Source of the DNA: Phytohabitans houttuyneae
Lineage (GTDB): Bacteria; Actinomycetota; Actinomycetes; Mycobacteriales; Micromonosporaceae
DNA length: 64,000 nucleotides
Direction of reading: 5' to 3'
Assembly: GCF_011764425.1 (NCBI RefSeq)
Contig: NZ_BLPF01000001.1
Coordinates: 1,293,001-1,357,000 of the forward strand
Part shown: positions 1-64,000 of the stretch, in pieces
How the letters are laid out: every line of letters starts with the position of its first letter
How positions within the stretch are numbered: position 1 is the first letter of the stretch
Made by a program: the position numbers and the translations under genes
The notes under the pieces: generated by a model
What the model was told of the DNA's origin: nothing
Seen by the model: only the letters and a program-made list of their open reading frames with translations
Databases searched by the model: none

Positions 1-1
1 G

Positions 2-382
2 GGCGTGCAGGTCTACCAGTGCGCGGCGGGTGCGTGGGCGTTCGTCGAGCCGGCGGCCACGTTGAGCGGGGTGTCGTGGCGGCCGCGCGGACACCATGAC
101 GTGATCCACTTCCGGGGGCCGAGCTGGGAGTCCACGGAGGACGGTTCGCTGGTCGAGGCCCGCGCGGTGGCCAACTCACCGGTGCCGGGGGCGATCCCCG
201 AGCTGCTGCTGCAGTCCACCCGCAACCGCGGCGACGGGGTCTTCGGGCGTACGGCGTACATCCAGCGCCTGGCCACACAGGGCGGCGTCGCACCGGCCGG
301 CGCCTGCGTGGACGGCGCGACGACCGGCGTGCCCTACCGCGCGGAGTACCGCTTCTACTCGCCGGTGTCCTCGGGGTCGTAG
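2..382 (+). CDS. DUF3455 domain protein, 5' end outside window
   Basis: This is the C-terminal part of a DUF3455 protein, a small secreted family of unknown function found in fungi and actinobacteria. The reading frame is open to the left edge, so the signal peptide and start lie outside the window. A GTG at 5 is in frame but falls inside the domain, at the family's usual glycine-valine-glutamine-isoleucine/tyrosine-rich opening. About 126 residues remain, including the tryptophan- and histidine-rich core and the late Gly-Val-Pro-Tyr-Arg-Ala-Glu-Tyr stretch. Its last 28 bases overlap the 3' end of the convergent methyltransferase gene. Function is unknown. Confidence 0.75.
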   Translation, partial: GVQVYQCAAGAWAFVEPAATLSGVSWRPRGHHDVIHFRGPSWESTEDGSLVEARAVANSPVPGAIPELLLQSTRNRGDGVFGRTAYIQRLATQGGVAPAGACVDGATTGVPYRAEYRFYSPVSSGS

Positions 383-1188
383 CCGCGCGCGGCGACGGCG
401 AGCCAGGTCTGGAAGGGAAACGCGATCCCGTCGTCGTCCGTGTACGGCGCGAGCGTGCGCTCCAGCTCCGCCGTCATCTCCGCGTGCCGGGCCTCGTCGA
501 TCCCGCTCACCGGCTCGGCCAGCGGCGTGCTCGCCACCTCGCGGCGCAGAAACTCGCGCGCCGACGGAAAGCGCACGTCGACGATGCCGATCCGCACCCG
601 CACCGCGCGAAACCCGGCCGCGGTGAGCAGGCGGTGCAGGTCGGCGCGGTCCGGGCCGGCGAAGGGCTCGCGCAGGATCATGCCGGCGTCCGTGCCGACG
701 TAGCGGTCGAGGACGTCGACCACCGCCACGAACGCGGGGTTGACCTCGATGCCTCGCCACACCGCGAGCGCCACGCGCCCCTCGGGCGCGAGCACCCGCC
801 GCATCTCGTGCAGCGCCGCCGGGCGGTCGGTCACGAACTGCAGCCCCTGCTGGCAGGTGACCAGGTCGACGCTCCCGTCCGCCGCCGGGAGCGAGGTCGC
901 GTCCGCCTGCCGCCACTCCACCGCCGCCGGGCCGGCCGCCGACGCCGCGGCGAGCATGCCCTCGTTCACATCGGTACCGGTGACCTTGCCCTCCGGTCCG
1001 ACCCGCTCGGCGGCCAGGCGGGCGACGATGCCGGTGCCGGTGGCGACGTCGAGCACCCGCTCGCCCGGCTTGACCGCGGCCAACTCCAGCAGCTGCTCAG
1101 CGCACCCGCTGAAGAACGCGGGCACCAGGTACTTCTCGTACGCGCTCGCCGGGCCTTCCCCGGCGACCTGCCATCGTGGACCGCCCAT
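355..1188 (-). CDS. class I SAM-dependent methyltransferase
   Basis: Predicted cytosolic S-adenosylmethionine-dependent methyltransferase of 277 residues, substrate unknown. The Rossmann SAM site is clear: motif I VLDVATGTG at about residue 45, an acidic residue after the second strand (GTDVNEGM), an ADA motif near 95 and a post-motif LVTCQQGLQFV. The C-terminal half resembles UbiE/Coq5-like methyltransferases acting on small molecules. ATG at 1188 is the natural start. The gene lies downstream of the MFS transporter on the same strand, and the sequence as given makes the two overlap by 92 bases. Its 3' end overlaps the DUF3455 gene by 28 bases tail to tail. Confidence 0.85.
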   Translation of the reverse strand: MGGPRWQVAGEGPASAYEKYLVPAFFSGCAEQLLELAAVKPGERVLDVATGTGIVARLAAERVGPEGKVTGTDVNEGMLAAASAAGPAAVEWRQADATSLPAADGSVDLVTCQQGLQFVTDRPAALHEMRRVLAPEGRVALAVWRGIEVNPAFVAVVDVLDRYVGTDAGMILREPFAGPDRADLHRLLTAAGFRAVRVRIGIVDVRFPSAREFLRREVASTPLAEPVSGIDEARHAEMTAELERTLAPYTDDDGIAFPFQTWLAVAARGYDPEDTGE

Positions 1189-2440
1189 GAAGCCGCACCC
1201 TACCCCTGGCCGGCGGTCGGTGGGCGGCCACAGGTACCGCCGCGGTGTCGATGACCGCGAGGCGGGCCGGGCGTACCACCGCGAGCAGCACGGCGGTCGC
1301 CGCCAGCATGCCGGCGAGCACCACCACCGCCATCGCCACCCGGCCGTTGCCGAGCACGCCGACCATCGGTGCGGCCACCGCGCCGACGCCGAACTGGATC
1401 GCGCCGAGCAGCGCGGCCGCCGTGCCCGCCGCCTCGCCGTGCCGGCTCATCGCCAGCGCGGGCGCGTTGGGCAGCGCGAGGCCGGCGGCCGCGAGCACGA
1501 GCCACAGCGACGCGAGGAGCGTGGCGAGCCCGCCGAAGCCGGTACTGGCGAACACGAGCAGCACCGCGCCGCCGGCCGTGCCGATGGCGAGCGCCGTGGT
1601 GAGGATCGCCTGCGGGGTGTAGCGGCGCAGCAGCCGCACGTTCAGCTGGCTGGCTCCGATCAGGCCGACCGCGCCGGCGCCGAACGCGAACGCGAACTCC
1701 TGCTCGCTCAGCCCGTACTCGTCCTGCATGACGAAGGACGTGCCGGCCACGTACGCGAACAGGGCCGCCATGCTCAGCCCCGCGACAAGGACCAGCCCCA
1801 CGAACGTGCGGTCCTTCGAGAGCTGGCCGTAGCCGCGCATCGTGGCGCGCACACCGGCCGGGCGGCGCCGCTCGGGCGGGAGCGTCTCCGGCAGCCGCAG
1901 CGCGGCCACGCCGAGCAGCACCAGGCCGACCGCGGCCAGCGCGACGAACACGCCCCGCCACTCGGTCCAGCGCAGCACCGCCCCGCCGAGTGTGGGCGCG
2001 AGGATCGGCGCCGCGCCCATCACGAGCATCAGGCGGGACAGCAGGCTGGCGAAGGCGGTACCGGTGAAGAGGTCGCGCACGACGGCGAGCGCCACCACCG
2101 ACGAGGCCGCGACGCCGAGGCCCTGTAGCACCCGGAGGGCGCCGAGCACGGCGATGTTCGGCGCGATGACGCACAGCACCGAGGCGACCACGTGCAGCGC
2201 GAGGCCGGCGATGAGGGGGCCGCGGCGGCCGTACGCGTCGGAGAGCGGCCCGATCACAAGCTGGCCGAGCGCCAGGCCGATGAGCGTGCCGGTCAGCGTG
2301 AGCTGTACCGCGGTGTCGGTCGTCTCCAGACCGGCGGTGATCGAGGGCAGGGCCGGGAGGTACATGTCGATGGTCAGGGGGCCGATAGCGATCAGCGAGC
2401 CGAGTACGAGCACCAACCGCAGCCGGTCCCGCCGGCTCAT
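1097..2440 (-). CDS. Bcr/CflA-type MFS multidrug efflux transporter
   Basis: Drug/H+ antiporter of the Bcr/CflA branch of the major facilitator superfamily, in the cytoplasmic membrane. The N-terminus carries the family hallmark IDMYLPALP in the first membrane segment, followed by GQLVIGPLSDAYGRRGP, the conserved MFS motif A between TM2 and TM3. About twelve hydrophobic segments are visible. ATG at 2440 is preferred; an in-frame GTG lies six codons upstream. The tail after about residue 410 is arginine-rich, unlike the family, and runs 92 bases into the methyltransferase gene. One extra G in the run at 1203-1206 would end the protein at about 1200 and remove the overlap, so the tail may be a sequence artefact. 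Confidence 0.85.
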   Translation of the reverse strand: MSRRDRLRLVLVLGSLIAIGPLTIDMYLPALPSITAGLETTDTAVQLTLTGTLIGLALGQLVIGPLSDAYGRRGPLIAGLALHVVASVLCVIAPNIAVLGALRVLQGLGVAASSVVALAVVRDLFTGTAFASLLSRLMLVMGAAPILAPTLGGAVLRWTEWRGVFVALAAVGLVLLGVAALRLPETLPPERRRPAGVRATMRGYGQLSKDRTFVGLVLVAGLSMAALFAYVAGTSFVMQDEYGLSEQEFAFAFGAGAVGLIGASQLNVRLLRRYTPQAILTTALAIGTAGGAVLLVFASTGFGGLATLLASLWLVLAAAGLALPNAPALAMSRHGEAAGTAAALLGAIQFGVGAVAAPMVGVLGNGRVAMAVVVLAGMLAATAVLLAVVRPARLAVIDTAAVPVAAHRPPARGRVRLHGRSTMAGRRGRPGERVREVPGARVLQRVR

Positions 2441-2549
2441 GAGTTCACCGTTGATCACACCTGCGACCAACCGCCCCAGCCGCGACGCATTCCCGCACAG
2501 TCCCGAGGTGCGCCAGCTCACACGCCCCCACCGACCTAGGCTGTGGACC

Positions 2550-3014
2550 ATGACGCAGGACGACTCGCGCGACGACATCCGGCAGGGCGACGAGATCGAG
2601 GACGACGGCGTACTCGACACGTCCGACACCCTCGACGACGACCGGGTGGACGACCCCCTGGACACCGGCATCGCCCCCGCCGACCGGTGGAGCGGCGCAG
2701 ACCGGTACGGCACGACCGCGGCCGAGGAGCGGGCGGGTGAGTCGCTGGAGCAGTACCTCGCGCAGGAGGTGCCGGACATCGACCCGTACGCCGAGGCCGC
2801 CGATGTCGACGAGGACGAGCTGACCCGCCGCGGCTACGAGCGGGAGCCGCGCGCCGGCCGGCTGGTCGCCGACGACGAGGGCTTCGGCGAGGACGAGGAG
2901 CCCGACTCGGTCGGGTGGGACCGCGGCATCGACGGCGGCGGCGCGAGCGCGGAGGAGGCCGCGATCCACGTGGTCGACGACCCCAACGGCCCTGGCGACG
3001 GGCCGCTGCGCTGA
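2550..3014 (+). CDS. DUF5709 acidic protein
   Basis: Small, very acidic protein of 154 residues matching the actinobacterial DUF5709 family, function unknown. It is dominated by Asp and Glu, with repeated Asp-Asp and Glu-Asp pairs, no membrane segment and no cysteine, and is probably partly disordered. The ATG at 2550 sits 7 bases after TAGGCT, a good actinobacterial -10 hexamer, and lacks a Shine-Dalgarno sequence, so a leaderless transcript is likely. It is divergent from the MFS gene, and its 3' end overlaps the annotated start of nhaA in another frame. Confidence 0.75.
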   Translation: MTQDDSRDDIRQGDEIEDDGVLDTSDTLDDDRVDDPLDTGIAPADRWSGADRYGTTAAEERAGESLEQYLAQEVPDIDPYAEAADVDEDELTRRGYEREPRAGRLVADDEGFGEDEEPDSVGWDRGIDGGGASAEEAAIHVVDDPNGPGDGPLR

Positions 3015-4399
3015 CCACGGCCTCGCTGCCACCACGGCCCGGCCCCCGGCCACGGGTCAGGATCCCCGTCCCGCACGTCTCCCAGCCGCTGCAGCGCTTC
3101 CTGGCCACCGAGGCGGGCGGCGCGATGCTGCTGCTCGTCGCCGCGGTGGCGGCCCTCGTCTGGGCCAACCTGCCGGGCGGCAGCTACGAGGACTTCTGGC
3201 ACACCGAGGCGTCGATCCGGGTCGGCGACGCCTCGCTCTCGCTCGACCTGCGGCACTGGGTCAACGACGGCGCGATGGCGCTCTTCTTCCTCGCCGTCGG
3301 GTTGGAGATCAGCCGGGAGGTCACGGTCGGCGAGCTGCGCAACCCGCGCGCCGTCTTCGTACCCGTGCTGGGCGCCATCGGCGGCCTCGCCCTGCCCGCG
3401 GTGATCTACCTGGCCTTCAACCCCTCGGGCCCGGCCGCGCACGGCTGGGGCGTGCCGGTCTCGACGGACACCGCGTTCGTCGTCGGCATCCTCGCCCTCT
3501 TCGGCCCGCGCTGCCCCGACCAGCTGCGGCTCTTCCTGCTCACCCTGGCCATCGCCGACGACATCGGCGCGATCACCATCATGGCCGTCTTCTACACCGA
3601 CGGCGTATCGGTGGTCGCGCTCGTGCTGGCCGCCATGTTCGTCGCGGTGCTCATCGCGCTGCGCTGGGTCGGCGTGTGGCAGCTGCGCCTCTACGTGGTG
3701 GCCGGCATCGGGCTGTGGCTCGCCGTCTTCGCCTCGGGGGTGCACGCCACGCTCGCCGGGGTACTCCTCGGCCTGCTCGTGCCGGCCACACCTGTCGACC
3801 CGCGGCAGCGCGAGTGGCTGCGCTTCTACGGCCGCGCGGTCATCGAACGCGCCGACGCCGCCCGCGCCCGCCTGGCCGTGCTGGCGACCCGCGCGACCGT
3901 GCCGGCCAACGACCGCCTGCAGGACGCGCTGCACCCGATCAGCGCGTACGCGGTGGTGCCGGTCTTCGGCCTGGCCAACGCCGGCGTGCGGCTGGACGCG
4001 GAGACCCTGCGCGGCGCCGCGACCTCACCGGTCACGATCGGCATCGTCGTGGCCCTGCTGGCCGGCAAGACGATCGGCATCAGCGCCGGCAGCGCGCTGG
4101 CCCTCCGCACCCGCCTCGGCGACCTGCCCGGCCAGGTCCGCTACGGCCACCTCATCGGCGGCGGCCTGCTGGCCGGCATCGGCTTCACGATCTCGCTGTT
4201 CATCACCGACCTGGCCTTCGAGGACGAGACGCTGCGCGACCAGGCGAAGATCGGCGTGCTGGCGGGCTCGCTGCTGGCCGCCGTCCTGGGCTCGCTGGCC
4301 CTGCGCTACCTCGGCGAACGCCTCCCGCTGTGCACCATCGACGACTCCGGCGGCCCACCACCCCTGCCCGCCGGCGCCTGGCGCGACCCCACCCTCTAG
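2915..4399 (+). CDS. nhaA: Na+/H+ antiporter NhaA
   Basis: Electrogenic sodium/proton antiporter that expels Na+ and helps pH homeostasis. The family signature is intact: STDTAFVVGILALFG, then LAIADDIGAI with the paired aspartates that bind Na+/H+, and later GIGFTISLFITDLAF. About twelve membrane segments follow the typical opening LQRFLATEAGGAMLL. The start is uncertain. The only standard in-frame start upstream of the conserved region is GTG at 2915, which overlaps the DUF5709 gene by 100 bases and adds an arginine-rich leader unlike other NhaA proteins. A CTG at 3011 gives a more normal N-terminus; ATG at 3125 would cut into the first membrane helix. Confidence 0.9.
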   Translation: MGPRHRRRRRERGGGRDPRGRRPQRPWRRAAALTTASLPPRPGPRPRVRIPVPHVSQPLQRFLATEAGGAMLLLVAAVAALVWANLPGGSYEDFWHTEASIRVGDASLSLDLRHWVNDGAMALFFLAVGLEISREVTVGELRNPRAVFVPVLGAIGGLALPAVIYLAFNPSGPAAHGWGVPVSTDTAFVVGILALFGPRCPDQLRLFLLTLAIADDIGAITIMAVFYTDGVSVVALVLAAMFVAVLIALRWVGVWQLRLYVVAGIGLWLAVFASGVHATLAGVLLGLLVPATPVDPRQREWLRFYGRAVIERADAARARLAVLATRATVPANDRLQDALHPISAYAVVPVFGLANAGVRLDAETLRGAATSPVTIGIVVALLAGKTIGISAGSALALRTRLGDLPGQVRYGHLIGGGLLAGIGFTISLFITDLAFEDETLRDQAKIGVLAGSLLAAVLGSLALRYLGERLPLCTIDDSGGPPPLPAGAWRDPTL

Positions 4400-4623
4400 C
4401 CGCGCCGTCCCCCGCCGCCTCCCGCAGTGGTTACGCGGCGTTGATCAGCGGTAAAAGGTCCGGCCACCCTTCAAAGATCCAACCCAAAAAACCAGACGCG
4501 AGCTACCGCGATGCCCGTCGTGGTCCGGACCGCTGCTCCCGCGGCCTCACCCTCCGCGTCCGGCCAGCCCACCCCAGCAGCCGCGCCCCACAGATCTAGG
4601 CAACTTACGGCTGCCATGGCGCA

Positions 4624-5068
4624 CCTCGGTTTTTCGGAGTTGGGATTGCTTGCCGTGCGACAGCTTCCGGTGTCTCCCCAGCTCACGGTGTCCGTGCCGC
4701 AGCGGCCGCCTTAACGGGGCAAGGCATTGACCAGGCAAAGATGCAAGATCCACCGGTCCGATCTTCCCCCACCCGTGCTTCTGTAGATCTTCGGGCGGGA
4801 GTGCGCGAGTCCGCCGTCGTCGCGGTCTGTGACTGTCGATCAGGCGCCGGCGGTGTGAGCTTCGAAATCTTGGTGAGTTAGCGCGCCATTTCGACGCCAA
4901 CTTGCCAAGATCTGCCGGAGCAGCCTCCTGGGTTGAGCTGGGCGACCACGGAGGGTGAGGCGGCAACCGCGGGCACAGCTGCGGCTCACAGCTAAATCGA
5001 GTCGGACTCTAAGAAGGCTCACCCCGACCGCGAGAGGACTCCAGACGACGAAAACTCCGAAAGTCGAG
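4624..5068 (-). repeat. mosaic MITE-like element, copy 1 (modules A-B-C)
   Basis: Read on the minus strand, this copy starts with CTCGACTTTCGGAG (5055-5068) and ends with the related CTCGGTTTTTCGGAG (4624-4638), inverted. Between them are module A (about 4927-4995, containing GAGGGTGAGGCGGCAACC), module B (about 4790-4915, containing GCCAACTTGCCAAGATC) and module C (about 4640-4710, containing TGCGACAGCTTCCGGTGTC). The same order occurs at 33975-34267 and 41876-42175. No open frame is shared by the copies. It lies between convergent genes. Confidence 0.75.
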
Positions 5069-5200
5069 GCGCACCAACCCACCGAGATCTCGACTGTGAT
5101 GCCGCTTATGACCGACAGGTGGTCGCTGACGGTAACCGCGCGATCCTGGGGATGGACTCGCCTGCCCCCGGGAGCTCTCTAGCCAGGCCCGCACGCGCAC

Positions 5201-5740
5201 TCCGACGCTGGGCGCATTGCTGCGCCCAACTCCAGAGCCTCCCGCAGCCACACCCCACGCCAGACCGTGCGCGCCGGTTAGGCCAGGCACCCGCGGAGGG
5301 GTGAGGCCGCGAAAAAGCGCGGTTCCGGGCCCGAGGGCTGTCGCGCCACGCATGCCTCGATCGGCGAAACGGCCCGGCCGTCCGTGGCGAAAAGACCCAA
5401 ACCGCCCGCCCTGCTCAAGCCAAGCGGCAAGGCGTCACGCCCCGCAACGCCGCCAGCAGCCACGCCCGTAGGCGCCCCCGACGGTGGGCGCATTGCTGCG
5501 CCCAGCTCCAGAGCCTCCCGCAGCCACACCCCACTCCGGACCGTGCACGCCAGTTCGGCCGGGTCACCCCGCACGGGCCTTGATCGGCGGAACACCCTGG
5601 CTTTCCATAGCGCGAAAGACCCGAGCCGCCCGCCCTACATCAAGCCCCAGCGACAACGGCGTCAGCGCCCGCGGCCAACAAACGACCGGCTCCCGCGCAG
5701 CGCACCTCACCTGGGATCGGGCACGGCAGTCGGCCGGACC
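5201..5740 (+). repeat. two diverged tandem copies, unit about 275 bp
   Basis: The segment beginning TGGGCGCATTGCTGCGCCCA at 5209 recurs almost exactly at 5485, followed in both by CTCCAGAGCCTCCCGCAGCC. Similarity fades but continues: a GATCGGCG stretch and a GCCGCCCGCCCT stretch appear at matching offsets (about 5357/5581 and 5401/5627). This looks like an old tandem duplication in the non-coding gap. Each copy carries a perfect 8-bp hairpin with a TTGC loop (5209-5228 and 5485-5504), also found at 24105-24122 and, longer, at 42386-42411. Confidence 0.6.
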
Positions 5741-5859
5741 ACCCGCGGAGGGTGAGGCCGCGGGAGCAACGGTCTGGACCACGGCGGACATCGCGGTAGC
5801 CCAAAGCTCTTTGAACCGCGCCCTTCAGGGACGAAAGCCCCCGCGAGCGACGGACGGGC

Positions 5860-6372
5860 TCAGCGGTGCAGGCCCAGGGCGCTGCGGAGCGCGTTGAGCT
5901 CGACCCGTCCCTGGTAGAGGCGGCCGTTGATGAAGAGCGTCGGCGTGCCGCGCACCCCGTCGGCGATACCGGCGTTGTAGTCGGCCTCCACCGCCTCGCG
6001 TTGGGCCTGCGCGGCGTCGCCGGTCACCTCGCCCTCGACGCCGGCCGCCTGCGCGTAGCCGGCCAGGTCGGCGTCGGTCAGCTTGTCCTGGTGGGCGAAG
6101 AGCAGGTCGTGCATCGCCCAGAACCGGTCGCCGGACGCCTCGGCGGCCAGCGCGGCGGTGAGCGCGAACGGGTGCTTGGCGAAGACCGGGAAGTGCCGGA
6201 AGACCAGCCGCACCGCGCCGTCCGAGCCGTCGACAAGCTTGCGCAGGACGGGCTTGGCGGCGCCGCAGTACGGGCACTCGAAGTCGCCGTACTCGAGGAT
6301 GGTGGTGGGTGCGTCGGGCGCGCCGTACACGTGTCGGTCGAGATCGACTGTCACACCACCCAGCGTAGACAT
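5860..6372 (-). CDS. DsbA-family thioredoxin-fold protein
   Basis: Cytosolic thiol-disulfide oxidoreductase-like protein of 170 residues with the DsbA fold. The active site CPYC lies near residue 29 in FECPYCGAAKP, and the cis-proline segment GVRGTPTLFINGRLY is near 145; an alpha-helical insertion lies between. There is no signal peptide, so it probably acts inside the cell, as many actinobacterial 'DsbA family' proteins do. ATG at 6372 is chosen; GTG at 6354 is an alternative. It is divergent from the VOC gene, with about 50 bases between starts. Confidence 0.85.
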   Translation of the reverse strand: MSTLGGVTVDLDRHVYGAPDAPTTILEYGDFECPYCGAAKPVLRKLVDGSDGAVRLVFRHFPVFAKHPFALTAALAAEASGDRFWAMHDLLFAHQDKLTDADLAGYAQAAGVEGEVTGDAAQAQREAVEADYNAGIADGVRGTPTLFINGRLYQGRVELNALRSALGLHR

Positions 6373-6423
6373 TGTCGGGGTTGAGGAACCGCACGTTCCG
6401 CAAGGGCCGATACCGTGATCGTC

Positions 6424-6837
6424 ATGAGCCTTCGCGGATTTGCCACCCTCAACTTCTGGGCCGACGACCTCGCCGCCGCCGCGGACTGGTACACGGAGTT
6501 TCTCGGCGTCGCGCCGTACTTCAACCGGCCCGGGCCGGACGGCCGCCCGGTGTACGTCGAGTTTCGGCTCGGCGACCACCAGGCCGAGCTGGGCATCATC
6601 GACCGGCGGTACGCGCCGCCCGGAGCCAAGGGTGAGCCGGGTGGCGCGATCATGTACTGGCACGTCGACGACCTGGCCGCCACCGTGGAGCGGCTGATCG
6701 CGCTCGGCGCCACGGAGTACGAGCCGATCACCCCGCGCGGCGACAGCGGCTTCGTGACCGCCTCGGTGGTCGACCCGTTCGGCAACGTGCTCGGCGTCAT
6801 GCGCAACCCGCACTACCTGCAAGTGCTGGCCGCCTGA
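6424..6837 (+). CDS. VOC-family (glyoxalase-fold) protein
   Basis: Vicinal oxygen chelate superfamily protein of 137 residues, the fold of glyoxalase I, bleomycin-binding proteins and dioxygenases. Two beta-alpha-beta-beta-beta halves are recognisable: the first begins LNFWADDLAAAADWYTEFLG, the second YWHVDDLAATVERL and ends VVDPFGNVLGVM. Which metal or substrate it binds cannot be read from the sequence. ATG at 6424 fits the family; an upstream GTG at 6415 is possible. The stop shares one base with the start of the next gene (TGATG), so the two are translationally coupled. Confidence 0.85.
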   Translation: MSLRGFATLNFWADDLAAAADWYTEFLGVAPYFNRPGPDGRPVYVEFRLGDHQAELGIIDRRYAPPGAKGEPGGAIMYWHVDDLAATVERLIALGATEYEPITPRGDSGFVTASVVDPFGNVLGVMRNPHYLQVLAA

Positions 6838-7382
6838 TGGAGGTGCTCGATTTTCCCGACGCCGCCGCGTGGGACGCCTGGCTGGCGCGGGAGCACGCGA
6901 CAAGCGCCGAGGCGTGGCTGCGCATCGCCAAGAAGGGCAAGGGCCTCACCTCGATCGCCATCGCCGACGCGCTCGACGTGGCGCTGTGCTGGGGCTGGAT
7001 CGACGGGCAGCGGCGCTCGCTGGACGAGGTGTCGTTCCTGCAGCGGTACTGCCCGCGCCGAGCGCGCAGCAGCTGGTCCCAGGTGAACGTCGCCAAGGTC
7101 GCCGCCCTCACCGCCGCCGGGCGGATGCGGCCACCCGGGATCGCCGAGGTGGAGGCGGCCAGGGCGGACGGGCGCTGGGAGGCGGCGTACGAGCCGCAGC
7201 GCACCGCCGAGGTCCCACCCGATCTCGCGGCCGCGCTGGCCGGCGATCCGGAGGCGGCGGCCGCGTTCGAGCGACTCAGCCGCTCCGACCGGTACTGGAT
7301 CATCCTCCAGCTCCTCAAGACCCGCACGCCGGAGGGGCGCGCCAAAAACGTGGCCCGCACCGTCGAGCGGCTCAAGGCCTAG
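6837..7382 (+). CDS. YdeI/OmpD-associated family protein
   Basis: Protein of 181 residues in the YdeI (bacteriocin-protection) family, known from Salmonella YdeI, which affects polymyxin and bacteriocin resistance. Hallmarks are ALCWGWIDGQRRSLD, the FLQRYCPRRARSSWSQVN block and a C-terminal AFERLSRSDRYWIILQLLKTRTPEGR. No signal peptide or membrane segment is visible. It starts within the stop codon of the VOC gene and ends 1 base before the WYL regulator start, so the three look like one transcript. The biochemical role in actinobacteria is unknown. Confidence 0.8.
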   Translation: MEVLDFPDAAAWDAWLAREHATSAEAWLRIAKKGKGLTSIAIADALDVALCWGWIDGQRRSLDEVSFLQRYCPRRARSSWSQVNVAKVAALTAAGRMRPPGIAEVEAARADGRWEAAYEPQRTAEVPPDLAAALAGDPEAAAAFERLSRSDRYWIILQLLKTRTPEGRAKNVARTVERLKA

Positions 7383-7383
7383 C

Positions 7384-8375
7384 GTGCTGGAGACCTCGGT
7401 ACGGCTGCTGCGCCTCATGGCCCTGCTCCAGTCCCGGCGCGACTGGTCCGGCGCCGACCTCGCCGAGCGGCTCGGCGTCACCACGCGCACGGTGCGCAAC
7501 GACGTCGAGCGGCTGCGCATCCTCGGGTACCGGATCGACTCCAGCACCGGCACCACCGGCGGCTACCGCCTCGGCGCGGGGCGGGCGCTGCCGCCGCTGG
7601 TGCTCGACGACGACGAGGCGGTGGCGGTCGCGGTGGGGCTGCGCGCCGCGGCCGCCGGCTCGGTCACCGGCATCGAGGACCCGTCACTGCGCGCGCTCAC
7701 CAAGCTGGAACAGACGCTGCCGCCCCGCCTCCGCGGCCGCCTCGACGCCTTCCGCGCGGCGACGGTCTCGGCCTCGCGCGGCGGCCCCACGGTCGACGCC
7801 GAGATCCTGACCACCATCGCCGGCACGGTCCGCGACCAGCTGCGACTCCGCTTCGACTACATCGGACGAGGGGTACCGGCTCCGTGCGCCGCGTCGAGCC
7901 GCACCGCCTTGTCTACACGGGCCGGCGCTGGTACCTGCTGGCCTGGGACCTGGACCGCGACGACTGGCGGACCTTCCGCGCGGACCGCATCCAACCGCTG
8001 CCGCCGGCCGGCCCCCGGTTCACCCCGCGCGAGCCGCCGGGCGGTGACGCGGCCGCACACGTGCTGCGTGGCGTGGGCCAGCGGGCGTGGCGGCACCAGG
8101 CCCGCATCCGCTTCCACGCGCCCCTCGCCACCCTGGCCGAGCTGATCGAGCCGGAAGGCGGCATCCTGACGCCGGACGGCGACGACGCGTGCGTACTGGA
8201 GACCGGCACCGATTCGCTGCGCGACCTGGTGACCTATCTGACCAGGACAGACGTCGCCTTCACCGTGCTCGACCCGCCCGAGCTGCGCGAGGTGCTCAGC
8301 GAGCTGGCGCGGCGCTACCTGTCGGCGGCAGGTGCGCCTCCGCCCACTCCGCGAGCTGGTGGAGAGCCGGCATGA
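7384..8375 (+). pseudogene. HTH-WYL transcriptional regulator, frameshifted
   Basis: A DeoR-type helix-turn-helix (residues about 5-60, LAERLGVTTRTVRNDVERL) is followed by a WYL domain that senses ligands or nucleic acid. The frame breaks near 7870. The first half reads to LRFDYIGRG, while the rest (VRRVEPHRLVYTGRRWYLLAW, the WYL core) continues in another frame from about 7884. Adding one G to the G-run at 7870-7873 restores a 330-residue protein with a normal junction. The GTG start lies 1 base after the YdeI stop. I read it as a functional gene with a one-base deletion in the sequence, though a true mutation cannot be excluded. Confidence 0.8.
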
Positions 8376-8667
8376 GCGCCTCACCCCGCTCGGTCAGCGC
8401 GTAGGAGACGGAGACCGGCGGCCCGGGGTCGACGGTGCGGGAGATCAGGCCGCTCTCGGTCAGCTCGCCCAGCCGGTCGGAGAGCACCGAGTCGCTCACT
8501 CCCCCGATCGCGCGGGCCAGCTCGCGGAAGCCGGCCGGCCCCGGGCGCAGGCTGCCCAGCACCACACCTGTCCAGCGCTTGCCGAGCAGCGTGAACGCCC
8601 GCGCCAACGCCTCGTCGCCCCGCTCACAGGCGGCGGCGTCGACGTGTTGCGCGGATCTCACTGCCAC
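8296..8667 (-). CDS. HxlR-family winged-helix regulator
   Basis: MarR/HxlR-type winged helix protein of 123 residues. The HxlR core is clear: FTLLGKRWTGVVLGSL, then FRELARAIGGVSDSVLSDRLGELTESGLI and a wing ending SYALTERGEAL. One cysteine (in ACERGDEA) is near the N-terminus, where redox-sensing HxlR members such as YodB and HypR keep their sensor cysteine. It is divergent from an FAD oxidoreductase with a palindrome-rich spacer (8676-8710), the usual arrangement for local control. Its 3' end overlaps the end of the WYL gene by 80 bases. Confidence 0.85.
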   Translation of the reverse strand: MAVRSAQHVDAAACERGDEALARAFTLLGKRWTGVVLGSLRPGPAGFRELARAIGGVSDSVLSDRLGELTESGLISRTVDPGPPVSVSYALTERGEALMPALHQLAEWAEAHLPPTGSAAPAR

Positions 8668-8675
8668 CGGTCCAT

Positions 8676-8710
8676 ACTAGCGACTTCGTTGGTGCTAGCT
8701 TTTTCGAAGT
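8676..8710. promoter_or_regulatory. nested dyads between HxlR and FAD oxidoreductase
   Basis: Two interlaced inverted repeats lie in the divergent spacer: CTAGC (8677-8681) with GCTAG (8694-8698), and ACTTCG (8683-8688) with CGAAGT (8705-8710). The position just upstream of the regulator start suggests an HxlR operator serving both genes. Binding is inferred, not seen. Confidence 0.45.
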
Positions 8711-8755
8711 GACTATGCCATCCGGCGTAGCATCTCGATGACAAGTGGAGTCCCC

Positions 8756-9832
8756 ATGAGCCCCAGCGTGGTTGTCCTCGGCGGCGGGTACGGCGGTTAC
8801 AAGGTCGCCAAGGCCCTCGACGGCGTCGCCGACGTGACGCTCGTCGACCCGTCCGACGCGTTCCTGCACAACGTCGCGTCCTGGCGCGCGCTGGTCGAGC
8901 CGCAGTGGCTGGACCGCATCTTCTTCCCGTACGACCGGCTCCTGCGGCACGGCCGCTTCCTGCGCGACCGGGCCGTCGAGGTCGACGGGCGCCAGGTCAC
9001 GCTCGCCTCCGGCACCCGCCTGGAGCCCGACTACCTCGTGCTGGCCACCGGCTCGCACTACCCGTCGCCGGCCAAGTGGGGCGAGGCGGACGCGGCGACC
9101 GCCAAGGCCGGCTTCCTGGCTGCCCACGATGCGCTGCGCGGCGCCGAGCGGGTGCTCGTCGTCGGCGCCGGCCCGGCCGGGCTTGAGCTGGCCGGCGAGG
9201 TCAAGAGCGCGTTCCCGGGCAAGCGGGTGATCGTCGCGGACCGGGCGGCGGACGTGCTGCCCGGCCCGTTCGACCAGGACCTGCGCGAGGAGCTGCGGCG
9301 CCAGCTCGACAAGCTCGGCGTCGAGCTCGTGCTGGGCAGCCCGTTGCGCGGGCTGCCGGCGGTCGACGCGGGCATCGCCGCGCCCGTCTCGGTGACGACC
9401 GAGGCCGGCGAGGAGCTGAGCGCGGACATCTGGTTCCGCTGCTTCGGCGTGGTGCCGGAGACCGGGTACCTGCGCGGCGCGCTCGCCGAAGCCCGCGACG
9501 AGGCTGGCTACCTGCGGGTGGACGACCAGCTACGGGTACGCGGCCAGGAGCGGGTCTTCGCCATCGGCGACATCTCGGACGCCGAGCGAAACATGGCGGG
9601 CATGGCCGGCATCCAGGCCGCCTTCCTGTCCGCCAACCTGAAGGCGCTCATCACCGGCGAGGGTGAGCCGGGCCGGTACCAGATCAACCCGCCGATGATC
9701 GCGGTGCCGCTGGGCCCCGAGGGCGGCGCCGGCCAGCTACCCGGCGTCGAGGGCGTCGCCGGCGCCGAGCTCGTCTCGAACGTCAAGGGCCGCGCGATGC
9801 TCGTCGAGCTGCACACGGACAGCTTCGCCTGA
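8756..9832 (+). CDS. FAD-dependent NAD(P)H oxidoreductase (AIF/NDH-2-like)
   Basis: Pyridine-nucleotide-disulfide oxidoreductase-type flavoprotein of 358 residues, close to the AIF/NDH-2 group. The N-terminal FAD dinucleotide-binding motif VVLGGGYGGYKVAKAL is at residue 4, a second NAD(P) motif VLVVGAGPAGLELAGEV is near 132, and the FAD-ribityl motif FAIGDISD is near 268. No redox-active CxxC is present. ATG at 8756 is chosen because GGAG lies 6 bases upstream; an ATG at 8738 is also in frame. It probably passes electrons to a quinone or small oxidant under control of the divergent HxlR regulator. Confidence 0.85.
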   Translation: MSPSVVVLGGGYGGYKVAKALDGVADVTLVDPSDAFLHNVASWRALVEPQWLDRIFFPYDRLLRHGRFLRDRAVEVDGRQVTLASGTRLEPDYLVLATGSHYPSPAKWGEADAATAKAGFLAAHDALRGAERVLVVGAGPAGLELAGEVKSAFPGKRVIVADRAADVLPGPFDQDLREELRRQLDKLGVELVLGSPLRGLPAVDAGIAAPVSVTTEAGEELSADIWFRCFGVVPETGYLRGALAEARDEAGYLRVDDQLRVRGQERVFAIGDISDAERNMAGMAGIQAAFLSANLKALITGEGEPGRYQINPPMIAVPLGPEGGAGQLPGVEGVAGAELVSNVKGRAMLVELHTDSFA

Positions 9833-9837
9833 GCCGG

Positions 9838-10275
9838 TCAGCGCGCCGCCAGGCTGCTGAGCAGCTCCGGCAGCCGCCCCCGGGCGCGAGCGCTGGCGAC
9901 GTGGTCGATGTAGTCGCGCGACTCGACGATCTCCCCGTCGCGCACCCGCAGCACGAACACGCACGGCACGGCGGCCGGCTCACCCGTCCCGGCCGCCGTG
10001 CTCCGGTACTCGAACTCGGCCACGATCACCTCGGGATCGGCCGTCTCGTGGACCCTGATGTTGACCGGCCGCCGGTCGAACGACGCCGTCGAGCCGGCCG
10101 CGAAGTGCTCCCGCACCTCGTCGCGGCTGCGCAGCGCCGGCGCACCGAGCGGGTGGAAGGGGTGGGTGACGTGGGTGCGCTCCGCGTACAGCTCGGGCAG
10201 CTCGTCCCACCGCCCCTCGCACACGCCGTGCACGAGCCGGAGGAAGACCTCACGCGGGCCGGGTGACGTGGTCAT
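9838..10275 (-). CDS. nuclear transport factor 2 / SnoaL-like protein
   Basis: NTF2-like fold protein of 145 residues with the SnoaL-type layout: helix-rich start (VFLRLVHGVCEGRWDELPELYAE), a central His/Pro region, and a beta-sheet ending VFVLRVRDGEIVESRDYIDH. Members range from ketosteroid isomerase-like enzymes to ligand-binding proteins, so no reaction can be assigned. It is convergent with the FAD oxidoreductase (5-base gap) and divergent from the TetR gene, with which it shares the 40-bp operator at 10306-10345. Confidence 0.8.
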   Translation of the reverse strand: MTTSPGPREVFLRLVHGVCEGRWDELPELYAERTHVTHPFHPLGAPALRSRDEVREHFAAGSTASFDRRPVNIRVHETADPEVIVAEFEYRSTAAGTGEPAAVPCVFVLRVRDGEIVESRDYIDHVASARARGRLPELLSSLAAR

Positions 10276-10305
10276 GAGAACCTCACTGGTGGACGCGGCG
10301 GTTAT

Positions 10306-10345
10306 CCGAAGTCGATACTCCGACTATACGGAGTGGTGACTTCGG
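10306..10345. promoter_or_regulatory. 40-bp perfect bipartite dyad, TetR operator candidate
   Basis: Outer arms CCGAAGTC (10306-10313) and GACTTCGG (10338-10345) enclose inner arms ACTCCG (10317-10322) and CGGAGT (10329-10334); both pairs are perfect and share one centre, with ACTATA between. It lies in the spacer between the NTF2-like and TetR genes. It also covers an in-frame GTG at 10333, which argues that the regulator starts at 10366. Confidence 0.65.
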
Positions 10346-10365
10346 CAGTCAACGGAAGGCGGGAC

Positions 10366-10938
10366 GTGGACGGTTCGCTTCGGCGGCGGGCACCGCGCGC
10401 GGACGCACAGGTCAACCGCACCCGCATCCTCGACGTGGCCGAGGACGTCTTCGGCGCCGGCGGCGAGGCCGCGTCGACCGAGGAGGTGGCGCGGCTGGCG
10501 GGCGTGGGCATCGCCACGGTCTTCCGCCACTTCCCGACGAAGGCCGCGCTGCTGGAGGCGGTGCTGGTCCGCCGCTTCACCCGCCTGCGCGAGCGCGCCG
10601 AGTCCCTGCGCGACGCCGAGGACCCGGGCCGCGCGTTCTTCGACTTCTTCGGCGCCCTGGTGGACGACGCCGCCACGAAGATCGCGATCGGCGACGCCCT
10701 GCTCGACGCCGGCGGCGACCGCGAGTCGGTGTCCGAGGCCGCGCAGGGCCTGCGCCGCGCGGTCGGCACCCTGCTCGACCGGGCCCAGCGCGCCGGCGCG
10801 GTCCGCGACGACGTCGAGCTGCCCGAGGTGTACGCCCTGCTCGTCGGCACCTCCCGCGCCGCCGCACACGCCGCCCTGGACGACGAGGTACGCGCCCGCG
10901 TGCTCGCCATCGTCTTCGACGGCCTCGCCCCCGCCTAG
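10366..10938 (+). CDS. TetR/AcrR-family regulator
   Basis: TetR-type repressor of about 190 residues. The N-terminal helix-turn-helix is clear (ILDVAEDVFGAGG, then STEEVARLAGVGIATVFRHFPTKAALLEAV), followed by an alpha-helical ligand domain rich in Ala and Leu. GTG at 10366 is preferred: GGAAGG lies 8 bases upstream, and the alternative GTG at 10333 sits inside the operator dyad. By position it should regulate itself and the divergent NTF2-like gene. The inducing ligand is unknown. Confidence 0.85.
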   Translation: MDGSLRRRAPRADAQVNRTRILDVAEDVFGAGGEAASTEEVARLAGVGIATVFRHFPTKAALLEAVLVRRFTRLRERAESLRDAEDPGRAFFDFFGALVDDAATKIAIGDALLDAGGDRESVSEAAQGLRRAVGTLLDRAQRAGAVRDDVELPEVYALLVGTSRAAAHAALDDEVRARVLAIVFDGLAPA

Positions 10939-11552
10939 CGACCGTCCACGACCACTCTTCGCGGTCAGGGTGAGCCCTTTTTGGGAACCTTCAATCCGAA
11001 CGAGATGTGAGCTACCGCGACGCCCGCGGTGGTCCGGACCGTCGCGCGGGGCCCCCGGGGAAACGTGGAGCGCAGCGGAGCGTTTTCTTGGGGTGCTTTC
11101 CCGCGGCCTCACCGTCCGCGGTCGCCAGGCTCAACCCCATGGGCGCGCTCCTTATCGACAGTCACGCACCGATGCGGCACGCTCCAGCAGATCTTGGCAA
11201 GTTAGCGTCGAAATAACGCGCAAACTCACCAAGATTTCGAAGCTCACACCGCCCGCGCCTGATCGACAGTCACAGACCGCGACGACGGTGCCGAACTGCG
11301 GGCGGACTCGCGCACTCCCGTCTCGAAAGATCTGCAGACCAGGATCTGCGGGAGCGGGGTGAGCTGGGCTACCGCGGAGGGTGAGGCCGCGGGAAAGCAC
11401 CCCAAGAAAACGCTCCGCTGCGCTCCACGTTTCCCCGGGGGCCCCGCGCGACGGTCCGGACCACCGCGGGCGTCGCGGTAGCTCGCGTCTCCTTGGGGTT
11501 GAATTCACTGAAGGCCGCGGAGGTGCCACCCACCCCGGCCCCGAAATGGTCT
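10939..11552. other. convergent non-coding gap with repeat element
   Basis: About 610 bases between the convergent TetR and kinase genes. Nearly all of it is the mosaic element copy at 10959-11520; the flanks show nothing else recognisable. Confidence 0.7.
10959..11520 (+). repeat. mosaic element copy 2, flanked by 112-bp inverted A modules
   Basis: The arms 11009-11120 and 11373-11484 are inverted copies of 112 bp differing at one base. Each contains GGTCCGGACC, a nested insert of about 52 bp (with GAAACGTGGAGCGCAGCGG) and GCGGCCTCACC. The 252-bp interior carries module B (about 11190-11330, with GATCTTGGCAAGTTAGCGTC). The left edge TCGCGGTCAGGG (10959-10970) matches both ends of the copy at 54427-54920. 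It is non-coding and lies between convergent genes. Confidence 0.8.
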
Positions 11553-12215
11553 CTAGCCCTGGTGCCGGGACGGGCTGGCTTCCAGGAGCGTCATGTCGAC
11601 GAGCAGGTCCGCGCGGCCGCGGGTGGCGGCGACGAGCGCCGCGTTGGGGTCGTCCACTGTGGAGACCCAGCTTGCCGCCTCGTCCGGGAGCTTGCCGAAG
11701 TGGACGTGGCGGGCGATCAGGCGTTCGCGGCGGGTGGGCTCGTCCAGCTCGACGAACCAGGTCTCGGTCAGCTCGGCGCGCACGTCCGGCCAGGGCGTGG
11801 CGTCGGCCAGCAGGTAGTTGCCCTCGGTGACCACGATGCGCGCGTCCGGGTCGACGCCGATCGCGCCGGCGATCGGCTGCTCCAGGTCGCGCGCGAAGCC
11901 CGGCGCCCACACCGTGCGCCGGCGGTCGGTGCGCAGGCGGCGTAGCAGGGCCAGGTAGCCGTCGCCGTCGAAGGTGTCGATCGCGCCCTTGCGCGCGCGC
12001 CGGCCGAGGCGTTCCAGCGCCACGTCGGCCAGGTGGAAGCCGTCCATCGGGACGAGCGCTGCCGCCACGCCCGCCGCGGCCAGGCCACCCACCAGGAGCT
12101 CGGCCAGCGTGGACTTGCCGGCCGCGGGGCAACCGGCGATGCCCAGGATCGCGCGCTCGCCACCGGGGCGGGCGCCGGCGAGGGCCGCGGCGCGGGCCAC
12201 CAGGTCGTCGAGCAC
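11553..12215 (-). CDS. nucleoside/nucleotide kinase family P-loop protein
   Basis: P-loop kinase of 220 residues in the uridine kinase/phosphoribulokinase-like group (often named nucleoside/nucleotide kinase family). Walker A is GCPAAGKSTLAELL near residue 27; a DGFHLAD substrate motif is near 58 and an acidic strand VVTEGNYLL near 125, followed by a lid with ARHVHFGK. It phosphorylates a small metabolite at the expense of ATP; fructose and pantothenate relatives exist, so the substrate is open. GTG at 12215 is the start. The lysoplasmalogenase gene upstream on the same strand ends 9 bases away. Confidence 0.8.
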   Translation of the reverse strand: MLDDLVARAAALAGARPGGERAILGIAGCPAAGKSTLAELLVGGLAAAGVAAALVPMDGFHLADVALERLGRRARKGAIDTFDGDGYLALLRRLRTDRRRTVWAPGFARDLEQPIAGAIGVDPDARIVVTEGNYLLADATPWPDVRAELTETWFVELDEPTRRERLIARHVHFGKLPDEAASWVSTVDDPNAALVAATRGRADLLVDMTLLEASPSRHQG

Positions 12216-12224
12216 GACGCTACG

Positions 12225-12917
12225 TTACGCGGCCACCAGGACGGCCGGACGAGACGCCGGCGGCGCGGGCTGGCGTGCGGTGCGGGCGGCCCAGCCGGCG
12301 ACGATCATGGCCTGGCCGAGCAGGTACGTGGCCATCACCAGTGCGGCGCGTCCCGGCACACCGGCGGCCCCGGCCAGGCCGACGCCGATCAGCGTGTCCG
12401 ACACGAGAAGCAGGCCACCGCCGACGCCGACCCGCCGGCCCCACGCGGTCGAGGTGGCCGCCATCAGGGCCATCAGCGCGGCGTACCCGGCCATCGGCCA
12501 GGCCACCCCCTGCGCGTGCAGGCCCGGCCACAGCCAGGCGAGCGCGCCGGTGGCGGCGGCACCGTACCCGGCGAGGTAGAGCCACCGGCGACGGCGGCGG
12601 AAGGCGCCGGTGCGGATGAACTCGGCGGCGTAGATGCCGTACGCCACGGCGAAGAAGAGCATCCCGACGATCAGCGCGACCGTGCCACCCAGCTCGAGCG
12701 TCACGTCGCCGGCCCACGCGAACGCGAGCGACAGCAGCAGCCGCCGGTCGACCCGGGCACCGCGCTCCCGGTGTGCGGCCACCGCGTACAGGGCGAGCAG
12801 CGGCATCAACAACGGCTTGGTGAGGTCGTCGACAAGGTCGTTGTGCACGGCCGCGCCGGCCACGTGGACGGCGCCGGCCGCCGCGTAGAGCACCGCCGCG
12901 TGCCGGGAACGGAACAT
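12225..12917 (-). CDS. lysoplasmalogenase (YhhN/TMEM86 family)
   Basis: Integral membrane protein of about 230 residues with seven or eight hydrophobic segments, matching the YhhN family. Human TMEM86B and bacterial homologues hydrolyse the vinyl-ether bond of lysoplasmalogen to give an aldehyde and a glycerophospho-alcohol. Family features are the early TKPLLMPLLAL helix, FAWAGDVTLEL with the catalytic-region Asp, and SDTLIGVG near the end. ATG at 12917 is used; GTG at 12923 is also possible. It is followed closely by the kinase gene. Confidence 0.8.
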   Translation of the reverse strand: MFRSRHAAVLYAAAGAVHVAGAAVHNDLVDDLTKPLLMPLLALYAVAAHRERGARVDRRLLLSLAFAWAGDVTLELGGTVALIVGMLFFAVAYGIYAAEFIRTGAFRRRRRWLYLAGYGAAATGALAWLWPGLHAQGVAWPMAGYAALMALMAATSTAWGRRVGVGGGLLLVSDTLIGVGLAGAAGVPGRAALVMATYLLGQAMIVAGWAARTARQPAPPASRPAVLVAA

Positions 12918-12947
12918 CACCACACTATGACAGCCGCGCGCCTGTGA

Positions 12948-14192
12948 TCATGGTGCTTCGATCGCACCGTCCGGGCGGCGTACCCGCGCGGCCCACCGCT
13001 CGTGGCCGTACCGCTTCGGCGGATGCTTGGCGGCCTGCGCCTCGTCGAGGTCGATCCCCCAGCCGGGCGCGGCCGGCGGCTCGATGTACCCGTCGCGCGG
13101 CCGCGGCGTACCCGGGAAGACCTCGTGCACGACGTCCGGGTACACGTGGCCTTCCTGGATCCCGAACGCGGGGCTTGTCACGTCCAGCGCGAGGTTGGCG
13201 GCGAGCCCGATCGGCGACACGTCGGCCGGACCGTGCCACGCCGTCTGTACCCCGGTCAGCTCGCACAGTGCGGTCAGCTTGCGCGCCGGCGTGAGGCCGC
13301 CGACCGCGGACACGTGCAGCCGCAACAGGTCCACCCCGCCGCCGGTGACCAGGCGGGCCGACTCGGCGACCGAGCCGAGCTGCTCCCCCGCCGCGATCGG
13401 CACCGGCGACGCCGCGCGCACCTCGGGCAGCCGGTCGTAGTGCTCGGGCGCCACCGGGTCCTCGACGAAGAAGAGGCGGTACGGCTCCAGCGCGCGGCAC
13501 AGCGCAATGGCCTGCTTCGGCGTGAGCCGGCTGTGCACGTCGTGCAGCAGCGACACCTCGGTGCCCAGCTCCTGCCTGGCGGTCGCGAAGAGCTCGGGCG
13601 TGACCGCCAGGTACCGCTGGACGTCCCAACCGTCGGGGTACGGCGCGCGCGGGTAGCCGCCGGGCGTGCCGGGTGCGCCGTACGTGCCGAGGCCGGGTCC
13701 GCCGGTCTGCAGCCGGATGTACCGGTAGCCCTGGTCGATCAGCGACCGCGCGTGCGCGATCGTCTCCTCGACGGTGGCGCCGGCCGCGTGCAGGTAGAGC
13801 GGCACCGCACCGCGCACGCGGCCGCCGAGCAGCTCGTACACCGGGACGCCGAGCCGCTTGCCGAGGATGTCCCACAGCGCCATGTCCAGGCCGGAGAGCG
13901 CGTTGTTGAGCACCGGCCCGTTCCGCCAGTACCCGGACAGGTGCACCATCCGCGTGATGTCCTCGATGTCGCCCGGATGCCGGCCCACGACAAGCTCGGC
14001 GAGGTGCTCGACGGCGGCGGCCACGGCGTCGAAGCGCTGGGTGAAGGTGGCGCAGCCCAGCCCGTACAGGCCGGGCTCGCTGGTGTCGACCCGCACGACG
14101 ACGAGCGTCACGTCGGGCGCGGTCACGATCGGCCGGACGCCGGTGATGCGCAGGCCGTCACGCGGCGCCCACGGCGGGAGGAAGTCACCCAT
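12948..14192 (-). CDS. enolase-superfamily sugar-acid dehydratase (ManD/RspA-like)
   Basis: Member of the mandelate racemase/muconate lactonizing branch of the enolase superfamily, closest in layout to D-mannonate dehydratase/RspA proteins, 414 residues. Seen: capping-domain start GLYGLGCATFTQRFDAVAA, IEDITRMVHLSGYWRNGPV and LDMALWDILGK; barrel residues include HDVHSRLTPKQAI, FFVEDPVAPEH and IAAGEQLG, then the AWHGPADVSPIG loop. These enzymes abstract a proton next to a carboxylate with Mg2+. The exact sugar acid is not readable. GGAG precedes the ATG at 14192. The frameshifted LacI regulator lies immediately upstream on the same strand, so this is probably a LacI-controlled catabolic gene. 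Confidence 0.85.
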   Translation of the reverse strand: MGDFLPPWAPRDGLRITGVRPIVTAPDVTLVVVRVDTSEPGLYGLGCATFTQRFDAVAAAVEHLAELVVGRHPGDIEDITRMVHLSGYWRNGPVLNNALSGLDMALWDILGKRLGVPVYELLGGRVRGAVPLYLHAAGATVEETIAHARSLIDQGYRYIRLQTGGPGLGTYGAPGTPGGYPRAPYPDGWDVQRYLAVTPELFATARQELGTEVSLLHDVHSRLTPKQAIALCRALEPYRLFFVEDPVAPEHYDRLPEVRAASPVPIAAGEQLGSVAESARLVTGGGVDLLRLHVSAVGGLTPARKLTALCELTGVQTAWHGPADVSPIGLAANLALDVTSPAFGIQEGHVYPDVVHEVFPGTPRPRDGYIEPPAAPGWGIDLDEAQAAKHPPKRYGHERWAARVRRPDGAIEAP

Positions 14193-14273
14193 GTCGGCTC
14201 TCCAAAGGTGCAGGTCAGCGTGATGCAAATCGTTAAGAATCTACCCGCCGCGCCGACGAAGTCAAGGTCGTTT

Positions 14274-15283
14274 CTACGCCGACTGGCGGCGCACCAGGCG
14301 GGCCGGGATGATCACCTCGGTGGACGGCCCGGTGACCGTGCCGGAGATCCGCTCCAGCAGCAGGCGCGCGCAGGCCCGGCCGATCTCGCGGGCCGGGTTG
14401 GCCATCGTGGTGAGCTGGGGCGTGACAAGGCTGGCCGCCTCGATGTCGTCGAAGCCCATGACCGCCAGGTCCTCCGGCACCCGCAGGCCGCGCTCCCGGG
14501 CCGCGTCGACAGCGCCGATCGCCATCATGTCGTTGGCGCACATCACGGCGTCGGGCGGCTCGGGCAGCTCCAGCAGCCGCCCCACGCCCGCGGCGCCGCC
14601 CGCCCGGCTGAACTCGGTGTGCGAGATCAGCCGCGGGTCGACCTCCACCCCGGCCTCGGCCAGCGCGGCGCGGTAGCCCGCCACCCGCTCGGCCGCCGGC
14701 CCTTCCGCGGCCGGACCGCAGACGAAGGCGATCCGCCGGAAGCCGCCGCGCAGCAGGTACCGCGCGGCGTCCGCGGCACTGCCCTCGTCGTCGCTGTGCA
14801 CGAGGTCGACGCCGGGCTGCGCCTGCCGGCCGCCGAGCCGCACGATCGGGATGCCGGCGTCGATGACCGGGCGCAGGTCGTCGGCGTGCGTGTGGAACAC
14901 CGCGAACGCGATGCCGTCCACCTGCCGCGAAATCATCTTGTCCAGCGCGAGCCGCTCAAGCTCGCGCTCGCCGTTGGTGTTGGTGACGATCTCGTCGTAG
15001 CCGGCCGGCCCGAGCACGTCCTGCAGCCCGCGCGCCAGCACCGGGTAGAACGGGTTGGTGATGTCCGGGATGACGAGGCCGATCGTCAGGCTCCGCCCGG
15101 CGCGCAGCCCCGCGCGACGACGTTGGGCCGGTAGCCCAACTCCTCGATCGCGTCGAGCACGCGCCGGCGCGTGGCCTCGGAGACCGGACGCCTTCCGTTG
15201 AGCGCGTGCGAGACGGTCGTCGCGCTGACCCCGGCCAGCGCCGCGACCTGGCCGATCCGTGGCCGGCCGCCGCGAGACGCCAC
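14274..15283 (-). pseudogene. LacI-family transcriptional regulator, frameshifted
   Basis: The N-terminal LacI helix-turn-helix ([21 protein letters not shown]) and hinge (RPNVVARG) run from GTG 15283 to a stop near 15086. The sugar-binding domain (PVLARGLQDVLGPAGY, then FVCGPAAEGPAAERVAGYRAAL, MCANDMMAIGAVDAARE, VMGFDDIE) continues in another frame to 14274. One extra G in the C-run at 15108-15111 restores a continuous protein of about 336 residues, including the expected [16 protein letters not shown] linker. The gene sits upstream of the sugar-acid dehydratase gene and is its likely regulator. A homopolymer sequencing deletion is more likely than decay. Confidence 0.85.
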
Positions 15284-15431
15284 CTGCGCCCCCTCTCCCG
15301 GCGGGGTCGTCGGCCTGTCCCGGCCGCCCCGCTGAGCGGGATGCTACTCCTTCACCCCCAGCAACCCCACGGTGGTTGATCAGGGACCTTGTGGACGAAC
15401 ACGCCGCACGCCACGCCCACCAACTTCCCGA

Positions 15432-15965
15432 TCAACGCGCAGAGGCGGTGGGCGTGCGTTGGCGGGAGAACAGGACCAGCGCGATGAGGAGGCCGAGGAG
15501 CACGGCCCCACCGGCCACCCACCAGCGCCACGCGCCGCCGCTGGCGTCCTGCGACGGGTCGGCCTCCGGCGGCGGGGCCGTTTGTGCCACCCGGGCCTCG
15601 ACGGTCACCTCGGCCTTGCCGGGGTTGGGTTCGGGCGAGGTCACCGTGATCGTCCACTTGCCGGGGGTCAGGACGGCGCCGGTCGTGTAGAAGCCCTGGC
15701 CCTCGTTGGACGGGTTGAGCTGGACCGGGCCGACCTTGCGCCCGCCATCGGCGGTGGCGTTGAGCACCAGGCGCAGCACCTGGTCGTCGACCGGGTGACC
15801 GTCCTTTTTGTACGTCGCGCGCACCGTGACGCCACTCGCGCCGTCGCCGGCAGCGTCCAGCACCAGCGGGCCGCCGTGCGCGGCCGCCGGCGCCGCGGGC
15901 CAGAGCGCCAGCAGGGGTACCACCGCGAGTGCGGCCAGGATCCTGCCCACAAGCCGTCGTGCCAT
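15432..15965 (-). CDS. secreted, membrane-anchored beta-domain protein
   Basis: Protein of 177 residues with a signal peptide (RRLVGRILAALAVVPLLALWPAAPAAAHG), an immunoglobulin-like beta domain (VTVRATYKKDGHPVDDQVLRLVLNA, then GQGFYTTGAVLTPGKWTITVTS), a Pro-rich linker and a C-terminal membrane helix near 145-165 with an Arg-rich inner tail. The domain recalls YtkA/CopC-like ligand or metal folds, with the mature N-terminus beginning His-Gly, but no motif fixes a function. It starts 2 bases after the stop of the preceding secreted protein gene, so the pair is one operon. Confidence 0.65.
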   Translation of the reverse strand: MARRLVGRILAALAVVPLLALWPAAPAAAHGGPLVLDAAGDGASGVTVRATYKKDGHPVDDQVLRLVLNATADGGRKVGPVQLNPSNEGQGFYTTGAVLTPGKWTITVTSPEPNPGKAEVTVEARVAQTAPPPEADPSQDASGGAWRWWVAGGAVLLGLLIALVLFSRQRTPTASAR

Positions 15966-15967
15966 GT

Positions 15968-16654
15968 TCACTTTCCTTCCGGTGCGCCGTCGGCGGTCAG
16001 CGCCCCCTGCCCCGGCGCCGCCGGCAGGAAGACGTGGGCGTGGCCGTTGCCGGAGTCGACGTTCAGCACGTCCAGCTGGGTGGCCGCCGTGGACCAGGTG
16101 GCGACCGCGATGTCGCGCTGGCGCCCGGCGAGTTCGAACAGCGCGGCCCGGCCGGCCGCCGGCTGGGCCAGGGCCGCCGCGTACGTGTCCACGGCGGCAT
16201 CCAGGGAGCGGACCGCCGCCGCGAGGCCGGACCGGGCGATGTTGACGCCGGTACCGCCGGACGGCGGGTTGGCGAAGTCTTCGACCGCCTTGCCGGTGAC
16301 CGTCTGCCAACCGGCCACATCGGACTGACTGGCCGCGGGGCCGGCGGCCTTGCCCGGCGGTACCGCCGCTGCCAAGCCGTCGAGGACCGGTACCAGCGTC
16401 TGCTGTACCTGCCGCGCCTTGGCGGTCAGCTCGACGATCTGCGCGGAGTCCCGCTTGGCCTCCTCGGCCTGCAGCGCCGCGACGCGGTCGTCGGTGGACT
16501 GGGAGGTGGAGTCGCCGGCCGCGAAGGCGCCGATCGGGCCGGCGAGCAGCGCGCCGACCGCGAACGCGATCAGCACGGGGGCGATCCGGCGAGCGGGCGA
16601 CGAGGCCGGCTGGACAGCGCGCGCTGATGGCCGTACCCGAGTCTTGTTGCTCAT
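15968..16654 (-). CDS. secreted helical protein of unknown function
   Basis: 228 residues: a basic N-terminus, a hydrophobic export segment (RIAPVLIAFAVGALLAGPIGAFA) and a long Ala-rich helical region that probably forms a coiled coil around VAALQAEEAKRDSAQIVELTAKARQVQQTL. The mature protein has no cysteine. I do not recognise a family. It lies downstream of the giant ThuA gene on the same strand, separated by a terminator hairpin, and is followed immediately by the membrane-anchored beta-domain gene. The three may form an extracellular carbohydrate-processing unit, which is inference from position only. Confidence 0.6.
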   Translation of the reverse strand: MSNKTRVRPSARAVQPASSPARRIAPVLIAFAVGALLAGPIGAFAAGDSTSQSTDDRVAALQAEEAKRDSAQIVELTAKARQVQQTLVPVLDGLAAAVPPGKAAGPAASQSDVAGWQTVTGKAVEDFANPPSGGTGVNIARSGLAAAVRSLDAAVDTYAAALAQPAAGRAALFELAGRQRDIAVATWSTAATQLDVLNVDSGNGHAHVFLPAAPGQGALTADGAPEGK

Positions 16655-16680
16655 CGCGGATCGCCTCTTCCGAAGGTGGG

Positions 16681-16714
16681 GCCGTGGGGCCGGCAGCGAG
16701 GCCGGCCCCACGGC
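16681..16714 (-). terminator. terminator hairpin after ThuA/sugar-dehydrogenase gene
   Basis: Perfect 14-bp stem: 16681-16694 pairs with 16701-16714 around the 6-base loop AGCGAG. It lies 10 bases beyond the stop of the minus-strand giant gene. No T-run follows, as is usual in actinobacteria. Confidence 0.75.
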
Positions 16715-16723
16715 GGGTTGCGG

Positions 16724-19700
16724 TTAGAGCGTGCCGCCTTCCGGCACCCTTGTCGCGTCACCCTCGACGCGACCGGTACCGGCCAGCGACTTGTTCTCGT
16801 TGGCCTTCTTGCCGGCCGCCGACGCCTGGCCGCCCAACCGGACGATCATGGCGTTGGCGTCGCGGACCAGCACGCTGCGCACGTCCGCGTCGGTGACCAG
16901 CGCCGGATCCGACGCCAACGCGATGAACGCCTGCAGCTGCTGCACCGCGCGCTTGTCGTTGCCGGTCGCCTCGGACACCCGCGCCGCCTCCAGCTTGTTG
17001 GACAGCTGGCGGTGCGCCTTGGTGGACAGCTGGCTGGTCGCCTTGAACCGGTCGATCAGGCCCTGCATGTCGCGGAACGAGGTGGTGACGAAGAACCGCA
17101 CGTTCGCCGTCGTCTCGTTGCCCGCCTTGTCGGTGGCCGTCACGACGAGCTCGTGCAGTCCGAGCGTCAGGTCGTACATGACCTGCAGCGTCCCGGACTG
17201 GTACGGCTTGCCGTCCAGCTTGCCCACCACCGACTGGATGCCGGAGGTCGGGTCGACCGCCTGGAACGTGACCCGCACGTCCTGGCTGTCGCCGTAGAGC
17301 TGGCCGTCGGCGAGACCCGAGACGAGGACCGTCGGCTTGTCACCGTCGATCCGCAGCACCGCCGACTTGAGCGTCTCGGCGTTGCCGGCCTTGTCCGTCG
17401 AGCGGTACAGCAGCTCGTGCTCGCCGTTGCCGGACACGTCCACCGGCTGGGTGTACGGCGTCCACAGGCCACCGTCGAGCGACCACTCCACCTTGTCGAC
17501 GCCGGAGCCCGCGTCGGTCGAGGTCAGCGTCACCGGGATGACCCCGGCGTGCCAGCCACCGTCCGACGGCGGTGCGAACGTCGCCGTGGTCACCGGCGCG
17601 GTCGTGTCGATCTTCACCGTGGCCGTCTTGGTCGCCTCCACGTTGCCGGCCTCGTCGACCGAGCGGAAGCGGACCTCGTGCGTCCCGTCACCGGTCACCG
17701 CGATCGGCTCCGTGTACGCGGTCCAGGTCGTGGCACCGTCGAGCTGGTACTCGGTGCGGGCCACCCCGCTGCCGCCCTCGTTGTCCGTGGCGGCCAGCGC
17801 GACCGTCGCGGGGCCGGTGTACCAGCCCCCGACCGCCGTGCCGGACACCGTGGCCACCGTCACCGGCGCCGTCTCGTCTTCCTCTTCCTGCTCGGTGGTG
17901 AGCCGGAAGTAGTCGAACGAGACGGTCTTGCTGGCGGTCTGGTTGCCGCTCAGCGAGAACACGCCGACCTTGGGCTCCGCGCCCATCGCCGCGTTGGTCA
18001 GCGACTCGAGCGCGGTCCAGGTCTGCCCGTCCGCCGAGTACGAGGCGGTGTAGACGTCGCCGACCTTGGCCAGCCGCAGGTACCACACGGCTGTCGTCAG
18101 GCCGGTCGCGCCGGGCTGCGGGTTCTGGATCGTGCCGGCGATCTCGCTGCGAAGCTCGATCCGCCGCGACACCGCCGAACCGGGCGAGTTGTCCACGACG
18201 AAGTCGAACTTCAGGTAGTTGTCGTCGTCGCCGTACACGATCAGGCCGCCCTGCTGGTACTGCTCGTTCAGCAGGCTGCCGTCCACCTTCGTCTCCATGG
18301 TCCAGTCGCCGGACGGGGCGTTCTGGAGGATGAAGTTCGTCGGCCCGGAGTTCGGTGTGGTGTAGATGTCACCGTTCGGGACGTCGATGTACAGCTGACC
18401 GTTCTGCACCCGGTACGCGGCCGGGTCCTCACGGAGGATCGCGTCCCAGCGGCACTTGTCCAGGCTGGTGCCGTCGAACTCGTCGGACGGCGTGACGTCA
18501 CCCGCCGGCTCGTCCGGCGAGATCTGGAACCAGTCGAACGTCGCGTCGACAACCGGTGCGGTGCCGCCACCCTGGAGGGCGAACAGGCCCACCTTCGGGT
18601 TGGTGATGCCGGCCAGGTCGGCCGCCCGGCCCACCGGCGTGAAGGTCTGGCCGTCGGCGGACATCGCCGCGGTCAGGTTGGTGCCGTCACTCGTCAGGCG
18701 CAGGTAGATCGTGTCCGAACCGGCCGGTGCGGCGGCGCTGTCGGCACCCTCGTTGCGGGGTGTGCCGGCCGTCTCCCGGATGAACTCGACCCGCCGGCTG
18801 CCCGAGTAGAGCACGTCGAGCTTGGCGTAGTTCTGGTCGTCGCCGTACACGATCAGGCCGGCCTGCTGGTAGTTGACCGCCGCCGCGAGCGACACCTTCG
18901 TGGTGGCCTGCCAGGCACCGCTCGGCGCCGGCTGGAGCACCAGATTCTCCGCGGTGTTGGTACCGCCGTAGAGGTCACCCACCGAGGTGGGCAGGACCAG
19001 CGACCCACCCTGCACCGAGTAGAGCTGGTTCTCACGGACCACGGTGGACCAACGGGTCCTGTCCAGGGTCGTGCCGAGGAAGTCGTCCGAGCGCGCCCCG
19101 AAGCAGGACGTGTTCGGCGCCGCCACCTTGATGGAGGCGGTCCCGTACGCCTTGGCGCCCCGGCTGTCGGTCACCGTCAGCGTGGCGGTGAACGTACCCG
19201 GCGCGTTGTACGTGTGAGTGGCGTTCAGCGTGTTCGCCGTGCCGCCGTCGCCGAAGTCCCACGCGTAGGTCAGCGGCGTGTCGCCCTCGGTGTCCGTGGC
19301 GGTACCGGTGAACTCGACGACGAGTGGCAGGGTGCCCGTGGTCGGGGTCGCCGACACGCTCACCACCGGCGGCGCGTTGTCCGTCACGCCCTTGCCGAGG
19401 AAGTCGACCCAGTTCACGTTGAACAGGCCGCCGCCGCCCATGTCGCCCGGGTTGTTGCGGGCCACGAAGTACAGCGGTCCGGTCGTGGTGTTCGGCGCCG
19501 GGAGGTTCACGGACACGTCCGTGTACGTCTGCCACGCCCCGGTCGTCGGCACTGTGGCGGTGAGCAGCAGCGGGCCGTCGACCGAGCCGGTGCGCACCTG
19601 GATCGTGCCGCCGTTGCCGCCGGAGGCGACCCGGAAGCGCAGGGTGTCGATGCCGGTGAGGTTGGTGGGGTCGAACGTCCACCAGTCGCCGTCCTCGATG

Positions 19701-22551
19701 AACCCGATGTTCTGGAAGCCGCCCGCGGTGTCGGTGGTGGCCTCCCGCACCACACCGGGGTCGCCGGTGCCCAGGCCGTCCGGCGCCTTGCCGGTCTCCG
19801 CGAAGTACTCGGCCTGCTTGCGCTTGGGCTGCAACTGCTCGATCGCCCGTCCGGTCAGCGCGTTGGAGCCGCCGGCACCGCCCTCGTCCGTGTACGAGGC
19901 CTCGAAGACAGCGAACACGTTCGCATCGGCGCCGTGGCCGGAGGCCAGCGACGTCTGCACGCTGCCCTCACAGCCGGTGTACGACTGCAGCGGGTGGGCG
20001 TGCTCGTCGTGCCCGAGGAAGTACTGCAGCGTCACCTTCGAGCAGTCGATCGTGCCGTCCTCGGGGTCGGTCACCTTGACCGTGTACTTGACCTGGTCGC
20101 CCCAGTCGAAGAAGCCGCCCTGCGGCGGGAACTCGATGGTCACGGTCGGCGCGGTGTTGCCGACGGTGATCGGCACGTTCGCGACGGCCGTGCGGCCCTT
20201 GGGGTTGGTCACGGTCAGCTGCGCGGTGTAGTTGCCGGCCGCCGTGTACTGGTGGGACGGGTTCTGCTGGTCCGAGGTGCCGCCGTCGCCGAACGTCCAC
20301 GCGTACGTGAGCGCGCCGCCGTCCGGGTCACGCGAACCCTCGCTGGAGAACTGCACGGTCAGCGGTGGCTGGCCACTCGTCGGCTCGGCCGAGGCGACCG
20401 CGATCGGGGCCCGGTCGGCCGCGATGTAGTCGATCCGGTAGACGCCGGAGTTGTCGTTGTTGCCACCGAAGCCGGTGCCCCACTCGATCATGTAGAGCGC
20501 GCCGTCCGGGCCGAACTCGAAGTCCATCGGCCGCAGGAACGTCATGCCGGTCAGCAGCTGGTTGATGTCCACAAGGGACTTGCCGTCGTCGTCGAGCTGG
20601 AACGTGTACATCTTGTTCTGGTTCCACTCGCCGAACATCGCCTTGCCGTCGAAGTACGCCGGCCACTTGCGGTCCGAGGCGAGCGCCGCGTCGTACCGGT
20701 ACACCGGGCCGCCCATCGGCGCGCCGCCGCCCCGATCTCGGGGAAGAGCGGGTTGCCGCTGTAGTCGTAGTCGACGGTGGCGGAGATCGCCGGCGGCAGG
20801 TTGGTCAGGCCGGTGTTGTTCGGCGAGTTGTTGACCGGCGCCGCGCAGTTGAACTTCGCGCCGCTCGGGCCGGACGGGAACGTGTAGTCGTTGTACGCGT
20901 AGTTCGCGCCGTGGCAGTACGGCCAGCCGTAGTTGCCGGGCGTGACCACGTTCCACTCCACCGTGCCCTCAGGCCCCCGGTCGGGGTTGGCAGCGCCGGC
21001 GTCGGGGCCGTAGTCGGCCACGTACAGCGTGTCGGTCTGCTTGTCGATGCCGATCCGGAACGGGTTCCGGAAGCCCATCGCGAAGATCTCCGGCCGGGTC
21101 TGCGCGGTGCCCTGCGGGAAGAGGTTGCCCGTCGGGATCGTGTACGTCCCGTCGTCCTCCGGGTGGATCCGGATCACCTTGCCGCGCAGGTCGTTCGTGT
21201 TGCCCGACGTGCGCTGCGCGTCGTAGTCCTGGCGGCCGGCCCGCTCGTCGATCGGGGTGAAGGAGTTGGACTCGAACGGGTTGGTGTTGTCACCCGTGGC
21301 CAGGTAGAGGTTGCCGGCGCTGTCGAAGACCATGCTGCCGCCCGCGTGGCAGCAGGTGTTGCGCTGGGTGGTCACCTCGATGACGACCTTCTCGGTGTTC
21401 AACGCGATCGAGTCGCCCGACACCGTGAAGCGGGCCACCCGGTTGCGGGCGATCCCGTCGTTGGGTGCGTAGTAGAGGTACACCCAGCCGTTTGTGGCGA
21501 AGTCCGGGTCGAGCCGGATGCCGATGAGACCGTCCTCGTTGCCGGTGAAGACGTCGAGGTCGACGGCGGTGACCGTGGTGCCGGTGTCCGGCTTCACGAT
21601 CTGCACCCGGCCGTCGCGCTCGATGTAGAAGACCCGGCCGTCCGGCGCGATGTCCAGCTCCATCGGGTTCTGGGTGTTGCTGTCCAGCGTCACCTTCTCG
21701 AAGCTGCTGGTCTGCGAGGCAGCGCAGTCGGCGTCGACCGCGCCGGCCGCCGTCTGGATGCCGCCGAGCAGGTGCGCCAGGAAGTTGGCCTCCGAGTACG
21801 ACTCGATGGTGTGGCCGCTGCCCGTGTACCAGGAGCGCCCGCCGTCGTAGTCGTGGCACCACGCGGTCGGGTGGTCGGCACCCATGGCGCCCGAGCCGGG
21901 CGTGTAGGTGCGCTCGTCCAGGCTGGCCAGCACGTGCACGTCGGCGCGCGGGTTGGTCTGGAAGTTGTACCACTCGTCGAAGCGGCTCCACTTGGCCGGC
22001 AGGTGCGCCGTGGAGGGGTGCGCCGGGTCCTCGACCTTGATGGTCGCGGTCTGGTTGGCCGGGTGCGCGGAGAAGTACGCGCCGACCAGGTCCCCGTACC
22101 AGGCCCACTGGTACTCGGTGTCGGAGGCGGCGTGGATGCCGGCGTAGCCGCCACCAGCGCGGATGTACCGCTCGAACGCGGCCTGCTGGTCGGCGTTGAG
22201 GACGTCGCCGGTGGTCGAGAGCCAGACCACCGCCGCGTACTTGTCGAGGTTGGCGTCGGTGAACGCGCCGGCGTCCTCGGTCGCGTCGACCGTGAAGCCG
22301 TTGTCTGCGCCGAGCTGCTCGATCGCGGCGATGCCCGCGGGGATCGAGTCGTGGCGGAAGCCCGCGGTCTTGGAGAAGACCAGGACGGAGAACGGCTCGG
22401 CCGCGGCGGCTTGCTGCGCCACTGGTGCGGCCTGGACCGGTGCCGGCCCCGCGACCAGCGCGGACGCGCCGGCGAGGAGGGTACTTGCGGCGAGAAACAA
22501 AGTGCGTCTGACAGCGCCGCGTATACCGCGGCGTCGGCGAACTGCTGGCAC
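16724..22551 (-). pseudogene. giant secreted ThuA + sugar dehydrogenase multidomain protein, frameshifted
   Basis: The reconstructed protein has about 1,942 residues. It has a signal peptide (1-42), then a ThuA domain (about 50-270, FSKTAGFRHDSIPAGI, GIHAASDTEY) and a six-bladed glucose/sorbosone dehydrogenase domain (about 285-690, CCHAGGSMVFDSAGNLYLATGD, FAMGFRNPFRIG). PKD (715-800), CBM6-like (905-1050) and second PKD (1055-1140) domains follow, then two DUF1349 concanavalin-like repeats, three Ig-like repeats and a C-terminal FIMAH domain. The frame breaks at the C-run 20730-20733; one added G gives FPEIGGGGAPMGGPVYRYD. Probably an extracellular polysaccharide- or sugar-oxidising enzyme. 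A terminator follows at 16681-16714. Confidence 0.85.
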
Positions 22552-22640
22552 GAAGGAGCTCCTTCGCTGGATGGGAACAGCGGGAAGACTCGCATCGGCT
22601 CGCCGAAGATCCGGTGCGCGTGGGGGGGTAGGTACGGCAC

Positions 22641-22705
22641 CGACCCGCCGAGGTCGCCGCCGTGATTTGTTATCTGACTGAACGAATTCAAGCCAAGGAG
22701 AACCT
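22641..22705 (-). promoter_or_regulatory. possible promoter of the giant ThuA gene
   Basis: On the minus strand TTGGCT (about 22690-22695) and GATAAC (about 22668-22673) are 16 bases apart, roughly 115 bases upstream of the ATG at 22551. This is the most A+T-rich part of the spacer. No operator is obvious. Low certainty. Confidence 0.3.
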
Positions 22706-22731
22706 TCGATGGCAAGTCACGTTCAGGTAAC

Positions 22732-22778
22732 ACAGCCCGGCCGTTCGGACGAATCGCTCGTCGTCACGGCCGGGCTGT
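22732..22778 (-). terminator. terminator hairpin after serine hydrolase gene
   Basis: ACAGCCCGGCCGT (22732-22744) and ACGGCCGGGCTGT (22766-22778) form a perfect 13-bp stem with a 21-base loop, 26 bases past the stop of the minus-strand serine hydrolase gene. Confidence 0.65.
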
Positions 22779-22804
22779 CCCCTGATTCACGCCTCGGGTC
22801 GGGT

Positions 22805-23969
22805 TCAGCAGAGCAGTTCGGCGACCGCCTCGTCGGCCCGGTGGTAGATGGCGAGCGCCTCCTCGTCACCGGCAACTCGCGTGTGGATGGCCAGCACGAC
22901 CGCGCGCCTTCCGTCGCTGGTCACGCCGTTGACGGTGCTGGTGCCGGGCACGTCGCCGCCGTGGCTCCAGTAGCCGCCGCAGGAGGTGGGCGACCACATC
23001 ACGCCGAGGCCGTACCGGGCGCCGGGGAAGGCGTCCTGGAACGTCACGGCCAGCACCGTGCGGCGCATCTCGGCCATCTGTGCCGGCCGGAGCAGGCGTC
23101 CGGCCTGCAGCGCCTGCCAGAAGCGCACCAGGTCGGTCGGCGTCGTGACGAGGTCGCCGGCGGTCCAGCCCCAGCTCAGGTTGAGCAGGGTGGTGTCCAG
23201 CAGCGGGCCGCCCGGCTCGAACTGCTGGTACGCCTTCGCGTGCGGCCGGGGCAGCGTGGGCACGTCACCCGGCGAGTAGGTGCGGGTCAGGCCGAGCGGC
23301 CGGGTGATCCGCTCGCGGACGACCGCCGTCCACGGCTTGCCGGTGATCTTCTCGACGACCATGCCGGCCAGGACGTAGTTCGTGTTCGAGTAGTCCCAGC
23401 TCGTGCCCGGTGCGAAGACGGGCTCGTGCTTCATCGCGACCGCCACGAGCTCCTCCGGGTCGAGGTGCGCGAAGCGGTGCTCCAGGTACCCTCGGGCGAG
23501 GCAAGCCCCGGCAGGTCGCTTGTGTAGTTGTAGATGCCGCTGGTGTGCTGCAGCAGCTGCCGCACGGTCACCCGCCGCCCGTCGTTGCCGTTGCCCGCGA
23601 CGACGCCGGGCAGCCACCGCTCCACAGTGTCCTCCAGCGACAGCCGCCCCTCCCCACGAGCTGGAGCACGACCACCGCGGCGAACGTCTTCGTGTTGCTG
23701 CCCATCCGGAAATATCCGTCTTCGGGCACGGGCGCGCCGGTGCGGATGTCGGCAACACCGGAGCGCACCGTGCTCGTGCGGCGCCCGTCGGCGGCGATCC
23801 CCTGCACGCCGGTGATACCGAGCGCGAGAAGGTCATCGGCCGCGACCTGCAACAGCCGCCGATCGCCACCCGCCGGCACCGCCCCCGCGGCGGCGCCGGA
23901 GACGGGCGCGACGACCAGGGTCACGGCCAGCGCCGCCCCGACCACCGCCCGACCTAGCTGGAAACGCAT
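22805..23969 (-). pseudogene. serine hydrolase (beta-lactamase/D-Ala-D-Ala carboxypeptidase fold), two frameshifts
   Basis: Secreted penicillin-binding-protein-like serine hydrolase. Signal peptide from ATG 23969; catalytic SxxK in MGSNTKTFAAV, YxN in WDYSNTNYVLAG and a late HGGDVPG motif. The protein is split over three frames. One added G in the C-run 23652-23655 joins VVVLQLVG to EGRLSLEDTVERWLPG; one added G at 23489-23491 joins DLPGLASPEG to YLEHRFAHLDPEELV. The repaired length is near 388 residues, normal for the family. Related proteins trim peptidoglycan stem peptides or act as esterases. Two one-base losses in G-runs suggest sequencing error rather than decay. Confidence 0.8.
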
Positions 23970-24219
23970 ACTTCCCCCTTCGTCGGGCCACATGTCCTAT
24001 GTGCACCCTACGAAGCTGGTCTATGGCTGAACATCCGTGTTCGCCCCGACAACCACCCCTACGGGACGCCACTCCCCGCCGCGGTGGTGGGAGGCTCTCA
24101 AGCTGGGCGCAGCAATGCGCCCTGCGCCCGGGTTTGGCGCGACCGCGGCCGCGCGCCCGCACGCACGCCCAGGCCACCGCCCAACCGGCAAGGGCCGGCC
24201 CGAACGGCCGGGTCAGCCG
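23970..24219. other. spacer between hydrolase and ABC permease genes
   Basis: About 250 bases with no gene. It contains a fragment of the dispersed repeats: GAGGCTCTCAAGCTGGGCGC and the hairpin GGGCGCA (24105-24111)/TGCGCCC (24116-24122), the inverse of the arrangement at 42386-42420. It may help terminate the sugar permease operon, which ends at 24220. Confidence 0.5.
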
Positions 24220-25167
24220 TCAGTTGTCGCGCAGGGTGCCGGCCAGCACGCCGCGCAGGAAGAACCGCCCCAGCAGCAGGTAGATGGCGAGCGTGGGCAG
24301 GCTGGCCAGCAGCGCGCCGGCCATCGCCTGGCCGAAGGGGATCGACTGGCCGCCGGCGACGTTGTTGAGCGCGACCGTGATCGGCCAGGACTCGCGGGTG
24401 GTCATCATGGCGCCGAACATGAAGTCGTTCCAGGACGCGGTGAACTGCCAGATGATCGACACGGCGAACGCCGGGCGGGCCAGCGGTACCGCCACGTCCA
24501 GGAAGGTCTGCAGCACGCCGGCGCCGTCCAGGCGGGCTGACTCCATCAGGGAGTCGGGGAGGCCGACGAAGTAGTTCCGGAAGATGAGCGTGGTGATCGG
24601 CAGGCCGTAGATGATGTGGATCAGCGTGAGGCCGGCCAGGCCGCCGGTGCGGTCGGCGCCGCCGCGCAGGCCGAGGTCGGTCATGGTCTGCGCGAGCGGG
24701 ATGACGATGGCCTGGTACGGCACGAAGATGCCGAAGAGGATCAGCGGGAAGACAACGTTGGCATAGCGGAAGCGGACCTTGGCGAGCACGAAGCCGTTGG
24801 CGCAGCCGAGCAGCGAGGAGAGCAGGCTGGCCGGGATCGACAGGCTCAGGCTGTTGCGGAAGCTGTTGGAGAGCTTGGGCCACACGTCGGTGAAGTTGTC
24901 CAGCGAAAAGCTGCTCGGCAGCGCGAAGATGCCGGTGACCGTCACGTCGCCCGGGTCCTTGAACGCGGTGACCAGCAGCACGTACACGGGCATGAGGAAG
25001 AACGCGACGAGCAGCCACAGCCCCACGTACCGCAGGGCCGTCAGCCAACTCGAGGTGCGCCGCGACTTGAGAGCCGCTCCCGGCGGCGTGGGCGCGGGCT
25101 GGTGCACCGGCCGCGGGATCGCCGTCCGCGCGGGTGCCGGTATGCCGGCGGTGCCACGTACCGTCAT
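24220..25167 (-). CDS. carbohydrate ABC transporter permease (MalG type)
   Basis: Inner-membrane subunit of a CUT1-type sugar importer, 315 residues with six membrane segments. The binding-protein-dependent transport EAA loop is present as ESARLDGAGVLQTFLDVAVPLARPA, and the MalG-like end FFLRGVLAGTLRDN is typical. The N-terminal 35 residues are Pro/Arg-rich and cytosolic. It overlaps the stop of the upstream permease by 4 bases (ATGA), giving translational coupling. With the 25164-26105 permease and the 26182-27447 binding protein it forms an importer. No ATPase gene is nearby, so a shared MsiK-type ATPase is expected. Confidence 0.9.
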   Translation of the reverse strand: MTVRGTAGIPAPARTAIPRPVHQPAPTPPGAALKSRRTSSWLTALRYVGLWLLVAFFLMPVYVLLVTAFKDPGDVTVTGIFALPSSFSLDNFTDVWPKLSNSFRNSLSLSIPASLLSSLLGCANGFVLAKVRFRYANVVFPLILFGIFVPYQAIVIPLAQTMTDLGLRGGADRTGGLAGLTLIHIIYGLPITTLIFRNYFVGLPDSLMESARLDGAGVLQTFLDVAVPLARPAFAVSIIWQFTASWNDFMFGAMMTTRESWPITVALNNVAGGQSIPFGQAMAGALLASLPTLAIYLLLGRFFLRGVLAGTLRDN

Positions 25168-26105
25168 CGCCGCTCCGTCCGCAGCCAGTACCGGATGTAC
25201 GGCCCGATGATCAGCGCGACGCCGATCAGCAGCACCGTCGCGATCGTCGCGCCCCGGTCGTAGAAGCCGCCGTCGAACGTGGTGAACCACATGTACAGCG
25301 ACGGGGTGTCGATCTTCAGGTTGCCCTGGTCGAGCGCGTAGATGAGGTCGAACGTCTTCAGCGAGATGTGGATCAGGATGAGCACCGCGCTGAACGTGAC
25401 GGGGCGCAGCGCCGGCCGCATCACGTACCAGAGCACCTGCCACTCGCTCGCGCCGTCGATCCGCGCCGACTCGCGGAACGTGTTCGGTATCGCCCGCATG
25501 CCGGCGAGGAAGAGCGCCATCACGTACCCGGAAAGCGCCCAGCCGGCGGGGAGCGCGACCGCCGCGATCGCCCACGACGAGTCGGACTTGTGCCAGTCGC
25601 TGCGCAGGAATCCCAGGCCCAGGTCGGCGAAGAGCTTGTTGAGGCCGGCGGTGTCGGCGCCCGAGCCGTTGTCCAGCAGCCACCGCCACACGATCGCGGT
25701 GGCGATGAACGAGATGGCCATCGGGAAGAGGAACACCCCGCGGTAGAAGGCCTCGCCCCGCGCGCCCTTCTCCAGCAGCAGCGCCATGAGGAAGCCGAGC
25801 GCGAGCGCGCCGACCACGAACACCGTCGTGAAGACGAGTATGTTGCGGGCGTCGGTGCGCCAGCGAGCGTCGTTCCACAGTGCGGTGTAGTTGTCGAGCC
25901 ACACGAAGTCGTAGACCGGCCTGAGCCCCTGCCAGCTGGTGAACGAGACCCGCACGTTCCAGCCGATGAAGCCGTAGATGAAGACGCCGACGAGGATCAG
26001 CGACGGCGACATGAGGCCGAGCCCGGCCAGCCAGCCCGGCACCCGCCGCATCCGCGCGGAACGGCGCACCGGCTCCGGCGGCTGGTGCAGCCAGTCCCCC
26101 TCCAC
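25164..26105 (-). CDS. carbohydrate ABC transporter permease (MalF type)
   Basis: CUT1 family permease of 313 residues with six transmembrane helices. Features: MSPSLILVGVFIYGFIGWNVRVSF in the first helix, the periplasmic-type loop, and the EAA motif ESARIDGASEWQVLWYVMRPALRP. It pairs with the MalG-type permease to form the channel for an oligosaccharide or sugar. GTG at 26105 is used; ATG 26051 (MRRVPGWL) is an alternative. The binding-protein gene ends 76 bases upstream in the same operon. Confidence 0.88.
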   Translation of the reverse strand: MEGDWLHQPPEPVRRSARMRRVPGWLAGLGLMSPSLILVGVFIYGFIGWNVRVSFTSWQGLRPVYDFVWLDNYTALWNDARWRTDARNILVFTTVFVVGALALGFLMALLLEKGARGEAFYRGVFLFPMAISFIATAIVWRWLLDNGSGADTAGLNKLFADLGLGFLRSDWHKSDSSWAIAAVALPAGWALSGYVMALFLAGMRAIPNTFRESARIDGASEWQVLWYVMRPALRPVTFSAVLILIHISLKTFDLIYALDQGNLKIDTPSLYMWFTTFDGGFYDRGATIATVLLIGVALIIGPYIRYWLRTERR

Positions 26106-26181
26106 GCCGGCCTGCGCGTGGCGGGGGCGGTGCGCCGGCGTCGTACCGATCAGCTCGAGACCGTGCGGCCCTCAGCCGGGC

Positions 26182-27447
26182 TCACCGGGTTGCCTCATAG
26201 GTGCGGTCCAAGGTCACGGCCAGCCCGTTCAGGTCGCTGTTCTGGTTGAAGAGGCCGAGGGCCGAGTCGATCTCGGCGTTGTAGGCGTTGTTGGCGACGA
26301 CGCCGTGGGCGAGCGAGCCGACGATCCGGGTGCGCGGGTTGCGCCACTGCCCCAGCGCCCACCCGAGGTACCCGTTGTAGAGCTTGGCGTCCGCGTCGAC
26401 CCGCGCGGGGATCGAGCCCTTCTTGGGGTTGAAGAGGTTCTGCCCTTCGGTGGAGCCGCACTCGACGAGCCACTTCTCGGCCATCTCGGGGTTGCGGGCG
26501 CCGGTGGGCAGCGTGAACGCGTCGGACAGGAACGAGTAGACGCCGTCGCTGCCGGGCGAGGCGACCGCCGCGTACCCCTGCTGCCACCGCTGCTTCTTGG
26601 TGCCCTCCAGGTAGCTGGAGGCCCAGTCGCCCATCACCGCGTACACGGCGGTGCCGGCCACCACGCGGTCGATCTGCGGCTGCCAGTCACCCGACGCGGA
26701 GCGCAGGTCGGAGTAGGAGAGCACCTTCTGGTACGTGGCGAGCGCCGCCTCCACCTCCGGCGAGGACCAGCGCAGCGAGCCGGCGAAGAGCTGCTCGTAC
26801 CGGTCGGCGCCCAGCTCGCCCAGCAGCACGGTCTCGAACAGGTGCTTCTGCGTCCACTGTGGACCGATGGCGAGCGCGGTGCGGCCGGCCTGCTTGATCC
26901 GCTCGGCCTGGTCGAGGAACTCGGCCCACGTCTTCGGCGGCCCGCCCAGTCCCAGCTCGTCGAGCGTCGCCGGGCGGTACCACATGAGGTTGGCGCGGTG
27001 GATGTTCACCGGCACGGCGTAGATGCGGCCGTCGATCGTGAGGTTGTCGAGCAGGCCCTCGGGCAGCACCTCGCGCCACCCCTCGCGGTCGTACAGCGCG
27101 CTCAGGTCCTGCACCTTGCCGGAGCGCACGTCGTCTTCGAGCTCCAGCCCGGCGTGCCGCTGGTACGAGTCGGGCGGGTCGTTGGCGAGCAGGCGGCTGG
27201 CGAGGATCGCCTTGGCGTTGGAGCCGGCGCCACCGGAGACGGCCGCGTTGACGAACGTGACGCCCGCGTTTTCGTCCTGGAACGCCTGGACCATCGCGGC
27301 CAGGCCCTCTTCCTCGCCGGGCCCGGTCCACCATGAGTAGACCTCGAGCTGGTTGTCACCGCCGCCACCGCCGGCGGCGCACATGGGTATGCCCGCGAGG
27401 ATGGCGACGAATACCAGCGCCAGGACCCCAATCCGTCCTTGCCACAT
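26182..27447 (-). CDS. carbohydrate ABC transporter substrate-binding lipoprotein
   Basis: Extracellular solute-binding protein family 1, 421 residues, first gene of the importer operon. The signal peptide ends in a lipobox-like GIPMC at residue 23, followed by a Gly-rich linker. The mature part starts LEVYSWWTGPGEEEGLAAMV, as sugar-binding proteins do, and contains ANDPPDSYQRHAGLELED and VYAVMGDWASSYLEG. Ligand identity is not evident. Upstream lie a CebR-like operator (27607-27620) and a 17-bp palindrome (27533-27549). These suggest induction by a plant-derived oligosaccharide through a LacI regulator encoded elsewhere. Confidence 0.9.
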   Translation of the reverse strand: MWQGRIGVLALVFVAILAGIPMCAAGGGGGDNQLEVYSWWTGPGEEEGLAAMVQAFQDENAGVTFVNAAVSGGAGSNAKAILASRLLANDPPDSYQRHAGLELEDDVRSGKVQDLSALYDREGWREVLPEGLLDNLTIDGRIYAVPVNIHRANLMWYRPATLDELGLGGPPKTWAEFLDQAERIKQAGRTALAIGPQWTQKHLFETVLLGELGADRYEQLFAGSLRWSSPEVEAALATYQKVLSYSDLRSASGDWQPQIDRVVAGTAVYAVMGDWASSYLEGTKKQRWQQGYAAVASPGSDGVYSFLSDAFTLPTGARNPEMAEKWLVECGSTEGQNLFNPKKGSIPARVDADAKLYNGYLGWALGQWRNPRTRIVGSLAHGVVANNAYNAEIDSALGLFNQNSDLNGLAVTLDRTYEATR

Positions 27448-27532
27448 TCCGCTAAAGCCTCCCTCGCGTGCGGCATAACGTACGCCTCGATCACAGAGGG
27501 CGATTCGCCCAGTTGAGGGAGGCCACCCTGAC

Positions 27533-27549
27533 CGGACAGTCACTGTCCG
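27533..27549. promoter_or_regulatory. 17-bp palindrome upstream of sugar ABC operon
   Basis: CGGACAGT and ACTGTCCG flank a single central C. It lies about 86 bases before the binding-protein start and may be an operator overlapping the promoter. No matching gene-specific regulator is evident. Confidence 0.45.
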
Positions 27550-27606
27550 CATCCGCCGTAAAGCTATGGTCGCCTTGCGTAATCAGCCTTGGACAGGGCG
27601 TGGATT

Positions 27607-27620
27607 TGGGAGCGCTCCCG
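27607..27620. promoter_or_regulatory. CebR-like LacI operator, sugar ABC operon
   Basis: TGGGAGCGCTCCCG contains the perfect palindrome GGGAGCGCTCCC, the known box of CebR-type LacI regulators that control cellobiose/cello-oligosaccharide uptake in actinobacteria. It stands about 160 bases upstream of the substrate-binding protein start, in the only promoter-sized spacer of the operon. Confidence 0.65.
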
Positions 27621-27660
27621 TTCTGGGGCGCTTCCGTTTTGTTACGGTGTCAACGTTGGC

Positions 27661-28260
27661 TCAGCTTCCGGAAATGTTGCGGAGAGTATCGACCATCGCC
27701 GCGGTCCGGGCGGCCGCCTCGAAGACCGCGTCCGGGCGGTGGCGGTCGCCGTCGAGGTGGCTGAGCGTCTCGATCCCCATGTAGTAGGCGACCGCCGCGG
27801 TGGCCAGCTCGCGCAGCGGCAGCAGCGACTCGATCGGCGTGCCCGCCACGTACCGGCGCAGCACCGCCGCCGCCAGCTCCTCCCACCGCTCCACCTCGAC
27901 GAGCGTCTGCGCGGCGAGCTTCGGCGAGCCCTTGGCCCCGGCGACCATCGCCTGCACCGCCGCGATGTGGCCGGTGTCGGCGTCCTCCGCGTAGAGCTCG
28001 CGCAGGGTCGCCACGAGGTCGGCGAAGCCACCGACGGCCGAGGTCCGCTCCGTGTAGCGGGCGATGCGCTGCTCGCTCGTGTACCGCATGGTCGCGACGA
28101 GCAGGTCCTCCAGGTCGTCGAAGTGGTAGTAGATGACGCCCGGCGCGAAGCCTCCGGTGGTCGCGATCGCCCGTGCGGTGGTGGCGCCGAAGCCCTGCTC
28201 GGCCAGGGTCCGTACGGCGGCGCTGAGCACCCGGTCGCGGGTCTGCGTCTTCGGCGGCAT
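27661..28260 (-). CDS. TetR-family regulator
   Basis: TetR repressor of 199 residues. The DNA-binding domain reads TRDRVLSAAVRTLAEQGFG, then TTARAIATTGGFAPGVIYYHFDDLEDLLVA; the C-terminal helical domain has no recognisable ligand motif. It starts 7 bases after the desaturase stop and is the last gene of the oxidoreductase-desaturase-TetR operon. Its likely operator is the palindrome TCTGAACA/TGTTCAGA at 30521-30538 at the head of that operon, giving feedback control. Confidence 0.85.
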   Translation of the reverse strand: MPPKTQTRDRVLSAAVRTLAEQGFGATTARAIATTGGFAPGVIYYHFDDLEDLLVATMRYTSEQRIARYTERTSAVGGFADLVATLRELYAEDADTGHIAAVQAMVAGAKGSPKLAAQTLVEVERWEELAAAVLRRYVAGTPIESLLPLRELATAAVAYYMGIETLSHLDGDRHRPDAVFEAAARTAAMVDTLRNISGS

Positions 28261-28267
28261 GCCCCGA

Positions 28268-29053
28268 TCAGATCACCCGGCGCGGCACCACGCCGGAGCG
28301 GGTGAGAAACGGGTCGAGCCGCCGCGAGAGCCGCGCCAGGTGGTGGCTGGGCACCTGCGGGTAGAGGTGGTGCTCCAGGTGGTAGGTCAGCTCCAGGAAC
28401 ACGGCCGGGATCACCCGCCCGCGCAGCGTGCGCGTCTGGTCGAGCGGGTCGTCGCCGTAGTGGCGGTGCGGCAGGTGGACGGTGAGCAGCGGGTACACCC
28501 AACTGCCCGCGATCGCCATCAGCACGTACCAGAGGACCGCCGGCGTGGCGGGCCACAGCGCGATGCCGGCGGCGACGGCCGCGAACGGCGCCGCGCCCTC
28601 CACCGCGAGCCACCCGCGGTCCCGCGGCGCCCGGCGCCACGCCCACCACCACAGCCGGGCCAGGAAGACCGGTCCGTAGGCGAGCGCGCCGAACGCGCTG
28701 AGGTTGGCCGGGTACCCCTCCGGGTCGTCCTCGTGCGGGAACAGGCGGTGGTGCTGCAGGTGGGTGGCGCGGTAGGCGTGGCCACTCTCCAGCAGCACCA
28801 GCCCGAGCGCGAACAGCGCCCACTCGCTGCGCCGCGCGCTCAGCCCGATCGCGCGGTGCACCACGTCGTGGGTCACCGTCACGACCGACACGAAGATCCC
28901 AAACATGATCACGGGGGTCACCCACCACCAGCCCATCCAGGCCGCGGTCGCGAAGGCCACCATTCCCAGGTACGGGCGGACGAGCGCGAGCCTCCGCTGC
29001 CGTGGGCTCGTCGTGAGCAGATCCGCGCCGAGCTCGGCGAGTGAGGGCTTCAT
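28268..29053 (-). CDS. membrane fatty-acid desaturase / carotenoid hydroxylase-like
   Basis: Integral membrane di-iron oxygenase of 261 residues. Three histidine boxes are intact: HDVVH (near 67), HLQHH (near 99) and HLEHH followed by LYP (near 229), separated by two pairs of membrane helices. This pattern is shared by acyl-lipid desaturases and some beta-carotene hydroxylases/ketolases. Because the upstream overlapping gene is CrtI-like and the next is a GT1 glycosyltransferase, a carotenoid-modifying role is possible, but an acyl substrate is equally compatible. The start overlaps the oxidoreductase stop (ATGA). Confidence 0.8.
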   Translation of the reverse strand: MKPSLAELGADLLTTSPRQRRLALVRPYLGMVAFATAAWMGWWWVTPVIMFGIFVSVVTVTHDVVHRAIGLSARRSEWALFALGLVLLESGHAYRATHLQHHRLFPHEDDPEGYPANLSAFGALAYGPVFLARLWWWAWRRAPRDRGWLAVEGAAPFAAVAAGIALWPATPAVLWYVLMAIAGSWVYPLLTVHLPHRHYGDDPLDQTRTLRGRVIPAVFLELTYHLEHHLYPQVPSHHLARLSRRLDPFLTRSGVVPRRVI

Positions 29054-30529
29054 GCGACCTTCTCCGCCACGATGCGGCTGCCGAGCACGCACGCGACGGT
29101 GCCCAGCCCCGGCCAGGTCGAGTCGCCGACCAGCCAGAAGCCGGGCACCCCGACGTCGTGCGGCACGGCGTGCTGGTTGGCGTTGCGCGTGGTCTGCCGC
29201 ACCCCGCCGACCGCGCCGCGCGGGCGGAAGGCAAAGCGCTCGTACGCCCGCGGGGTGCCCACCTCGTACACGACGGGCCGCTCCCCCAGCCTCGGGTACG
29301 CGCGGCGGGCCAGCGCCACGAGCCGGTCGCCGAGCCACTTGGCGCGCGCGTCGTGCGCGGCGTCGTCGAGCCCTTCCCACGCCGCCAGCTCGGTGTGCGT
29401 CGAGAGCATCACCGCCCGGTGTCCCGCGGGTGCGCTGTCCAGGTCACCCGGCGCGGAGACGGAGACGAACATGTTGTTGCCCTCGCCCAGCGGCGCGCCG
29501 TAGTCCTCCAGGATCTGGTGGTGGGTGAGCCCCTGGCCGTCCACTTCGGACTCCGGCACGCCGAGGCAGACCACCACCGCCCCGCCGTGCGCGTCGCCGT
29601 CGCGCGCCAGATAGGGCGCCAGGCGCCGCCCGACCGCCGGGTGGAGCGCCGCGGTGGTCGCCGCCGGCAGCGCGCTGACGACCCGCCGCGCCGTGACGGT
29701 GCCCCGCTGGGTGTGCACGCCGAACGCGCCGGCGGACCCGGTCACCCGGGCGACCCGGTGCGCGGTGCGCAGGTGGCCGCCGAGGCCGCGGTAGTGCGCG
29801 ACGAGCCGGCGCCAGAACCCGCGCATCCCCCGTGCGCCCGGGTCAGCCCGGCCCCCGGATCGTGATGCCCAGTGCGGCGTTGATGAGCGGCGCGCGGTCG
29901 ATCGAGCTGTGCACGGTGTCCTCCACCAGCACCGAGAGCAGCGCCACGAGCGGCACGTCGCCGCGCAGCCCGTAGCGGCGCAGCGCACCGCCCATTGTCG
30001 CGTTGAGGTGGCGGGCGGCCGGCAGCCCGCGCAGCCCGACGGCGCGCAGGTCGTGCCACGCGTCCGCGGGCGTACGCACCGGGAGGCGCACCCCCGCCCG
30101 GCTGGCCCGCCAGAACGTGGCCGCCAGCCCGTCCAGCAACGCCCAGAACCGCAGGTGGCGGTCGCTGTCGCCGAGCACGCGCAGGCGCTCCGCGCGCCAC
30201 GCCGCGGGGTCGCGGTGCAGGGTGACGGCGCGGTCCGGCAGCCACACCCGGTAACCCGGCAGGGCCTCGCCGGGGACGGCCGCCATGCCGGTCGCGTCGA
30301 GCAGCTCGGCGCCCACCCCGCCCGGCTCGAAGTCGACGAGCGTGGTGGCGCCCACGTCGAAGGAGAAGCCACGCCGCCGGTAGTAGCCCGCGCACCCGCC
30401 GGCGTGCCCGTGCGCCTCGAACACCACTGTGGACCGCCCCGCCGCCTGCAGCCGCATCGCGGTCGCCATGCCCGCGAGCCCGCCGCCGAGCACGGCCACG
30501 TCATAGTCCTGAACATCTGTTCTGAACAC
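29050..30529 (-). pseudogene. CrtI-like FAD oxidoreductase, two frameshifts
   Basis: Phytoene desaturase/carotenoid isomerase-like flavoprotein. The N-terminus has the dinucleotide-binding motif VAVLGGGLAGMATAMRL and FEAHGHAGGCAGYY; the C-terminus has GVPGFWLVGDSTWPGLGTVACVLGSRIVAEKVA. The frame breaks twice within 30 bases, at the C-runs 29852-29856 and 29827-29831. Adding one G to each restores the family-typical ITIRGAGLTRAHGG followed by MRGFWRRLVAHYRGLGG and a protein of about 493 residues. GTG at 30529 lies inside the operator palindrome, so a very short or absent leader is likely. Heads the operon with the desaturase and TetR. Confidence 0.8.
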
Positions 30530-30538
30530 ATGTTCAGA
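30521..30538. promoter_or_regulatory. TetR-type operator palindrome over the operon start
   Basis: TCTGAACA (30521-30528) and TGTTCAGA (30531-30538) form a perfect 8-2-8 palindrome, with an extra GAACA half-site at 30511. It overlaps the first codon of the CrtI-like gene. The TetR gene closes the same operon. Confidence 0.6.
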
Positions 30539-30579
30539 CTAGGGCGTGACGGACCGCCGGTAAAGAGCGCCGTCGCTTC

Positions 30580-31671
30580 TTAGGCGGCCACCTCGGGTAC
30601 CAGCTCTGCGGGGTGCGGCAGCGCGGCCATCTCGTCGCGGACCTCGCCCGCCGCGGCCGCGAGCTTGTCATCCGTGACGAGGCGGCGCAGCGCGGCCGCG
30701 TCGATCTGGCGGACCTGCACCGCCAGCCCGGCGCCGCGGGCGGCGACAAGCTCGGCGTTGCGGCGGCGGTCTCCCGGGCCGGGCACGACGATCTGCGGCA
30801 CCCCGGCGGCCAGGGCGGCGAGCAGCGTGCCGGCACCGCCGTGGTGCACGACGCCGGCGCACGTGGACAGCGCCTCGGCGAGCGGCGTCCAGCCGACCGC
30901 CCGCACGTTTTCCGGCAGGTCGCGCGTGCCGTCCGGGCGTACCAGCACGACCTCGGCGTCCACACCGGACGCCGCCGCCACCGCGGCGCCGATCAGGTCG
31001 CCGCCGCCCGGGCCGGGCACCGTGCTGTGGGTGACGAGGATGCGCGGGCGGCCGCCCGCCGGTGGCTCGCGGAGCAGGTCGGGCAGGTCACCCTCGCCGC
31101 CGTACGAGACGAAGCGCATCGGGCGCACCGCGCGCTCGCCGACCAGGCTGGGCGGGGCCACGCTCAGCACGAGGCGGTCGGCCGGCAGCCCGCCCGGGTG
31201 CTTGTGCCGCATCGCGGCGGTCGTGACGCGCACCAGCTCGGCCTCGTCGAAGAGCGTGTTGCCGTGCAGCACGGCCGGCACGCCCACCTCGGCCGCCGCG
31301 TGCGCGCCGGCGCCGGCCAGCGGCTCGTACACGACGAGGTCGGGCGACCACTCGCGGGCGATCCGCAGCGTGCCGGGCAGCAGCTGGTCGTTGACCGCGC
31401 CGAAGAGCAGCGCCACGCCCCGGGTGCCCGCCTTGCCGGCCAGCTCGGCGCGGCCGATGAGCGGGTGGCGCAGCAGCACGCGGCGGGCGATGCGGCTGAA
31501 GTCGAAGCCGGGTACCACATCGTCGACCTCGAGTCCCGCGGGCCGCGCGGCGGCCGCGTCGCCGCCGGCCGCCACCCGCACGTCGTGCCCTGCCTCGCGC
31601 AGCGCGGCGGCGAGCGGCACCATCGGGAAGAGGTGCCCGATCAGCGGCGCCGATACGAAGAGAATGCGCAT
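30580..31671 (-). CDS. GT1-family glycosyltransferase
   Basis: UDP-glycosyltransferase of the MGT/CrtX-like group, GT-B fold, 363 residues. N-terminal acceptor domain begins MRILFVSAPLIGHLFPMVPLAAALREAGHDV, where the His after Gly-Ile/Leu acts as base in the family. The donor-binding signature VVHHGGAGTLLAALAAGVPQIVVPGPGDR is near residue 285. It would glycosylate a lipophilic small molecule. It follows the GlnH-like gene by 19 bases and precedes the CrtI-like gene by 50 bases, all on the minus strand. A role in carotenoid or macrolide-type glycosylation is possible. Confidence 0.85.
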   Translation of the reverse strand: MRILFVSAPLIGHLFPMVPLAAALREAGHDVRVAAGGDAAAARPAGLEVDDVVPGFDFSRIARRVLLRHPLIGRAELAGKAGTRGVALLFGAVNDQLLPGTLRIAREWSPDLVVYEPLAGAGAHAAAEVGVPAVLHGNTLFDEAELVRVTTAAMRHKHPGGLPADRLVLSVAPPSLVGERAVRPMRFVSYGGEGDLPDLLREPPAGGRPRILVTHSTVPGPGGGDLIGAAVAAASGVDAEVVLVRPDGTRDLPENVRAVGWTPLAEALSTCAGVVHHGGAGTLLAALAAGVPQIVVPGPGDRRRNAELVAARGAGLAVQVRQIDAAALRRLVTDDKLAAAAGEVRDEMAALPHPAELVPEVAA

Positions 31672-31690
31672 CAGGCGACCATAGCCCTGG

Positions 31691-32680
31691 TCAGGCGCGG
31701 TACCTGGCCTCGGGCGGGCCGGCGACCGGGCCCATCGTGCCGGCCAGCCAGCGGTTGTAAATTTCCATCCAGCCGCCGCCGGCGCGGAGGCGGTCGAAGA
31801 CACCGTTGACGAAGCGGACGAGGTCGGTGGCGCCGCGGGCGAACGCCAGGCCGTGCGGCTCGTCGGAGAAGCGCGGCCCCACGATCTTCGTGGTGGGGTC
31901 TTGGGCCGCCAGGCCGGCCAGCACGTTGTCGGTGGTGGAGATGGCGTCGACCTGGCCCTGCTGGAGCAGCACGAGGCAGTCGGTCCAGTCGACGGCAGAG
32001 ACCGCGACAGGATTCGACGGCGCATCGATGATCGCCTGGATCGACGTGGTGTTGGCCGCCGCGCAGACCCGCTTGCCGCCGAGGTCGCCGATCCCCTTGA
32101 CCGGTGAGGTCTCCGGCACCAGCACCCGCTGCCCCGAGTCGAGGTAGTTGGTGGAGAACTCGACGAGCTCGCGCCGCCCGCACGTGATGGTCATCGAGTT
32201 GGCCACGAGGTCGACCTGCCCGTTGACGGCGGTGAGCCGCTGGGCCTGGGTGACCACCACGTACTGCACGCGCTCCGGGTCGCCGAAGATGGCCTTCGCC
32301 ACCTCGCGCACCAGGTCGATGTCGAAGCCCTCCAGCCGCCCGGTGACAGGGTTGCGGAAGCCGAACAGGTAGTTGTTTTGGTCGATGCCGGCGATCAGCC
32401 GTCCGCGCTGGCGAATTTTGTCCATTGTGGAGCCCGGCGGCATCCGCCCCGGCTCGGGCAGCGCGGCGGGCGGGCGGAGGCTGGCACGCGGGTCACACAC
32501 GGGCTCGACGGGCACCGCGCTCGGCGCCGCAGCCGGATCGTCGACACCCTGCGGCAGCGGCGCCTCGGCCCGCACCACGCCGTCGGCAGGATCGGGCAGG
32601 CCGGGCGAGCAGCCACCGAGCAGCAGCACGGCCATCGCCGCGACCGCGGCCCGCCCCCGCACCCGAAAGCCGCCCCGCAT
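31691..32680 (-). CDS. GlnH-like amino-acid-binding lipoprotein
   Basis: Glutamate/aspartate-type solute-binding protein of 329 residues; lipobox LLLGGC at about residue 24. After a Pro-rich linker comes CDPRASLRP, then MPPGSTMDKIRQRGRLIAGIDQNNYLFGFRNPVTG. Pairs of cysteines are conserved in the paralogue at 42.5 kb. The C-terminal PPEARYRA resembles the PTPRYxD ending of mycobacterial GlnH (Rv0411c), the sensor lipoprotein of the PknG-GlnX-GlnH system. No permease, ATPase, GlnX or PknG gene is adjacent, so it may be a sensor or a subunit for a distant transporter. Confidence 0.85.
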   Translation of the reverse strand: MRGGFRVRGRAAVAAMAVLLLGGCSPGLPDPADGVVRAEAPLPQGVDDPAAAPSAVPVEPVCDPRASLRPPAALPEPGRMPPGSTMDKIRQRGRLIAGIDQNNYLFGFRNPVTGRLEGFDIDLVREVAKAIFGDPERVQYVVVTQAQRLTAVNGQVDLVANSMTITCGRRELVEFSTNYLDSGQRVLVPETSPVKGIGDLGGKRVCAAANTTSIQAIIDAPSNPVAVSAVDWTDCLVLLQQGQVDAISTTDNVLAGLAAQDPTTKIVGPRFSDEPHGLAFARGATDLVRFVNGVFDRLRAGGGWMEIYNRWLAGTMGPVAGPPEARYRA

Positions 32681-32738
32681 AAGTCCACACCCTAAAGTGC
32701 GCGGGCAAGTGGGCCCGGCCTGTGAAACGATCGCCTTC

Positions 32739-33370
32739 ATGCCGATCGACCAGCAGCTGCTAGTGGCCTTCACGGTCACCACACTCGTGGCGATGGTGAC
32801 CCCCGGCCCCGACATGCTCTTCGTGCTGGGCTGCGGGATGCGCGGCGGCCCCCGCGCCGGCCTGCTAGCCACGGCCGGGGTCGCCACAAGCGAGGCGGTG
32901 CACATCGTGGTGGCGGCGATCGGCCTGGCCGCACTCTTCGCCGCGGTTCCGGTCGCCTTCACGGTGGTACGCGTCCTCGGCGCCGCCTACCTCGTCTACC
33001 TGGGCGTGCAGATCATCCGCCGCCGCGGCGGCGGCCCCGGCGACATGCCCGTGCTCGGCGGCGGGATGTCCGGCCGCAGGGCCTACCTCAACGGCCTGGT
33101 GACCAACCTGCTCAACCCGAAGATGGTGACCTTCACGATCGCGTTCCTGCCCCAGTTCATCGACCCGGCGCTGGGGCAGGTGTGGCTCCAGTTCGCGATC
33201 CTGGGCGCCATCCTGGTCACGCTGGAGTTCATAGTGGACGGCACGGTCGGCGTGCTGGCCGGGCGCATCGGCGGCTGGCTACGCCGCCGCCACGCCGCCC
33301 GCCGCCGCGTCGACGTAGCGACGGGGGCATTTTCATCGGTCTCGGTGTTCGACTGGCCGTCGACCGCTGA
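32739..33370 (+). CDS. LysE-family exporter (frameshift near its end)
   Basis: Amino-acid/metabolite exporter of the LysE/RhtB family with six membrane segments. Hallmarks: MVTPGPDMLFVLGCGMRGGPRAGLLATAGV and the NGLVTNLLNPKMVTFTIAFLPQFI loop. The frame as given runs on to 33935 with a low-complexity tail repeating ARPIQ. One extra G in the run 33323-33327 gives VATGGIFIGLGVRLAVDR and a stop at 33368-33370. That is a 210-residue protein with the standard family C-terminus. I therefore end the gene at 33370 and treat the long tail as read-through into non-coding repeats. Divergent from the GlnH-like gene. Confidence 0.85.
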
Positions 33371-33470
33371 CGGCGCCCGGCGTCACTCGCCTGGCCTCGC
33401 CCGGCCCGCTCTCCCGGCCCAGCCCCGCCAGCCCGCTCGCCGCCAGGCCCGCGGGCCCCACCCGGTTCAG

Positions 33471-33567
33471 CCCCGCCCGATCCAGGCCCGCCCGATCCAG
33501 GCCCGCCCGATCCAGGCCCGCCCGATCCAGGCCCGCCCGATCCAGGCCCGCCCGATCCAGGCCCGCC
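33471..33567 (+). repeat. 15-bp tandem repeat array
   Basis: Unit TCCAGGCCCGCCCGA, five exact copies from 33481 to 33555 with partial copies on both sides. The spacing is exact, without spacers. It lies in non-coding, C-rich DNA after the corrected LysE stop. Confidence 0.9.
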
Positions 33568-33974
33568 AGCCAGGTCGCCCGCCCCGGGCCAGCCTTGGTC
33601 GCCCCGCCCGGGCCAGCCTTGGTTGCCCCACCCAGCCCAGCCTTGGTTGCCCCATTAGGCCCGCTCCTTCCGGCCCGCCGGCCACGCCCCACCTGGTCCG
33701 CCGCCCTCGCCCGGCCCAGCCTGGTCGCCCGCCAGCCCGGTCGCCCCGCGAGGCCCGCCCGGTTTCAGCGTGGTCGCCCACCAGGCCCGGCCGACTCGCT
33801 TTCGTCCGGCCCAGCCCGGTCGCCCCGCCCGACCCGGCCCAGCCCGACCCGGCCAGCCTGACCCAGCCCGGTTGCCCCACCAGGCGCGCCCGACCCCACC
33901 TGGCCCGTTGCGGTGATCATGGTTGGCGACGGTGACCATGGTTTGCGCAGCAGAATTCGGGCGATTTGTCACTG

Positions 33975-34267
33975 CTCGACTTTCGGAGTTTCGTCGTCTG
34001 ATGAGAGCTGCCGCTGTACCCGCGGTGCCGCCTCACCCTCCGCGGTCGCCTGCTCAACCCAGGAGCCCGCTCCGGCAGATCTTGGCAAGTTAGCGTCGAA
34101 ATAACGCGCAAACTCACCAAGATTCGAAGCTCACACCGCCGGCACCTGATCGACAGTCACAGACCGCGACGGCGGCGCCGGACTGCGGGCGGACTCGCGC
34201 GCAGACGCCGTGCTGGGAGGACACCGAAGCTGTCGCACGGGAAGGAACCCCGACTCCGAAAGTCGAG
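33975..34267 (+). repeat. mosaic MITE-like element, copy 3 (A-B-C, perfect 14-bp terminal inverted repeats)
   Basis: Bounded by CTCGACTTTCGGAG (33975-33988) and its exact inverse CTCCGAAAGTCGAG (34254-34267). Inside, in order: a short module A (about 34005-34050, GCCTCACCCTCCGCGGTCGC), module B (about 34075-34200, GATCTTGGCAAGTTAGCGTC and CTGATCGACAGTCACAGACC) and module C (about 34205-34265, CGAAGCTGTCGCACGGG). Best-defined copy in the window. No coding potential. Confidence 0.8.
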
Positions 34268-34414
34268 TCACAGCAAACAACCATGATCACACCGAAGGGC
34301 ACGAGCGAGGCGCACTCGACGGTGTGGCGTGGCCCGTGGTCCGCGGGCCAAGGGTGGACAGCCGGCCGCCTTCGAACCTCTGGCCCCGCCCGGCGGCGTC
34401 CCAGTGATCTTCGG

Positions 34415-35353
34415 TTAGAGAGGAGCGCAGGGCTGGCCGTTCAGGCGGATCGCCGTCGGTGGCGCCGCCGGGCCGGACGTGATGATTTGGAACGTGCGGG
34501 TGCCGCGGCCCAGGCCGCCGGCCCAGCCTTCGTACCACAGCACGACCTCGTTGCCGACCTGGTGCCAGGCCAGGTCGAAGCTCAGCGTGAACGTCTGGCC
34601 CGGCGCCAGCGTGAACCTGATCGTGTAGACGTCGAGGCCCACGCCGGTGTTGCTGAGCGTGATGGTCGTGGCCGTGGAGCGAGCCGCGCAGGTGGTCAGG
34701 GGGTGCGGGGGTGTACGGAAGGTGACCGGCGGGGAGGGTGCCGACACGTTGCCGCTGTGGTCCTGCGCCACGATGTGGTACCGGTAGTCGAAGTCGGGCA
34801 GCAGCCGCTCGCGGGTCCACTGTGTCTCGGTGATCGTCCCACCGGCGCTCTCGACCCGGCCGTCCTGGCGCGTGCGGTAGACGTTGTACGCAGCGATGCC
34901 GAAGTTGTCCGTGGACGGTGACCAGGCGAGCGTGGCCCGGTTGGCCTCGACCGACGTCGCCCTGAACGCGCCGGGCGTGGTCGGCGGCGCGGTCTCGGCC
35001 GGCGCGCGCGGCGTGCGGAAGGTCAGGGCGGGCGAGCGGACCCCGTTGCTGGTCTGGTCGCCGGTCTCCACGAAGTACGTGTACTGCGTGTCGGGCGTGA
35101 GCAGCGCGAGCATGATGGACGTGCCGTAGCTGGCGTTGACGAAGGTCTCCTGCCCGCCGCTGACCCGGTAGATCCGGTAGTACGTCACGAGCGGGGTGGT
35201 GTTGGGCGGCTGCCAGGTGAGCGTCACCCGCGTCGGCCAGACGTCGACCACCGTGGGGGGACCGGGGAAAGTGACCGGCGACGCGGCGAGAGCCGGGGCC
35301 GGCACCGCGAGTGCGAGCGCGAGCGCGAGGAGCACGCTGAGACGGCGAGCCAT
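34415..35353 (-). CDS. secreted fibronectin-III protein with C-terminal CBM2-like domain
   Basis: Extracellular protein of 312 residues. A signal peptide (RRLSVLLALALALAVPAPALA) precedes two fibronectin type III domains: the first with VTLTWQPPNTTPLVTYYRIYRV, the second with ATLAWSPSTDNFGIAAYNVYR. A C-terminal beta domain (about 220-312, ITLSNTGVGLDVYTIRFTLAPG) has two cysteines and Trp/Tyr residues, like cellulose-binding family 2 modules. No catalytic domain is present, so it probably binds polysaccharide or other enzymes. ATG at 35353 is chosen; ATGs at 35362 and 35365 are alternatives. A terminator hairpin of the upstream ThuA gene lies 32 bases before it. Confidence 0.75.
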   Translation of the reverse strand: MARRLSVLLALALALAVPAPALAASPVTFPGPPTVVDVWPTRVTLTWQPPNTTPLVTYYRIYRVSGGQETFVNASYGTSIMLALLTPDTQYTYFVETGDQTSNGVRSPALTFRTPRAPAETAPPTTPGAFRATSVEANRATLAWSPSTDNFGIAAYNVYRTRQDGRVESAGGTITETQWTRERLLPDFDYRYHIVAQDHSGNVSAPSPPVTFRTPPHPLTTCAARSTATTITLSNTGVGLDVYTIRFTLAPGQTFTLSFDLAWHQVGNEVVLWYEGWAGGLGRGTRTFQIITSGPAAPPTAIRLNGQPCAPL

Positions 35354-35384
35354 GTCCACCATCATAGATGAGCATCAATGGGGC

Positions 35385-35418
35385 GGGACGGCCGCCGCGA
35401 CACTGCGGCGGCCGTCCC
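35385..35418 (-). terminator. terminator hairpin after second ThuA gene
   Basis: GGGACGGCCGCCGC (35385-35398) and GCGGCGGCCGTCCC (35405-35418) form a perfect 14-bp stem with loop GACACT, 18 bases past the minus-strand ThuA/DUF1080 stop. Confidence 0.75.
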
Positions 35419-35436
35419 GGGGTGGGGTGAGAAAGG

Positions 35437-37545
35437 TCAGCTCGGTATCGTCCACCGCTGGCTGGCGGCGGTACCGCAGGTCCACAGGTGCACGACCGTG
35501 CCGTCGGCCGAGCTGCCGCCGGCGATGTCGAGGCACTTGCTCGAGCTCGCGTTCACGAGCGTGCCGTTGGCCTGCGGCGCCCAGTTCTGCGCGCCGGTAC
35601 CGTTGCACGTCCACAGCTGGATCTTCGTGCCATCGGCGGTGCCCGAGCCGGAGACGTCCAGGCACTTGCCCAGTGCCCGCAGCGTCTGCCCGTTCCGGGT
35701 GAACGCCTGCGCCGTCCCGCCGTTGCAGGTCAGGATCTGCATCTGGGTACCGTCGGCGGTGCCGCCACCCCGCACGTCGAGGCACTTGCCGCCCAGGCCG
35801 ACCACCGCTCCGGTCCCGGGGTTGGGGTTGGCCGACTTGACGAACGTGAAGTCGTCGACGTCGAAGAGGCCGCCGCCCGCGCCGGTGAAGGTCAGGTACA
35901 CGTTCGCGTTGCCGGTCGGCACGCCCGACAGCGACGTGCTCACCGTGGCGAACGTGTTCCACCCGCCAGTGTTCGGCACCGCGACCGACCCGAGGATCGG
36001 CCCGGTGGTCGAGCCGGTGCGCACCTGAAGGGCGCCGCCCGGCCCGCCGGACACCACGCGCGCCCGCAGCGAGGTGGCGCCGCCGACGTTCACGTTGTTG
36101 TACGCGGCCCAGTCGCCCTGCTCGATGTACCCGAGCGTCTGTCCGTTGTTGGCGCCCGTCTTGCCGACCGCCTGCACGCCGCTCTGTGAGCTGAACGACT
36201 CGGCCTGCACGGTCACGTCACCACCGACCGGAGGCGTGCCGAGGTCCTTGATCCGGATGTTGCGGAACGACACGTCGTCGCCGGTGCCGTGGTTCTGGAT
36301 GCCGATGTAGCCGTCCAGGTTGCGGGTCGCGGTGGTGTTTGTGAAGTCGTTGACCAGCGTCCCGTTGAGGTACACCCGAAGGCGCTGCCCCTCGACGAGG
36401 ATCTCGTACGTGTTCCACTCCCCCGCCCGGTTGAGCGCGGCGTCGCGGGCGGCGAGGTTTGCCGACTGGAAGCCGTAGATCGCGCCGGTCGTGCGGTCGG
36501 CGGCGTCGGTCGGGTCGATCTGGATCTCGTACCCGTTGTTGACCGCCGAGTTGGGGTCGGTGGAGGACGGGAAGCCGACGAAGATGCCGGAGTTGTCGTC
36601 ACCGGCGAGCCGCCAGTCCAGCTTCAGCGAGTACGACGTGTACTGCCGCTGGCTGTACCAGAAAAGGCCCATGCCCCCGACGGAGGTCAGCGTGGCGTCG
36701 GAGTTGGTGAAGCTGCCCGGCCCGGCCTGCGACCACCCGGCCGTCGATCCATTGTAGAGGGTGGTGTAGCCGGTCTCCGGGCGGCAGTCGGCCTGCGAGC
36801 GGCCGGCCGCGTACCGGATGCCGCCGAGCAGATGTGCCCGGAAGTTGGCCTCCGCGTAGGAAGCCTGCGTGTGGCCGAGGCCGGTGTAGAAGGAGCGGCC
36901 GCCGCCGAACGTCTTGCACCAGGTGATCGGGTGGTCGGCGCCCATGCCGCCACCGGAGTACGAGGACTCGTCGAGGTTGGCGAGCACCTTCGCGCTGGTG
37001 CGGGGGTTGGTGCGGTAGTTGTACCACTCGTCGGTGCGGGTCCAGGTCTGCGGCAGGTGGCCGGTGGCCGCGTAGCCCCGGCTCTCCACCCGGATGTTGG
37101 CCTGCTGGATCGCCGGGTGGGAGGCGAAGTAGCCGCCCACGAGGTTGCCGTAGAACGGCCAGTCGTACTCGGTGTCGGCGGCCGCGTGGACGCCAACGTA
37201 GCCCTTGCTGGTGGCGATGTACTGCTCGAACGCCGTCTGCTGGGTGGCGTTGAGCACGTCGCCGGTCGTGGAGAGGAAGACGACCGCCTCGTACTGCGCG
37301 AGGTTGGCGGTGGTGAACGCCGCCGCGTCCTCGGTCGCGGTCACGCTGAAGTTGTTGGCCGCGCCCAGGTCCCGGATCGCCTGGATCCCCTGCGGGATCG
37401 AGTCGTGCCGGAAGCCGGCCGTCTTGGAGAAGACCAGCACGTCGTAGCGGGGGTCGGCCGGGTTGGCCACTCCCGGGGTCGCCGGGGTGGTGCAGGCGAT
37501 GACCGCGAAGAGCGCGGTCGCCGCCCCGATGAACGTCTTACGCAT
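35437..37545 (-). CDS. secreted ThuA-DUF1080-CBM6-ricin protein
   Basis: Secreted carbohydrate-active protein of 702 residues. Signal peptide 1-28 (a cysteine near 18 could be a lipobox); ThuA domain about 33-245 (DVLVFSKTAGFRHDSIPQGI, GVHAAADTEYDWPFYGNLVGG). A DUF1080 (3-keto-disaccharide hydrolase/laminin G-like) domain spans about 255-435 (TLYNGSTAGWSQ, DNSGIFVGFP), then CBM6 about 440-570 and a ricin-B lectin about 580-702 with three GKCLD repeats. DUF1080 enzymes act on 3-keto-sugars, which fits a partner sugar dehydrogenase. AGGAG precedes the ATG at 37545. It starts 8 bases after the sugar dehydrogenase gene, forming a two-gene operon, and ends at a terminator. Confidence 0.88.
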   Translation of the reverse strand: MRKTFIGAATALFAVIACTTPATPGVANPADPRYDVLVFSKTAGFRHDSIPQGIQAIRDLGAANNFSVTATEDAAAFTTANLAQYEAVVFLSTTGDVLNATQQTAFEQYIATSKGYVGVHAAADTEYDWPFYGNLVGGYFASHPAIQQANIRVESRGYAATGHLPQTWTRTDEWYNYRTNPRTSAKVLANLDESSYSGGGMGADHPITWCKTFGGGRSFYTGLGHTQASYAEANFRAHLLGGIRYAAGRSQADCRPETGYTTLYNGSTAGWSQAGPGSFTNSDATLTSVGGMGLFWYSQRQYTSYSLKLDWRLAGDDNSGIFVGFPSSTDPNSAVNNGYEIQIDPTDAADRTTGAIYGFQSANLAARDAALNRAGEWNTYEILVEGQRLRVYLNGTLVNDFTNTTATRNLDGYIGIQNHGTGDDVSFRNIRIKDLGTPPVGGDVTVQAESFSSQSGVQAVGKTGANNGQTLGYIEQGDWAAYNNVNVGGATSLRARVVSGGPGGALQVRTGSTTGPILGSVAVPNTGGWNTFATVSTSLSGVPTGNANVYLTFTGAGGGLFDVDDFTFVKSANPNPGTGAVVGLGGKCLDVRGGGTADGTQMQILTCNGGTAQAFTRNGQTLRALGKCLDVSGSGTADGTKIQLWTCNGTGAQNWAPQANGTLVNASSSKCLDIAGGSSADGTVVHLWTCGTAASQRWTIPS

Positions 37546-37553
37546 CGCCACTC

Positions 37554-40454
37554 CTAAGAAGGCAGGGTCCACTGCTGGTTGGCCGCGCCGCTGCAGGTCC
37601 ACAGGTGTACGACCGTGTTGTCCGCCGAACCGGTGCCGGAGATGGTCAGGCACTTGCTGGAGTTCGCGTTGACGAGCGTGCCGTTGGCCTGCGGTACCCA
37701 GTTCTGCGCGCCGGTGCCGTTGCAGGTCCAGAGCTGGATCTTCGTGCCGTCCGCCGTACCCGCGCCGGAGACATCCAGGCACTTGCCGAGCGCGCGCAGC
37801 GTCTGCGCGCTGCGGGTCCACGTCTGCGCCGCGCTGTTGTTGCAGGTCAAGATCTGGATTTGGGTACCGTCGGCGGTGGCGCCGCCGCGTACGTCCAGGC
37901 ACTTGCCGCCGAGGCCCGTGATCCGTGAGCCGCCGGTGCTGCCGCCCGTCACGAACGTGAACGAGTCGACGTCGAACAGCGCGCCCGCCCCGCCGGCGAA
38001 GGTCAGGTACAGCGTGGTGGTACCGGCCGGCGGGTTGCTGATCGTGCCGCTGACGTTTGCGAACGTGTCCCAACTCCCCGTCGACGTCACCGTGGCGGAG
38101 CCGAGCACCGTGCCCGTCGGCGAGCCGGCCCGCACCTGCAACGTGCCCCCGGCGCCGGCGGAGGAAACCCGCGCGGTGAACGAGGTGGCGTTGCTGATCC
38201 GGTACGGGTCGAACGCGATCCAGTCGCCGTTTTCGATGCTGCCGACCGTGTACCCGCCCTCGGCCGTGGCCTTGGCGTGGGTACCGATGCCGGACATCGT
38301 CTTGAAGTGCTCCGCCTGCCGCTTGCGCGGCTGGAGGACGTGCTGGGTGTGCGTGGTGATCCCGCCGTTGTCGGTGTACTCGGCGTCGAAGATCCCGAAG
38401 ATGTTGGCGGCGTCGTCGTGCTCGCCGTCGACCGGGATCGTGATCGAGCCGGTGCAGCCGGTCTGCGAGGTGATCTGGTGGCCATGGCTGTCGTGGCCGA
38501 GGACGTAGGTCATGCGCACCCGCGCGCAGTTGATCGTGCCGTCCTCGGTGTCGGCCACCGAGATCGTGAACGGCACCGTGTCGCCGAACGAGAAGAGCTG
38601 CCCGTTCGCCGGCGTGGAGATGGTGACCCGCGGCGCGGTGTTGCCCACGGAGATTGTCACGCTGTCCGAGCCGGTGGCGCCCTGCGGGTCACGGACGGTG
38701 AGCGTCGCCGTGTACGTGCCGTTCGTGCTGTAGGTCTTGCTCGGGTTCGCGGCCGTCGAGGTCGTGCCGTCGCCGAAGGCCCACGAGTACGTGATCGCGC
38801 TGCCGTCCGGGTCGGACGAGCCCGCCGACGAGAACTGCACGGTCAGCGGCGCCGCGCCCGAGGTGGGGTTGGCGGTGGCGTTCGCGATCGGCGCGCGGTT
38901 GCCGCCGGTACCCACGTAGTCGTAGCGGTACAGCGCCGAGTTGGCGTCGCCGCCGAACCAGCCGGTGCCGTAGTCGAGGACGTAGAGGGCGCCGTCCGGG
39001 CCGAACGCGGAGTCCATGATCTGGGTACCGGTCCACGGGAACGTCTCGATCCCCTGTATCGCGCCGGTGGAGCTCACGTGGATCGGCTTGATCCAGCGCC
39101 GCCCGAACTCGGTGGCGAAGAACTGCCCGTCGAACCCGGAGGGGAACTTGGTCGTGGACGGGTTGGCCGCGTCGTACCGGTAGACAGGTCCGGCCATCGG
39201 CGACTCGGAGCCACCGCCGAACTCGGGGGGCGTGCCGGCGTCACCCGCGTACCGGATCCAGGCCGCGCGGGCGGCCGGGAGCGTGCCCTGCCCGGTGTTG
39301 CGGAACGAGTTGTTGGTCGGGCCGCCGGTGCAGTTGAACTTGGGCCCCGTCGCGTTTGTCGCGAAGTTCCACTCGTTGTACGTCTCGGTGGACGTGTTCG
39401 TGCCGGTGCAGTAGGGCCAGCCGTAGTTGCCCGCCGAGGTGACCCGGTTGAACTCGACCTGGCCGCTCGGCCCGCGCGTGGCGCTCGTCGTGCCGGCGTC
39501 CGGACCGTAGTCGCCGACGTAGACCACGCCGGTCGCCTTGTCCACGCCGATCCGGAACGGGTTGCGGAAGCCCATCGCGTAGATCTCGGGACGCGTGTTG
39601 GGCGTGCCGGGCGCGAAGAGGTTTCCGGCCGGGATCGAGTACGAGCCGTTGGCGTTCACCTTGATCCGCAGGAGCTTGCCGCGCAGGTCGTTGGTGTTGC
39701 CCGCGGACCGCTGCGCGTCGAAGACCGGGTTGCGCTCGGTCCGCTCGTCAAGCGGCGCGTAGCCGGCCGAGTCGAACGGGTTGCTGTCGTCCCCCGTGGA
39801 CAGGTAGAGGTTGCCCGCCGCGTCGAAGTCGATGTCGCCGCCCACGTGGCAGCACATGCCGCGGTCGGCGGCGACGTCCAGGATGTTCACCTGGCTCGCC
39901 ATGTTGATCGTGTTGTTGCTGTTCAGCGTGAACCGCGACAGCCGGTTGACCCCCTGCCACGTCGCCCACGTCGCGGCGGTACCGCTCGCGGGCGCGTCGC
40001 CGGCCGGGGTGGACAGCGGCGGCGCGTAGTACAGATAGATGAACCGGTTGGTGGCGAAGCCGGGGTCGACGCCGACGCCCTGCAGCCCTTCCTCGTCGTG
40101 CGTGTACACGGGGATGGTGCCGATCACGCTGGTGTTGCCGGCCGCGTCGGTGCGCCGGACGGTGCCGTTGCGGGCGGTGTGGATGACCGAGCGGTCCGGG
40201 AGCACGGCGAGCGTCATGGGCTCGCCGACCTCACCGACGCCGCTGGCCAGCGTCACGCGCTGGAAGTCCGCCGCGTTGATCGGGTGCGCCTGCGCCGGGG
40301 CCGCGGTGGTCGCGACGGAGATCGCCGCGCCGGCGGCGACGAGAAGAGCGGCGGAGCCGGCCGCCTTGAGTCTGGTGGCCGTGCGCGCGCGGCGGTGCCT
40401 CCGGGCGCGCGGGATCGACGGCGCGGGGCGGCGCCGGAAGTCCAGGATGGACAT
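37554..40454 (-). CDS. secreted glucose/sorbosone dehydrogenase-PKD-CBM6-ricin protein
   Basis: Secreted PQQ-type sugar dehydrogenase of 966 residues. A twin-Arg-rich leader and signal peptide (to about 56) precede the six-bladed glucose/sorbosone dehydrogenase domain (about 60-480, EEGLQGVGVDPGFA, CCHVGGDIDFDAAGNLYLSTGD, YAMGFRNPFRIG). A PKD domain (520-600), an Ig-like segment, a CBM6-like module (710-835) and a ricin-B lectin (845-965) follow. It oxidises a sugar outside the cell while bound to polysaccharide; the substrate is unknown. Its core parallels the middle of the giant protein at 16.7-22.6 kb. The ThuA-DUF1080 gene follows after 8 bases. GAGGG lies 11 bases upstream of the ATG at 40454. 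Confidence 0.88.
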   Translation of the reverse strand: MSILDFRRRPAPSIPRARRHRRARTATRLKAAGSAALLVAAGAAISVATTAAPAQAHPINAADFQRVTLASGVGEVGEPMTLAVLPDRSVIHTARNGTVRRTDAAGNTSVIGTIPVYTHDEEGLQGVGVDPGFATNRFIYLYYAPPLSTPAGDAPASGTAATWATWQGVNRLSRFTLNSNNTINMASQVNILDVAADRGMCCHVGGDIDFDAAGNLYLSTGDDSNPFDSAGYAPLDERTERNPVFDAQRSAGNTNDLRGKLLRIKVNANGSYSIPAGNLFAPGTPNTRPEIYAMGFRNPFRIGVDKATGVVYVGDYGPDAGTTSATRGPSGQVEFNRVTSAGNYGWPYCTGTNTSTETYNEWNFATNATGPKFNCTGGPTNNSFRNTGQGTLPAARAAWIRYAGDAGTPPEFGGGSESPMAGPVYRYDAANPSTTKFPSGFDGQFFATEFGRRWIKPIHVSSTGAIQGIETFPWTGTQIMDSAFGPDGALYVLDYGTGWFGGDANSALYRYDYVGTGGNRAPIANATANPTSGAAPLTVQFSSAGSSDPDGSAITYSWAFGDGTTSTAANPSKTYSTNGTYTATLTVRDPQGATGSDSVTISVGNTAPRVTISTPANGQLFSFGDTVPFTISVADTEDGTINCARVRMTYVLGHDSHGHQITSQTGCTGSITIPVDGEHDDAANIFGIFDAEYTDNGGITTHTQHVLQPRKRQAEHFKTMSGIGTHAKATAEGGYTVGSIENGDWIAFDPYRISNATSFTARVSSAGAGGTLQVRAGSPTGTVLGSATVTSTGSWDTFANVSGTISNPPAGTTTLYLTFAGGAGALFDVDSFTFVTGGSTGGSRITGLGGKCLDVRGGATADGTQIQILTCNNSAAQTWTRSAQTLRALGKCLDVSGAGTADGTKIQLWTCNGTGAQNWVPQANGTLVNANSSKCLTISGTGSADNTVVHLWTCSGAANQQWTLPS

Positions 40455-40638
40455 GGTGGTGGGTTCCCTCTCCTGACGTTTGCCAGGCAAGGGCGCGCGC
40501 CGTCGCGCCGGATGCCGGTGGGGGCGGTGGGCCGACGCGAGCACGGTCGCTCGCGCCGTGAGGCTAACCGCGCCGTCGGTTACCTCGGCGAAACAGCTGT
40601 GTCGTGGTCGTCACATTAATTCGTAAACCTAGATGTGT

Positions 40639-40670
40639 CCATACTTTCCAGTGCCACGACCCATACTTTC
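40639..40670 (-). promoter_or_regulatory. 10-bp direct repeats upstream of sugar dehydrogenase operon
   Basis: CCATACTTTC occurs at 40639-40648 and 40661-40670, 22 bases apart (two helical turns), about 190 bases before the dehydrogenase start. The pattern suits a dimeric activator or repressor. The rest of 40455-40738 has no gene; it is the operon's leader and promoter region. Confidence 0.4.
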
Positions 40671-40739
40671 GCTCGTACGGCGAAAAGTTCCGCTCCCAGC
40701 GGCGCTGATCTCGTCGGGCGCGGTGCCCGCACACAACGA

Positions 40740-40771
40740 CGGGAGCCGCGCCTGGCAAGGCGCGGCTCCCG
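40740..40771 (-). terminator. terminator hairpin after small gene
   Basis: CGGGAGCCGCGCC (40740-40752) pairs perfectly with GGCGCGGCTCCCG (40759-40771) around TGGCAA. It stands 14 bases beyond the stop of the 57-residue minus-strand gene, with a T-rich stretch on the exit side. Confidence 0.75.
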
Positions 40772-40785
40772 TTTACCCCCGATCG

Positions 40786-40959
40786 CTACCGGGCGTGCGC
40801 CGCCACGGGCTGCCCACGCACCGGCGCTTCCTGACGCGCGCGGCGGGCGCGGCGCGCCCGGCGGGCGGTGGCGAGCAGGCGCTCGCGGTCTGCCTCGGCG
40901 ATCAGCTCACGCTGGCGGTCGTGGGCCTGGGCCAGGACGAGGTCCGGGTGCATCATCAT
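40786..40959 (-). CDS. small basic protein, conserved actinobacterial type
   Basis: 57-residue protein starting with three methionine codons after AGGGAGA, a strong Shine-Dalgarno sequence. The first half (HPDLVLAQAHDRQRELIAEADRERLL) is helical; the second is an Arg/Ala-rich basic tail. Similar small proteins with a Met-His-Pro start are common in Micromonosporaceae, function unknown. The strong ribosome site, a dedicated terminator at 40740-40771 and an upstream A+T-richer spacer make it a real monocistronic gene despite its size. Confidence 0.7.
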   Translation of the reverse strand: MMMHPDLVLAQAHDRQRELIAEADRERLLATARRARRARRARQEAPVRGQPVAAHAR

Positions 40960-41309
40960 CGCTCTGTCTCCCTTGTGTTCACTGCTTTCCGCTGATAGAT
41001 CAATCTTCGGCGGACGAGGCAGCGGCCACATCGGGAGCGCTTACCTATCTTGAGCGGCCCGGGACCTTACGTACGCCCCGCAATGCCTTACGCACGTGCC
41101 CCGGACCACATAGGTATACCTACAGCCCACCCGCGATTGCACTCGAGCCGGACGTTTTGCCCAGCGCGCTCAGCGCCCGCGCGTCGCGTTCAGCCAGCAG
41201 GTGCCGACTCCTCGATCGACGTCAACCTCGGGCATCGGCGAGTCGACCGTGGCGTTTGTGAGCTGCCGCTGTGCCTGTTGCCGCTGTGCCCGCGGTTGCC
41301 GCCTCACGC
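40960..41309. other. spacer upstream of small gene
   Basis: About 350 bases with no gene. The left part should hold the minus-strand promoter of the 57-residue protein; the right 50 bases (from about 41260) are a module A copy that runs into the transposase remnant. Nothing else recognised. Confidence 0.5.
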
Positions 41310-41858
41310 TCCGCGGTCGCCCAGCAGGGCGCAGGCGAGGTTCGCGAAGGCTGGGAAGTGATCGGCTTTGCGGTCGTAGCGACCAGCAGCCGGATCAGGA
41401 GCTGGGAGTCGTGGGTGTCGCGGCGGAGATCAGGCAGGCCAGCGGCACAGCGCGGCGGTCACACAGTACGTGGATCTTGCTGCCGGATTTGCCACGGTCG
41501 ACCGGGTTTGGCCCATTCAGATCCCTCTTTTGCGCCCGGACCGCGATCGAGTCCACGATCGCCCTGGACCAGTCAATCTCGCTGACCAAGCCCAACCTAT
41601 GCAGAAACTGCTGATACAACTGTTCCCACAGCCCAGCGGCCGTCCACTCAGTGAACCGGCGGTGCGCCGTCGAACGGGAGATCCCGAACACCCGCGCAGG
41701 CAGCTTCCACCACGAACAGCCCGCCGCCACCCTGCCGACGCGGCGCCTTGACCGGGATCAACGGCTGCGCGACTTGCCAGAAGCATCCGGCGCCCAGGTA
41801 CGGACCATCTCCTCCACCGTGGAAGGAAGATCATGCCGCAGGTCACACCACTATCCAT
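41310..41858 (-). pseudogene. IS5-family transposase remnant
   Basis: Degenerate IS5-type (DDE) transposase. Recognisable pieces in order: IPVKAPRRQGGG-like start in one frame; SRSTAHRRFTEWTAAGLWEQLYQ; IDWSRAIVDSIAVRAQKRDLNGPNPVDRGKSGSKIHVLCDRRAVPLA (first catalytic Asp region). After a frameshift comes THDSQLLIRL, and after an internal deletion the C-terminal RYDRKADHFPAFANLACALLGDRGA with a stop near 41310. The middle DDE part is missing and at least two frames are used, so it is inactive. The stop codon lies inside a module A sequence, linking this insertion sequence to the mosaic repeats. Confidence 0.8.
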
Positions 41859-41875
41859 CTAGGACTCGGTCTTAG

Positions 41876-42175
41876 ATGTGAGCTATCGCCATGCTCGCGG
41901 TTTGCCGCCTCACCTTCCGCAGTCGCCCGGCTCAGGCCAGGAGCCAGTTCCGGCAGATCTTGGCAAGTTAGCGTCGAAATAGCGCGCTAACTCACCAAGA
42001 TCTCGAAGCTCACACCGCCCGCACCTGATCGACAGTCACAGACCGCGACGACGGCGCCGAACTGCGGGCGGACTCGCCTTACCCCGTAAAGCCGGCCACT
42101 GCGGCGCGGACACCGTGAGGTGGGAAGACACCGGAAGCTGTCGCACGGGGAAGCAATCCAACTCCGAAAGTCGAG
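41876..42175 (+). repeat. mosaic MITE-like element, copy 4 (A-B-C)
   Basis: Module A (about 41877-41935, with TGCCGCCTCACCTTCCGC), module B (about 41953-42085, with GATCTTGGCAAGTTAGCGTC) and module C (about 42109-42175, with GGAAGCTGTCGCACGGGG), ending in CTCCGAAAGTCGAG at 42162-42175, the same terminus as copy 3. The left end abuts the transposase remnant, preceded by an imperfect palindrome at 41856-41876. Non-coding. Confidence 0.75.
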
Positions 42176-42532
42176 TTGCCCCTGGAAGGGCCAAAAGAGT
42201 CCACGATCGTCACGGATCAACTCGATCATGGGATGAGAACCGATTGGACCGGGCCTGCTGGGTGGTGAGGTGGTCGCGGCGGTCCGCGCCGAAGACGCGT
42301 TCCTTGATCACTGTCAAAGTAGCCAGTCATCCCGCTTGCACCTGGTGCATCGCACGCCCACGAGCACCCACCCGACGAGCGGTAGAGCTGGGCGCATTAG
42401 TGCGCCCAGCTTGAGAGGCTCCCGCGACCGCGGAGGGTGAGGCCGCGGGAGCAACGGTCCGGACCACCGCGGACATCGCGGTAGCTCAAAATCTGGTGAA
42501 AGCCCCCCGACGCCCGCGACGAAAAGCGGCGG
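42176..42532. other. non-coding spacer with hairpin and inverted module A
   Basis: 42176-42385 shows nothing I recognise. AGCTGGGCGCA (42386-42396) and TGCGCCCAGCT (42401-42411) form a perfect 11-bp hairpin with loop TTAG. 42424-42490 is module A in inverse orientation (GAGGGTGAGGCCGCGGGAGC, GGTCCGGACC). Both stand downstream of the minus-strand gene ending at 42533 and may act in transcript termination. Confidence 0.55.
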
Positions 42533-43495
42533 TCAGTCGCGGTAGCGCGGTGTCGGGGCGGTCTCGGCGGTGCCGAACCAGCGGCGGTAGCTGGCCGTCC
42601 ACGTGCCGTCGGCGCGCATGCGGTCGAGGACCGCGTTGACGAAGCGGACCAGGTCGTCTGCGCCCTGGGGCATCGCGATGCCGGCCGGGTCGTCGGTGAT
42701 CCGGTCGCCGACGATCCGCGTGTTCGGGTCCTGTACCGCCAGCGTGGCCAGCAGCGTGTCGATGCTGGAGATGGCGTCCACCTGATGCTGCTGGAGCAGG
42801 ACGAGGCAGTCGACAAGCAGCTGCGACGACACGGCGATGGGGCGGGACGGCGCGCGCTGGAGGTTGGGGATGCTGCTGCTGCCGCTTGTCGCGCAGACCT
42901 TGCGGCCGCCCAGGTCGGCCAGGCCGCGGATGCCCGAGCCCTCGCGCACGAGCAGGCGCTGGCCGGACGAGAGGTACTCGGTGGAGAAGGAGACCTGGCG
43001 CCAGCGCTCGCAGTTCATGGTCATGGTGCGGATGACCATGTCGACCTCGCCGCGCTGGAGGACGGGGACCCGGTCGGCGGTGGTGATCGCGCGGAAGTGG
43101 ATCGCGTCCGGGTCGCCGAAGAGGGCGGCGGCGACTCGCCGGGCGATGTCGATCTCGAAGCCGACGAGGTTGCCGGTGATCGGGTCGCGGTAGCTGAACC
43201 GGTAGGCGTCCTGGTCGATGCCGACGACGAGCCGGCCGTCGCGCACGATCCGCGCCATCGTCGAGCCCGCCGGCATGCGACCGGGCGGCGGCAGCGCACC
43301 GCGCGGCCGGAGGCTGGCCCGCCGGTCGCAGCCGATCGTGGCGTCGGCGGCCGCGCTGGCCGGTGGGGCCGGGTCCTGGATGCCGACGGGGCGGGGCGCG
43401 CCGGCGTCGACCTCGGCCGACCGCGGGCCCGGTGCGGCCGCGCAGCCACCGAGCAGGGCGGCCACGAGCAGCGGTACCAACCCGGGGGCGCGCAC
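42533..43495 (-). CDS. second GlnH-like amino-acid-binding lipoprotein
   Basis: Paralogue of the 31.7-kb lipoprotein, about 320 residues. Lipobox ALLGGC, then CDRRASLRP, MPAGSTMARIVRDGRLVVGIDQDAYRFSYRDPITG, and the ending APTPRYRD, which is very close to the C-terminus of mycobacterial GlnH. It should bind an acidic amino acid or its amide at the outer face. No transporter or PknG/GlnX gene is adjacent. The start is placed at GTG 43495, because the alternative GTG at 43522 lies inside the terminator stem of the upstream gene (43519-43553). Confidence 0.83.
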   Translation of the reverse strand: MRAPGLVPLLVAALLGGCAAAPGPRSAEVDAGAPRPVGIQDPAPPASAAADATIGCDRRASLRPRGALPPPGRMPAGSTMARIVRDGRLVVGIDQDAYRFSYRDPITGNLVGFEIDIARRVAAALFGDPDAIHFRAITTADRVPVLQRGEVDMVIRTMTMNCERWRQVSFSTEYLSSGQRLLVREGSGIRGLADLGGRKVCATSGSSSIPNLQRAPSRPIAVSSQLLVDCLVLLQQHQVDAISSIDTLLATLAVQDPNTRIVGDRITDDPAGIAMPQGADDLVRFVNAVLDRMRADGTWTASYRRWFGTAETAPTPRYRD

Positions 43496-43518
43496 GCCGA
43501 CATCGTGCCAAAGGCGGT

Positions 43519-43553
43519 CCACTCCGGCCGCCCCCGTGGCGCGGCCGGAGTGG
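43519..43553 (-). terminator. terminator hairpin after ABC/discoidin operon
   Basis: CCACTCCGGCCG (43519-43530) and CGGCCGGAGTGG (43542-43553) form a perfect 12-bp stem with an 11-base loop, 13 bases past the stop of the discoidin-domain gene that ends the 50.2-43.6 kb operon. Confidence 0.7.
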
Positions 43554-43566
43554 GGTCTCGGGAGGG

Positions 43567-45354
43567 TCAGCTCGCGTACGCCTCCAGCTCGAAGATGCGC
43601 GCCGCCCGGTCGCTGTCGTTGGTCGGCGTGATCACGTTGACCCGGATATGTCGCGCGCTCACCGGCGTGATCGTGTGCGTCGTGACGTTGGCGGTGTTGC
43701 CGCGCACGGTCGCCACCGTCGACCAGGTGTTGCCGTCCTGGCTGACCTGGATGTCGAAGTCGCGGGTGTTCCAGGCCGCCTTCTCACCGCCCGCGCCCGA
43801 GTGCCGCACCACGAACCGCCCCACCGTCTGCGCGGACTGCAGGTCGACCCGCAGCCACTTCGTCGCGCCCAGCGAGCACCACTTGTCGGCGGTGCCGCCG
43901 CTCCAGCTGCCGTTGACCGCCTTGGCCGGCGCCTCGGCCGTCGCGCACTGGCTGTCAGCGGTGGCCGGCCGGTTCAGCGCCAGGTTGGTGCCGCCGGACG
44001 GCGACGGGACGTACAGCCGCACGTCGGTGAGGCTCGCGCTGCCCTCGTACACGTTCGTGTAGAGGTCACCGATCACGAACCAGTCGGGGTACGCGGAGCC
44101 CGCCGGCCACTGGTTGGGCCACGTGGTGCTGCCGTTGTAGTCGTTCTGCACAAGGTTGCCGTTGAAGCGGCCGTCGTACTCGCTCGCCTTCACGTTGTAG
44201 TGCCAGATCGGCGCGTTGTTCACCACGAACGGGCGGTGGAAGCGGATGGTCTTCTGCCCCACGCGGGCGAAGTTGCCGCTCGCCTCCAGCACGTATCCGG
44301 TGGCGTCCCGCTCGATGGCGAACGTGTAGAACGTGTTCGGCATCAGCTCGGGCTGCAGCTCGGCCGCCGAGGAGAGCTGCTGCTCGGCGACGCCGCCCGA
44401 ACAGTTGGTCATGAACCACTGGGAGTTGCCGGCGAGGCTGCCGCGGCCCGGGTTCCAGTTGGGCATGCCGCTGATCCACATGTTGAGCGTGTTGAAGTTG
44501 CTGTCGCGGTAGTTGTAGTACGTGTTCGCGTTGGAGTCGCACACGCGGCCGCCGGTGCCGCTGCCCACGCGGTCGGGGTGCTGGGAGAAGGAGTCCATCA
44601 GCACCTTGCGGCGGTAGTGCCAGAAGTGGTTGTTGCGCGGCGCCGGGTTGGCGAAGTCCACGATGGATAGGAAGTGGAAGCCGTTGTACCCGTACGTCCC
44701 GCGCCGCACGTCCTGCCACTCGCAGTACGGCACGGAGGCGTCGCCGCTCCACCCTGGACTGTCCGAGCCCTCACCCCACGGGTGCTGGGTCTTGCAGCCG
44801 GTGTTGGAGTAGCCGTTGGTCCGCCCGTTGTACTCGATCGTGCCGTTGCGCTTGCCGCCGAAGTCGAGCGTCTTGAGCTTGTACTCGACGCGGTAGTAGT
44901 CGGGCAGCTTCTGGGTGGGGCGCAGGATGACGCCGCCGGTGTGGTCGGGCACGTTCATGCGGGCCACGAACTCGCTGCCCAGCGCCTCCCGGGTCAGCGA
45001 GGGCGGCGACTCGATGACGCCGTCCTTGTTCCAGTCGCGCGCGGACAGCGAGGCGGTCAGCCACCCGTTCTGGCCGATCTGAAACTCCTTGCGGTACGTG
45101 TGGAACGAGTCGAACGCGGTCTGCCACGCCGGCCCGTAGTCGTTGCGGTACCACTGCCCGTTGTCGTCCATGACGGTGTCGAACGGGTTCGCGTACGTCT
45201 CGCGCACCCACGAGGAGCCGGTCGGCAGCGCGTTGGCGAAGTTCTCGCTGTACAGCAGCGTCCACCCTGGACGGACGGGGTCGTCGGCCGAGGCCGGTGT
45301 CGGCGCGAAGAGGCACGTGGCGAGCAGCAGGAAGACAGCCAGCCGGGCGCGCAT
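43567..45354 (-). CDS. secreted protein with C-terminal discoidin (F5/8C) domain
   Basis: Extracellular protein of 595 residues. Signal peptide 1-23; a large Trp/Tyr/Asn-rich beta domain (about 27-440) beginning GWTLLYSENFANALPTGSSW, concanavalin-like in composition but without a hydrolase motif I can name. A C-terminal F5/8 type C (CBM32-like) domain spans about 450-595 (NLALNRPATADSQCATAEAPAKAVNG, WLRVDLQSAQTVGRFVVRH). It is the last gene of the importer operon and shares one base with the SBP stop. By context it degrades or binds the polysaccharide whose monosaccharide the importer takes up. Confidence 0.78.
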   Translation of the reverse strand: MRARLAVFLLLATCLFAPTPASADDPVRPGWTLLYSENFANALPTGSSWVRETYANPFDTVMDDNGQWYRNDYGPAWQTAFDSFHTYRKEFQIGQNGWLTASLSARDWNKDGVIESPPSLTREALGSEFVARMNVPDHTGGVILRPTQKLPDYYRVEYKLKTLDFGGKRNGTIEYNGRTNGYSNTGCKTQHPWGEGSDSPGWSGDASVPYCEWQDVRRGTYGYNGFHFLSIVDFANPAPRNNHFWHYRRKVLMDSFSQHPDRVGSGTGGRVCDSNANTYYNYRDSNFNTLNMWISGMPNWNPGRGSLAGNSQWFMTNCSGGVAEQQLSSAAELQPELMPNTFYTFAIERDATGYVLEASGNFARVGQKTIRFHRPFVVNNAPIWHYNVKASEYDGRFNGNLVQNDYNGSTTWPNQWPAGSAYPDWFVIGDLYTNVYEGSASLTDVRLYVPSPSGGTNLALNRPATADSQCATAEAPAKAVNGSWSGGTADKWCSLGATKWLRVDLQSAQTVGRFVVRHSGAGGEKAAWNTRDFDIQVSQDGNTWSTVATVRGNTANVTTHTITPVSARHIRVNVITPTNDSDRAARIFELEAYAS

Positions 45355-46319
45355 CAGAAGGCACCGTTCGGGTCGAAGTACTGTGACGCGTTCTCCTTGG
45401 TGACGCGCGGCGACGGTACGACGGTGTCCTTCTCCACCTGCTTGCCGTCGAGGATCTCCACCGCCCGGTCCAGGCCCATGCTGCCGATCTGGTCGGCGTC
45501 GTTGAGGCCGGTGACGACGAAGTTGGTGCCGTCCATGATGGCCTTGAGCGCCTCGTTCTGGCCGTCCACGCCGGCGATGATGATCTGCTTCGCCTTGCCC
45601 GCGTCGGCGATCGCCCGCTGGGCGCCGAGGCACATCGCGTCGTTCTCGCAGAAGACGGCGGCCAGGTCGGGGTTGGTGGCGAGCAGGCTCTCCATCACGG
45701 TCAGCCCGCCGTCGGAGCCCCAGTTGCCGAAGTCGGGCGCCTCGACAAGCGTGATGCCGGCCTTGCCCTGCAGCACGCCCTTGACGCCGTTGGTGCGCGC
45801 GAGGCCGATGCTGTTGTCCGCCGGGCCGCCCTTGATGATGCCGACCTTGCCGCCACCTGCCAGCTTCTCGGCCAGAAACTCGCCGTCCTGCCGCCCGATC
45901 GCCTCGTTGTCCGGGCCGATCCAGCTCGTGTACTCGCCGGTCGCGAACTTGCGGTCCACGAGCACGGCCGGCTTGCCCGCCGCCTTGATGGAGTTGAGCA
46001 CGGCCGGCGCGGACTCCAGGGGGCCGCCGGAGATGATGACCGCGTCGACGTTCTTGCTGAGCAGGTCCTCCACATTGGAGGCGAGCTTGGCCGCGTCACC
46101 GTTCGCGTCGGTGCTGATGATGTCGACGTTGCCCTTCTTGGCGGCCTGCGCGGCGATCGCCTTGTCCATGCCGCTGAAGTACGGGCCGCTGAGCATGTAG
46201 TTCGCGACGCCGATGGTGTAGCGGCCGTCGTCGCCTCCGCCTTCCGAATCGGACGTGCAGGCGCCGAGCACCAGCGCGCTGCTAACGAGCACCGCGCCGA
46301 GCCATTTGCGTGGTGTCAT
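45354..46319 (-). CDS. sugar ABC transporter substrate-binding lipoprotein (RbsB type)
   Basis: Periplasmic-binding-protein-like lipoprotein of 321 residues of the CUT2/ribose group. Lipobox LVLGAC at about residue 22 and an Asp/Gly-rich linker. The fold shows YTIGVANYMLSGPYFSGMDKAIAAQA, VDAVIISGGPLESAPAVL, AVFCENDAMCLGAQRAIADAG and IIIAGVDGQNEALKAI, the monosaccharide-binding pattern. It overlaps the permease stop by 4 bases. Together with the 47335-48822 ATPase and 46316-47338 permease it makes a complete importer. Confidence 0.9.
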   Translation of the reverse strand: MTPRKWLGAVLVSSALVLGACTSDSEGGGDDGRYTIGVANYMLSGPYFSGMDKAIAAQAAKKGNVDIISTDANGDAAKLASNVEDLLSKNVDAVIISGGPLESAPAVLNSIKAAGKPAVLVDRKFATGEYTSWIGPDNEAIGRQDGEFLAEKLAGGGKVGIIKGGPADNSIGLARTNGVKGVLQGKAGITLVEAPDFGNWGSDGGLTVMESLLATNPDLAAVFCENDAMCLGAQRAIADAGKAKQIIIAGVDGQNEALKAIMDGTNFVVTGLNDADQIGSMGLDRAVEILDGKQVEKDTVVPSPRVTKENASQYFDPNGAF

Positions 46320-47338
46320 GTCAGGTTTCTCCCGGGGGTTCGTGACGTGCGCTGGACGAGAATCACGGCGATGATGATCAATCCCTTGAGAACCTGCTGC
46401 CAGAAGCTCTGCACGCCGTAGAGGTTGAGCAGGTTGTTGATCACCACCAGGACCAGGACGCCGCCGAGGGTCGCCTTCGCGGACCCGCGTCCACCGGCGA
46501 GGCTCGCCCCGCCGATCACGCACGCGGCGATCGCGTCGAGCTCGAACGCCACCCCCACGCTCGGCTGGGCGATGCCCACCCGGCTGGCGAGGATGACGCC
46601 GGCGAGCCCGGCGCAGGCGCCGCTGATGGTGTAGGCGAGGATCACGTACCGCCGAACGTTGATCCCCGCCAGCCGCACCGTCTCGGCGTTGCCGCCGATG
46701 GCGATGATCGAGCGGCCGGCCGGGGTGCGCCCGAGGAACACCCCGCCGGCCAGAAACACGGCCAGCATGATGAGCGTGCTGACCGGGATGGGGCCGAGCA
46801 GCGCCGAGCCGAGGCGGAAGAACGCCGGGTCCTCGGGCGCGATCGGCACCTCGGAGTAGACGAACGCGAGGCCCCGGATCGTGGTGAGCGCCGCCAGCGT
46901 CACCACGAACGGTGCCAGCCCGAAGCGGGCCACCAGCGTGCCGTTGATCAGTCCGAAGAGGATTCCGCTGGCGACGCCGACCGCCATCGCGGCCGGGATC
47001 GGCAGGCCCGACACGAGGCCGGCCGTGACGATGCCGGCGAACGCGACCACCGAGCCGACCGACAGGTCGATCCCGCCGGTCAGTATCACCACCAGCATGC
47101 CGAACGCCAGCAGCCCGGTCGTCACCATCTGCTTGAGCAGGTTGGTGAGGTTCGTCTGGGTGAAGAACGTGTCGGAGGTCAGGGCCGCGACCACGAGCAG
47201 GACCCCCACCAGCGCCGCGAAACCGGCCTCCGCGGTGACGTCACGGCCGCGGATCCTCAGGCGGGGCATCCGGTACGCGCGCCGCGGCTCGCCCTCCACG
47301 GACCGCGACTGCGCTGTCGGGGTGAGCTGGTCTGTCAT
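46316..47338 (-). CDS. sugar ABC transporter permease (RbsC type)
   Basis: CUT2-family permease of 340 residues with eight to ten hydrophobic helices. Family features: GMLVVILTGGIDLSVGSVVAFAGIV, FVVTLAALTTIRGLAFVYS, SIIAIGGNAETVRLAGINVRRY and DAIAACVIGGASLAGGRGSA. Forms the homodimeric channel for a monosaccharide. Starts inside the ATPase stop (ATGA) and its own stop overlaps the binding-protein start, so expression of the three is coupled. Confidence 0.92.
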   Translation of the reverse strand: MTDQLTPTAQSRSVEGEPRRAYRMPRLRIRGRDVTAEAGFAALVGVLLVVAALTSDTFFTQTNLTNLLKQMVTTGLLAFGMLVVILTGGIDLSVGSVVAFAGIVTAGLVSGLPIPAAMAVGVASGILFGLINGTLVARFGLAPFVVTLAALTTIRGLAFVYSEVPIAPEDPAFFRLGSALLGPIPVSTLIMLAVFLAGGVFLGRTPAGRSIIAIGGNAETVRLAGINVRRYVILAYTISGACAGLAGVILASRVGIAQPSVGVAFELDAIAACVIGGASLAGGRGSAKATLGGVLVLVVINNLLNLYGVQSFWQQVLKGLIIIAVILVQRTSRTPGRNLT

Positions 47339-48822
47339 GCGGCCTGTCCGATCGAGTACGCGAGGACCTCGTCCTCCGTGGTGCGGTCCGGGTCGAGCTC
47401 GCCGGTGATCCGGCCCTGGTTCATGACCAGCACGCGGTCGGTGGCGCCGAGCACCTCGGTGAGGTCGGAGGAGATGAGCAGCACCGCGAGGCCGGCGCGG
47501 GCCAGGCCGTCGACGATGCGGTACAGGTCGACGCGGGTGGCCATGTCGACGCCGCGGGTGGGCTCGTCGAGGATCAGCACCCTCGGCTCGCGCAGCAGCC
47601 ACTTGGCGAGCACGGCCTTCTGCTGGTTGCCGCCGCTGAGCGTGGCGACCGGCATGGCCGCGCAGTGCGGCGGCTGGATGGCCAGCCGCTCGATCATGCC
47701 GGTGACCGCGCGCCGCCGCCGGCCTGCGTCGATGAGCCCCGCGCGTGTCGTGGTGTGCATGGTGGCGAGCGCGATGTTGTCGCGCACCGACATGCCGGGG
47801 ACGAGGCCGGTGCGCTTGCGATCCTCGGTGACCAGCGCCATCCCGGCGGCGACTGCTCTCCTCGGATCGCGCAAGCGCACCGGGCGGCCCTCCAGCCGCA
47901 CCTCCCCGGCGGCCGGCTGGGTCGCGCCGAACAGGCACTGGGCCAGTTCGCTGCGCCCCGAGCCGACCAGCCCGAAGAGGCCCACGATCTCCCCCGCCCG
48001 CAGGGTGAGCGACACCCCGCGGAACTCACCCGGCCTGCTCAGCCCGCTCACTTCCAGCCGGGCGGCGCCCGGTGCGGGCCGGCGGTCCGGGTAGATCTGC
48101 TCGAGCCGGCGGCCGGCCATCAGCCGGATCAGCTCGTCCTCGCTCGTCCGCGCCGGCACGGTGGTGGCCACCACCCGCCCGTCCTTGACGACCACCACCG
48201 ACGTGGCCAGCTCAAGCACCTCGGCGAGCCGGTGCGAGACGTAGATGACGAGCGTGCCGCGCGCGGCCAGGTCGTGTACCAGGGCGTAGAGGCCGTCCAG
48301 GTCGCTGCCCGCGAGCATGGCGGACGGCTCGTCGAGGATCAGCACCTTAGGCTCGCTGACCAGGGCCTTCGCGATCTCGACCATCTGCTGGCGCGCGACG
48401 GTGAGGCGGCCGGCGGGCGTGCGCGGGTCGATCGCCCCGAAGCCGATCCGCGCCAGCAGCGCGCCCGCCCGCGCGTGTGCCGCCGCCCAGTCGATCAGGC
48501 CGGCGCGGCGCGGGAAGTCCCCCATCAGCAGGTTTTCCGTGACGGACAGCTCGGGCACCAGGCTCAGCTCCTGGTACACGGTGCGGATGCCGTGCGCGTG
48601 CGCGTCGTGCGGCGAGCGCAGCTCCACTGTGGAGCCGTCGAGCCGCAGCTCGCCGGCGTCCATCGACTCGGCCCCGGCGAGGATTCTGATGAGCGTGGAC
48701 TTGCCCGCCCCGTTGGCGCCCACGACGGCGAGCACCTCGCCCGGCCGCCCGTCGAGGTCGACGCCGTGCAGCACCTCGACCTCGCCGAAGCTCTTGCGGA
48801 CGCCCCGAAGCGACAGGCTCAT
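47335..48822 (-). CDS. sugar ABC transporter ATP-binding protein (RbsA/MglA type)
   Basis: Double-ABC ATPase of 495 residues. First cassette: Walker A GANGAGKSTLIRIL, signature PAGRLTVARQQMVEIAKAL, Walker B VLILDEPSAML. Second cassette: degenerate Walker A GLVGSGRSELAQCLFG, signature TLSGGNQQKAVLAKWL, Walker B VLILDEPTRGVD. Such fused ATPases drive CUT2 monosaccharide importers. Overlaps the ALDH stop and the permease start by 4 bases each, so translation is chained along the operon. Confidence 0.93.
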   Translation of the reverse strand: MSLSLRGVRKSFGEVEVLHGVDLDGRPGEVLAVVGANGAGKSTLIRILAGAESMDAGELRLDGSTVELRSPHDAHAHGIRTVYQELSLVPELSVTENLLMGDFPRRAGLIDWAAAHARAGALLARIGFGAIDPRTPAGRLTVARQQMVEIAKALVSEPKVLILDEPSAMLAGSDLDGLYALVHDLAARGTLVIYVSHRLAEVLELATSVVVVKDGRVVATTVPARTSEDELIRLMAGRRLEQIYPDRRPAPGAARLEVSGLSRPGEFRGVSLTLRAGEIVGLFGLVGSGRSELAQCLFGATQPAAGEVRLEGRPVRLRDPRRAVAAGMALVTEDRKRTGLVPGMSVRDNIALATMHTTTRAGLIDAGRRRRAVTGMIERLAIQPPHCAAMPVATLSGGNQQKAVLAKWLLREPRVLILDEPTRGVDMATRVDLYRIVDGLARAGLAVLLISSDLTEVLGATDRVLVMNQGRITGELDPDRTTEDEVLAYSIGQAA

Positions 48823-50219
48823 GCGAACGCGTCCATCACGACGATGGTCTTCTGCCGGGTCAGGTCGAGGAGGGTGTCGTGCAGACCCTCGCGGTACCCG
48901 CCGGTGTCCTTGGTGCCGCCGAAGGGCAGGTTTTCCGCGCGGAGGGCGGTCGAGCCGTTGACGATCACGCCGCCCACGTCGAGCTGCCGGGCCAGCGTGA
49001 ACGCGCGTGAGATGTCCCGGGTGAAGACGGCCGCCTGCAGCCCGTACGGCGACTCGTTGGCCATCCGCACCGCCTCGGCGGGGTCGGTGAAGCGGGCCAC
49101 CGGCGCGACCGGCCCGAAGATCTCCTCGGCGAACGCGGGGCTGCGCGCGGGCACGTCCACCAGCACCACCGGGTCGACGAACGCGTCCCGCCGCCCGCCG
49201 CCGGCCACCAGCCGCGCCCCGTCGTCGACAAGGCGGCCGACCGCCACCGCCACCCGCTCGGCGGCCTCGGTGGCGATGAGCGGGCCGACGTCGGTGGACT
49301 CCAGCAGCTGGTCGCCGACGCTCAGCTTCGCGGCCTGGTCCACAAGGGACGCCACGAACGCGTCGTGCACGCCGTCCTGCGCGTACACGCGCTTGACGGC
49401 GCAGCAGATCTGGCCGTTGCCGCGCGCCAGCCGCCCGAGCACCACGGCCCGCGCGGCGGCGTCGACGTCCGCGTCGTCGCAGACGATGAGCGCGTCGTTG
49501 CCGCCCAGCTCCAGCAGCACCTTCTTGAGCGTGTCCGCACCCCGGCGGGCGATCTCCCGGCCGGCGGCGGTGCTGCCGGTGAGGCTGACCGCGGCGATGC
49601 CGGGCAGCTCGGCGAGGAGCTGGGAGACCTCGACGCCACCGGGCACCAGCTGGTGCGCACCCGCGGGCGCGCCGGCCTCGGCGACGATCGCGGCGATCCG
49701 CACCAGCGCGAGCGGGCAGCGGGCCGGCGGCTGCACGAGCACCGCGTTGCCGGCGGCGAGTGCGGCGGCGGCCTTGTGCGCGTACAGCTCGACCGGGTAG
49801 TTGAACGGGACGAGCGCGGCCACCACACCCAGCGGCTCCCGCACGGTCACGGCGAGATGGCGCTCCAGCCCGGGCACCGCGTCGAGCGGCACCTGCCGTC
49901 CGAAGACCCGGGTGGCTTCCCCCGCGTACCCCCGGAAGATCCGGATGGCCGCGTCCACCTCGCCGAGGGTCTGGAGGATGGGCTTGCCGTTTTCGGCGGC
50001 GAGCAGCCGCGCGAGGTTGTCCCGCTCCCCCTCGATGGCCGCGGCGATGCGGGTGAGCAGCGCGGACCGTTCGTGAGCGGGCAGCGCGCCCATCTCGCGC
50101 TGCCCGCGTCCCGCGGCCTGGACGGCGGCGGCGACCCGCGCGGCGTCGAAGGCCTCGATCTCACCCAGCACCTCCCCGGTGCCGGGATTGCGCACGGTGA
50201 TGGTCTGCTCGGCAGGCAT
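48819..50219 (-). CDS. aldehyde dehydrogenase family protein
   Basis: NAD(P)+-dependent aldehyde dehydrogenase of 466 residues. Seen: the N-terminal NPGTGEVLGEI, the proton-relay Asn in VPFNYPVELYAHK, SLTGSTAAGREIARR (cofactor region), KKVLLELGGNDALIV with the general-base Glu, and the catalytic cysteine in RGNGQICCAVKRVY. EEIFGPVAPV closes the site. It leads the ATPase-permease-SBP-discoidin operon, so it probably oxidises an aldehyde formed in breakdown of the imported sugar (glycolaldehyde, lactaldehyde or a sugar semialdehyde). ATG 50219 follows GAGGAGT. Confidence 0.9.
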   Translation of the reverse strand: MPAEQTITVRNPGTGEVLGEIEAFDAARVAAAVQAAGRGQREMGALPAHERSALLTRIAAAIEGERDNLARLLAAENGKPILQTLGEVDAAIRIFRGYAGEATRVFGRQVPLDAVPGLERHLAVTVREPLGVVAALVPFNYPVELYAHKAAAALAAGNAVLVQPPARCPLALVRIAAIVAEAGAPAGAHQLVPGGVEVSQLLAELPGIAAVSLTGSTAAGREIARRGADTLKKVLLELGGNDALIVCDDADVDAAARAVVLGRLARGNGQICCAVKRVYAQDGVHDAFVASLVDQAAKLSVGDQLLESTDVGPLIATEAAERVAVAVGRLVDDGARLVAGGGRRDAFVDPVVLVDVPARSPAFAEEIFGPVAPVARFTDPAEAVRMANESPYGLQAAVFTRDISRAFTLARQLDVGGVIVNGSTALRAENLPFGGTKDTGGYREGLHDTLLDLTRQKTIVVMDAFA

Positions 50220-50256
50220 GGTGAACTCCTCGGCGTGATGGGGCGGTGGTGGCTCG

Positions 50257-51024
50257 TCAGCGACGGGCCGGGTACCCGATGCGTCGGCCGATCTCGGCCG
50301 CGATGGCCACCGCCCGAGGCACCAGGCGGTGACAGTCGTCGATGCTGAAGCGGTGTGCCGGCGCCGAGACGCTGAACGCGCCCACCGGCTGCCCGAGGGC
50401 GCTCAGGATCGGCAGGCCGACGCAGCGCACCCCCAGCTCGTTCTCCTCGTCGTCGATCGCGAAGCCCTGCTCGCGCACGCGGGCCAGCTCGGCGAGGAGC
50501 GCCGCACCGGTCAGCGTGTACGGCGTGTGCCGCTCCTGCGGGCCCGCGAGGATCTCGGTCCGGCGCCGCTCGTCGAGCACCGCGAGGACCGCTTTTCCCA
50601 TCGAGGTGCTGTGCATCGACGCGCGGCTGCCGATCCGCGAGACGAGCCGCACCGACTTGGCGCTCTCCACCTTGTCCACGTAGACGATCTGGCCACCGAC
50701 CGGGATGCCGAGGTGCACCGTCTCGCCGCTGATCTCGACGAGCTCGGCCAGGTAGGGCCGCGCCGCCGCGCGCAACCCGTCTTCGTGCAGGTGCTGGCCG
50801 GCGAGCGAGATCAGCGTGATGCCGAGGTGGAAGTTGCCGGCCGCGTCCCGCTCGAGCACGCCGAGCTCGAGCAGCGTGGTCGCGTACCGGTGGGTGGTGC
50901 TCACGGCGATGCCGGCACGCCCGGCCAGCTCGCCCAGGGTGACGCCGGCACGCCCCGCTTCGGAGACGGCGCCGATCAGCTCGAACGCCTTCTCCACACT
51001 GGACGATGTACGGCCGCTCTTCAT
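50257..51024 (-). CDS. IclR-family transcriptional regulator
   Basis: IclR regulator of 255 residues: winged HTH at 5-65 (SVEKAFELIGAVSEAGRAGVTLGELAGRAGIAVSTTHRYATTLLELGVL) and an effector domain at 80-250 with HLGIPVGGQIVYVDKVES, SRIGSRASMHSTSMGKAVLA and GVRCVGLPI. The 37-base gap to the ALDH gene makes it the probable first gene and regulator of the sugar importer operon. A small dyad GAGT/ACTC (about 51026-51034) overlaps the start and may be its own operator. Promoter at 51071-51099. Confidence 0.88.
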   Translation of the reverse strand: MKSGRTSSSVEKAFELIGAVSEAGRAGVTLGELAGRAGIAVSTTHRYATTLLELGVLERDAAGNFHLGITLISLAGQHLHEDGLRAAARPYLAELVEISGETVHLGIPVGGQIVYVDKVESAKSVRLVSRIGSRASMHSTSMGKAVLAVLDERRRTEILAGPQERHTPYTLTGAALLAELARVREQGFAIDDEENELGVRCVGLPILSALGQPVGAFSVSAPAHRFSIDDCHRLVPRAVAIAAEIGRRIGYPARR

Positions 51025-51070
51025 CCGAGTAACTCGAATCCATTTCGATGCGTGCATGCGGGTACCGGCG

Positions 51071-51099
51071 ATGTTGCGCCGCGCAAAACGATTTGTCAA
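51071..51099 (-). promoter_or_regulatory. sigma-70-type promoter of iclR/sugar operon
   Basis: On the minus strand a perfect TTGACA (51094-51099) lies 17 bases before CAACAT (51071-51076). Predicted start near 51064, about 40 bases before the iclR ATG. Confidence 0.55.
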
Positions 51100-51182
51100 T
51101 CCATCCGATGTTTGGCAGAAATCCCGCGATCGTCGTCAGTCCTGCCACTGTCCCGAGGGCTCGACCGGGGCAGGCTTGACCC

Positions 51183-51755
51183 ATGATCAGCGACCGCCCG
51201 CGAGCCGCCACGGCGAGCTGGACGGTGCTGCACACCGGGTACGGCGAGCGCGAAGTGGCCGCCACCGTCGGCTTCGTCCGGGACGGCGACACGCTCGTCG
51301 TGACCGACCCGGGCATGGTGCGGGACCGCCGGCTCATCCTCGACCCGCTCCGCGACCTCGGCGTGGCGCCCGAGGACGTGACGGACGTCGTGTTCAGCCA
51401 CCACCACCCCGACCACACGCTCAACGCGGCGCTGTTTCCGGCCGCCCGCTTCCACGACCACTGGGCGATCTACGCCGGGGACCGGTGGGAGTGGCGGGAC
51501 GCCGAGGGGTACGAGCTCACGCCGGCCGTCAAGCTGATCCGCACGCCCGGCCACACGCCGGAGGACATCACGACCCTGGTCGGCACCGCGGACGGCGTGG
51601 TCGCCTTCACCCATCTGTGGAACACCGCCGACTCGGCCGGCGACCGCCACGCCACGGACCTCACCGCCCTGCACGCCGGCCGGCGGCGCGTCCTGGGCGT
51701 GGCCGGCATCCTGGTGCCGGGCCACGGCCCGGCTTTCCAGATTGGACAGTCATGA
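51183..51755 (+). CDS. MBL-fold metallo-hydrolase
   Basis: Metallo-beta-lactamase-fold hydrolase of 190 residues. The metal site is HHHPDH in VFSHHHPDHTLNAALFP; further ligands are the His in TPGHTPEDIT, an Asp in WNTADSAGDR and the late His in PGHGPAFQ. Such small members hydrolyse thioesters, lactones or act on persulfides; the substrate here is unknown. Overlaps the NIPSNAP gene start by 4 bases (ATGA). Divergent from the IclR gene. Confidence 0.88.
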   Translation: MISDRPRAATASWTVLHTGYGEREVAATVGFVRDGDTLVVTDPGMVRDRRLILDPLRDLGVAPEDVTDVVFSHHHPDHTLNAALFPAARFHDHWAIYAGDRWEWRDAEGYELTPAVKLIRTPGHTPEDITTLVGTADGVVAFTHLWNTADSAGDRHATDLTALHAGRRRVLGVAGILVPGHGPAFQIGQS

Positions 51756-52378
51756 TCTACGAGTTGCGCCAGTACACCCTCTGGCCCGGCGAGCGGGAGA
51801 CGCTGATCGAGCTGTTCGACCGCGAGTTCGTGGAGAGCCAGGAGGCCGCCGGAATACGGGTCGACGGCCAGTTCCTCGACGAGGACCGCCCGGACCACTT
51901 CGTGTGGGTGCGCAGCTTCCCCGACATGGGGCGGCGCACCGCCGCGCTGACCGCCTTCTACGGCGGCCCGGCGTGGCAGGCCCACCGCGACGCCGCCAAC
52001 GCCACGATGGTCGACTCGGACGACGTGCTGCTGCTCAAGCCCGCCGGCCCGGTGTGGGAGCTGCCCGCCGAGCGCCGTCCACAAGGGACACCGGCGGTCC
52101 TCACCGCGTCGATCGCGCACCTGCCGTCGCCCGTGACCCAGGACTTCCGCGACTTCTTCGCGGCCGAGGTGGCACCGCTGGCGCCGGTCATCGCCCGCTT
52201 CGAAACCGAGTACGCCGAGAACACCTTCCCCGACCTGCCCGTGCGGACCGGCGAGCACGTCTGGGTCTGGTTTACCCGCGGCGACGTCTCACCGGGCGTG
52301 CCGGCGCTGGAGAAGTGGCTCACCGGGCCCGTGCAGACCCTCCGCCTGACCCCGACCGCCCGCTCACTGCTGCGCTAG
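51752..52378 (+). CDS. NIPSNAP-family protein
   Basis: NIPSNAP (dimeric alpha-beta barrel) protein of 208 residues, with two ferredoxin-like repeats: IYELRQYTLWPGERETLIELF at the start and a second half from about 105 (AVLTASIAHLPSPVTQDF). Family members are poorly understood; some bind small molecules or serve as stress proteins. Translationally coupled to the MBL hydrolase. Its stop overlaps the end of the convergent HxlR gene by 4 bases. Confidence 0.85.
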   Translation: MIYELRQYTLWPGERETLIELFDREFVESQEAAGIRVDGQFLDEDRPDHFVWVRSFPDMGRRTAALTAFYGGPAWQAHRDAANATMVDSDDVLLLKPAGPVWELPAERRPQGTPAVLTASIAHLPSPVTQDFRDFFAAEVAPLAPVIARFETEYAENTFPDLPVRTGEHVWVWFTRGDVSPGVPALEKWLTGPVQTLRLTPTARSLLR

Positions 52379-52728
52379 GACGCGGTCGCGGGGCGGCGGG
52401 TGGCGGTGATGCGGGCCATGTGGCGGTCGCCCCAGTCGCCCAGCGGCAGAAGGGCCTTGTTGAGCGACTCGCCGAAGTCGGTCAGCGAGTACTCCACGCG
52501 GGGCGGGACCTCGCGGTAGATCTCGCGGTGGACGAGGCCGTCCGACTCCATCTCGCGCAGCTGCTGGATGAGCACCTTTTCGCTCACGCCCGGCAGCGAC
52601 CGGCGCAGCTCGGCGAAGCGGTGCACGCCCGCGTGCAGCTCCCACAGGATCAGCGCCTTCCACTTGCCGCCGACCAGGTCGACGGCCGCATCGAGACCGC
52701 AGCTGTACGGCCCGCGCTCCTTCGCCAC
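52375..52728 (-). CDS. HxlR-family winged-helix regulator
   Basis: HxlR regulator of 117 residues. The hallmark cysteine is in GPYSCGLDAAVDLVGGKWKALILWEL, followed by RFAELRRSLPGVSEKVLIQQLREMESDGLV and the wing PPRVEYSLTDFGESL. The N-terminal Cys suggests redox or electrophile sensing. GTG at 52728 is chosen for the GGAGGT 5 bases upstream; the longer form from 52755 runs through the operator. Divergent from the imine-reductase-like gene, which it probably represses through the dyad at 52729-52746. Confidence 0.85.
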   Translation of the reverse strand: MAKERGPYSCGLDAAVDLVGGKWKALILWELHAGVHRFAELRRSLPGVSEKVLIQQLREMESDGLVHREIYREVPPRVEYSLTDFGESLNKALLPLGDWGDRHMARITATRRPATAS

Positions 52729-52746
52729 ACTTACCTCCAGGTAAGT
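52729..52746. promoter_or_regulatory. HxlR operator, 18-bp perfect dyad
   Basis: ACTTACCT and AGGTAAGT flank CC; a second dyad AAGTAC (52743-52748)/GTACTT (52764-52769) overlaps it. The TACTTAC/GTAAGTA pattern matches known HxlR/YodB-type boxes. Covers the regulator's ribosome site and the divergent promoter. Confidence 0.6.
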
Positions 52747-52802
52747 ACCCCACAAATTTGTCAGTACTTGCGGATTCTACCGCCACGACGAAGCCTGGGT
52801 GG

Positions 52803-53675
52803 GTGACCAAAAACCTCACTCCCGTAACCGTGGTCGGGCTCGGCGACATGGGGCGCGCGCTCGCGGCGGCCTTCCTCGACGCCGGCCATCCGACCACCGT
52901 CTGGAACCGCACCCCGCACCGCGCCGACGACCTCGTCCGCCGGGGCGCCACCCGCGCGGCCACCGCCGCCGACGCGGTGCGGGCGAGCCGCGTCGTCGTG
53001 GTCTGCCTGCTGGACTACCCCACGGTCCGCGAGGTGCTCGCCCCAGCCGGTGGCGAGTTGGCCGGCCGCACGGTCGTCAACCTCACCAACGGCACCCCCG
53101 CACAGGCCGCCGAGGCCGGCGACTGGGTGCGCGGGCTCGGCGCCGACTACCTCGACGGCGGCATCATGGCGATCCCGCCGATGATCGGCCAGCCCGGCGC
53201 GCTGATCCTCTACAGTGGATCGAAGGGTGCCTACGAGGCCGAGCGCGAGCTGCTGGAGCGGCTGGGCGGAAGCCGCTTCCTCGGCACCGACCCGGGCGCG
53301 GCCGCGCTGCACGACCTGGCGCTGCTCGCCGGCATGTACGGGCTCTTCGGCGGCTTCCTCCACGCGGTGGCCATGGTGGACGGTCCGGCGCGCGGGTTCA
53401 CCGACGAGCTGCTGGTGCCGTGGCTCACCGCGATGACCGGGGTGCTGCCCGAGCTGGCCGACCAGATCGACGCGGGGAAGTACACGGCGCAGAGCGCGAA
53501 CCTCGCCATGCAGGCGGTGAGCCTCGCGAACATCACCACGGCCACGGTGGACCGCGGCGTCGACCCCGCGCTCCTCGCGCCACTGCGCGCGCTCGCCGAC
53601 CGCCGCGTCTCCGAGGGCAGCGGCGGCGACGACATCTCCACGCTTGTCGAGGGCCTCAGGGTGGGTGCCCGATGA
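52803..53675 (+). CDS. NAD(P)-binding beta-hydroxyacid dehydrogenase / imine reductase-like
   Basis: 6-phosphogluconate dehydrogenase-superfamily oxidoreductase of 290 residues. Rossmann motif [17 protein letters not shown] at the N-terminus, [12 protein letters not shown] for the NADP phosphate (Arg), [10 protein letters not shown], and a helical C-terminal domain with [26 protein letters not shown]. This layout fits the imine reductase group used on small imines. GTG 52803 gives the family length; a TTG at 52758 lies in the operator. Its stop overlaps the SDR start (ATGA). Confidence 0.85.
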
Positions 53676-54421
53676 CACGGTTCGAAGGGGTGCGGGCGGT
53701 CGTGACCGGCGGTACCCACGGCATGGGCCTGGGTGTCGCGGAGGCGCTGGCCGCCGGCGGCGCTCAGCTGGTGGTCACCGGGCGCGACGAGGCGAGGCTT
53801 GACGCGGCCCGCCGCTCGCTCGGCGGTGCCCACCTGGTGCGCAGCGACGCCGCCAGCCTGGCCGACATCGACGCGCTCCGCGAGACGGTGGCGCGGGCGC
53901 TCGGCCGGATCGACTTCCTCTTCGTCAACGCGGGGGTGGCGACGCTGGAGCCGTTCGAGGCGGTGAGCGAGGCGTCGTACGACCGGATGTTCGCCGTCAA
54001 CGCCAAGGGCGCGTTCTTCACGGTGCAACGGCTCGCGCCGTTGCTGCGCGACGGCGGGTCCATCGTCTTAACCTCCTCGGTGGCGGACGAGGGCGGCGAG
54101 CCGGGCATGACCGTCTACTCAGGATCGAAGGCGGCGCTGCGCTCGTTCGCCTCTGGCTTCGCGGCCGAGCTGATGCCGCGCGGCATCCGGGTCAACGTGG
54201 TCAGCCCCGGCTTCATCGACACGCCGACGATGGGCGTGGCGTCGGCGACGCAGGAGGAACGGGAGGCGTTCCGCAAAATCGGCGACGAGGTGACGCCCAT
54301 GCGCCGCCACGGCTCGGTCGCCGAGGTGGTGTCGGCGGTGCTGTTCCTCGCCTTCGACGCCACGTACACGACCGGCGCCAAGCTCCGCGTCAGCGGCGGC
54401 CTGGGCGAAGGCATCACCTAG
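53672..54421 (+). CDS. SDR-family oxidoreductase
   Basis: Classical short-chain dehydrogenase/reductase of 249 residues. Cofactor motif [17 protein letters not shown] (TGxxxGxG), NAG in [13 protein letters not shown], catalytic Ser in [12 protein letters not shown], and YxxxK as [14 protein letters not shown]; the end [15 protein letters not shown] is typical. Acts on an unknown alcohol/ketone with NAD(P)H. Coupled to the imine-reductase-like gene; both under the divergent HxlR regulator. A mosaic repeat element begins 5 bases after its stop. Confidence 0.92.
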
Positions 54422-54930
54422 AGACTTTCGCGGTCAGGGTGAGCTCTTCTGGAAAGTTCAACTCGAACGAGATGTGAGCTGCCGCGATGTCCGCGGTGGT
54501 CCGGACCGTTGCGCGGGGCCCCCGGGGAAACGTGGAGCGCAGCGGAGCGTTTTCTTGGGGTGCGTTCCCGCGGCCTCACCCTGCGCGGTCGCCAGGCTCA
54601 ACCCAAGGGCCTGCTCCGCATCGACCGTCACGGACCGCCGCGCTGAGTCCGCCCACGATGCGGCGCCGTCCTGGAGGGCTTACTACCGTCAGTGACCATC
54701 CGTCGGACGCAAGCGGCGCCGCAGCCGAGACCTTGGTGAGTTGGCGCGTTATTTCGACGCTAACTTGCCAAGATCTGCCGAAGCGGGGCTCCTGGGTTGA
54801 GCTCGGCGACCGCGGAGGGTGAGGCCGCGGGAGCAACGGTCCGGACCACGGCGGACATCGCGGCAGCTCACATCTATCGTTTTGGGTTGGATCTTTTGAA
54901 GGCCGCCCCTGACCGCGAGAGACTCCCGCG
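54422..54930. other. convergent non-coding gap with repeat element
   Basis: About 509 bases between the convergent SDR and GlxA genes, almost exactly filled by the mosaic element at 54427-54920. Nothing else recognised. Confidence 0.7.
54427..54920 (+). repeat. mosaic element copy 5, inverted A modules, 12-bp ends
   Basis: Ends are TCGCGGTCAGGG (54428-54439) and its inverse CCCTGACCGCGA (54908-54919). Module A runs forward at about 54474-54600 with the nested insert of about 52 bp (54511-54565) and inverted at about 54808-54870 without it. A partial module B (about 54730-54780) lies between. The element spans nearly the whole gap between two convergent genes, like copies 1-3. Confidence 0.8.
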
Positions 54931-55887
54931 CTAGCCGGCGGCGAAGGCGCGGCGGTACTCGCGGGGTGGCACGCCGCGGTGCTTGAGGAACTGCTCGCGG
55001 AGGACGGTCGCGCTCGCGTAGCCCACGCGGCGCGCGACCTCCTCTATGGACAGTGAGGTCTCCTCCAGCAGCTCCTCGGCCCGCGCGAGCCGCTGCCGCA
55101 ACAGCCAGGCGTGCGGCGTGGTGCCGGTCGACGCCTTGAAGCGCCGCGCGAACGTGCGCGGGCTCATCAGCGCCCGCGCCGCCAGCTCCTCGACCGGCAC
55201 CGTGCGGTGCAGGTTGTCCGCGGCCCACGCGAGGGCCGCCGCGAGCCGGGCGTCGTCGCCGCTCTCGGGGACGGGCGCCTGGATGTACTGCGCCTGGCCG
55301 CCGTCGCGGTGTGGCGGCACCACCATGTCGCGGGCGATCGCGTTGGCCAGGGCGGCGCCGTGCTCGCGGCGGATCAGGTGCAGGTAGAGGTCGGTGCCCG
55401 CGCCCGCGCCCGCGCCGGTGATCAGGCGGCCCTCGTCGACGTAGAGCATGCCCGGCTCGACGCGCACCTTCGGGTACCGCGCGGCGAACTCCCCCGCCAG
55501 CCGCCAGTGCGTGGTCGCCCGCAGCCCGTCGAGCAGGCCGGTGGCGGCGAGGATCCAGGAGCCGACGCAGTGGCTGGCGACGATGGCACCCCGCGCGTGT
55601 GCGGCGCGGACCGCGGCCTTCACCTCGGCGGACGGCTCGCCGCGGAACGAGTCACCCGGCAGCAGCAGCACCAGGTCGCCCGCGGCGAGCCGGTCGACGC
55701 CGTGCTCGACGGTTAGTCGCAGCCCGACGTCGGTGGTCACGCTACCCGGGCGGTCGGTGCAGAAGGTGAGGTCGAACGCCGGCAGCCCAAGGTGTGTGCG
55801 GTCGCCGAAGACGGCCGAGAGCAGGCCGAGCCCGAGCGTGCTGGCCTGCTCGGGCACGAACGCGGTGATCGACCGGAAGCCGCCCAT
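54931..55887 (-). CDS. GlxA-family (DJ-1/PfpI-AraC) transcriptional regulator
   Basis: Two-domain regulator of 318 residues. The N-terminal DJ-1/PfpI-like domain (about 5-175) has the nucleophile-elbow cysteine in GAIVASHCVGSWILAATGLLDG. The C-terminal AraC domain carries two HTH motifs, VEELAARALMSPRTFARRFKASTGTTPHAWL and IEEVARRVGYASATVLREQFLKHRGVPPREYRR. These proteins activate catabolic genes in response to small metabolites. It starts 3 bases after the NIPSNAP stop, so the two share a transcript. Confidence 0.9.
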   Translation of the reverse strand: MGGFRSITAFVPEQASTLGLGLLSAVFGDRTHLGLPAFDLTFCTDRPGSVTTDVGLRLTVEHGVDRLAAGDLVLLLPGDSFRGEPSAEVKAAVRAAHARGAIVASHCVGSWILAATGLLDGLRATTHWRLAGEFAARYPKVRVEPGMLYVDEGRLITGAGAGAGTDLYLHLIRREHGAALANAIARDMVVPPHRDGGQAQYIQAPVPESGDDARLAAALAWAADNLHRTVPVEELAARALMSPRTFARRFKASTGTTPHAWLLRQRLARAEELLEETSLSIEEVARRVGYASATVLREQFLKHRGVPPREYRRAFAAG

Positions 55888-55890
55888 CGG

Positions 55891-56232
55891 TCAGAGCGGC
55901 TGGTACAGCAGGTCGGCGACCTGGTCGGGCACGTCGATCACGATCGTGTGATAGGTCTCGATGCGCGAGACGACGTCTTCCCGCGGGCCCTTGTGCCACG
56001 CGTCGCCGCCGTAGAACGCGTCCTCCAGCGCCGCCCGCTCCTCGACCGAGGCGAAGCGCCGCACGAGGAACGCCTCCTCGTGCCCCTCCTCGTCGACGAG
56101 CGACGGCCCGAACCGGACCACGCTGATCCCGTGCTCGCCGAGCAGCGGCAACGCCACCTCCCGCATGACCCGCAGGAAGTCGTCGCGGGTGCCTGGGACG
56201 AGCCGGTAGGTACGGACCTCGATGATCGCCAC
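55891..56232 (-). CDS. NIPSNAP-family protein, short
   Basis: Single-domain dimeric alpha-beta barrel protein of 113 residues: IIEVRTYRLVPGTRDDFLRVMREVALPLLGEHGISVV, then AFLVRRFASVEERAALEDAFYGGDAWH. Resembles the first half of the NIPSNAP gene at 51752. GTG 56232 is taken as start. The same open frame extends upstream to 56499 through what looks like the end of a carboxylesterase, but that part does not belong to the NIPSNAP fold. Operon partner of the GlxA regulator. Confidence 0.8.
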   Translation of the reverse strand: MAIIEVRTYRLVPGTRDDFLRVMREVALPLLGEHGISVVRFGPSLVDEEGHEEAFLVRRFASVEERAALEDAFYGGDAWHKGPREDVVSRIETYHTIVIDVPDQVADLLYQPL

Positions 56233-56235
56233 GTC

Positions 56236-56499
56236 CCCGAGCGTAGGCCGCCCCGCCGACGAAAACCGGCCCGGCGCGGCGCAGATCACGCCCAGAGGTG
56301 TGGGGTGCGGGTCCGCGGGGTCGAAGCGGGGCCAGCCGGGGTCGCCGGCCGCGGCGAAGGACGTCCACGAGGCGCGCACGCGGGCCGACAGCTCGGCGAA
56401 GTCCGGGGGCGGCGGGGAGCCGATCAGCCGCGCGGCGTAGCGGTTGTCCGCGTCGGTCGCGCCGGGGCTGGCGGAGCGGTACGCGGCGCGACGGTACAC
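56236..56499 (-). pseudogene. carboxylesterase C-terminal fragment
   Basis: About 60 residues in the frame before the NIPSNAP start (DFAELSARVRASWTSFAAAGDPGWPRFDPADP) match the C-terminal pattern of type-B carboxylesterases, where an LS..M..AWxxFARTGDP..WP motif closes the fold. No catalytic part is present upstream, since the region is taken by the divergent hydrolase. Likely a decayed remnant; no start is credible. Recognition is from pattern alone. Confidence 0.4.
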
Positions 56500-56533
56500 C
56501 GGGGACCGGATGCCCCGGCTAGTCTTGGGGCCT

Positions 56534-57193
56534 GTGACGGCAGCGCGGTTGCACTACCGAAGCTGGGGTTCGCCCGAGAGCGAGCCGATCATCCTTCTCC
56601 ACGGCGGCGCCACCGACTCCTCCACCTGGGGCGGCACGGCCGCGATCCTTTCCAAAACATGGCGGGTGTACGCGCCTGACCTGCGCGGCCACGGCAAGAG
56701 CGAGTGGCCCGGCGAGTACTCGCTGGAGCTGATGCGCGACGACGTGCTCGCGCTGATGGACGAGCTCGGGCTGGCGCGGGCCTCGTTCGTCGGGCACTCG
56801 ATGGGCGGCGCGGTGGCGTACCTGATCACGCTGGACCGGCCCGAGCGGGTGAGCCGGCTTGTGCTGGAGGAGGCGCCGCCGCCGGTGCCGCTGGGTTTGC
56901 CCGTGCCTGCGCGGCCGGACGGCCCGCTGCCCTACGACTTCGCCGTGCGGCCCGCGATCATCGGCCAGCTCAACGCGCCGGACCCGGACTGGTGGACCCG
57001 GACCGAGGAGGTCACCACGCCCACGCTGGTCATCTCCGGCGGCCCGGCGAGCCACCTCCCGCACCGCACGATGTACGAGTTCGCCGCGCGGATGCCCGGC
57101 GGCCGCCTGGTCACGATCCCGGCCGGGCATCTGGTGCACGCGACCGAGCCGGACCGCTTCCTCGAAGCGGTGGCCGGGTTCTTCGACGGGTGA
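56534..57193 (+). CDS. alpha/beta hydrolase
   Basis: Alpha/beta-hydrolase-fold enzyme of 219 residues. Oxyanion strand IILLHGGATDSSTWGG, PDLRGHGKSEWPG, nucleophile elbow SFVGHSMGGAVAYLI, and catalytic His in PAGHLVHATEPDRFLEAV. Possible esterase, lactonase or haloperoxidase-like activity; substrate unknown. GTG 56534 lies 8 bases after TAGTCT, a good -10 element, so a leaderless transcript is likely; ATG 56510 is the alternative. The GTG of the next lipoprotein overlaps the stop (GTGA). Confidence 0.85.
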   Translation: MTAARLHYRSWGSPESEPIILLHGGATDSSTWGGTAAILSKTWRVYAPDLRGHGKSEWPGEYSLELMRDDVLALMDELGLARASFVGHSMGGAVAYLITLDRPERVSRLVLEEAPPPVPLGLPVPARPDGPLPYDFAVRPAIIGQLNAPDPDWWTRTEEVTTPTLVISGGPASHLPHRTMYEFAARMPGGRLVTIPAGHLVHATEPDRFLEAVAGFFDG

Positions 57194-57825
57194 GGCGCGC
57201 GCTCGTGGCCGTGGCGGCGGCGGTGGCGCTGGCCGCCTGTGACCACACGCCCGCGGCCGCTCCCTCGCCCCGCGCCACCCCGCCACCCGCGTCCGGCGCC
57301 CAGCCCGCCACCGGCCCGATCACCCCGCAGCAGTTCCTGCAGCCCGAGGACATCGGCTCGGGGTACCGGATCGCGGCCGCCGCCGGCTCGGGTGACTGGA
57401 CCGTGGAGGCGAGCGCGTCGCTGCTGCACTGCCCCGCCGGTGACGGCACGCCGGAGCCGGCCGACAAGCACCAGCGCAGCCTCGTGCGGGGCAGCCCGCA
57501 GGCCGGCGACAGCGTGCTCCAGTACGTGGCCCGCTACCGCCCCGGCGACGCGGCCCGCTACCTGCGCCGGCTGAGCGAGCGGATCGGGGCGTGCCGGCCG
57601 GCGACCGGGCGGTCGATCAGCGTGGCGCGGCACGGGTTCGCCGGCGACCAGGCGCTGCTCGTGGCGGCCTACTTCGGCGGCGGCTCGGCCGTGACGCACG
57701 TGCTGGTGCGGCAGGGTGACCTGGTCACCGAGTTCGTCGTGAAGGCGGGCCGGGGCCGCTCGATCCTCCAGCGCCTCGGCCGTACCGCCGCCGAGCGGCT
57801 CTGCGACGGCGGCCGCGCCTGCTGA
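57190..57825 (+). CDS. putative lipoprotein of unknown function
   Basis: 211 residues starting with GTG in the stop of the hydrolase gene. Short signal peptide ending LAAC (lipobox at about residue 16), an Ala/Pro-rich linker, then a soluble domain of about 170 residues with four cysteines and YVARYRPGDAARYLRRLSERI. The composition recalls actinobacterial PknH-like sensor or DUF lipoproteins, but I do not recognise the family. Translationally coupled to the hydrolase. Confidence 0.65.
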   Translation: MRRALVAVAAAVALAACDHTPAAAPSPRATPPPASGAQPATGPITPQQFLQPEDIGSGYRIAAAAGSGDWTVEASASLLHCPAGDGTPEPADKHQRSLVRGSPQAGDSVLQYVARYRPGDAARYLRRLSERIGACRPATGRSISVARHGFAGDQALLVAAYFGGGSAVTHVLVRQGDLVTEFVVKAGRGRSILQRLGRTAAERLCDGGRAC

Positions 57826-57858
57826 AACGGCGGCCGGCCCCCGTGTCGTGATCAAGGC

Positions 57859-58635
57859 ATGCGGGGTGGGCGGATCGCGGTGGCCTTGGTGGCGTGCGGC
57901 GCGGTGCTGGCGGGTGTGTTCGCGGTCCGTGCCGGGATGCCCGGGCGGGCGATACCGTCCGCGGCGCCGGCCACGCCGCCACCGCCCACGCACGCGCCGA
58001 GCCCGACCGGGTCGCCCTCACCGCCACCACCGCCGCCTGAGATCACCTACGTGGCGCGCGGCGAGGGGACGTGGCGCTTCGCCGCCGGCGGCGGCCCGGT
58101 CGCGGGGCGGTCCGGCCAGCTGATGCGGTACCGCGTGGCGGTGGAGCGGGGCATCCGGAACATCGAGCCGGACGCGTTCGCCGCCGAGGTGACGCGCACG
58201 CTCTCCGACCCGCGCAGCTGGACCGGAAACGGCCGGTGGCGGCTGCAGCGCGTGGGCAGCGGCTCGCCGTACGACTTCACCGTCTACCTCACCACACCCG
58301 GCACCCGCGACGCGCTGTGTCCCGGCGACGACGGGTACACCTCATGCCGCAACGGCGAGCGGGTGGTGCTCAACGTCGCGCGGTGGGTGCACGGCGTGCC
58401 CCGGTACGGCGCTCCCCTCGACGCGTACCGGCAGTACCTGGTCAACCACGAGGTGGGTCACCGGCTCGGCCACGGCCACGAGAAGTGCCCGGGGCCGGGG
58501 CGGCCCGCGCCGGTCATGCAGCAGCAGACGCTCGGCCTGCACGGCTGCGTCGCGTACGGGTGGCCGCTGCGCGCCGGGCGGCTCTACCAGGGCCCGGCGG
58601 GCTCGTACGACGACCCGATCCCCGAGGGACCGTAG
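57859..58635 (+). CDS. DUF3152 secreted zinc-protease-like protein
   Basis: Secreted protein of 258 residues: signal/anchor helix (IAVALVACGAVLAGVFAV), a Pro/Thr-rich linker (35-60), then the DUF3152 domain (62-250). It contains a metzincin-like zinc motif HEVGHRLGHGH at about residue 197 (HExxHxxGH) and PVMQQQT after it, as in the family. Four cysteines may pair. The motif implies a metalloprotease, but activity of DUF3152 proteins has not, to my knowledge, been shown. Confidence 0.85.
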   Translation: MRGGRIAVALVACGAVLAGVFAVRAGMPGRAIPSAAPATPPPPTHAPSPTGSPSPPPPPPEITYVARGEGTWRFAAGGGPVAGRSGQLMRYRVAVERGIRNIEPDAFAAEVTRTLSDPRSWTGNGRWRLQRVGSGSPYDFTVYLTTPGTRDALCPGDDGYTSCRNGERVVLNVARWVHGVPRYGAPLDAYRQYLVNHEVGHRLGHGHEKCPGPGRPAPVMQQQTLGLHGCVAYGWPLRAGRLYQGPAGSYDDPIPEGP

Positions 58636-58698
58636 TGCCCTTGACCTGCGGATTGAAACCGATCGGGCGCCCCGCCGCGTGTACCGGTGGGGAGGGCG

Positions 58699-59199
58699 AT
58701 GATCTCGTTCGACGAATTCGTGACCGCACGCGGCCCGGCGCTGCTGCGGTTCGGCTACCTCATGTGCGGCGACCGGCACCTGGCCGAGGACATCCTCCAG
58801 GAGGTGCTGGCCAAGGTGTACCGCCGGTGGAGCCGGATCGCGCGCACCGAGCCGCCGGAGGCGTACGTGCGGCGCGCGATCCTGCACCAGTACCTGTCGT
58901 GGCGCCGCCGCCGGGCCAGCACCGAGGCCGTCGTCGCGGACGTGCCGGAGCACCCCGACCCGGGGCTGATGGCCGAGCACGTGGCGGTGCGCGACGAGAT
59001 GTGGGCGCTGCTCGGCACGCTCCCCCGCGTGCAGCGGGCGGTACTCGTCCTGCGCTACTACCTCGACCTGCCCGACCCGGAGATCGCCGACCTGGTCGGC
59101 TGTGCCCCGGCGACCGTGCGCGTGCACGCGTTCCGCGCGCTCGGCGCGCTGCGGGCGCGGCTCTCCGAGCACCTGACCGCGGAGGATCGCAGTGGATGA
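58699..59199 (+). CDS. SigE-family ECF RNA polymerase sigma factor
   Basis: ECF sigma factor of 166 residues of the SigE group common in Micromonosporaceae and Streptomyces. Region 2: ALLRFGYLMCGDRHLAEDILQEVLAKVYRRW; region 4: LPRVQRAVLVLRYYLDLPDPEIADLVGCAPATVRVHAFRAL. GGAGGG sits 4 bases before the ATG at 58699. It overlaps the following membrane protein gene by 8 bases, the usual sigma/anti-sigma arrangement. Confidence 0.92.
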   Translation: MISFDEFVTARGPALLRFGYLMCGDRHLAEDILQEVLAKVYRRWSRIARTEPPEAYVRRAILHQYLSWRRRRASTEAVVADVPEHPDPGLMAEHVAVRDEMWALLGTLPRVQRAVLVLRYYLDLPDPEIADLVGCAPATVRVHAFRALGALRARLSEHLTAEDRSG

Positions 59200-60148
59200 C
59201 ATCGAGCACCTCGTCCGGGTGACGCTCACCGACCGGGCCGCCGCGGTCGCGCCCCCGACCGACCTGGTACGCACGGCACGCGGGCGGGCGCACCGGGGGC
59301 GCCGGCGCGCGCAGGCGGCCGGTGTGGCGGTGGCGGCCGCGGCGGTGCTGCTCGCGCTGCCCGCCGCCGCCCGGCTGTGGACGCCCGCGCCGCCGTCCGC
59401 TGTGGACGCCGGTGCACCCTCGGCCGTGGCGCCGGCGGTGCCGCCGTTCCCGTTCACCCCGGGGGTGTCGCTGCCCGGCTACGGCGCGCCGATCGCGGAG
59501 CTCTCCGCCGGCGTGCCCGGCCTGCGCTTCGACGGCGGCGCCGGGCGGTGGCTCACGGTCGCCGTCCACGACGAGCGCCCGGCTCCGCCCGAGTGGGACG
59601 TGCCGCCGAAGTTGTTCAACGTGGTCGTGGGCGACCGGAAGGCCACGCTGGAGCTGGGGCGCGGCGGCTGGACGGTCACCTGGCAGGCGGCGGGCGGGCG
59701 GTGGCTGCGCGTGGAGGCCGACGGGGAGGCGACCCGCGAGGAGGTGCTGCGGTTCGCGGCCGGTCTCGTGCCCGGCGAGGTGGCGGTCAGGTGGCCGTTC
59801 ACGTTCGAGTCGGTGCCGCCCGGCCTGGTGCCCGACGTGGTGAGCCGCCCGGCGGTCTCGTTCCGCCCGGAGCGCGCCGCGCCGAGCCACGGCTTCGCCG
59901 GCAAGCTGACCGTGATGCTGTCGGACACCGCCGAGACGGCGGCCGGGGGTGGCCGGCAGGTGGCGGTGGGAGCGCGCCTCGGCCGGCTCGCGGTCGGGTC
60001 CGGCGCGTCGATCCTCACCGTCGACCTCGGCGACGGCCGCACGCTTGTCGTCCAGGCGGACGCCGCGCTCGGGCTGGGCGATGCGACGCTCGCCGCGTTC
60101 GCGGCCGGGGTGCGGGTGACCCCGGACGCGGTCGTCGGGCAGGGCTGA
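59192..60148 (+). CDS. membrane protein, likely partner of the SigE factor
   Basis: 318 residues: a short cytosolic N-terminus (about 1-38, DDIEHLVRVTLTDRAAAVAPPTDLVRTARGRAHRG), one membrane helix (40-60) and an extracytoplasmic beta-rich domain. There is no zinc anti-sigma HxxxCxxC motif. The 8-base overlap with the sigma gene and the topology suggest an anti-sigma or sensing partner, as with other SigE-family loci. A terminator at 60157-60189 ends the operon. Confidence 0.7.
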   Translation: MDDIEHLVRVTLTDRAAAVAPPTDLVRTARGRAHRGRRRAQAAGVAVAAAAVLLALPAAARLWTPAPPSAVDAGAPSAVAPAVPPFPFTPGVSLPGYGAPIAELSAGVPGLRFDGGAGRWLTVAVHDERPAPPEWDVPPKLFNVVVGDRKATLELGRGGWTVTWQAAGGRWLRVEADGEATREEVLRFAAGLVPGEVAVRWPFTFESVPPGLVPDVVSRPAVSFRPERAAPSHGFAGKLTVMLSDTAETAAGGGRQVAVGARLGRLAVGSGASILTVDLGDGRTLVVQADAALGLGDATLAAFAAGVRVTPDAVVGQG

Positions 60149-60156
60149 GGTCCCAC

Positions 60157-60189
60157 GGTCGCCTCACCTCCCACGGCGGTGAGGCGACC
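60157..60189 (+). terminator. terminator hairpin after sigma operon
   Basis: GGTCGCCTCACC (60157-60168) and GGTGAGGCGACC (60178-60189) form a perfect 12-bp stem with a 9-base loop, 8 bases past the stop. Confidence 0.75.
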
Positions 60190-60372
60190 CGGCACTTCCC
60201 GCGCGTCTATTCGATCTCAGGAATAGGACTTGGTCAATTGGTGAGGCTGCACACCGGTGCGGGCGCCGGCCGGCGGTGCGGGCTAGGCTGATGGACGGCG
60301 GCGCCATTTCGCGACCGTCCCGGACGAGAGCGCTGCCGTACCCGGCCCGGCAAAGACGGCGCGCACACGACT

Positions 60373-60642
60373 ATGACTCTCATCGATCTGATCGAGATCG
60401 GCGGCTCGCTGCTGATCCTGACCGCGTTCGCCGGTGCGCAGATGGGTCGCCTCGACGGGCGCTCCCGGCCGTACGTCATCCTCAACCTCGCCGGCTCCGC
60501 CGTCCTCGCGGTGATCGCACTCAGCCACCAGTCCTGGGGTTTCCTCCTGCTGGAGGGCACCTGGGCGGTGGTTTCCGCGATCTCCCTGGCGGCGGTGCTG
60601 CGAAGGCCGGCTACCGCACCTCCGCGAGGGCATGCACACTGA
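60373..60642 (+). CDS. CBU_0592-family small membrane protein
   Basis: 89 residues with three hydrophobic helices (IEIGGSLLILTAFAGAQ, YVILNLAGSAVLAVIALS, GFLLLEGTWAVVSAISLAAVL). The pattern, including the Asn-x-x-Gly in helix 2 and the Glu-Gly-x-Trp in helix 3, fits the CBU_0592 domain, function unknown. Overlaps the convergent phosphotransferase gene by 32 bases. The 224-base spacer upstream contains the sigma-operon terminator and presumably its promoter. Confidence 0.75.
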   Translation: MTLIDLIEIGGSLLILTAFAGAQMGRLDGRSRPYVILNLAGSAVLAVIALSHQSWGFLLLEGTWAVVSAISLAAVLRRPATAPPRGHAH

Positions 60643-61483
60643 CCGCGGCCATCCGCGGGTTGTCCGCTGACTGCGCCCCGATCGCCGTGCCGAGGTTGAG
60701 CGCCCAGCCGCGGGCGCGTACCCACGTGTCCGGGTCCATGCCGGTCAGCGCGTCGTAGCGGGCGCGGAAGGCGGCCCGTCCGGCCGCGTCGAAGGCCAGC
60801 CACGCGACGGCCAGGTCGGTCGCCGGGTCGCCGGCGGTGAGGTCGCCGAAGTCGATAACCGCGGCGAGCCGGGCCGGCGCGGAGGGCGCCAGCACGAGGT
60901 TGCCCGGGTGCAGATCGCCGTGCAGCCAGTACGGCGGGCCGGCCCAAACCGGCGCGGACACGAGCCGCTCCCAGAGTGCGAGCAGGTCGGGCCGGCCGGC
61001 GAGGCGTTCGCGGACCGCCGGGTCGCGGGCGGCGAGTGGCACACCGCGCCACGGGTTGGCCGGCGCGCCGGCGGGCGCTGGCCCGTGCAGCCGGGCCAGG
61101 AACTCGGCCAGTTCGGCGGCGGCCGGCGCGCGCTCGGGCGGCGGCACGTCCACGGCCGGCCGCCCCTCGAACCACGGGCAGATCGACCACGGCCACGGGT
61201 ACCCCTCGCCGGGCACGCCGGCCCGGACCGGTGCGGGTACGACCGTGCCGGTGCGCGCGGCGAGGGCGGGCAGCCAGCGCTGCTCGTGGCGGATCAGGTC
61301 GACGGCGACGGCCCGCCGCGGCAGCCGCACGCACAGGTCGGCGCCGAGCCGGTAGATGACGTTGTCCCACCCGTTCGCGACCAGTCGCAGCGGTCCGTCG
61401 AGGTCGGGATGCTGCGCTCGGACGAGCCTGTGCACGAGTGTTGCGTCGATGTCGACCTCAGCCGCCGGTGTGTCCACGCCCAC
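60611..61483 (-). CDS. aminoglycoside phosphotransferase-family kinase
   Basis: APH/choline-kinase-like enzyme of 290 residues. The Brenner motif HGDLHPGNLVL holds the catalytic Asp, and IDFGDLTAGDPATDLA the Mg2+ Asp; the N-lobe has NVIYRLGADLCVRLPRR with the ATP-contacting residues. Such genes in soil actinomycetes may phosphorylate aminoglycosides or metabolites; resistance cannot be claimed from sequence. GTG 61483 is the start. Confidence 0.88.
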   Translation of the reverse strand: MGVDTPAAEVDIDATLVHRLVRAQHPDLDGPLRLVANGWDNVIYRLGADLCVRLPRRAVAVDLIRHEQRWLPALAARTGTVVPAPVRAGVPGEGYPWPWSICPWFEGRPAVDVPPPERAPAAAELAEFLARLHGPAPAGAPANPWRGVPLAARDPAVRERLAGRPDLLALWERLVSAPVWAGPPYWLHGDLHPGNLVLAPSAPARLAAVIDFGDLTAGDPATDLAVAWLAFDAAGRAAFRARYDALTGMDPDTWVRARGWALNLGTAIGAQSADNPRMAAVSVHALAEVR

Positions 61484-61665
61484 ATCCTGCCCTTAGCGCG
61501 GAAATCGGCGACAACCCGTCGGACGGGCTGGGGCGTCCATCAGAAAGACGGCAGGAGCACCTGTCCCCATAGACCCCACAAACCCCATAACGCCCGCCCG
61601 CTGCGCCAGATACCCCCCTGCGCGGCGCGGACAACTGCGGGCTGAATCAGGAAGGAGTCGACAGG

Positions 61666-63318
61666 ATGCACAAGATGCATCGGTCGAAGCGCGCATTCGC
61701 GCTCACCGCCATCGCGACGGTGTCGCTTGTCGCGGCGGGCTGCAGCGGTGGTGGAGATGAGGATACCGGCAACGAGGACGCCACGGCCAACGCTTCCATC
61801 ACCATCAACGGCACGCAGCCGGAGGTCGGTCTCGTGCCCGGCAACACCAGCGAAACCGGCGGTGGCAACATCGTCGACCACCTCTGGACCGGCCTGATCA
61901 CGTACCCGCCGGGCGGGGGCGAGCCGGAGAACGCGGTGGCGGAGTCGATCGACACGACCGACTCCCAGAACTACACAGTGAAAATCAAGAAGGGCACCAA
62001 GTTCCACGACGGTACCGAGGTGAAGGCGAAGAACTTCGTCGACGCGTGGAACTACACCGCACTCTCCACAAACGGGCAGCAGCAGGCGAGCTTCTTCAGC
62101 GACATCGAGGGTTTCGCCGACGTGCACCCGGAGGACCCGGACGGCGAAGGGCCGCAGGAGGCGCCGGAACCGAAGGCGCAGACGATGTCCGGCCTCGCCG
62201 CGGTGGACGACTACACGTTCACCATCAAGCTCCAGGCACCGTTCTCCATCTTCAAGAGCAAGCTGGGCTTCGCGGCGTACTCGCCGATGCCAGACGTCTT
62301 CTTCCAGCAGGGGCCGGACACCTTCGGGCGCAATCCGATCGGCAACGGGCCGGTCAAGTTCGTCTCCTGGCAGGACGATGTGGACATCCGGCTGGCCCGG
62401 TTCGACGAGTACACGCTCGCCGACAAGGTCAAGGTCAAGGAGGTGACGGTCAAGCTCTACCAGGAGGACACCGCCGCCTACGCCGACCTGCAGTCCAACC
62501 ACCTCGACTTCATGCAGCAGGTGCCCGTCGTGAGCCTCGCGGGTGAGAAGTGGAAGTCCGACCTCGGCGACCGGGCGATCGACATCGCGATCCCGGTGCA
62601 GCAGATGATCTCGTTCCCCATCTACGACGCCCGGTTCAAGAACCCCGACCTGCGCAAGGCCATCTCCCTCGCCATCAACCGCGAGGAGATCGCCTCCAAG
62701 GTCTTCTTCAACAGCCGCAAGCCGGCCACGAGCTGGGCCGCACCCGGCACTCCGGGCGCCGAGCAGTTCGCCTGCACCGCCTGCTCGTACAACAAGGAGG
62801 AGGCTGTGGCGCTGCTGCAGAAGGCGGGTGGCTTCAGCGGCCGGCTGGTGTTCTCCTACAACGCCGACGCCAGCCACAAGGACTGGATGGAGGCGGTCGC
62901 GCAGAGCGTGAAGAACACATTGGGCATCGACGCGGTGGCCCAGGGCGTACCGACGTTCAGCAACTTCCGCCAGCTGATCAACGCGCGCAAGATGACCGGG
63001 CCGTACCGCGCCGCCTGGCAGGCCGACTACCCGAGCGCGGAAAACTGGGTCGGCCCGCTCTACGTCAAGGGCGCCGCCTCCAACGACGGCCAGTACGACA
63101 ACGCCGACGTCAACCGCCTGTACGGGGAGGGCACGAAGGCGGCGACGGTCGAGGAGGCGTACGCCAAGTTCGCCGAGGCCATCAAGATCGTGGACGCCGA
63201 GGTGCCGTCGATGCCGATCGTCGCGGTCTCCCAGCAGTCCGGCATCTCCGACCGGCTCAAGCCCATCAAGACCGACTGGGTCGGCGTCATCGACCTCTCC
63301 TCGGTCGAGCTGAAATAA
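61666..63318 (+). CDS. peptide/oligopeptide ABC transporter substrate-binding lipoprotein (family 5)
   Basis: Solute-binding protein family 5 (OppA/DppA-like), 550 residues. GGAAGGAG lies upstream of ATG 61666. Lipobox LVAAGC near residue 27, Gly/Asp linker, then the family pattern: PGNTSETGGGNIVDHLWTGLITY, TVKIKKGTKFHDGTEVKAKNFVDAW, GNGPVKFVSW and DLRKAISLAINREEIA. Binds peptides or similar oligomers outside the cell. Permease and ATPase genes are not in the window. A terminator directly follows, so it is monocistronic here. Confidence 0.9.
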   Translation: MHKMHRSKRAFALTAIATVSLVAAGCSGGGDEDTGNEDATANASITINGTQPEVGLVPGNTSETGGGNIVDHLWTGLITYPPGGGEPENAVAESIDTTDSQNYTVKIKKGTKFHDGTEVKAKNFVDAWNYTALSTNGQQQASFFSDIEGFADVHPEDPDGEGPQEAPEPKAQTMSGLAAVDDYTFTIKLQAPFSIFKSKLGFAAYSPMPDVFFQQGPDTFGRNPIGNGPVKFVSWQDDVDIRLARFDEYTLADKVKVKEVTVKLYQEDTAAYADLQSNHLDFMQQVPVVSLAGEKWKSDLGDRAIDIAIPVQQMISFPIYDARFKNPDLRKAISLAINREEIASKVFFNSRKPATSWAAPGTPGAEQFACTACSYNKEEAVALLQKAGGFSGRLVFSYNADASHKDWMEAVAQSVKNTLGIDAVAQGVPTFSNFRQLINARKMTGPYRAAWQADYPSAENWVGPLYVKGAASNDGQYDNADVNRLYGEGTKAATVEEAYAKFAEAIKIVDAEVPSMPIVAVSQQSGISDRLKPIKTDWVGVIDLSSVELK

Positions 63319-63332
63319 CCCAACGGGGGGTG

Positions 63333-63370
63333 GGCCGGGCCGTGCGGAAGCCTCCCCGCACGGCCCGGCC
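63333..63370 (+). terminator. terminator hairpin after peptide SBP gene
   Basis: 63333-63347 (GGCCGGGCCGTGCGG) and 63356-63370 form a perfect 15-bp stem with an 8-base loop, 14 bases past the stop. Confidence 0.8.
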
Positions 63371-63392
63371 GTGCCGGCCGCCACCTTCTGGG

Positions 63393-64000
63393 ATGATCGC
63401 GCCCGTGGACGCCCGCACCCTGCTCCTGGAGACTCTTGCCGGCCGCGTGCTCGCGGTGGCGCGGCCACATCCCGTGCGCGTGGCGGTCGACGGCTGCTCC
63501 GCCGCCGGCAAGACCACCCTCGCCGGTGAGCTTGCCGCCGCGCTGCGCACCCGCACGACCCGCCCGGTGCTGCGCGCCAGCGTCGACGACTTCACGAAAC
63601 CGGCGGGCACGCGCACGGCGTACCCGCCGCACACGCCGGAGAGCTACTACCTGGACACCTGGGACCCCGCCCAGATCCGCGCCGACCTGCTGCTGCCGCT
63701 GGGCCCGGCCGGCGACGGCCAGTACCGCACCGCCCCCGGCGCACCCACGACCCGCGCGCCCGGCGGCGCGATCCTGCTCGCGGACGGCATCTTCCTGCAG
63801 CGCCCCGAGCTCGACCCGCACTGGGACCTGCGGATCTACCTGCACGTCGGCTTCGACGTGGTCCTCGAGCGCGGCGTGGCCCGCGACCACCAGCGGATGG
63901 GTGGCGCGGCCGAGGCGGAACGCCGCTACCGGACCAAGTACCTGCCCGCCGAGCGCCGCTACGTCACGGACGTCCGCCCGGCCGAACGCGCCGACGTTCT
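63393..64000 (+). CDS. uridine kinase-like P-loop protein, 3' end outside window
   Basis: N-terminal 202 residues of a uridine-kinase-like NTPase. Walker A is DGCSAAGKTTLAGEL near residue 34; RASVDDFTKPAGTR gives the substrate/Walker-B region, and LLADGIFLQRPEL is the family's second acidic strand; the lid begins RDHQRMGG. ATG 63393 is taken; GTG 63405 is a good alternative. The frame is open to the last base, so the C-terminus lies beyond the window. Related in fold to the kinase at 11.5-12.2 kb but not a close copy. Confidence 0.85.
   Translation, partial: MIAPVDARTLLLETLAGRVLAVARPHPVRVAVDGCSAAGKTTLAGELAAALRTRTTRPVLRASVDDFTKPAGTRTAYPPHTPESYYLDTWDPAQIRADLLLPLGPAGDGQYRTAPGAPTTRAPGGAILLADGIFLQRPELDPHWDLRIYLHVGFDVVLERGVARDHQRMGGAAEAERRYRTKYLPAERRYVTDVRPAERADV

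What the first reader, a model, noticed from the sequence alone, without database searches (positions are those of the whole stretch)
4400..54930. A family of mosaic, MITE-like non-coding elements fills the convergent gene gaps
Five elements (4624-5068, 10959-11520, 33975-34267, 41876-42175, 54427-54920) are assembled from the same modules A, B and C. Seen directly: B contains GATCTTGGCAAGTTAGCGTC in several copies, and C contains the CGACAGCTTCCGG stretch or its inverse. Three copies have the order A-B-C; copy 3 has perfect 14-bp terminal inverted repeats CTCGACTTTCGGAG. Four of the five sit between convergent gene pairs. I know no named element with this structure. Inferred: non-autonomous transposons, or repeats tolerated or used at transcript ends.
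Basis: partly seen in the sequence, partly recalled or inferred. Interest (0 to 1): 0.78.

Follow-up and report, generated by a model that had tools for sequence, protein, structure and literature searches.

The report
Nested mini-transposons at shared stop codons
The repeats between genes in this soil actinobacterium look like layers of small gene-less transposons: one kind sits at a four-letter CTAG stop signal that it rebuilds on both sides, so neighbouring genes stay intact, and it carries a hairpin in which other transposons land.

Summary
The five elements share modules; a 23-base piece of module B occurs 117 times in the 11.3 Mb Phytohabitans genome and in none of 60 relatives, five congeners included. 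It is not one family but two MITE types nested in each other. Type M2 (copies 2, 5) has the ends of an IS630-family IS found in the same genome and sits at CTAG. Insertion at TA by an element running G...C rebuilds CTAG on both sides. In 1.2 Mb, stops facing repeat-filled gaps are CTAG in 49 of 145 cases against 58 of 854 elsewhere; other TAG stops show no excess. Convergent pairs with two separate CTAG stops: 7 of 59 with repeats, 0 of 129 without. The CTAG test was not significant in two congeners. Type M1 (copies 1, 3; copy 4 lacks one end) has the ends of an IS701-family IS and mostly sits in the loop of palindrome B (10 of 16), with an exact 6-bp duplication in 7 of 16. All four IS30 copies interrupt the same loop. 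No RAYT gene was found. Mobility is inferred, no clean empty site in relatives was obtained. New variant of a known kind.

The parts
10935..11556 (.). Copy 2: M2-type (IS630-like) MITE, foldback, from the CTAG stop of the TetR gene (10935-10938) to the CTAG stop of the minus-strand gene 11553-12215 (11553-11556)
   Evidence: Right border reads CTAGAGACCATTTCGGGGCCGGGGTGGG from the stop; left border has about 16 bp of unmatched sequence between CTAG and TTCGCGGTCAGGGTGAG. Arms 10990-11137 and 11356-11503 93% complementary; fold z -25 and -22.
54418..54934 (.). Copy 5: M2-type (IS630-like) MITE from the CTAG stop of the SDR gene (54418-54421) to the CTAG stop of the AraC-type gene (54931-54934)
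   Evidence: Left border CTAGAGACTTTCGCGGTCAGGGTGAGC; right border has about 5 extra bp before CTAG. Fold of 54422-54930: -358 kcal/mol, z -17.4.
4625..5068 (.). Copy 1: M1-type (IS701-like) MITE, 444 bp, 6-bp duplication GCGCAC at 4619-4624 and 5069-5074
   Evidence: The left end is imperfect (CTCGGTTTTTCGGAG). Rejoined flanks score 17 against palindrome B; 99th percentile of random own sequence is 11.
4592..5090 (.). B-like palindrome split by copy 1 (left arm 4592-4624, right arm 5069-5090)
   Evidence: AGATCTAGGCAACTTACGG... and ...AACCCACCGAGATCT
33975..34267 (.). Copy 3: M1-type MITE, 293 bp, perfect 14-bp ends, TCACTG/TCACAG (5 of 6) on the two sides
   Evidence: Its site is not palindrome B (score 10, not above the null).
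41876..42175 (.). Copy 4: M1-type MITE without its left end; right end CTCCGAAAGTCGAG at 42162-42175
4866..4914 (.). Palindrome B inside copy 1
11189..11237 (.). Palindrome B inside copy 2
   Evidence: Single-strand DNA fold z -5.2
34078..34124 (.). Palindrome B inside copy 3
   Evidence: Fold of 34076-34124 z -4.8
41957..42003 (.). Palindrome B inside copy 4
   Evidence: Fold of 41957-42005 z -5.9
54729..54777 (.). Palindrome B inside copy 5
   Evidence: Fold z -4.6
4490..4560 (-). REP1-type module in the block around copy 1
   Evidence: I11 and D13
5739..5803 (+). Solo REP1 module
   Evidence: D8
42424..42488 (+). Solo REP1 module
   Evidence: D8
52375..52378 (.). One CTAG shared as stop by the convergent genes 51752-52378 (+) and 52375-52728 (-), with no element: what an unoccupied M2 site would look like

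Best explanation
The mosaics are two kinds of non-autonomous transposons nested in each other. (1) M2 (435-622 bp in four examples) has the ends of an IS630-family IS and sits at CTAG. In this 72% GC genome CTAG is rare and about a third of all CTAGs are stop codons. Because the element begins with G and ends with C, C-TA-[GAGACC...GGTCTC]-TA-G carries CTAG at both borders. A gene that ends in CTAG therefore keeps its stop, and one CTAG shared by two convergent genes is split into two intact stops. This, together with loss of insertions that hit promoters or coding sequence, places M2 between convergent genes. (2) M1 (269-445 bp in 15 examples) has the ends of an IS701-family IS and inserts, with a 6-bp duplication, mostly into the loop of palindrome B. 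M2 and M1 both carry B, so B is a repeated landing pad; an IS30 uses the same loop. Shown: end sequences, positions, duplications, copy numbers, CTAG-stop statistics. Inferred: that the IS630 and IS701 transposases move the MITEs, that shared CTAGs were the ancestral sites, and that selection removed the rest.
For: M2 ends: CTAGAGACCTTTCGCGGTCAGGGTGAG with up to 3 mismatches at 21 places in the own genome, 20 in congener G004, 4 in P. suffuscus, 0 in the other 38 genomes; the same ends bound an IS630-type IS in G004 and in the own genome (L153 11079-12253). CTAG stops facing repeat-filled gaps: 49 of 145 against 58 of 854 (odds ratio 7.0, p 4.7e-17); other TAG stops 0.95, p 0.9; in the 400 kb around the window 13 of 31 against 17 of 314, p 8e-8. 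Two separate CTAG stops in convergent pairs: 7 of 59 with repeats, 0 of 129 without, p 2.3e-4; five repeat-free pairs share one CTAG. M1 ends match those of a 1502-bp IS with an IS701-type transposase (NF049999, 291 bits, cut-off 170) lying in a B palindrome with GCGTCG on both sides. Of 16 own insertions with paired ends (15 MITEs and this IS) 7 have 6 of 6, 3 have 5 of 6; rejoined flanks resemble B in 10 of 16. In P. suffuscus the four IS701 copies whose ends I found lie in a cognate palindrome. IS30: 4 of 4 own copies in the B loop with AAT (ATT) on both sides.
Against: 31 of the 49 CTAG stops facing repeat-filled gaps are not directly followed by a recognisable M2 end. At 13 M2 ends with a clean CTAG only 4 are called stops (hand count from the 38 rows), no more than the 102 of 337 that CTAG availability gives. 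The CTAG test in two congeners is not significant (G004 2 of 17 against 23 of 275, p 0.65; P. suffuscus 5 of 30 against 17 of 272, p 0.054). 6 of 16 M1 sites show 2 or fewer matching duplication bases, and 3 of 4 P. suffuscus sites show no 6-bp duplication either. Published IS701 members duplicate 4 bp (PMC2266710). M2 ends differ from the own IS630 ends at 3 of 27 positions. The window's M2 copies have one imperfect border each. CTAG availability alone predicts 39% convergent, observed 63%. Genes come from my own unbenchmarked caller.
Confidence: 0.78

Rival explanations
1. The repeats are REP/BIME-type palindromes spread by a RAYT (Y1 tyrosine transposase) and kept at gene ends.
For: Palindromic, extragenic, alternating orientations, high copy number; REPs in other bacteria are IS targets too (PMC1525189, passages).
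Against: No Y1_Tnp (PF01797) match in the own genome, while 5 of 14 control genomes ring. M2 and M1 have IS630- and IS701-like ends, which REPs do not need. The small REP1 and REP2 modules, which also occur alone, could still have had an origin of their own.
Confidence: 0.07
2. Target choice plays no part: MITEs insert anywhere and only survive between convergent genes, because nothing there is damaged.
For: RUP, BOX, SPRITE and IS elements of pneumococcus are also over-represented between convergent genes, explained there by weaker selection (PMC3049150, passages). Module B is nearly absent from divergent gaps and genes (of 56 sites 2 divergent, 1 genic).
Against: Selection alone does not single out CTAG among TAG stops (7.0 against 0.95) and does not give two separate CTAG stops only where repeats lie (7 of 59 against 0 of 129).
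Confidence: 0.12
3. The elements are host-domesticated devices at transcript ends (bidirectional terminators, RNA stabilisers or supercoiling sinks), placed by selection for that function.
For: Copies 2 and 5 fill the gap from stop to stop and fold into one giant hairpin on either strand (z -14 to -25).
Against: Copies 1, 3 and 4 fold only weakly better than shuffles (z -1.0 to -5.2); no T-tailed terminator in the copy 5 gap; module B absent from 5 of 5 congeners; three congeners lack the element behind the orthologue of gene 11553-12215.
Confidence: 0.1

Closest known systems
RUP of Streptococcus pneumoniae (MITE with ends like IS630-Spn1; PMC3049150, passages read)
   Same: Small, no transposase, ends like an IS630-family IS of the same genome, over-represented between convergent genes.
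   Different: RUP is about 107 bp and simple; M2 is a 435-622 bp foldback that carries a landing palindrome and REP-like modules and sits at CTAG stops. No statement on stop codons seen for RUP in the passages.
IS630 (preference for TA in CTAG; Tenzen and Ohtsubo 1991, title seen in the reference list of PMC2170065)
   Same: M2 ends border CTAG on both sides in the clean copies.
   Different: M2 has no transposase; the link to stop codons comes from this genome.
REP sequences as IS targets (PMC1525189, passages read: IS3, IS110, IS4, IS256, IS5)
   Same: A multicopy extragenic palindrome is the preferred site of several IS families.
   Different: Here IS701 and IS30, and the palindrome itself travels inside MITEs.
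IS30 hot spots (PMC9333248, passages read)
   Same: Nearly palindromic target, short duplication.
   Different: The hot spot is a repeat present in more than a hundred copies.
BOX elements of S. pneumoniae (PMC3049150, passages read)
   Same: Modular, mosaic, non-coding repeats.
   Different: BOX modules are ordered boxA-boxB-boxC; here the mosaic comes from nested insertions with different ends and targets.
MITEPsy1 of Pseudomonas syringae (PMC3189936, passages read)
   Same: A MITE that inserts at CTAG (or YTAA) with the 4 bases duplicated.
   Different: Ends resemble ISPsy2, thought to be IS5-like, 100 bp; no link to stop codons seen in the passages.

Membership tests
IS630-derived MITE (M2) | Inverted ends shared with an IS630-family IS of the same genome | tested here: met
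   24 of 27 positions with C2:1433487 and C2:1444227, which are ends of IS630-type copies (each ORF scores below the whole-protein cut-off of 100 bits).
IS630-derived MITE (M2) | No transposase gene of its own | tested here: met
   Six ORFs overlapping copies 1, 2, 4 and 5 or the block around copy 1: no Pfam family above its cut-off.
IS630-derived MITE (M2) | TA duplicated at the insertion site | tested here: inconclusive
   CTAG at both borders in C1:26025-26459 and copies 2 and 5, but without an empty allele the duplication itself is not shown.
IS630-derived MITE (M2) | Mobilised by the IS630 transposase | not testable with these tools
   Needs a transposition assay.
IS701-derived MITE (M1) and its IS | Transposase of the IS701 family | tested here: met
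   454 aa, NF049999 291 bits, cut-off 170; the older model NF033540 gives 92.7, below its cut-off of 150.
IS701-derived MITE (M1) and its IS | 4-bp target duplication, as published for IS701 (PMC2266710) | tested here: not met
   6-bp exact in 7 of 16 own insertions and 1 of 4 in P. suffuscus. So M1 works like an IS701 MITE, but this branch is not a typical member.
IS701-derived MITE (M1) and its IS | MITE ends match the IS ends | tested here: met
   14-bp end with 2 and 1 mismatches to CTCGACTTTCGGAG.
IS30 family (third user of B) | IS30 transposase | tested here: met
   NF033563 257 bits, cut-off 80.
IS30 family (third user of B) | Insertion in a palindromic site with a short (2-3 bp) duplication (length recalled) | tested here: met
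   4 of 4 copies in the B loop with AAT or ATT on both sides.
REP/BIME with RAYT | Y1 tyrosine transposase in the genome | tested here: not met
   PF01797: 0 matches in the own genome; 5 of 14 control genomes ring.

The most novel reading that the evidence does not exclude
A two-step safe-harbour system. A CTAG-targeted MITE splits one stop codon shared by two convergent genes into two intact ones, so its entry is silent for both proteins. It brings along a palindrome that serves as landing pad for other transposons (IS701, its MITE, IS30), and the IS701 MITE carries a fresh copy of that pad, so each insertion replaces the target it uses. The genome's transposons would thereby steer each other away from genes.
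Probability: 0.4. Interest if true: 0.75.

Novelty: new variant of a known kind. Interest (0 to 1): 0.6.

Why it matters
Enrichment of small repeats between convergent genes is commonly put down to weak selection. Here a simple additional cause can be tested: a rare target tetranucleotide that is often a stop codon and that the element rebuilds on both sides. The multicopy palindrome used by an IS701, its MITE and an IS30 shows how transposons can build a non-coding refuge for each other. The 6-bp duplication and palindrome targeting of this IS701 branch are open to a direct transposition test.

Tried and rejected
Rejected: one single element family (two kinds of ends with different targets). 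RAYT-spread REPs. An 8-bp duplication for M1: I first read 8 bp next to a 13-bp end (note); a 14-bp end with 6 bp fits better (note). Amplification of B mainly by M1: the internal context that I took for M1 also occurs in M2 (copy 2). Of 86 intact B palindromes in the sample 67 have that context and 35 of these 67 have an IS701-type end within 330 bp on at least one side, so the idea was dropped. Empty sites in congeners: the gene right of copy 2 has orthologues in 3 of 5 congeners with no element in the stretch read behind the stop, but gene order differs, so there is no clean empty site. For the two genes beside copy 5 I read only the hit lists, which showed multi-member families and no clear orthologue (best foreign hits 62% and 68%), and did not inspect those loci. 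Rfam: no family for the repeats at gathering score. The CTAG test in two congeners was not significant. One search gave 0 through an error in my search window and was repeated. For the M1 table I chose 15 of the 28 rows by hand (dropped: other pairings of the same end, a duplicate row, the false left end of window copy 4) and added window copy 1 by hand.

Literature: nine of ten searches and passages of six papers. In these listings and passages I saw no description of these repeats or of CTAG-stop insertion of IS630 MITEs. The library holds open-licence papers only.
Full report
What was checked. The five elements of the finding share sequence modules in direct and inverted register. A 23-base piece of module B occurs 117 times (59 forward, 58 reverse) in the 11,342,817-base genome with at most 3 mismatches; the reversed control gives 0. 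In 60 relatives, five of the same genus, it occurs 0 times. Short, diverged pieces of copy 3, nearly all from its REP-like part, do match in four of five congeners. Congener G002 has the contig length and the hit coordinates of Phytohabitans suffuscus NBRC 105367, so the window comes from Phytohabitans (Micromonosporaceae).

Two kinds of ends. I fetched about 1.4 Mb of the own genome by regions: 400 kb around the window, the rest mostly chosen because it holds module B or one of the ends. M2 has the ends CTAGAGACCTTTCGCGGTCAGGGTGAG: with up to 3 mismatches 21 places in the own genome, 20 in G004, 4 in P. suffuscus, 0 in the other 38 genomes of that call.

Partner of M2. In G004 such ends bound an IS of about 1175 bp whose two ORFs carry HTH_33/HTH_29 and DDE_3 domains and match the IS630 model with 94 and 86 bits, each half below the whole-protein cut-off of 100. 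The own genome has a full-length copy (L153 11079-12253) and one interrupted copy; the ORFs of the full one give 83 and 85 bits. IS630 prefers TA in CTAG (Tenzen and Ohtsubo 1991; I saw only the title, in the reference list of PMC2170065; passages of that paper state TA duplication for the family).

CTAG and stop codons. In 1.2 Mb of own sequence with 1026 genes called by my own script there are 337 CTAGs, against about 3018 expected from base composition; 102 are stop codons, 70 lie inside coding sequence, 165 elsewhere between genes. Stop codons that face a gap with repeats are CTAG in 49 of 145 cases, those facing other gaps in 58 of 854 (odds ratio 7.0, p 4.7e-17). Other TAG stops show no excess (0.95, p 0.9). 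In the contiguous 400 kb around the window it is 13 of 31 against 17 of 314 (p 8e-8); in gaps of 150 bp or more of the whole sample 47 of 131 against 10 of 195. Convergent pairs with two separate CTAG stops number 7 of 59 with repeats and 0 of 129 without (p 2.3e-4); five repeat-free pairs share one single CTAG. One of these is in the window at 52375-52378, and copies 2 and 5 are two of the seven split pairs. The reading: insertion at TA with duplication, by an element that runs G...C, turns one CTAG into two and leaves both genes with TAG. For copy 2 the own protein ends four residues later than its G003 orthologue (read), so the stop lies near the ordinary gene end. Against the reading: only 18 of the 49 CTAG stops are directly followed by a recognisable M2 end (3 of 58 elsewhere); the test is not significant in two congeners; 4 of 13 clean M2 ends at a called stop (hand count from the 38 rows) is no more than CTAG availability predicts; and copies 2 and 5 each have one imperfect border.

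Convergent gaps. Module B has 56 sites in the sample, in 51 distinct gaps: 32 convergent, 18 tandem, 1 divergent; convergent gaps hold 26.5% of gap bases. REP1: 42, 22 and 2 of 66. In the 400 kb around the window, B: 5, 2 and 0 of 7. Available non-coding CTAGs would give 39% convergent and 22% divergent; observed are 63% and 2%. So CTAG targeting explains part of the bias, and loss of insertions near promoters probably the rest (inference).

Partner and target of M1. One full IS (own C1:3511444-3512945, 1502 bp) has M1-like ends and a 454-aa transposase of the IS701 type (NF049999, 291 bits, cut-off 170). It lies in the loop of a B palindrome between REP1 modules, with an M2 end on the left, and has GCGTCG on both sides; the right M2 end is not recognisable. 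It is the only copy in the own genome; congener G002 has homologues at 68-82% identity, the other congeners none. Of 16 own insertions with paired ends, this IS included, 7 have an exact 6-bp duplication, 3 have 5 of 6, 6 have 2 or fewer; rejoined flanks score above the 99th percentile of random own sequence against B in 10 of 16. Copy 3 is among the other six. In P. suffuscus the four copies whose ends I found lie in a cognate palindrome; a fifth, broken one showed no ends in the stretch held. The P. suffuscus consensus came from these sites, but their fold z-scores (-3.6 to -7.2) do not depend on it; 1 of the 4 has an exact 6-bp duplication. Published IS701 members duplicate 4 bp (PMC2266710, passages), so this branch differs.

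Third user of B. An IS30-family IS (333 aa, NF033563, 257 bits, cut-off 80) has four copies in the own genome and none in five congeners at E 1e-30. All four interrupt B at the same point with AAT (or ATT, read from the other strand) on both sides, in both orientations. IS30 is known for nearly palindromic hot spots (PMC9333248, passages), and REPs are known targets of five other IS families (PMC1525189, passages).

How the window copies read. Copies 2 and 5 are M2 elements that reach from stop to stop and fold into giant hairpins (z -14 to -25). Copy 1 is M1 (4625-5068, GCGCAC on both sides) inside a B-like palindrome of a larger repeat block. Copy 3 is M1 at another site. Copy 4 is M1 without its left end, beside an IS5-type remnant. 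Six ORFs overlapping the elements show no Pfam family above cut-off. B is carried by both MITE types; of 86 intact B palindromes in the sample, 37 have an IS701-type end within 330 bp on at least one side, 13 on both.

Function. Nothing tested shows a host function. The foldbacks could end or protect transcripts of both genes, but no T-tailed terminator was found in the copy 5 gap, and three congeners have no element behind the orthologue of the gene right of copy 2. I take them as transposons with a well-tolerated address.

Verdict. Each ingredient has a known relative; the stop-splitting address and the transposon-borne landing pad are new to me and were not seen in my literature searches, which cover open-licence papers only.

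Noticed in passing
window 60295-60365 (+): Guanidine-III riboswitch, the only Rfam match at gathering score in the window (39.5 bits).
   Followed up: no
window 41395-41730 (-): Remnant of an IS5-type transposase (DUF4096, 34.6 bits) between two REP2-like pieces, left of copy 4.
   Followed up: partly
window 33442-33582: 15-bp tandem repeat in the tail of a LysE ORF (32373-33935 +); the minus strand would read LDRAG pentapeptides. No Pfam match for the minus-strand ORFs.
   Followed up: partly
window 20273-22203 and 36802-39883: Two paralogous coding stretches, 73-78% alike (D3, D4, D10-D12, D19).
   Followed up: no
window 11044-11100 and 54511-54566: A GC-rich stretch of about 54 bp (GCGGGGCCCCCGGGGAAACGTGGAGCGCAGCGGAGCGTTTTCTTGGGGTGC) sits inside the REP1 module of copies 2 and 5 and is absent from other REP1 copies; perhaps a further small insertion.
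   Followed up: no
own genome C1:5156245-5156267 and C2:2641034-2641056: Copies of the module B piece lie at or near contig ends (contig lengths 5156269 and 2641586), so these repeats may have broken the assembly.
   Followed up: no
L153 1487-3926 (own C2): An IS630 copy interrupted by further sequence, probably another IS.
   Followed up: no
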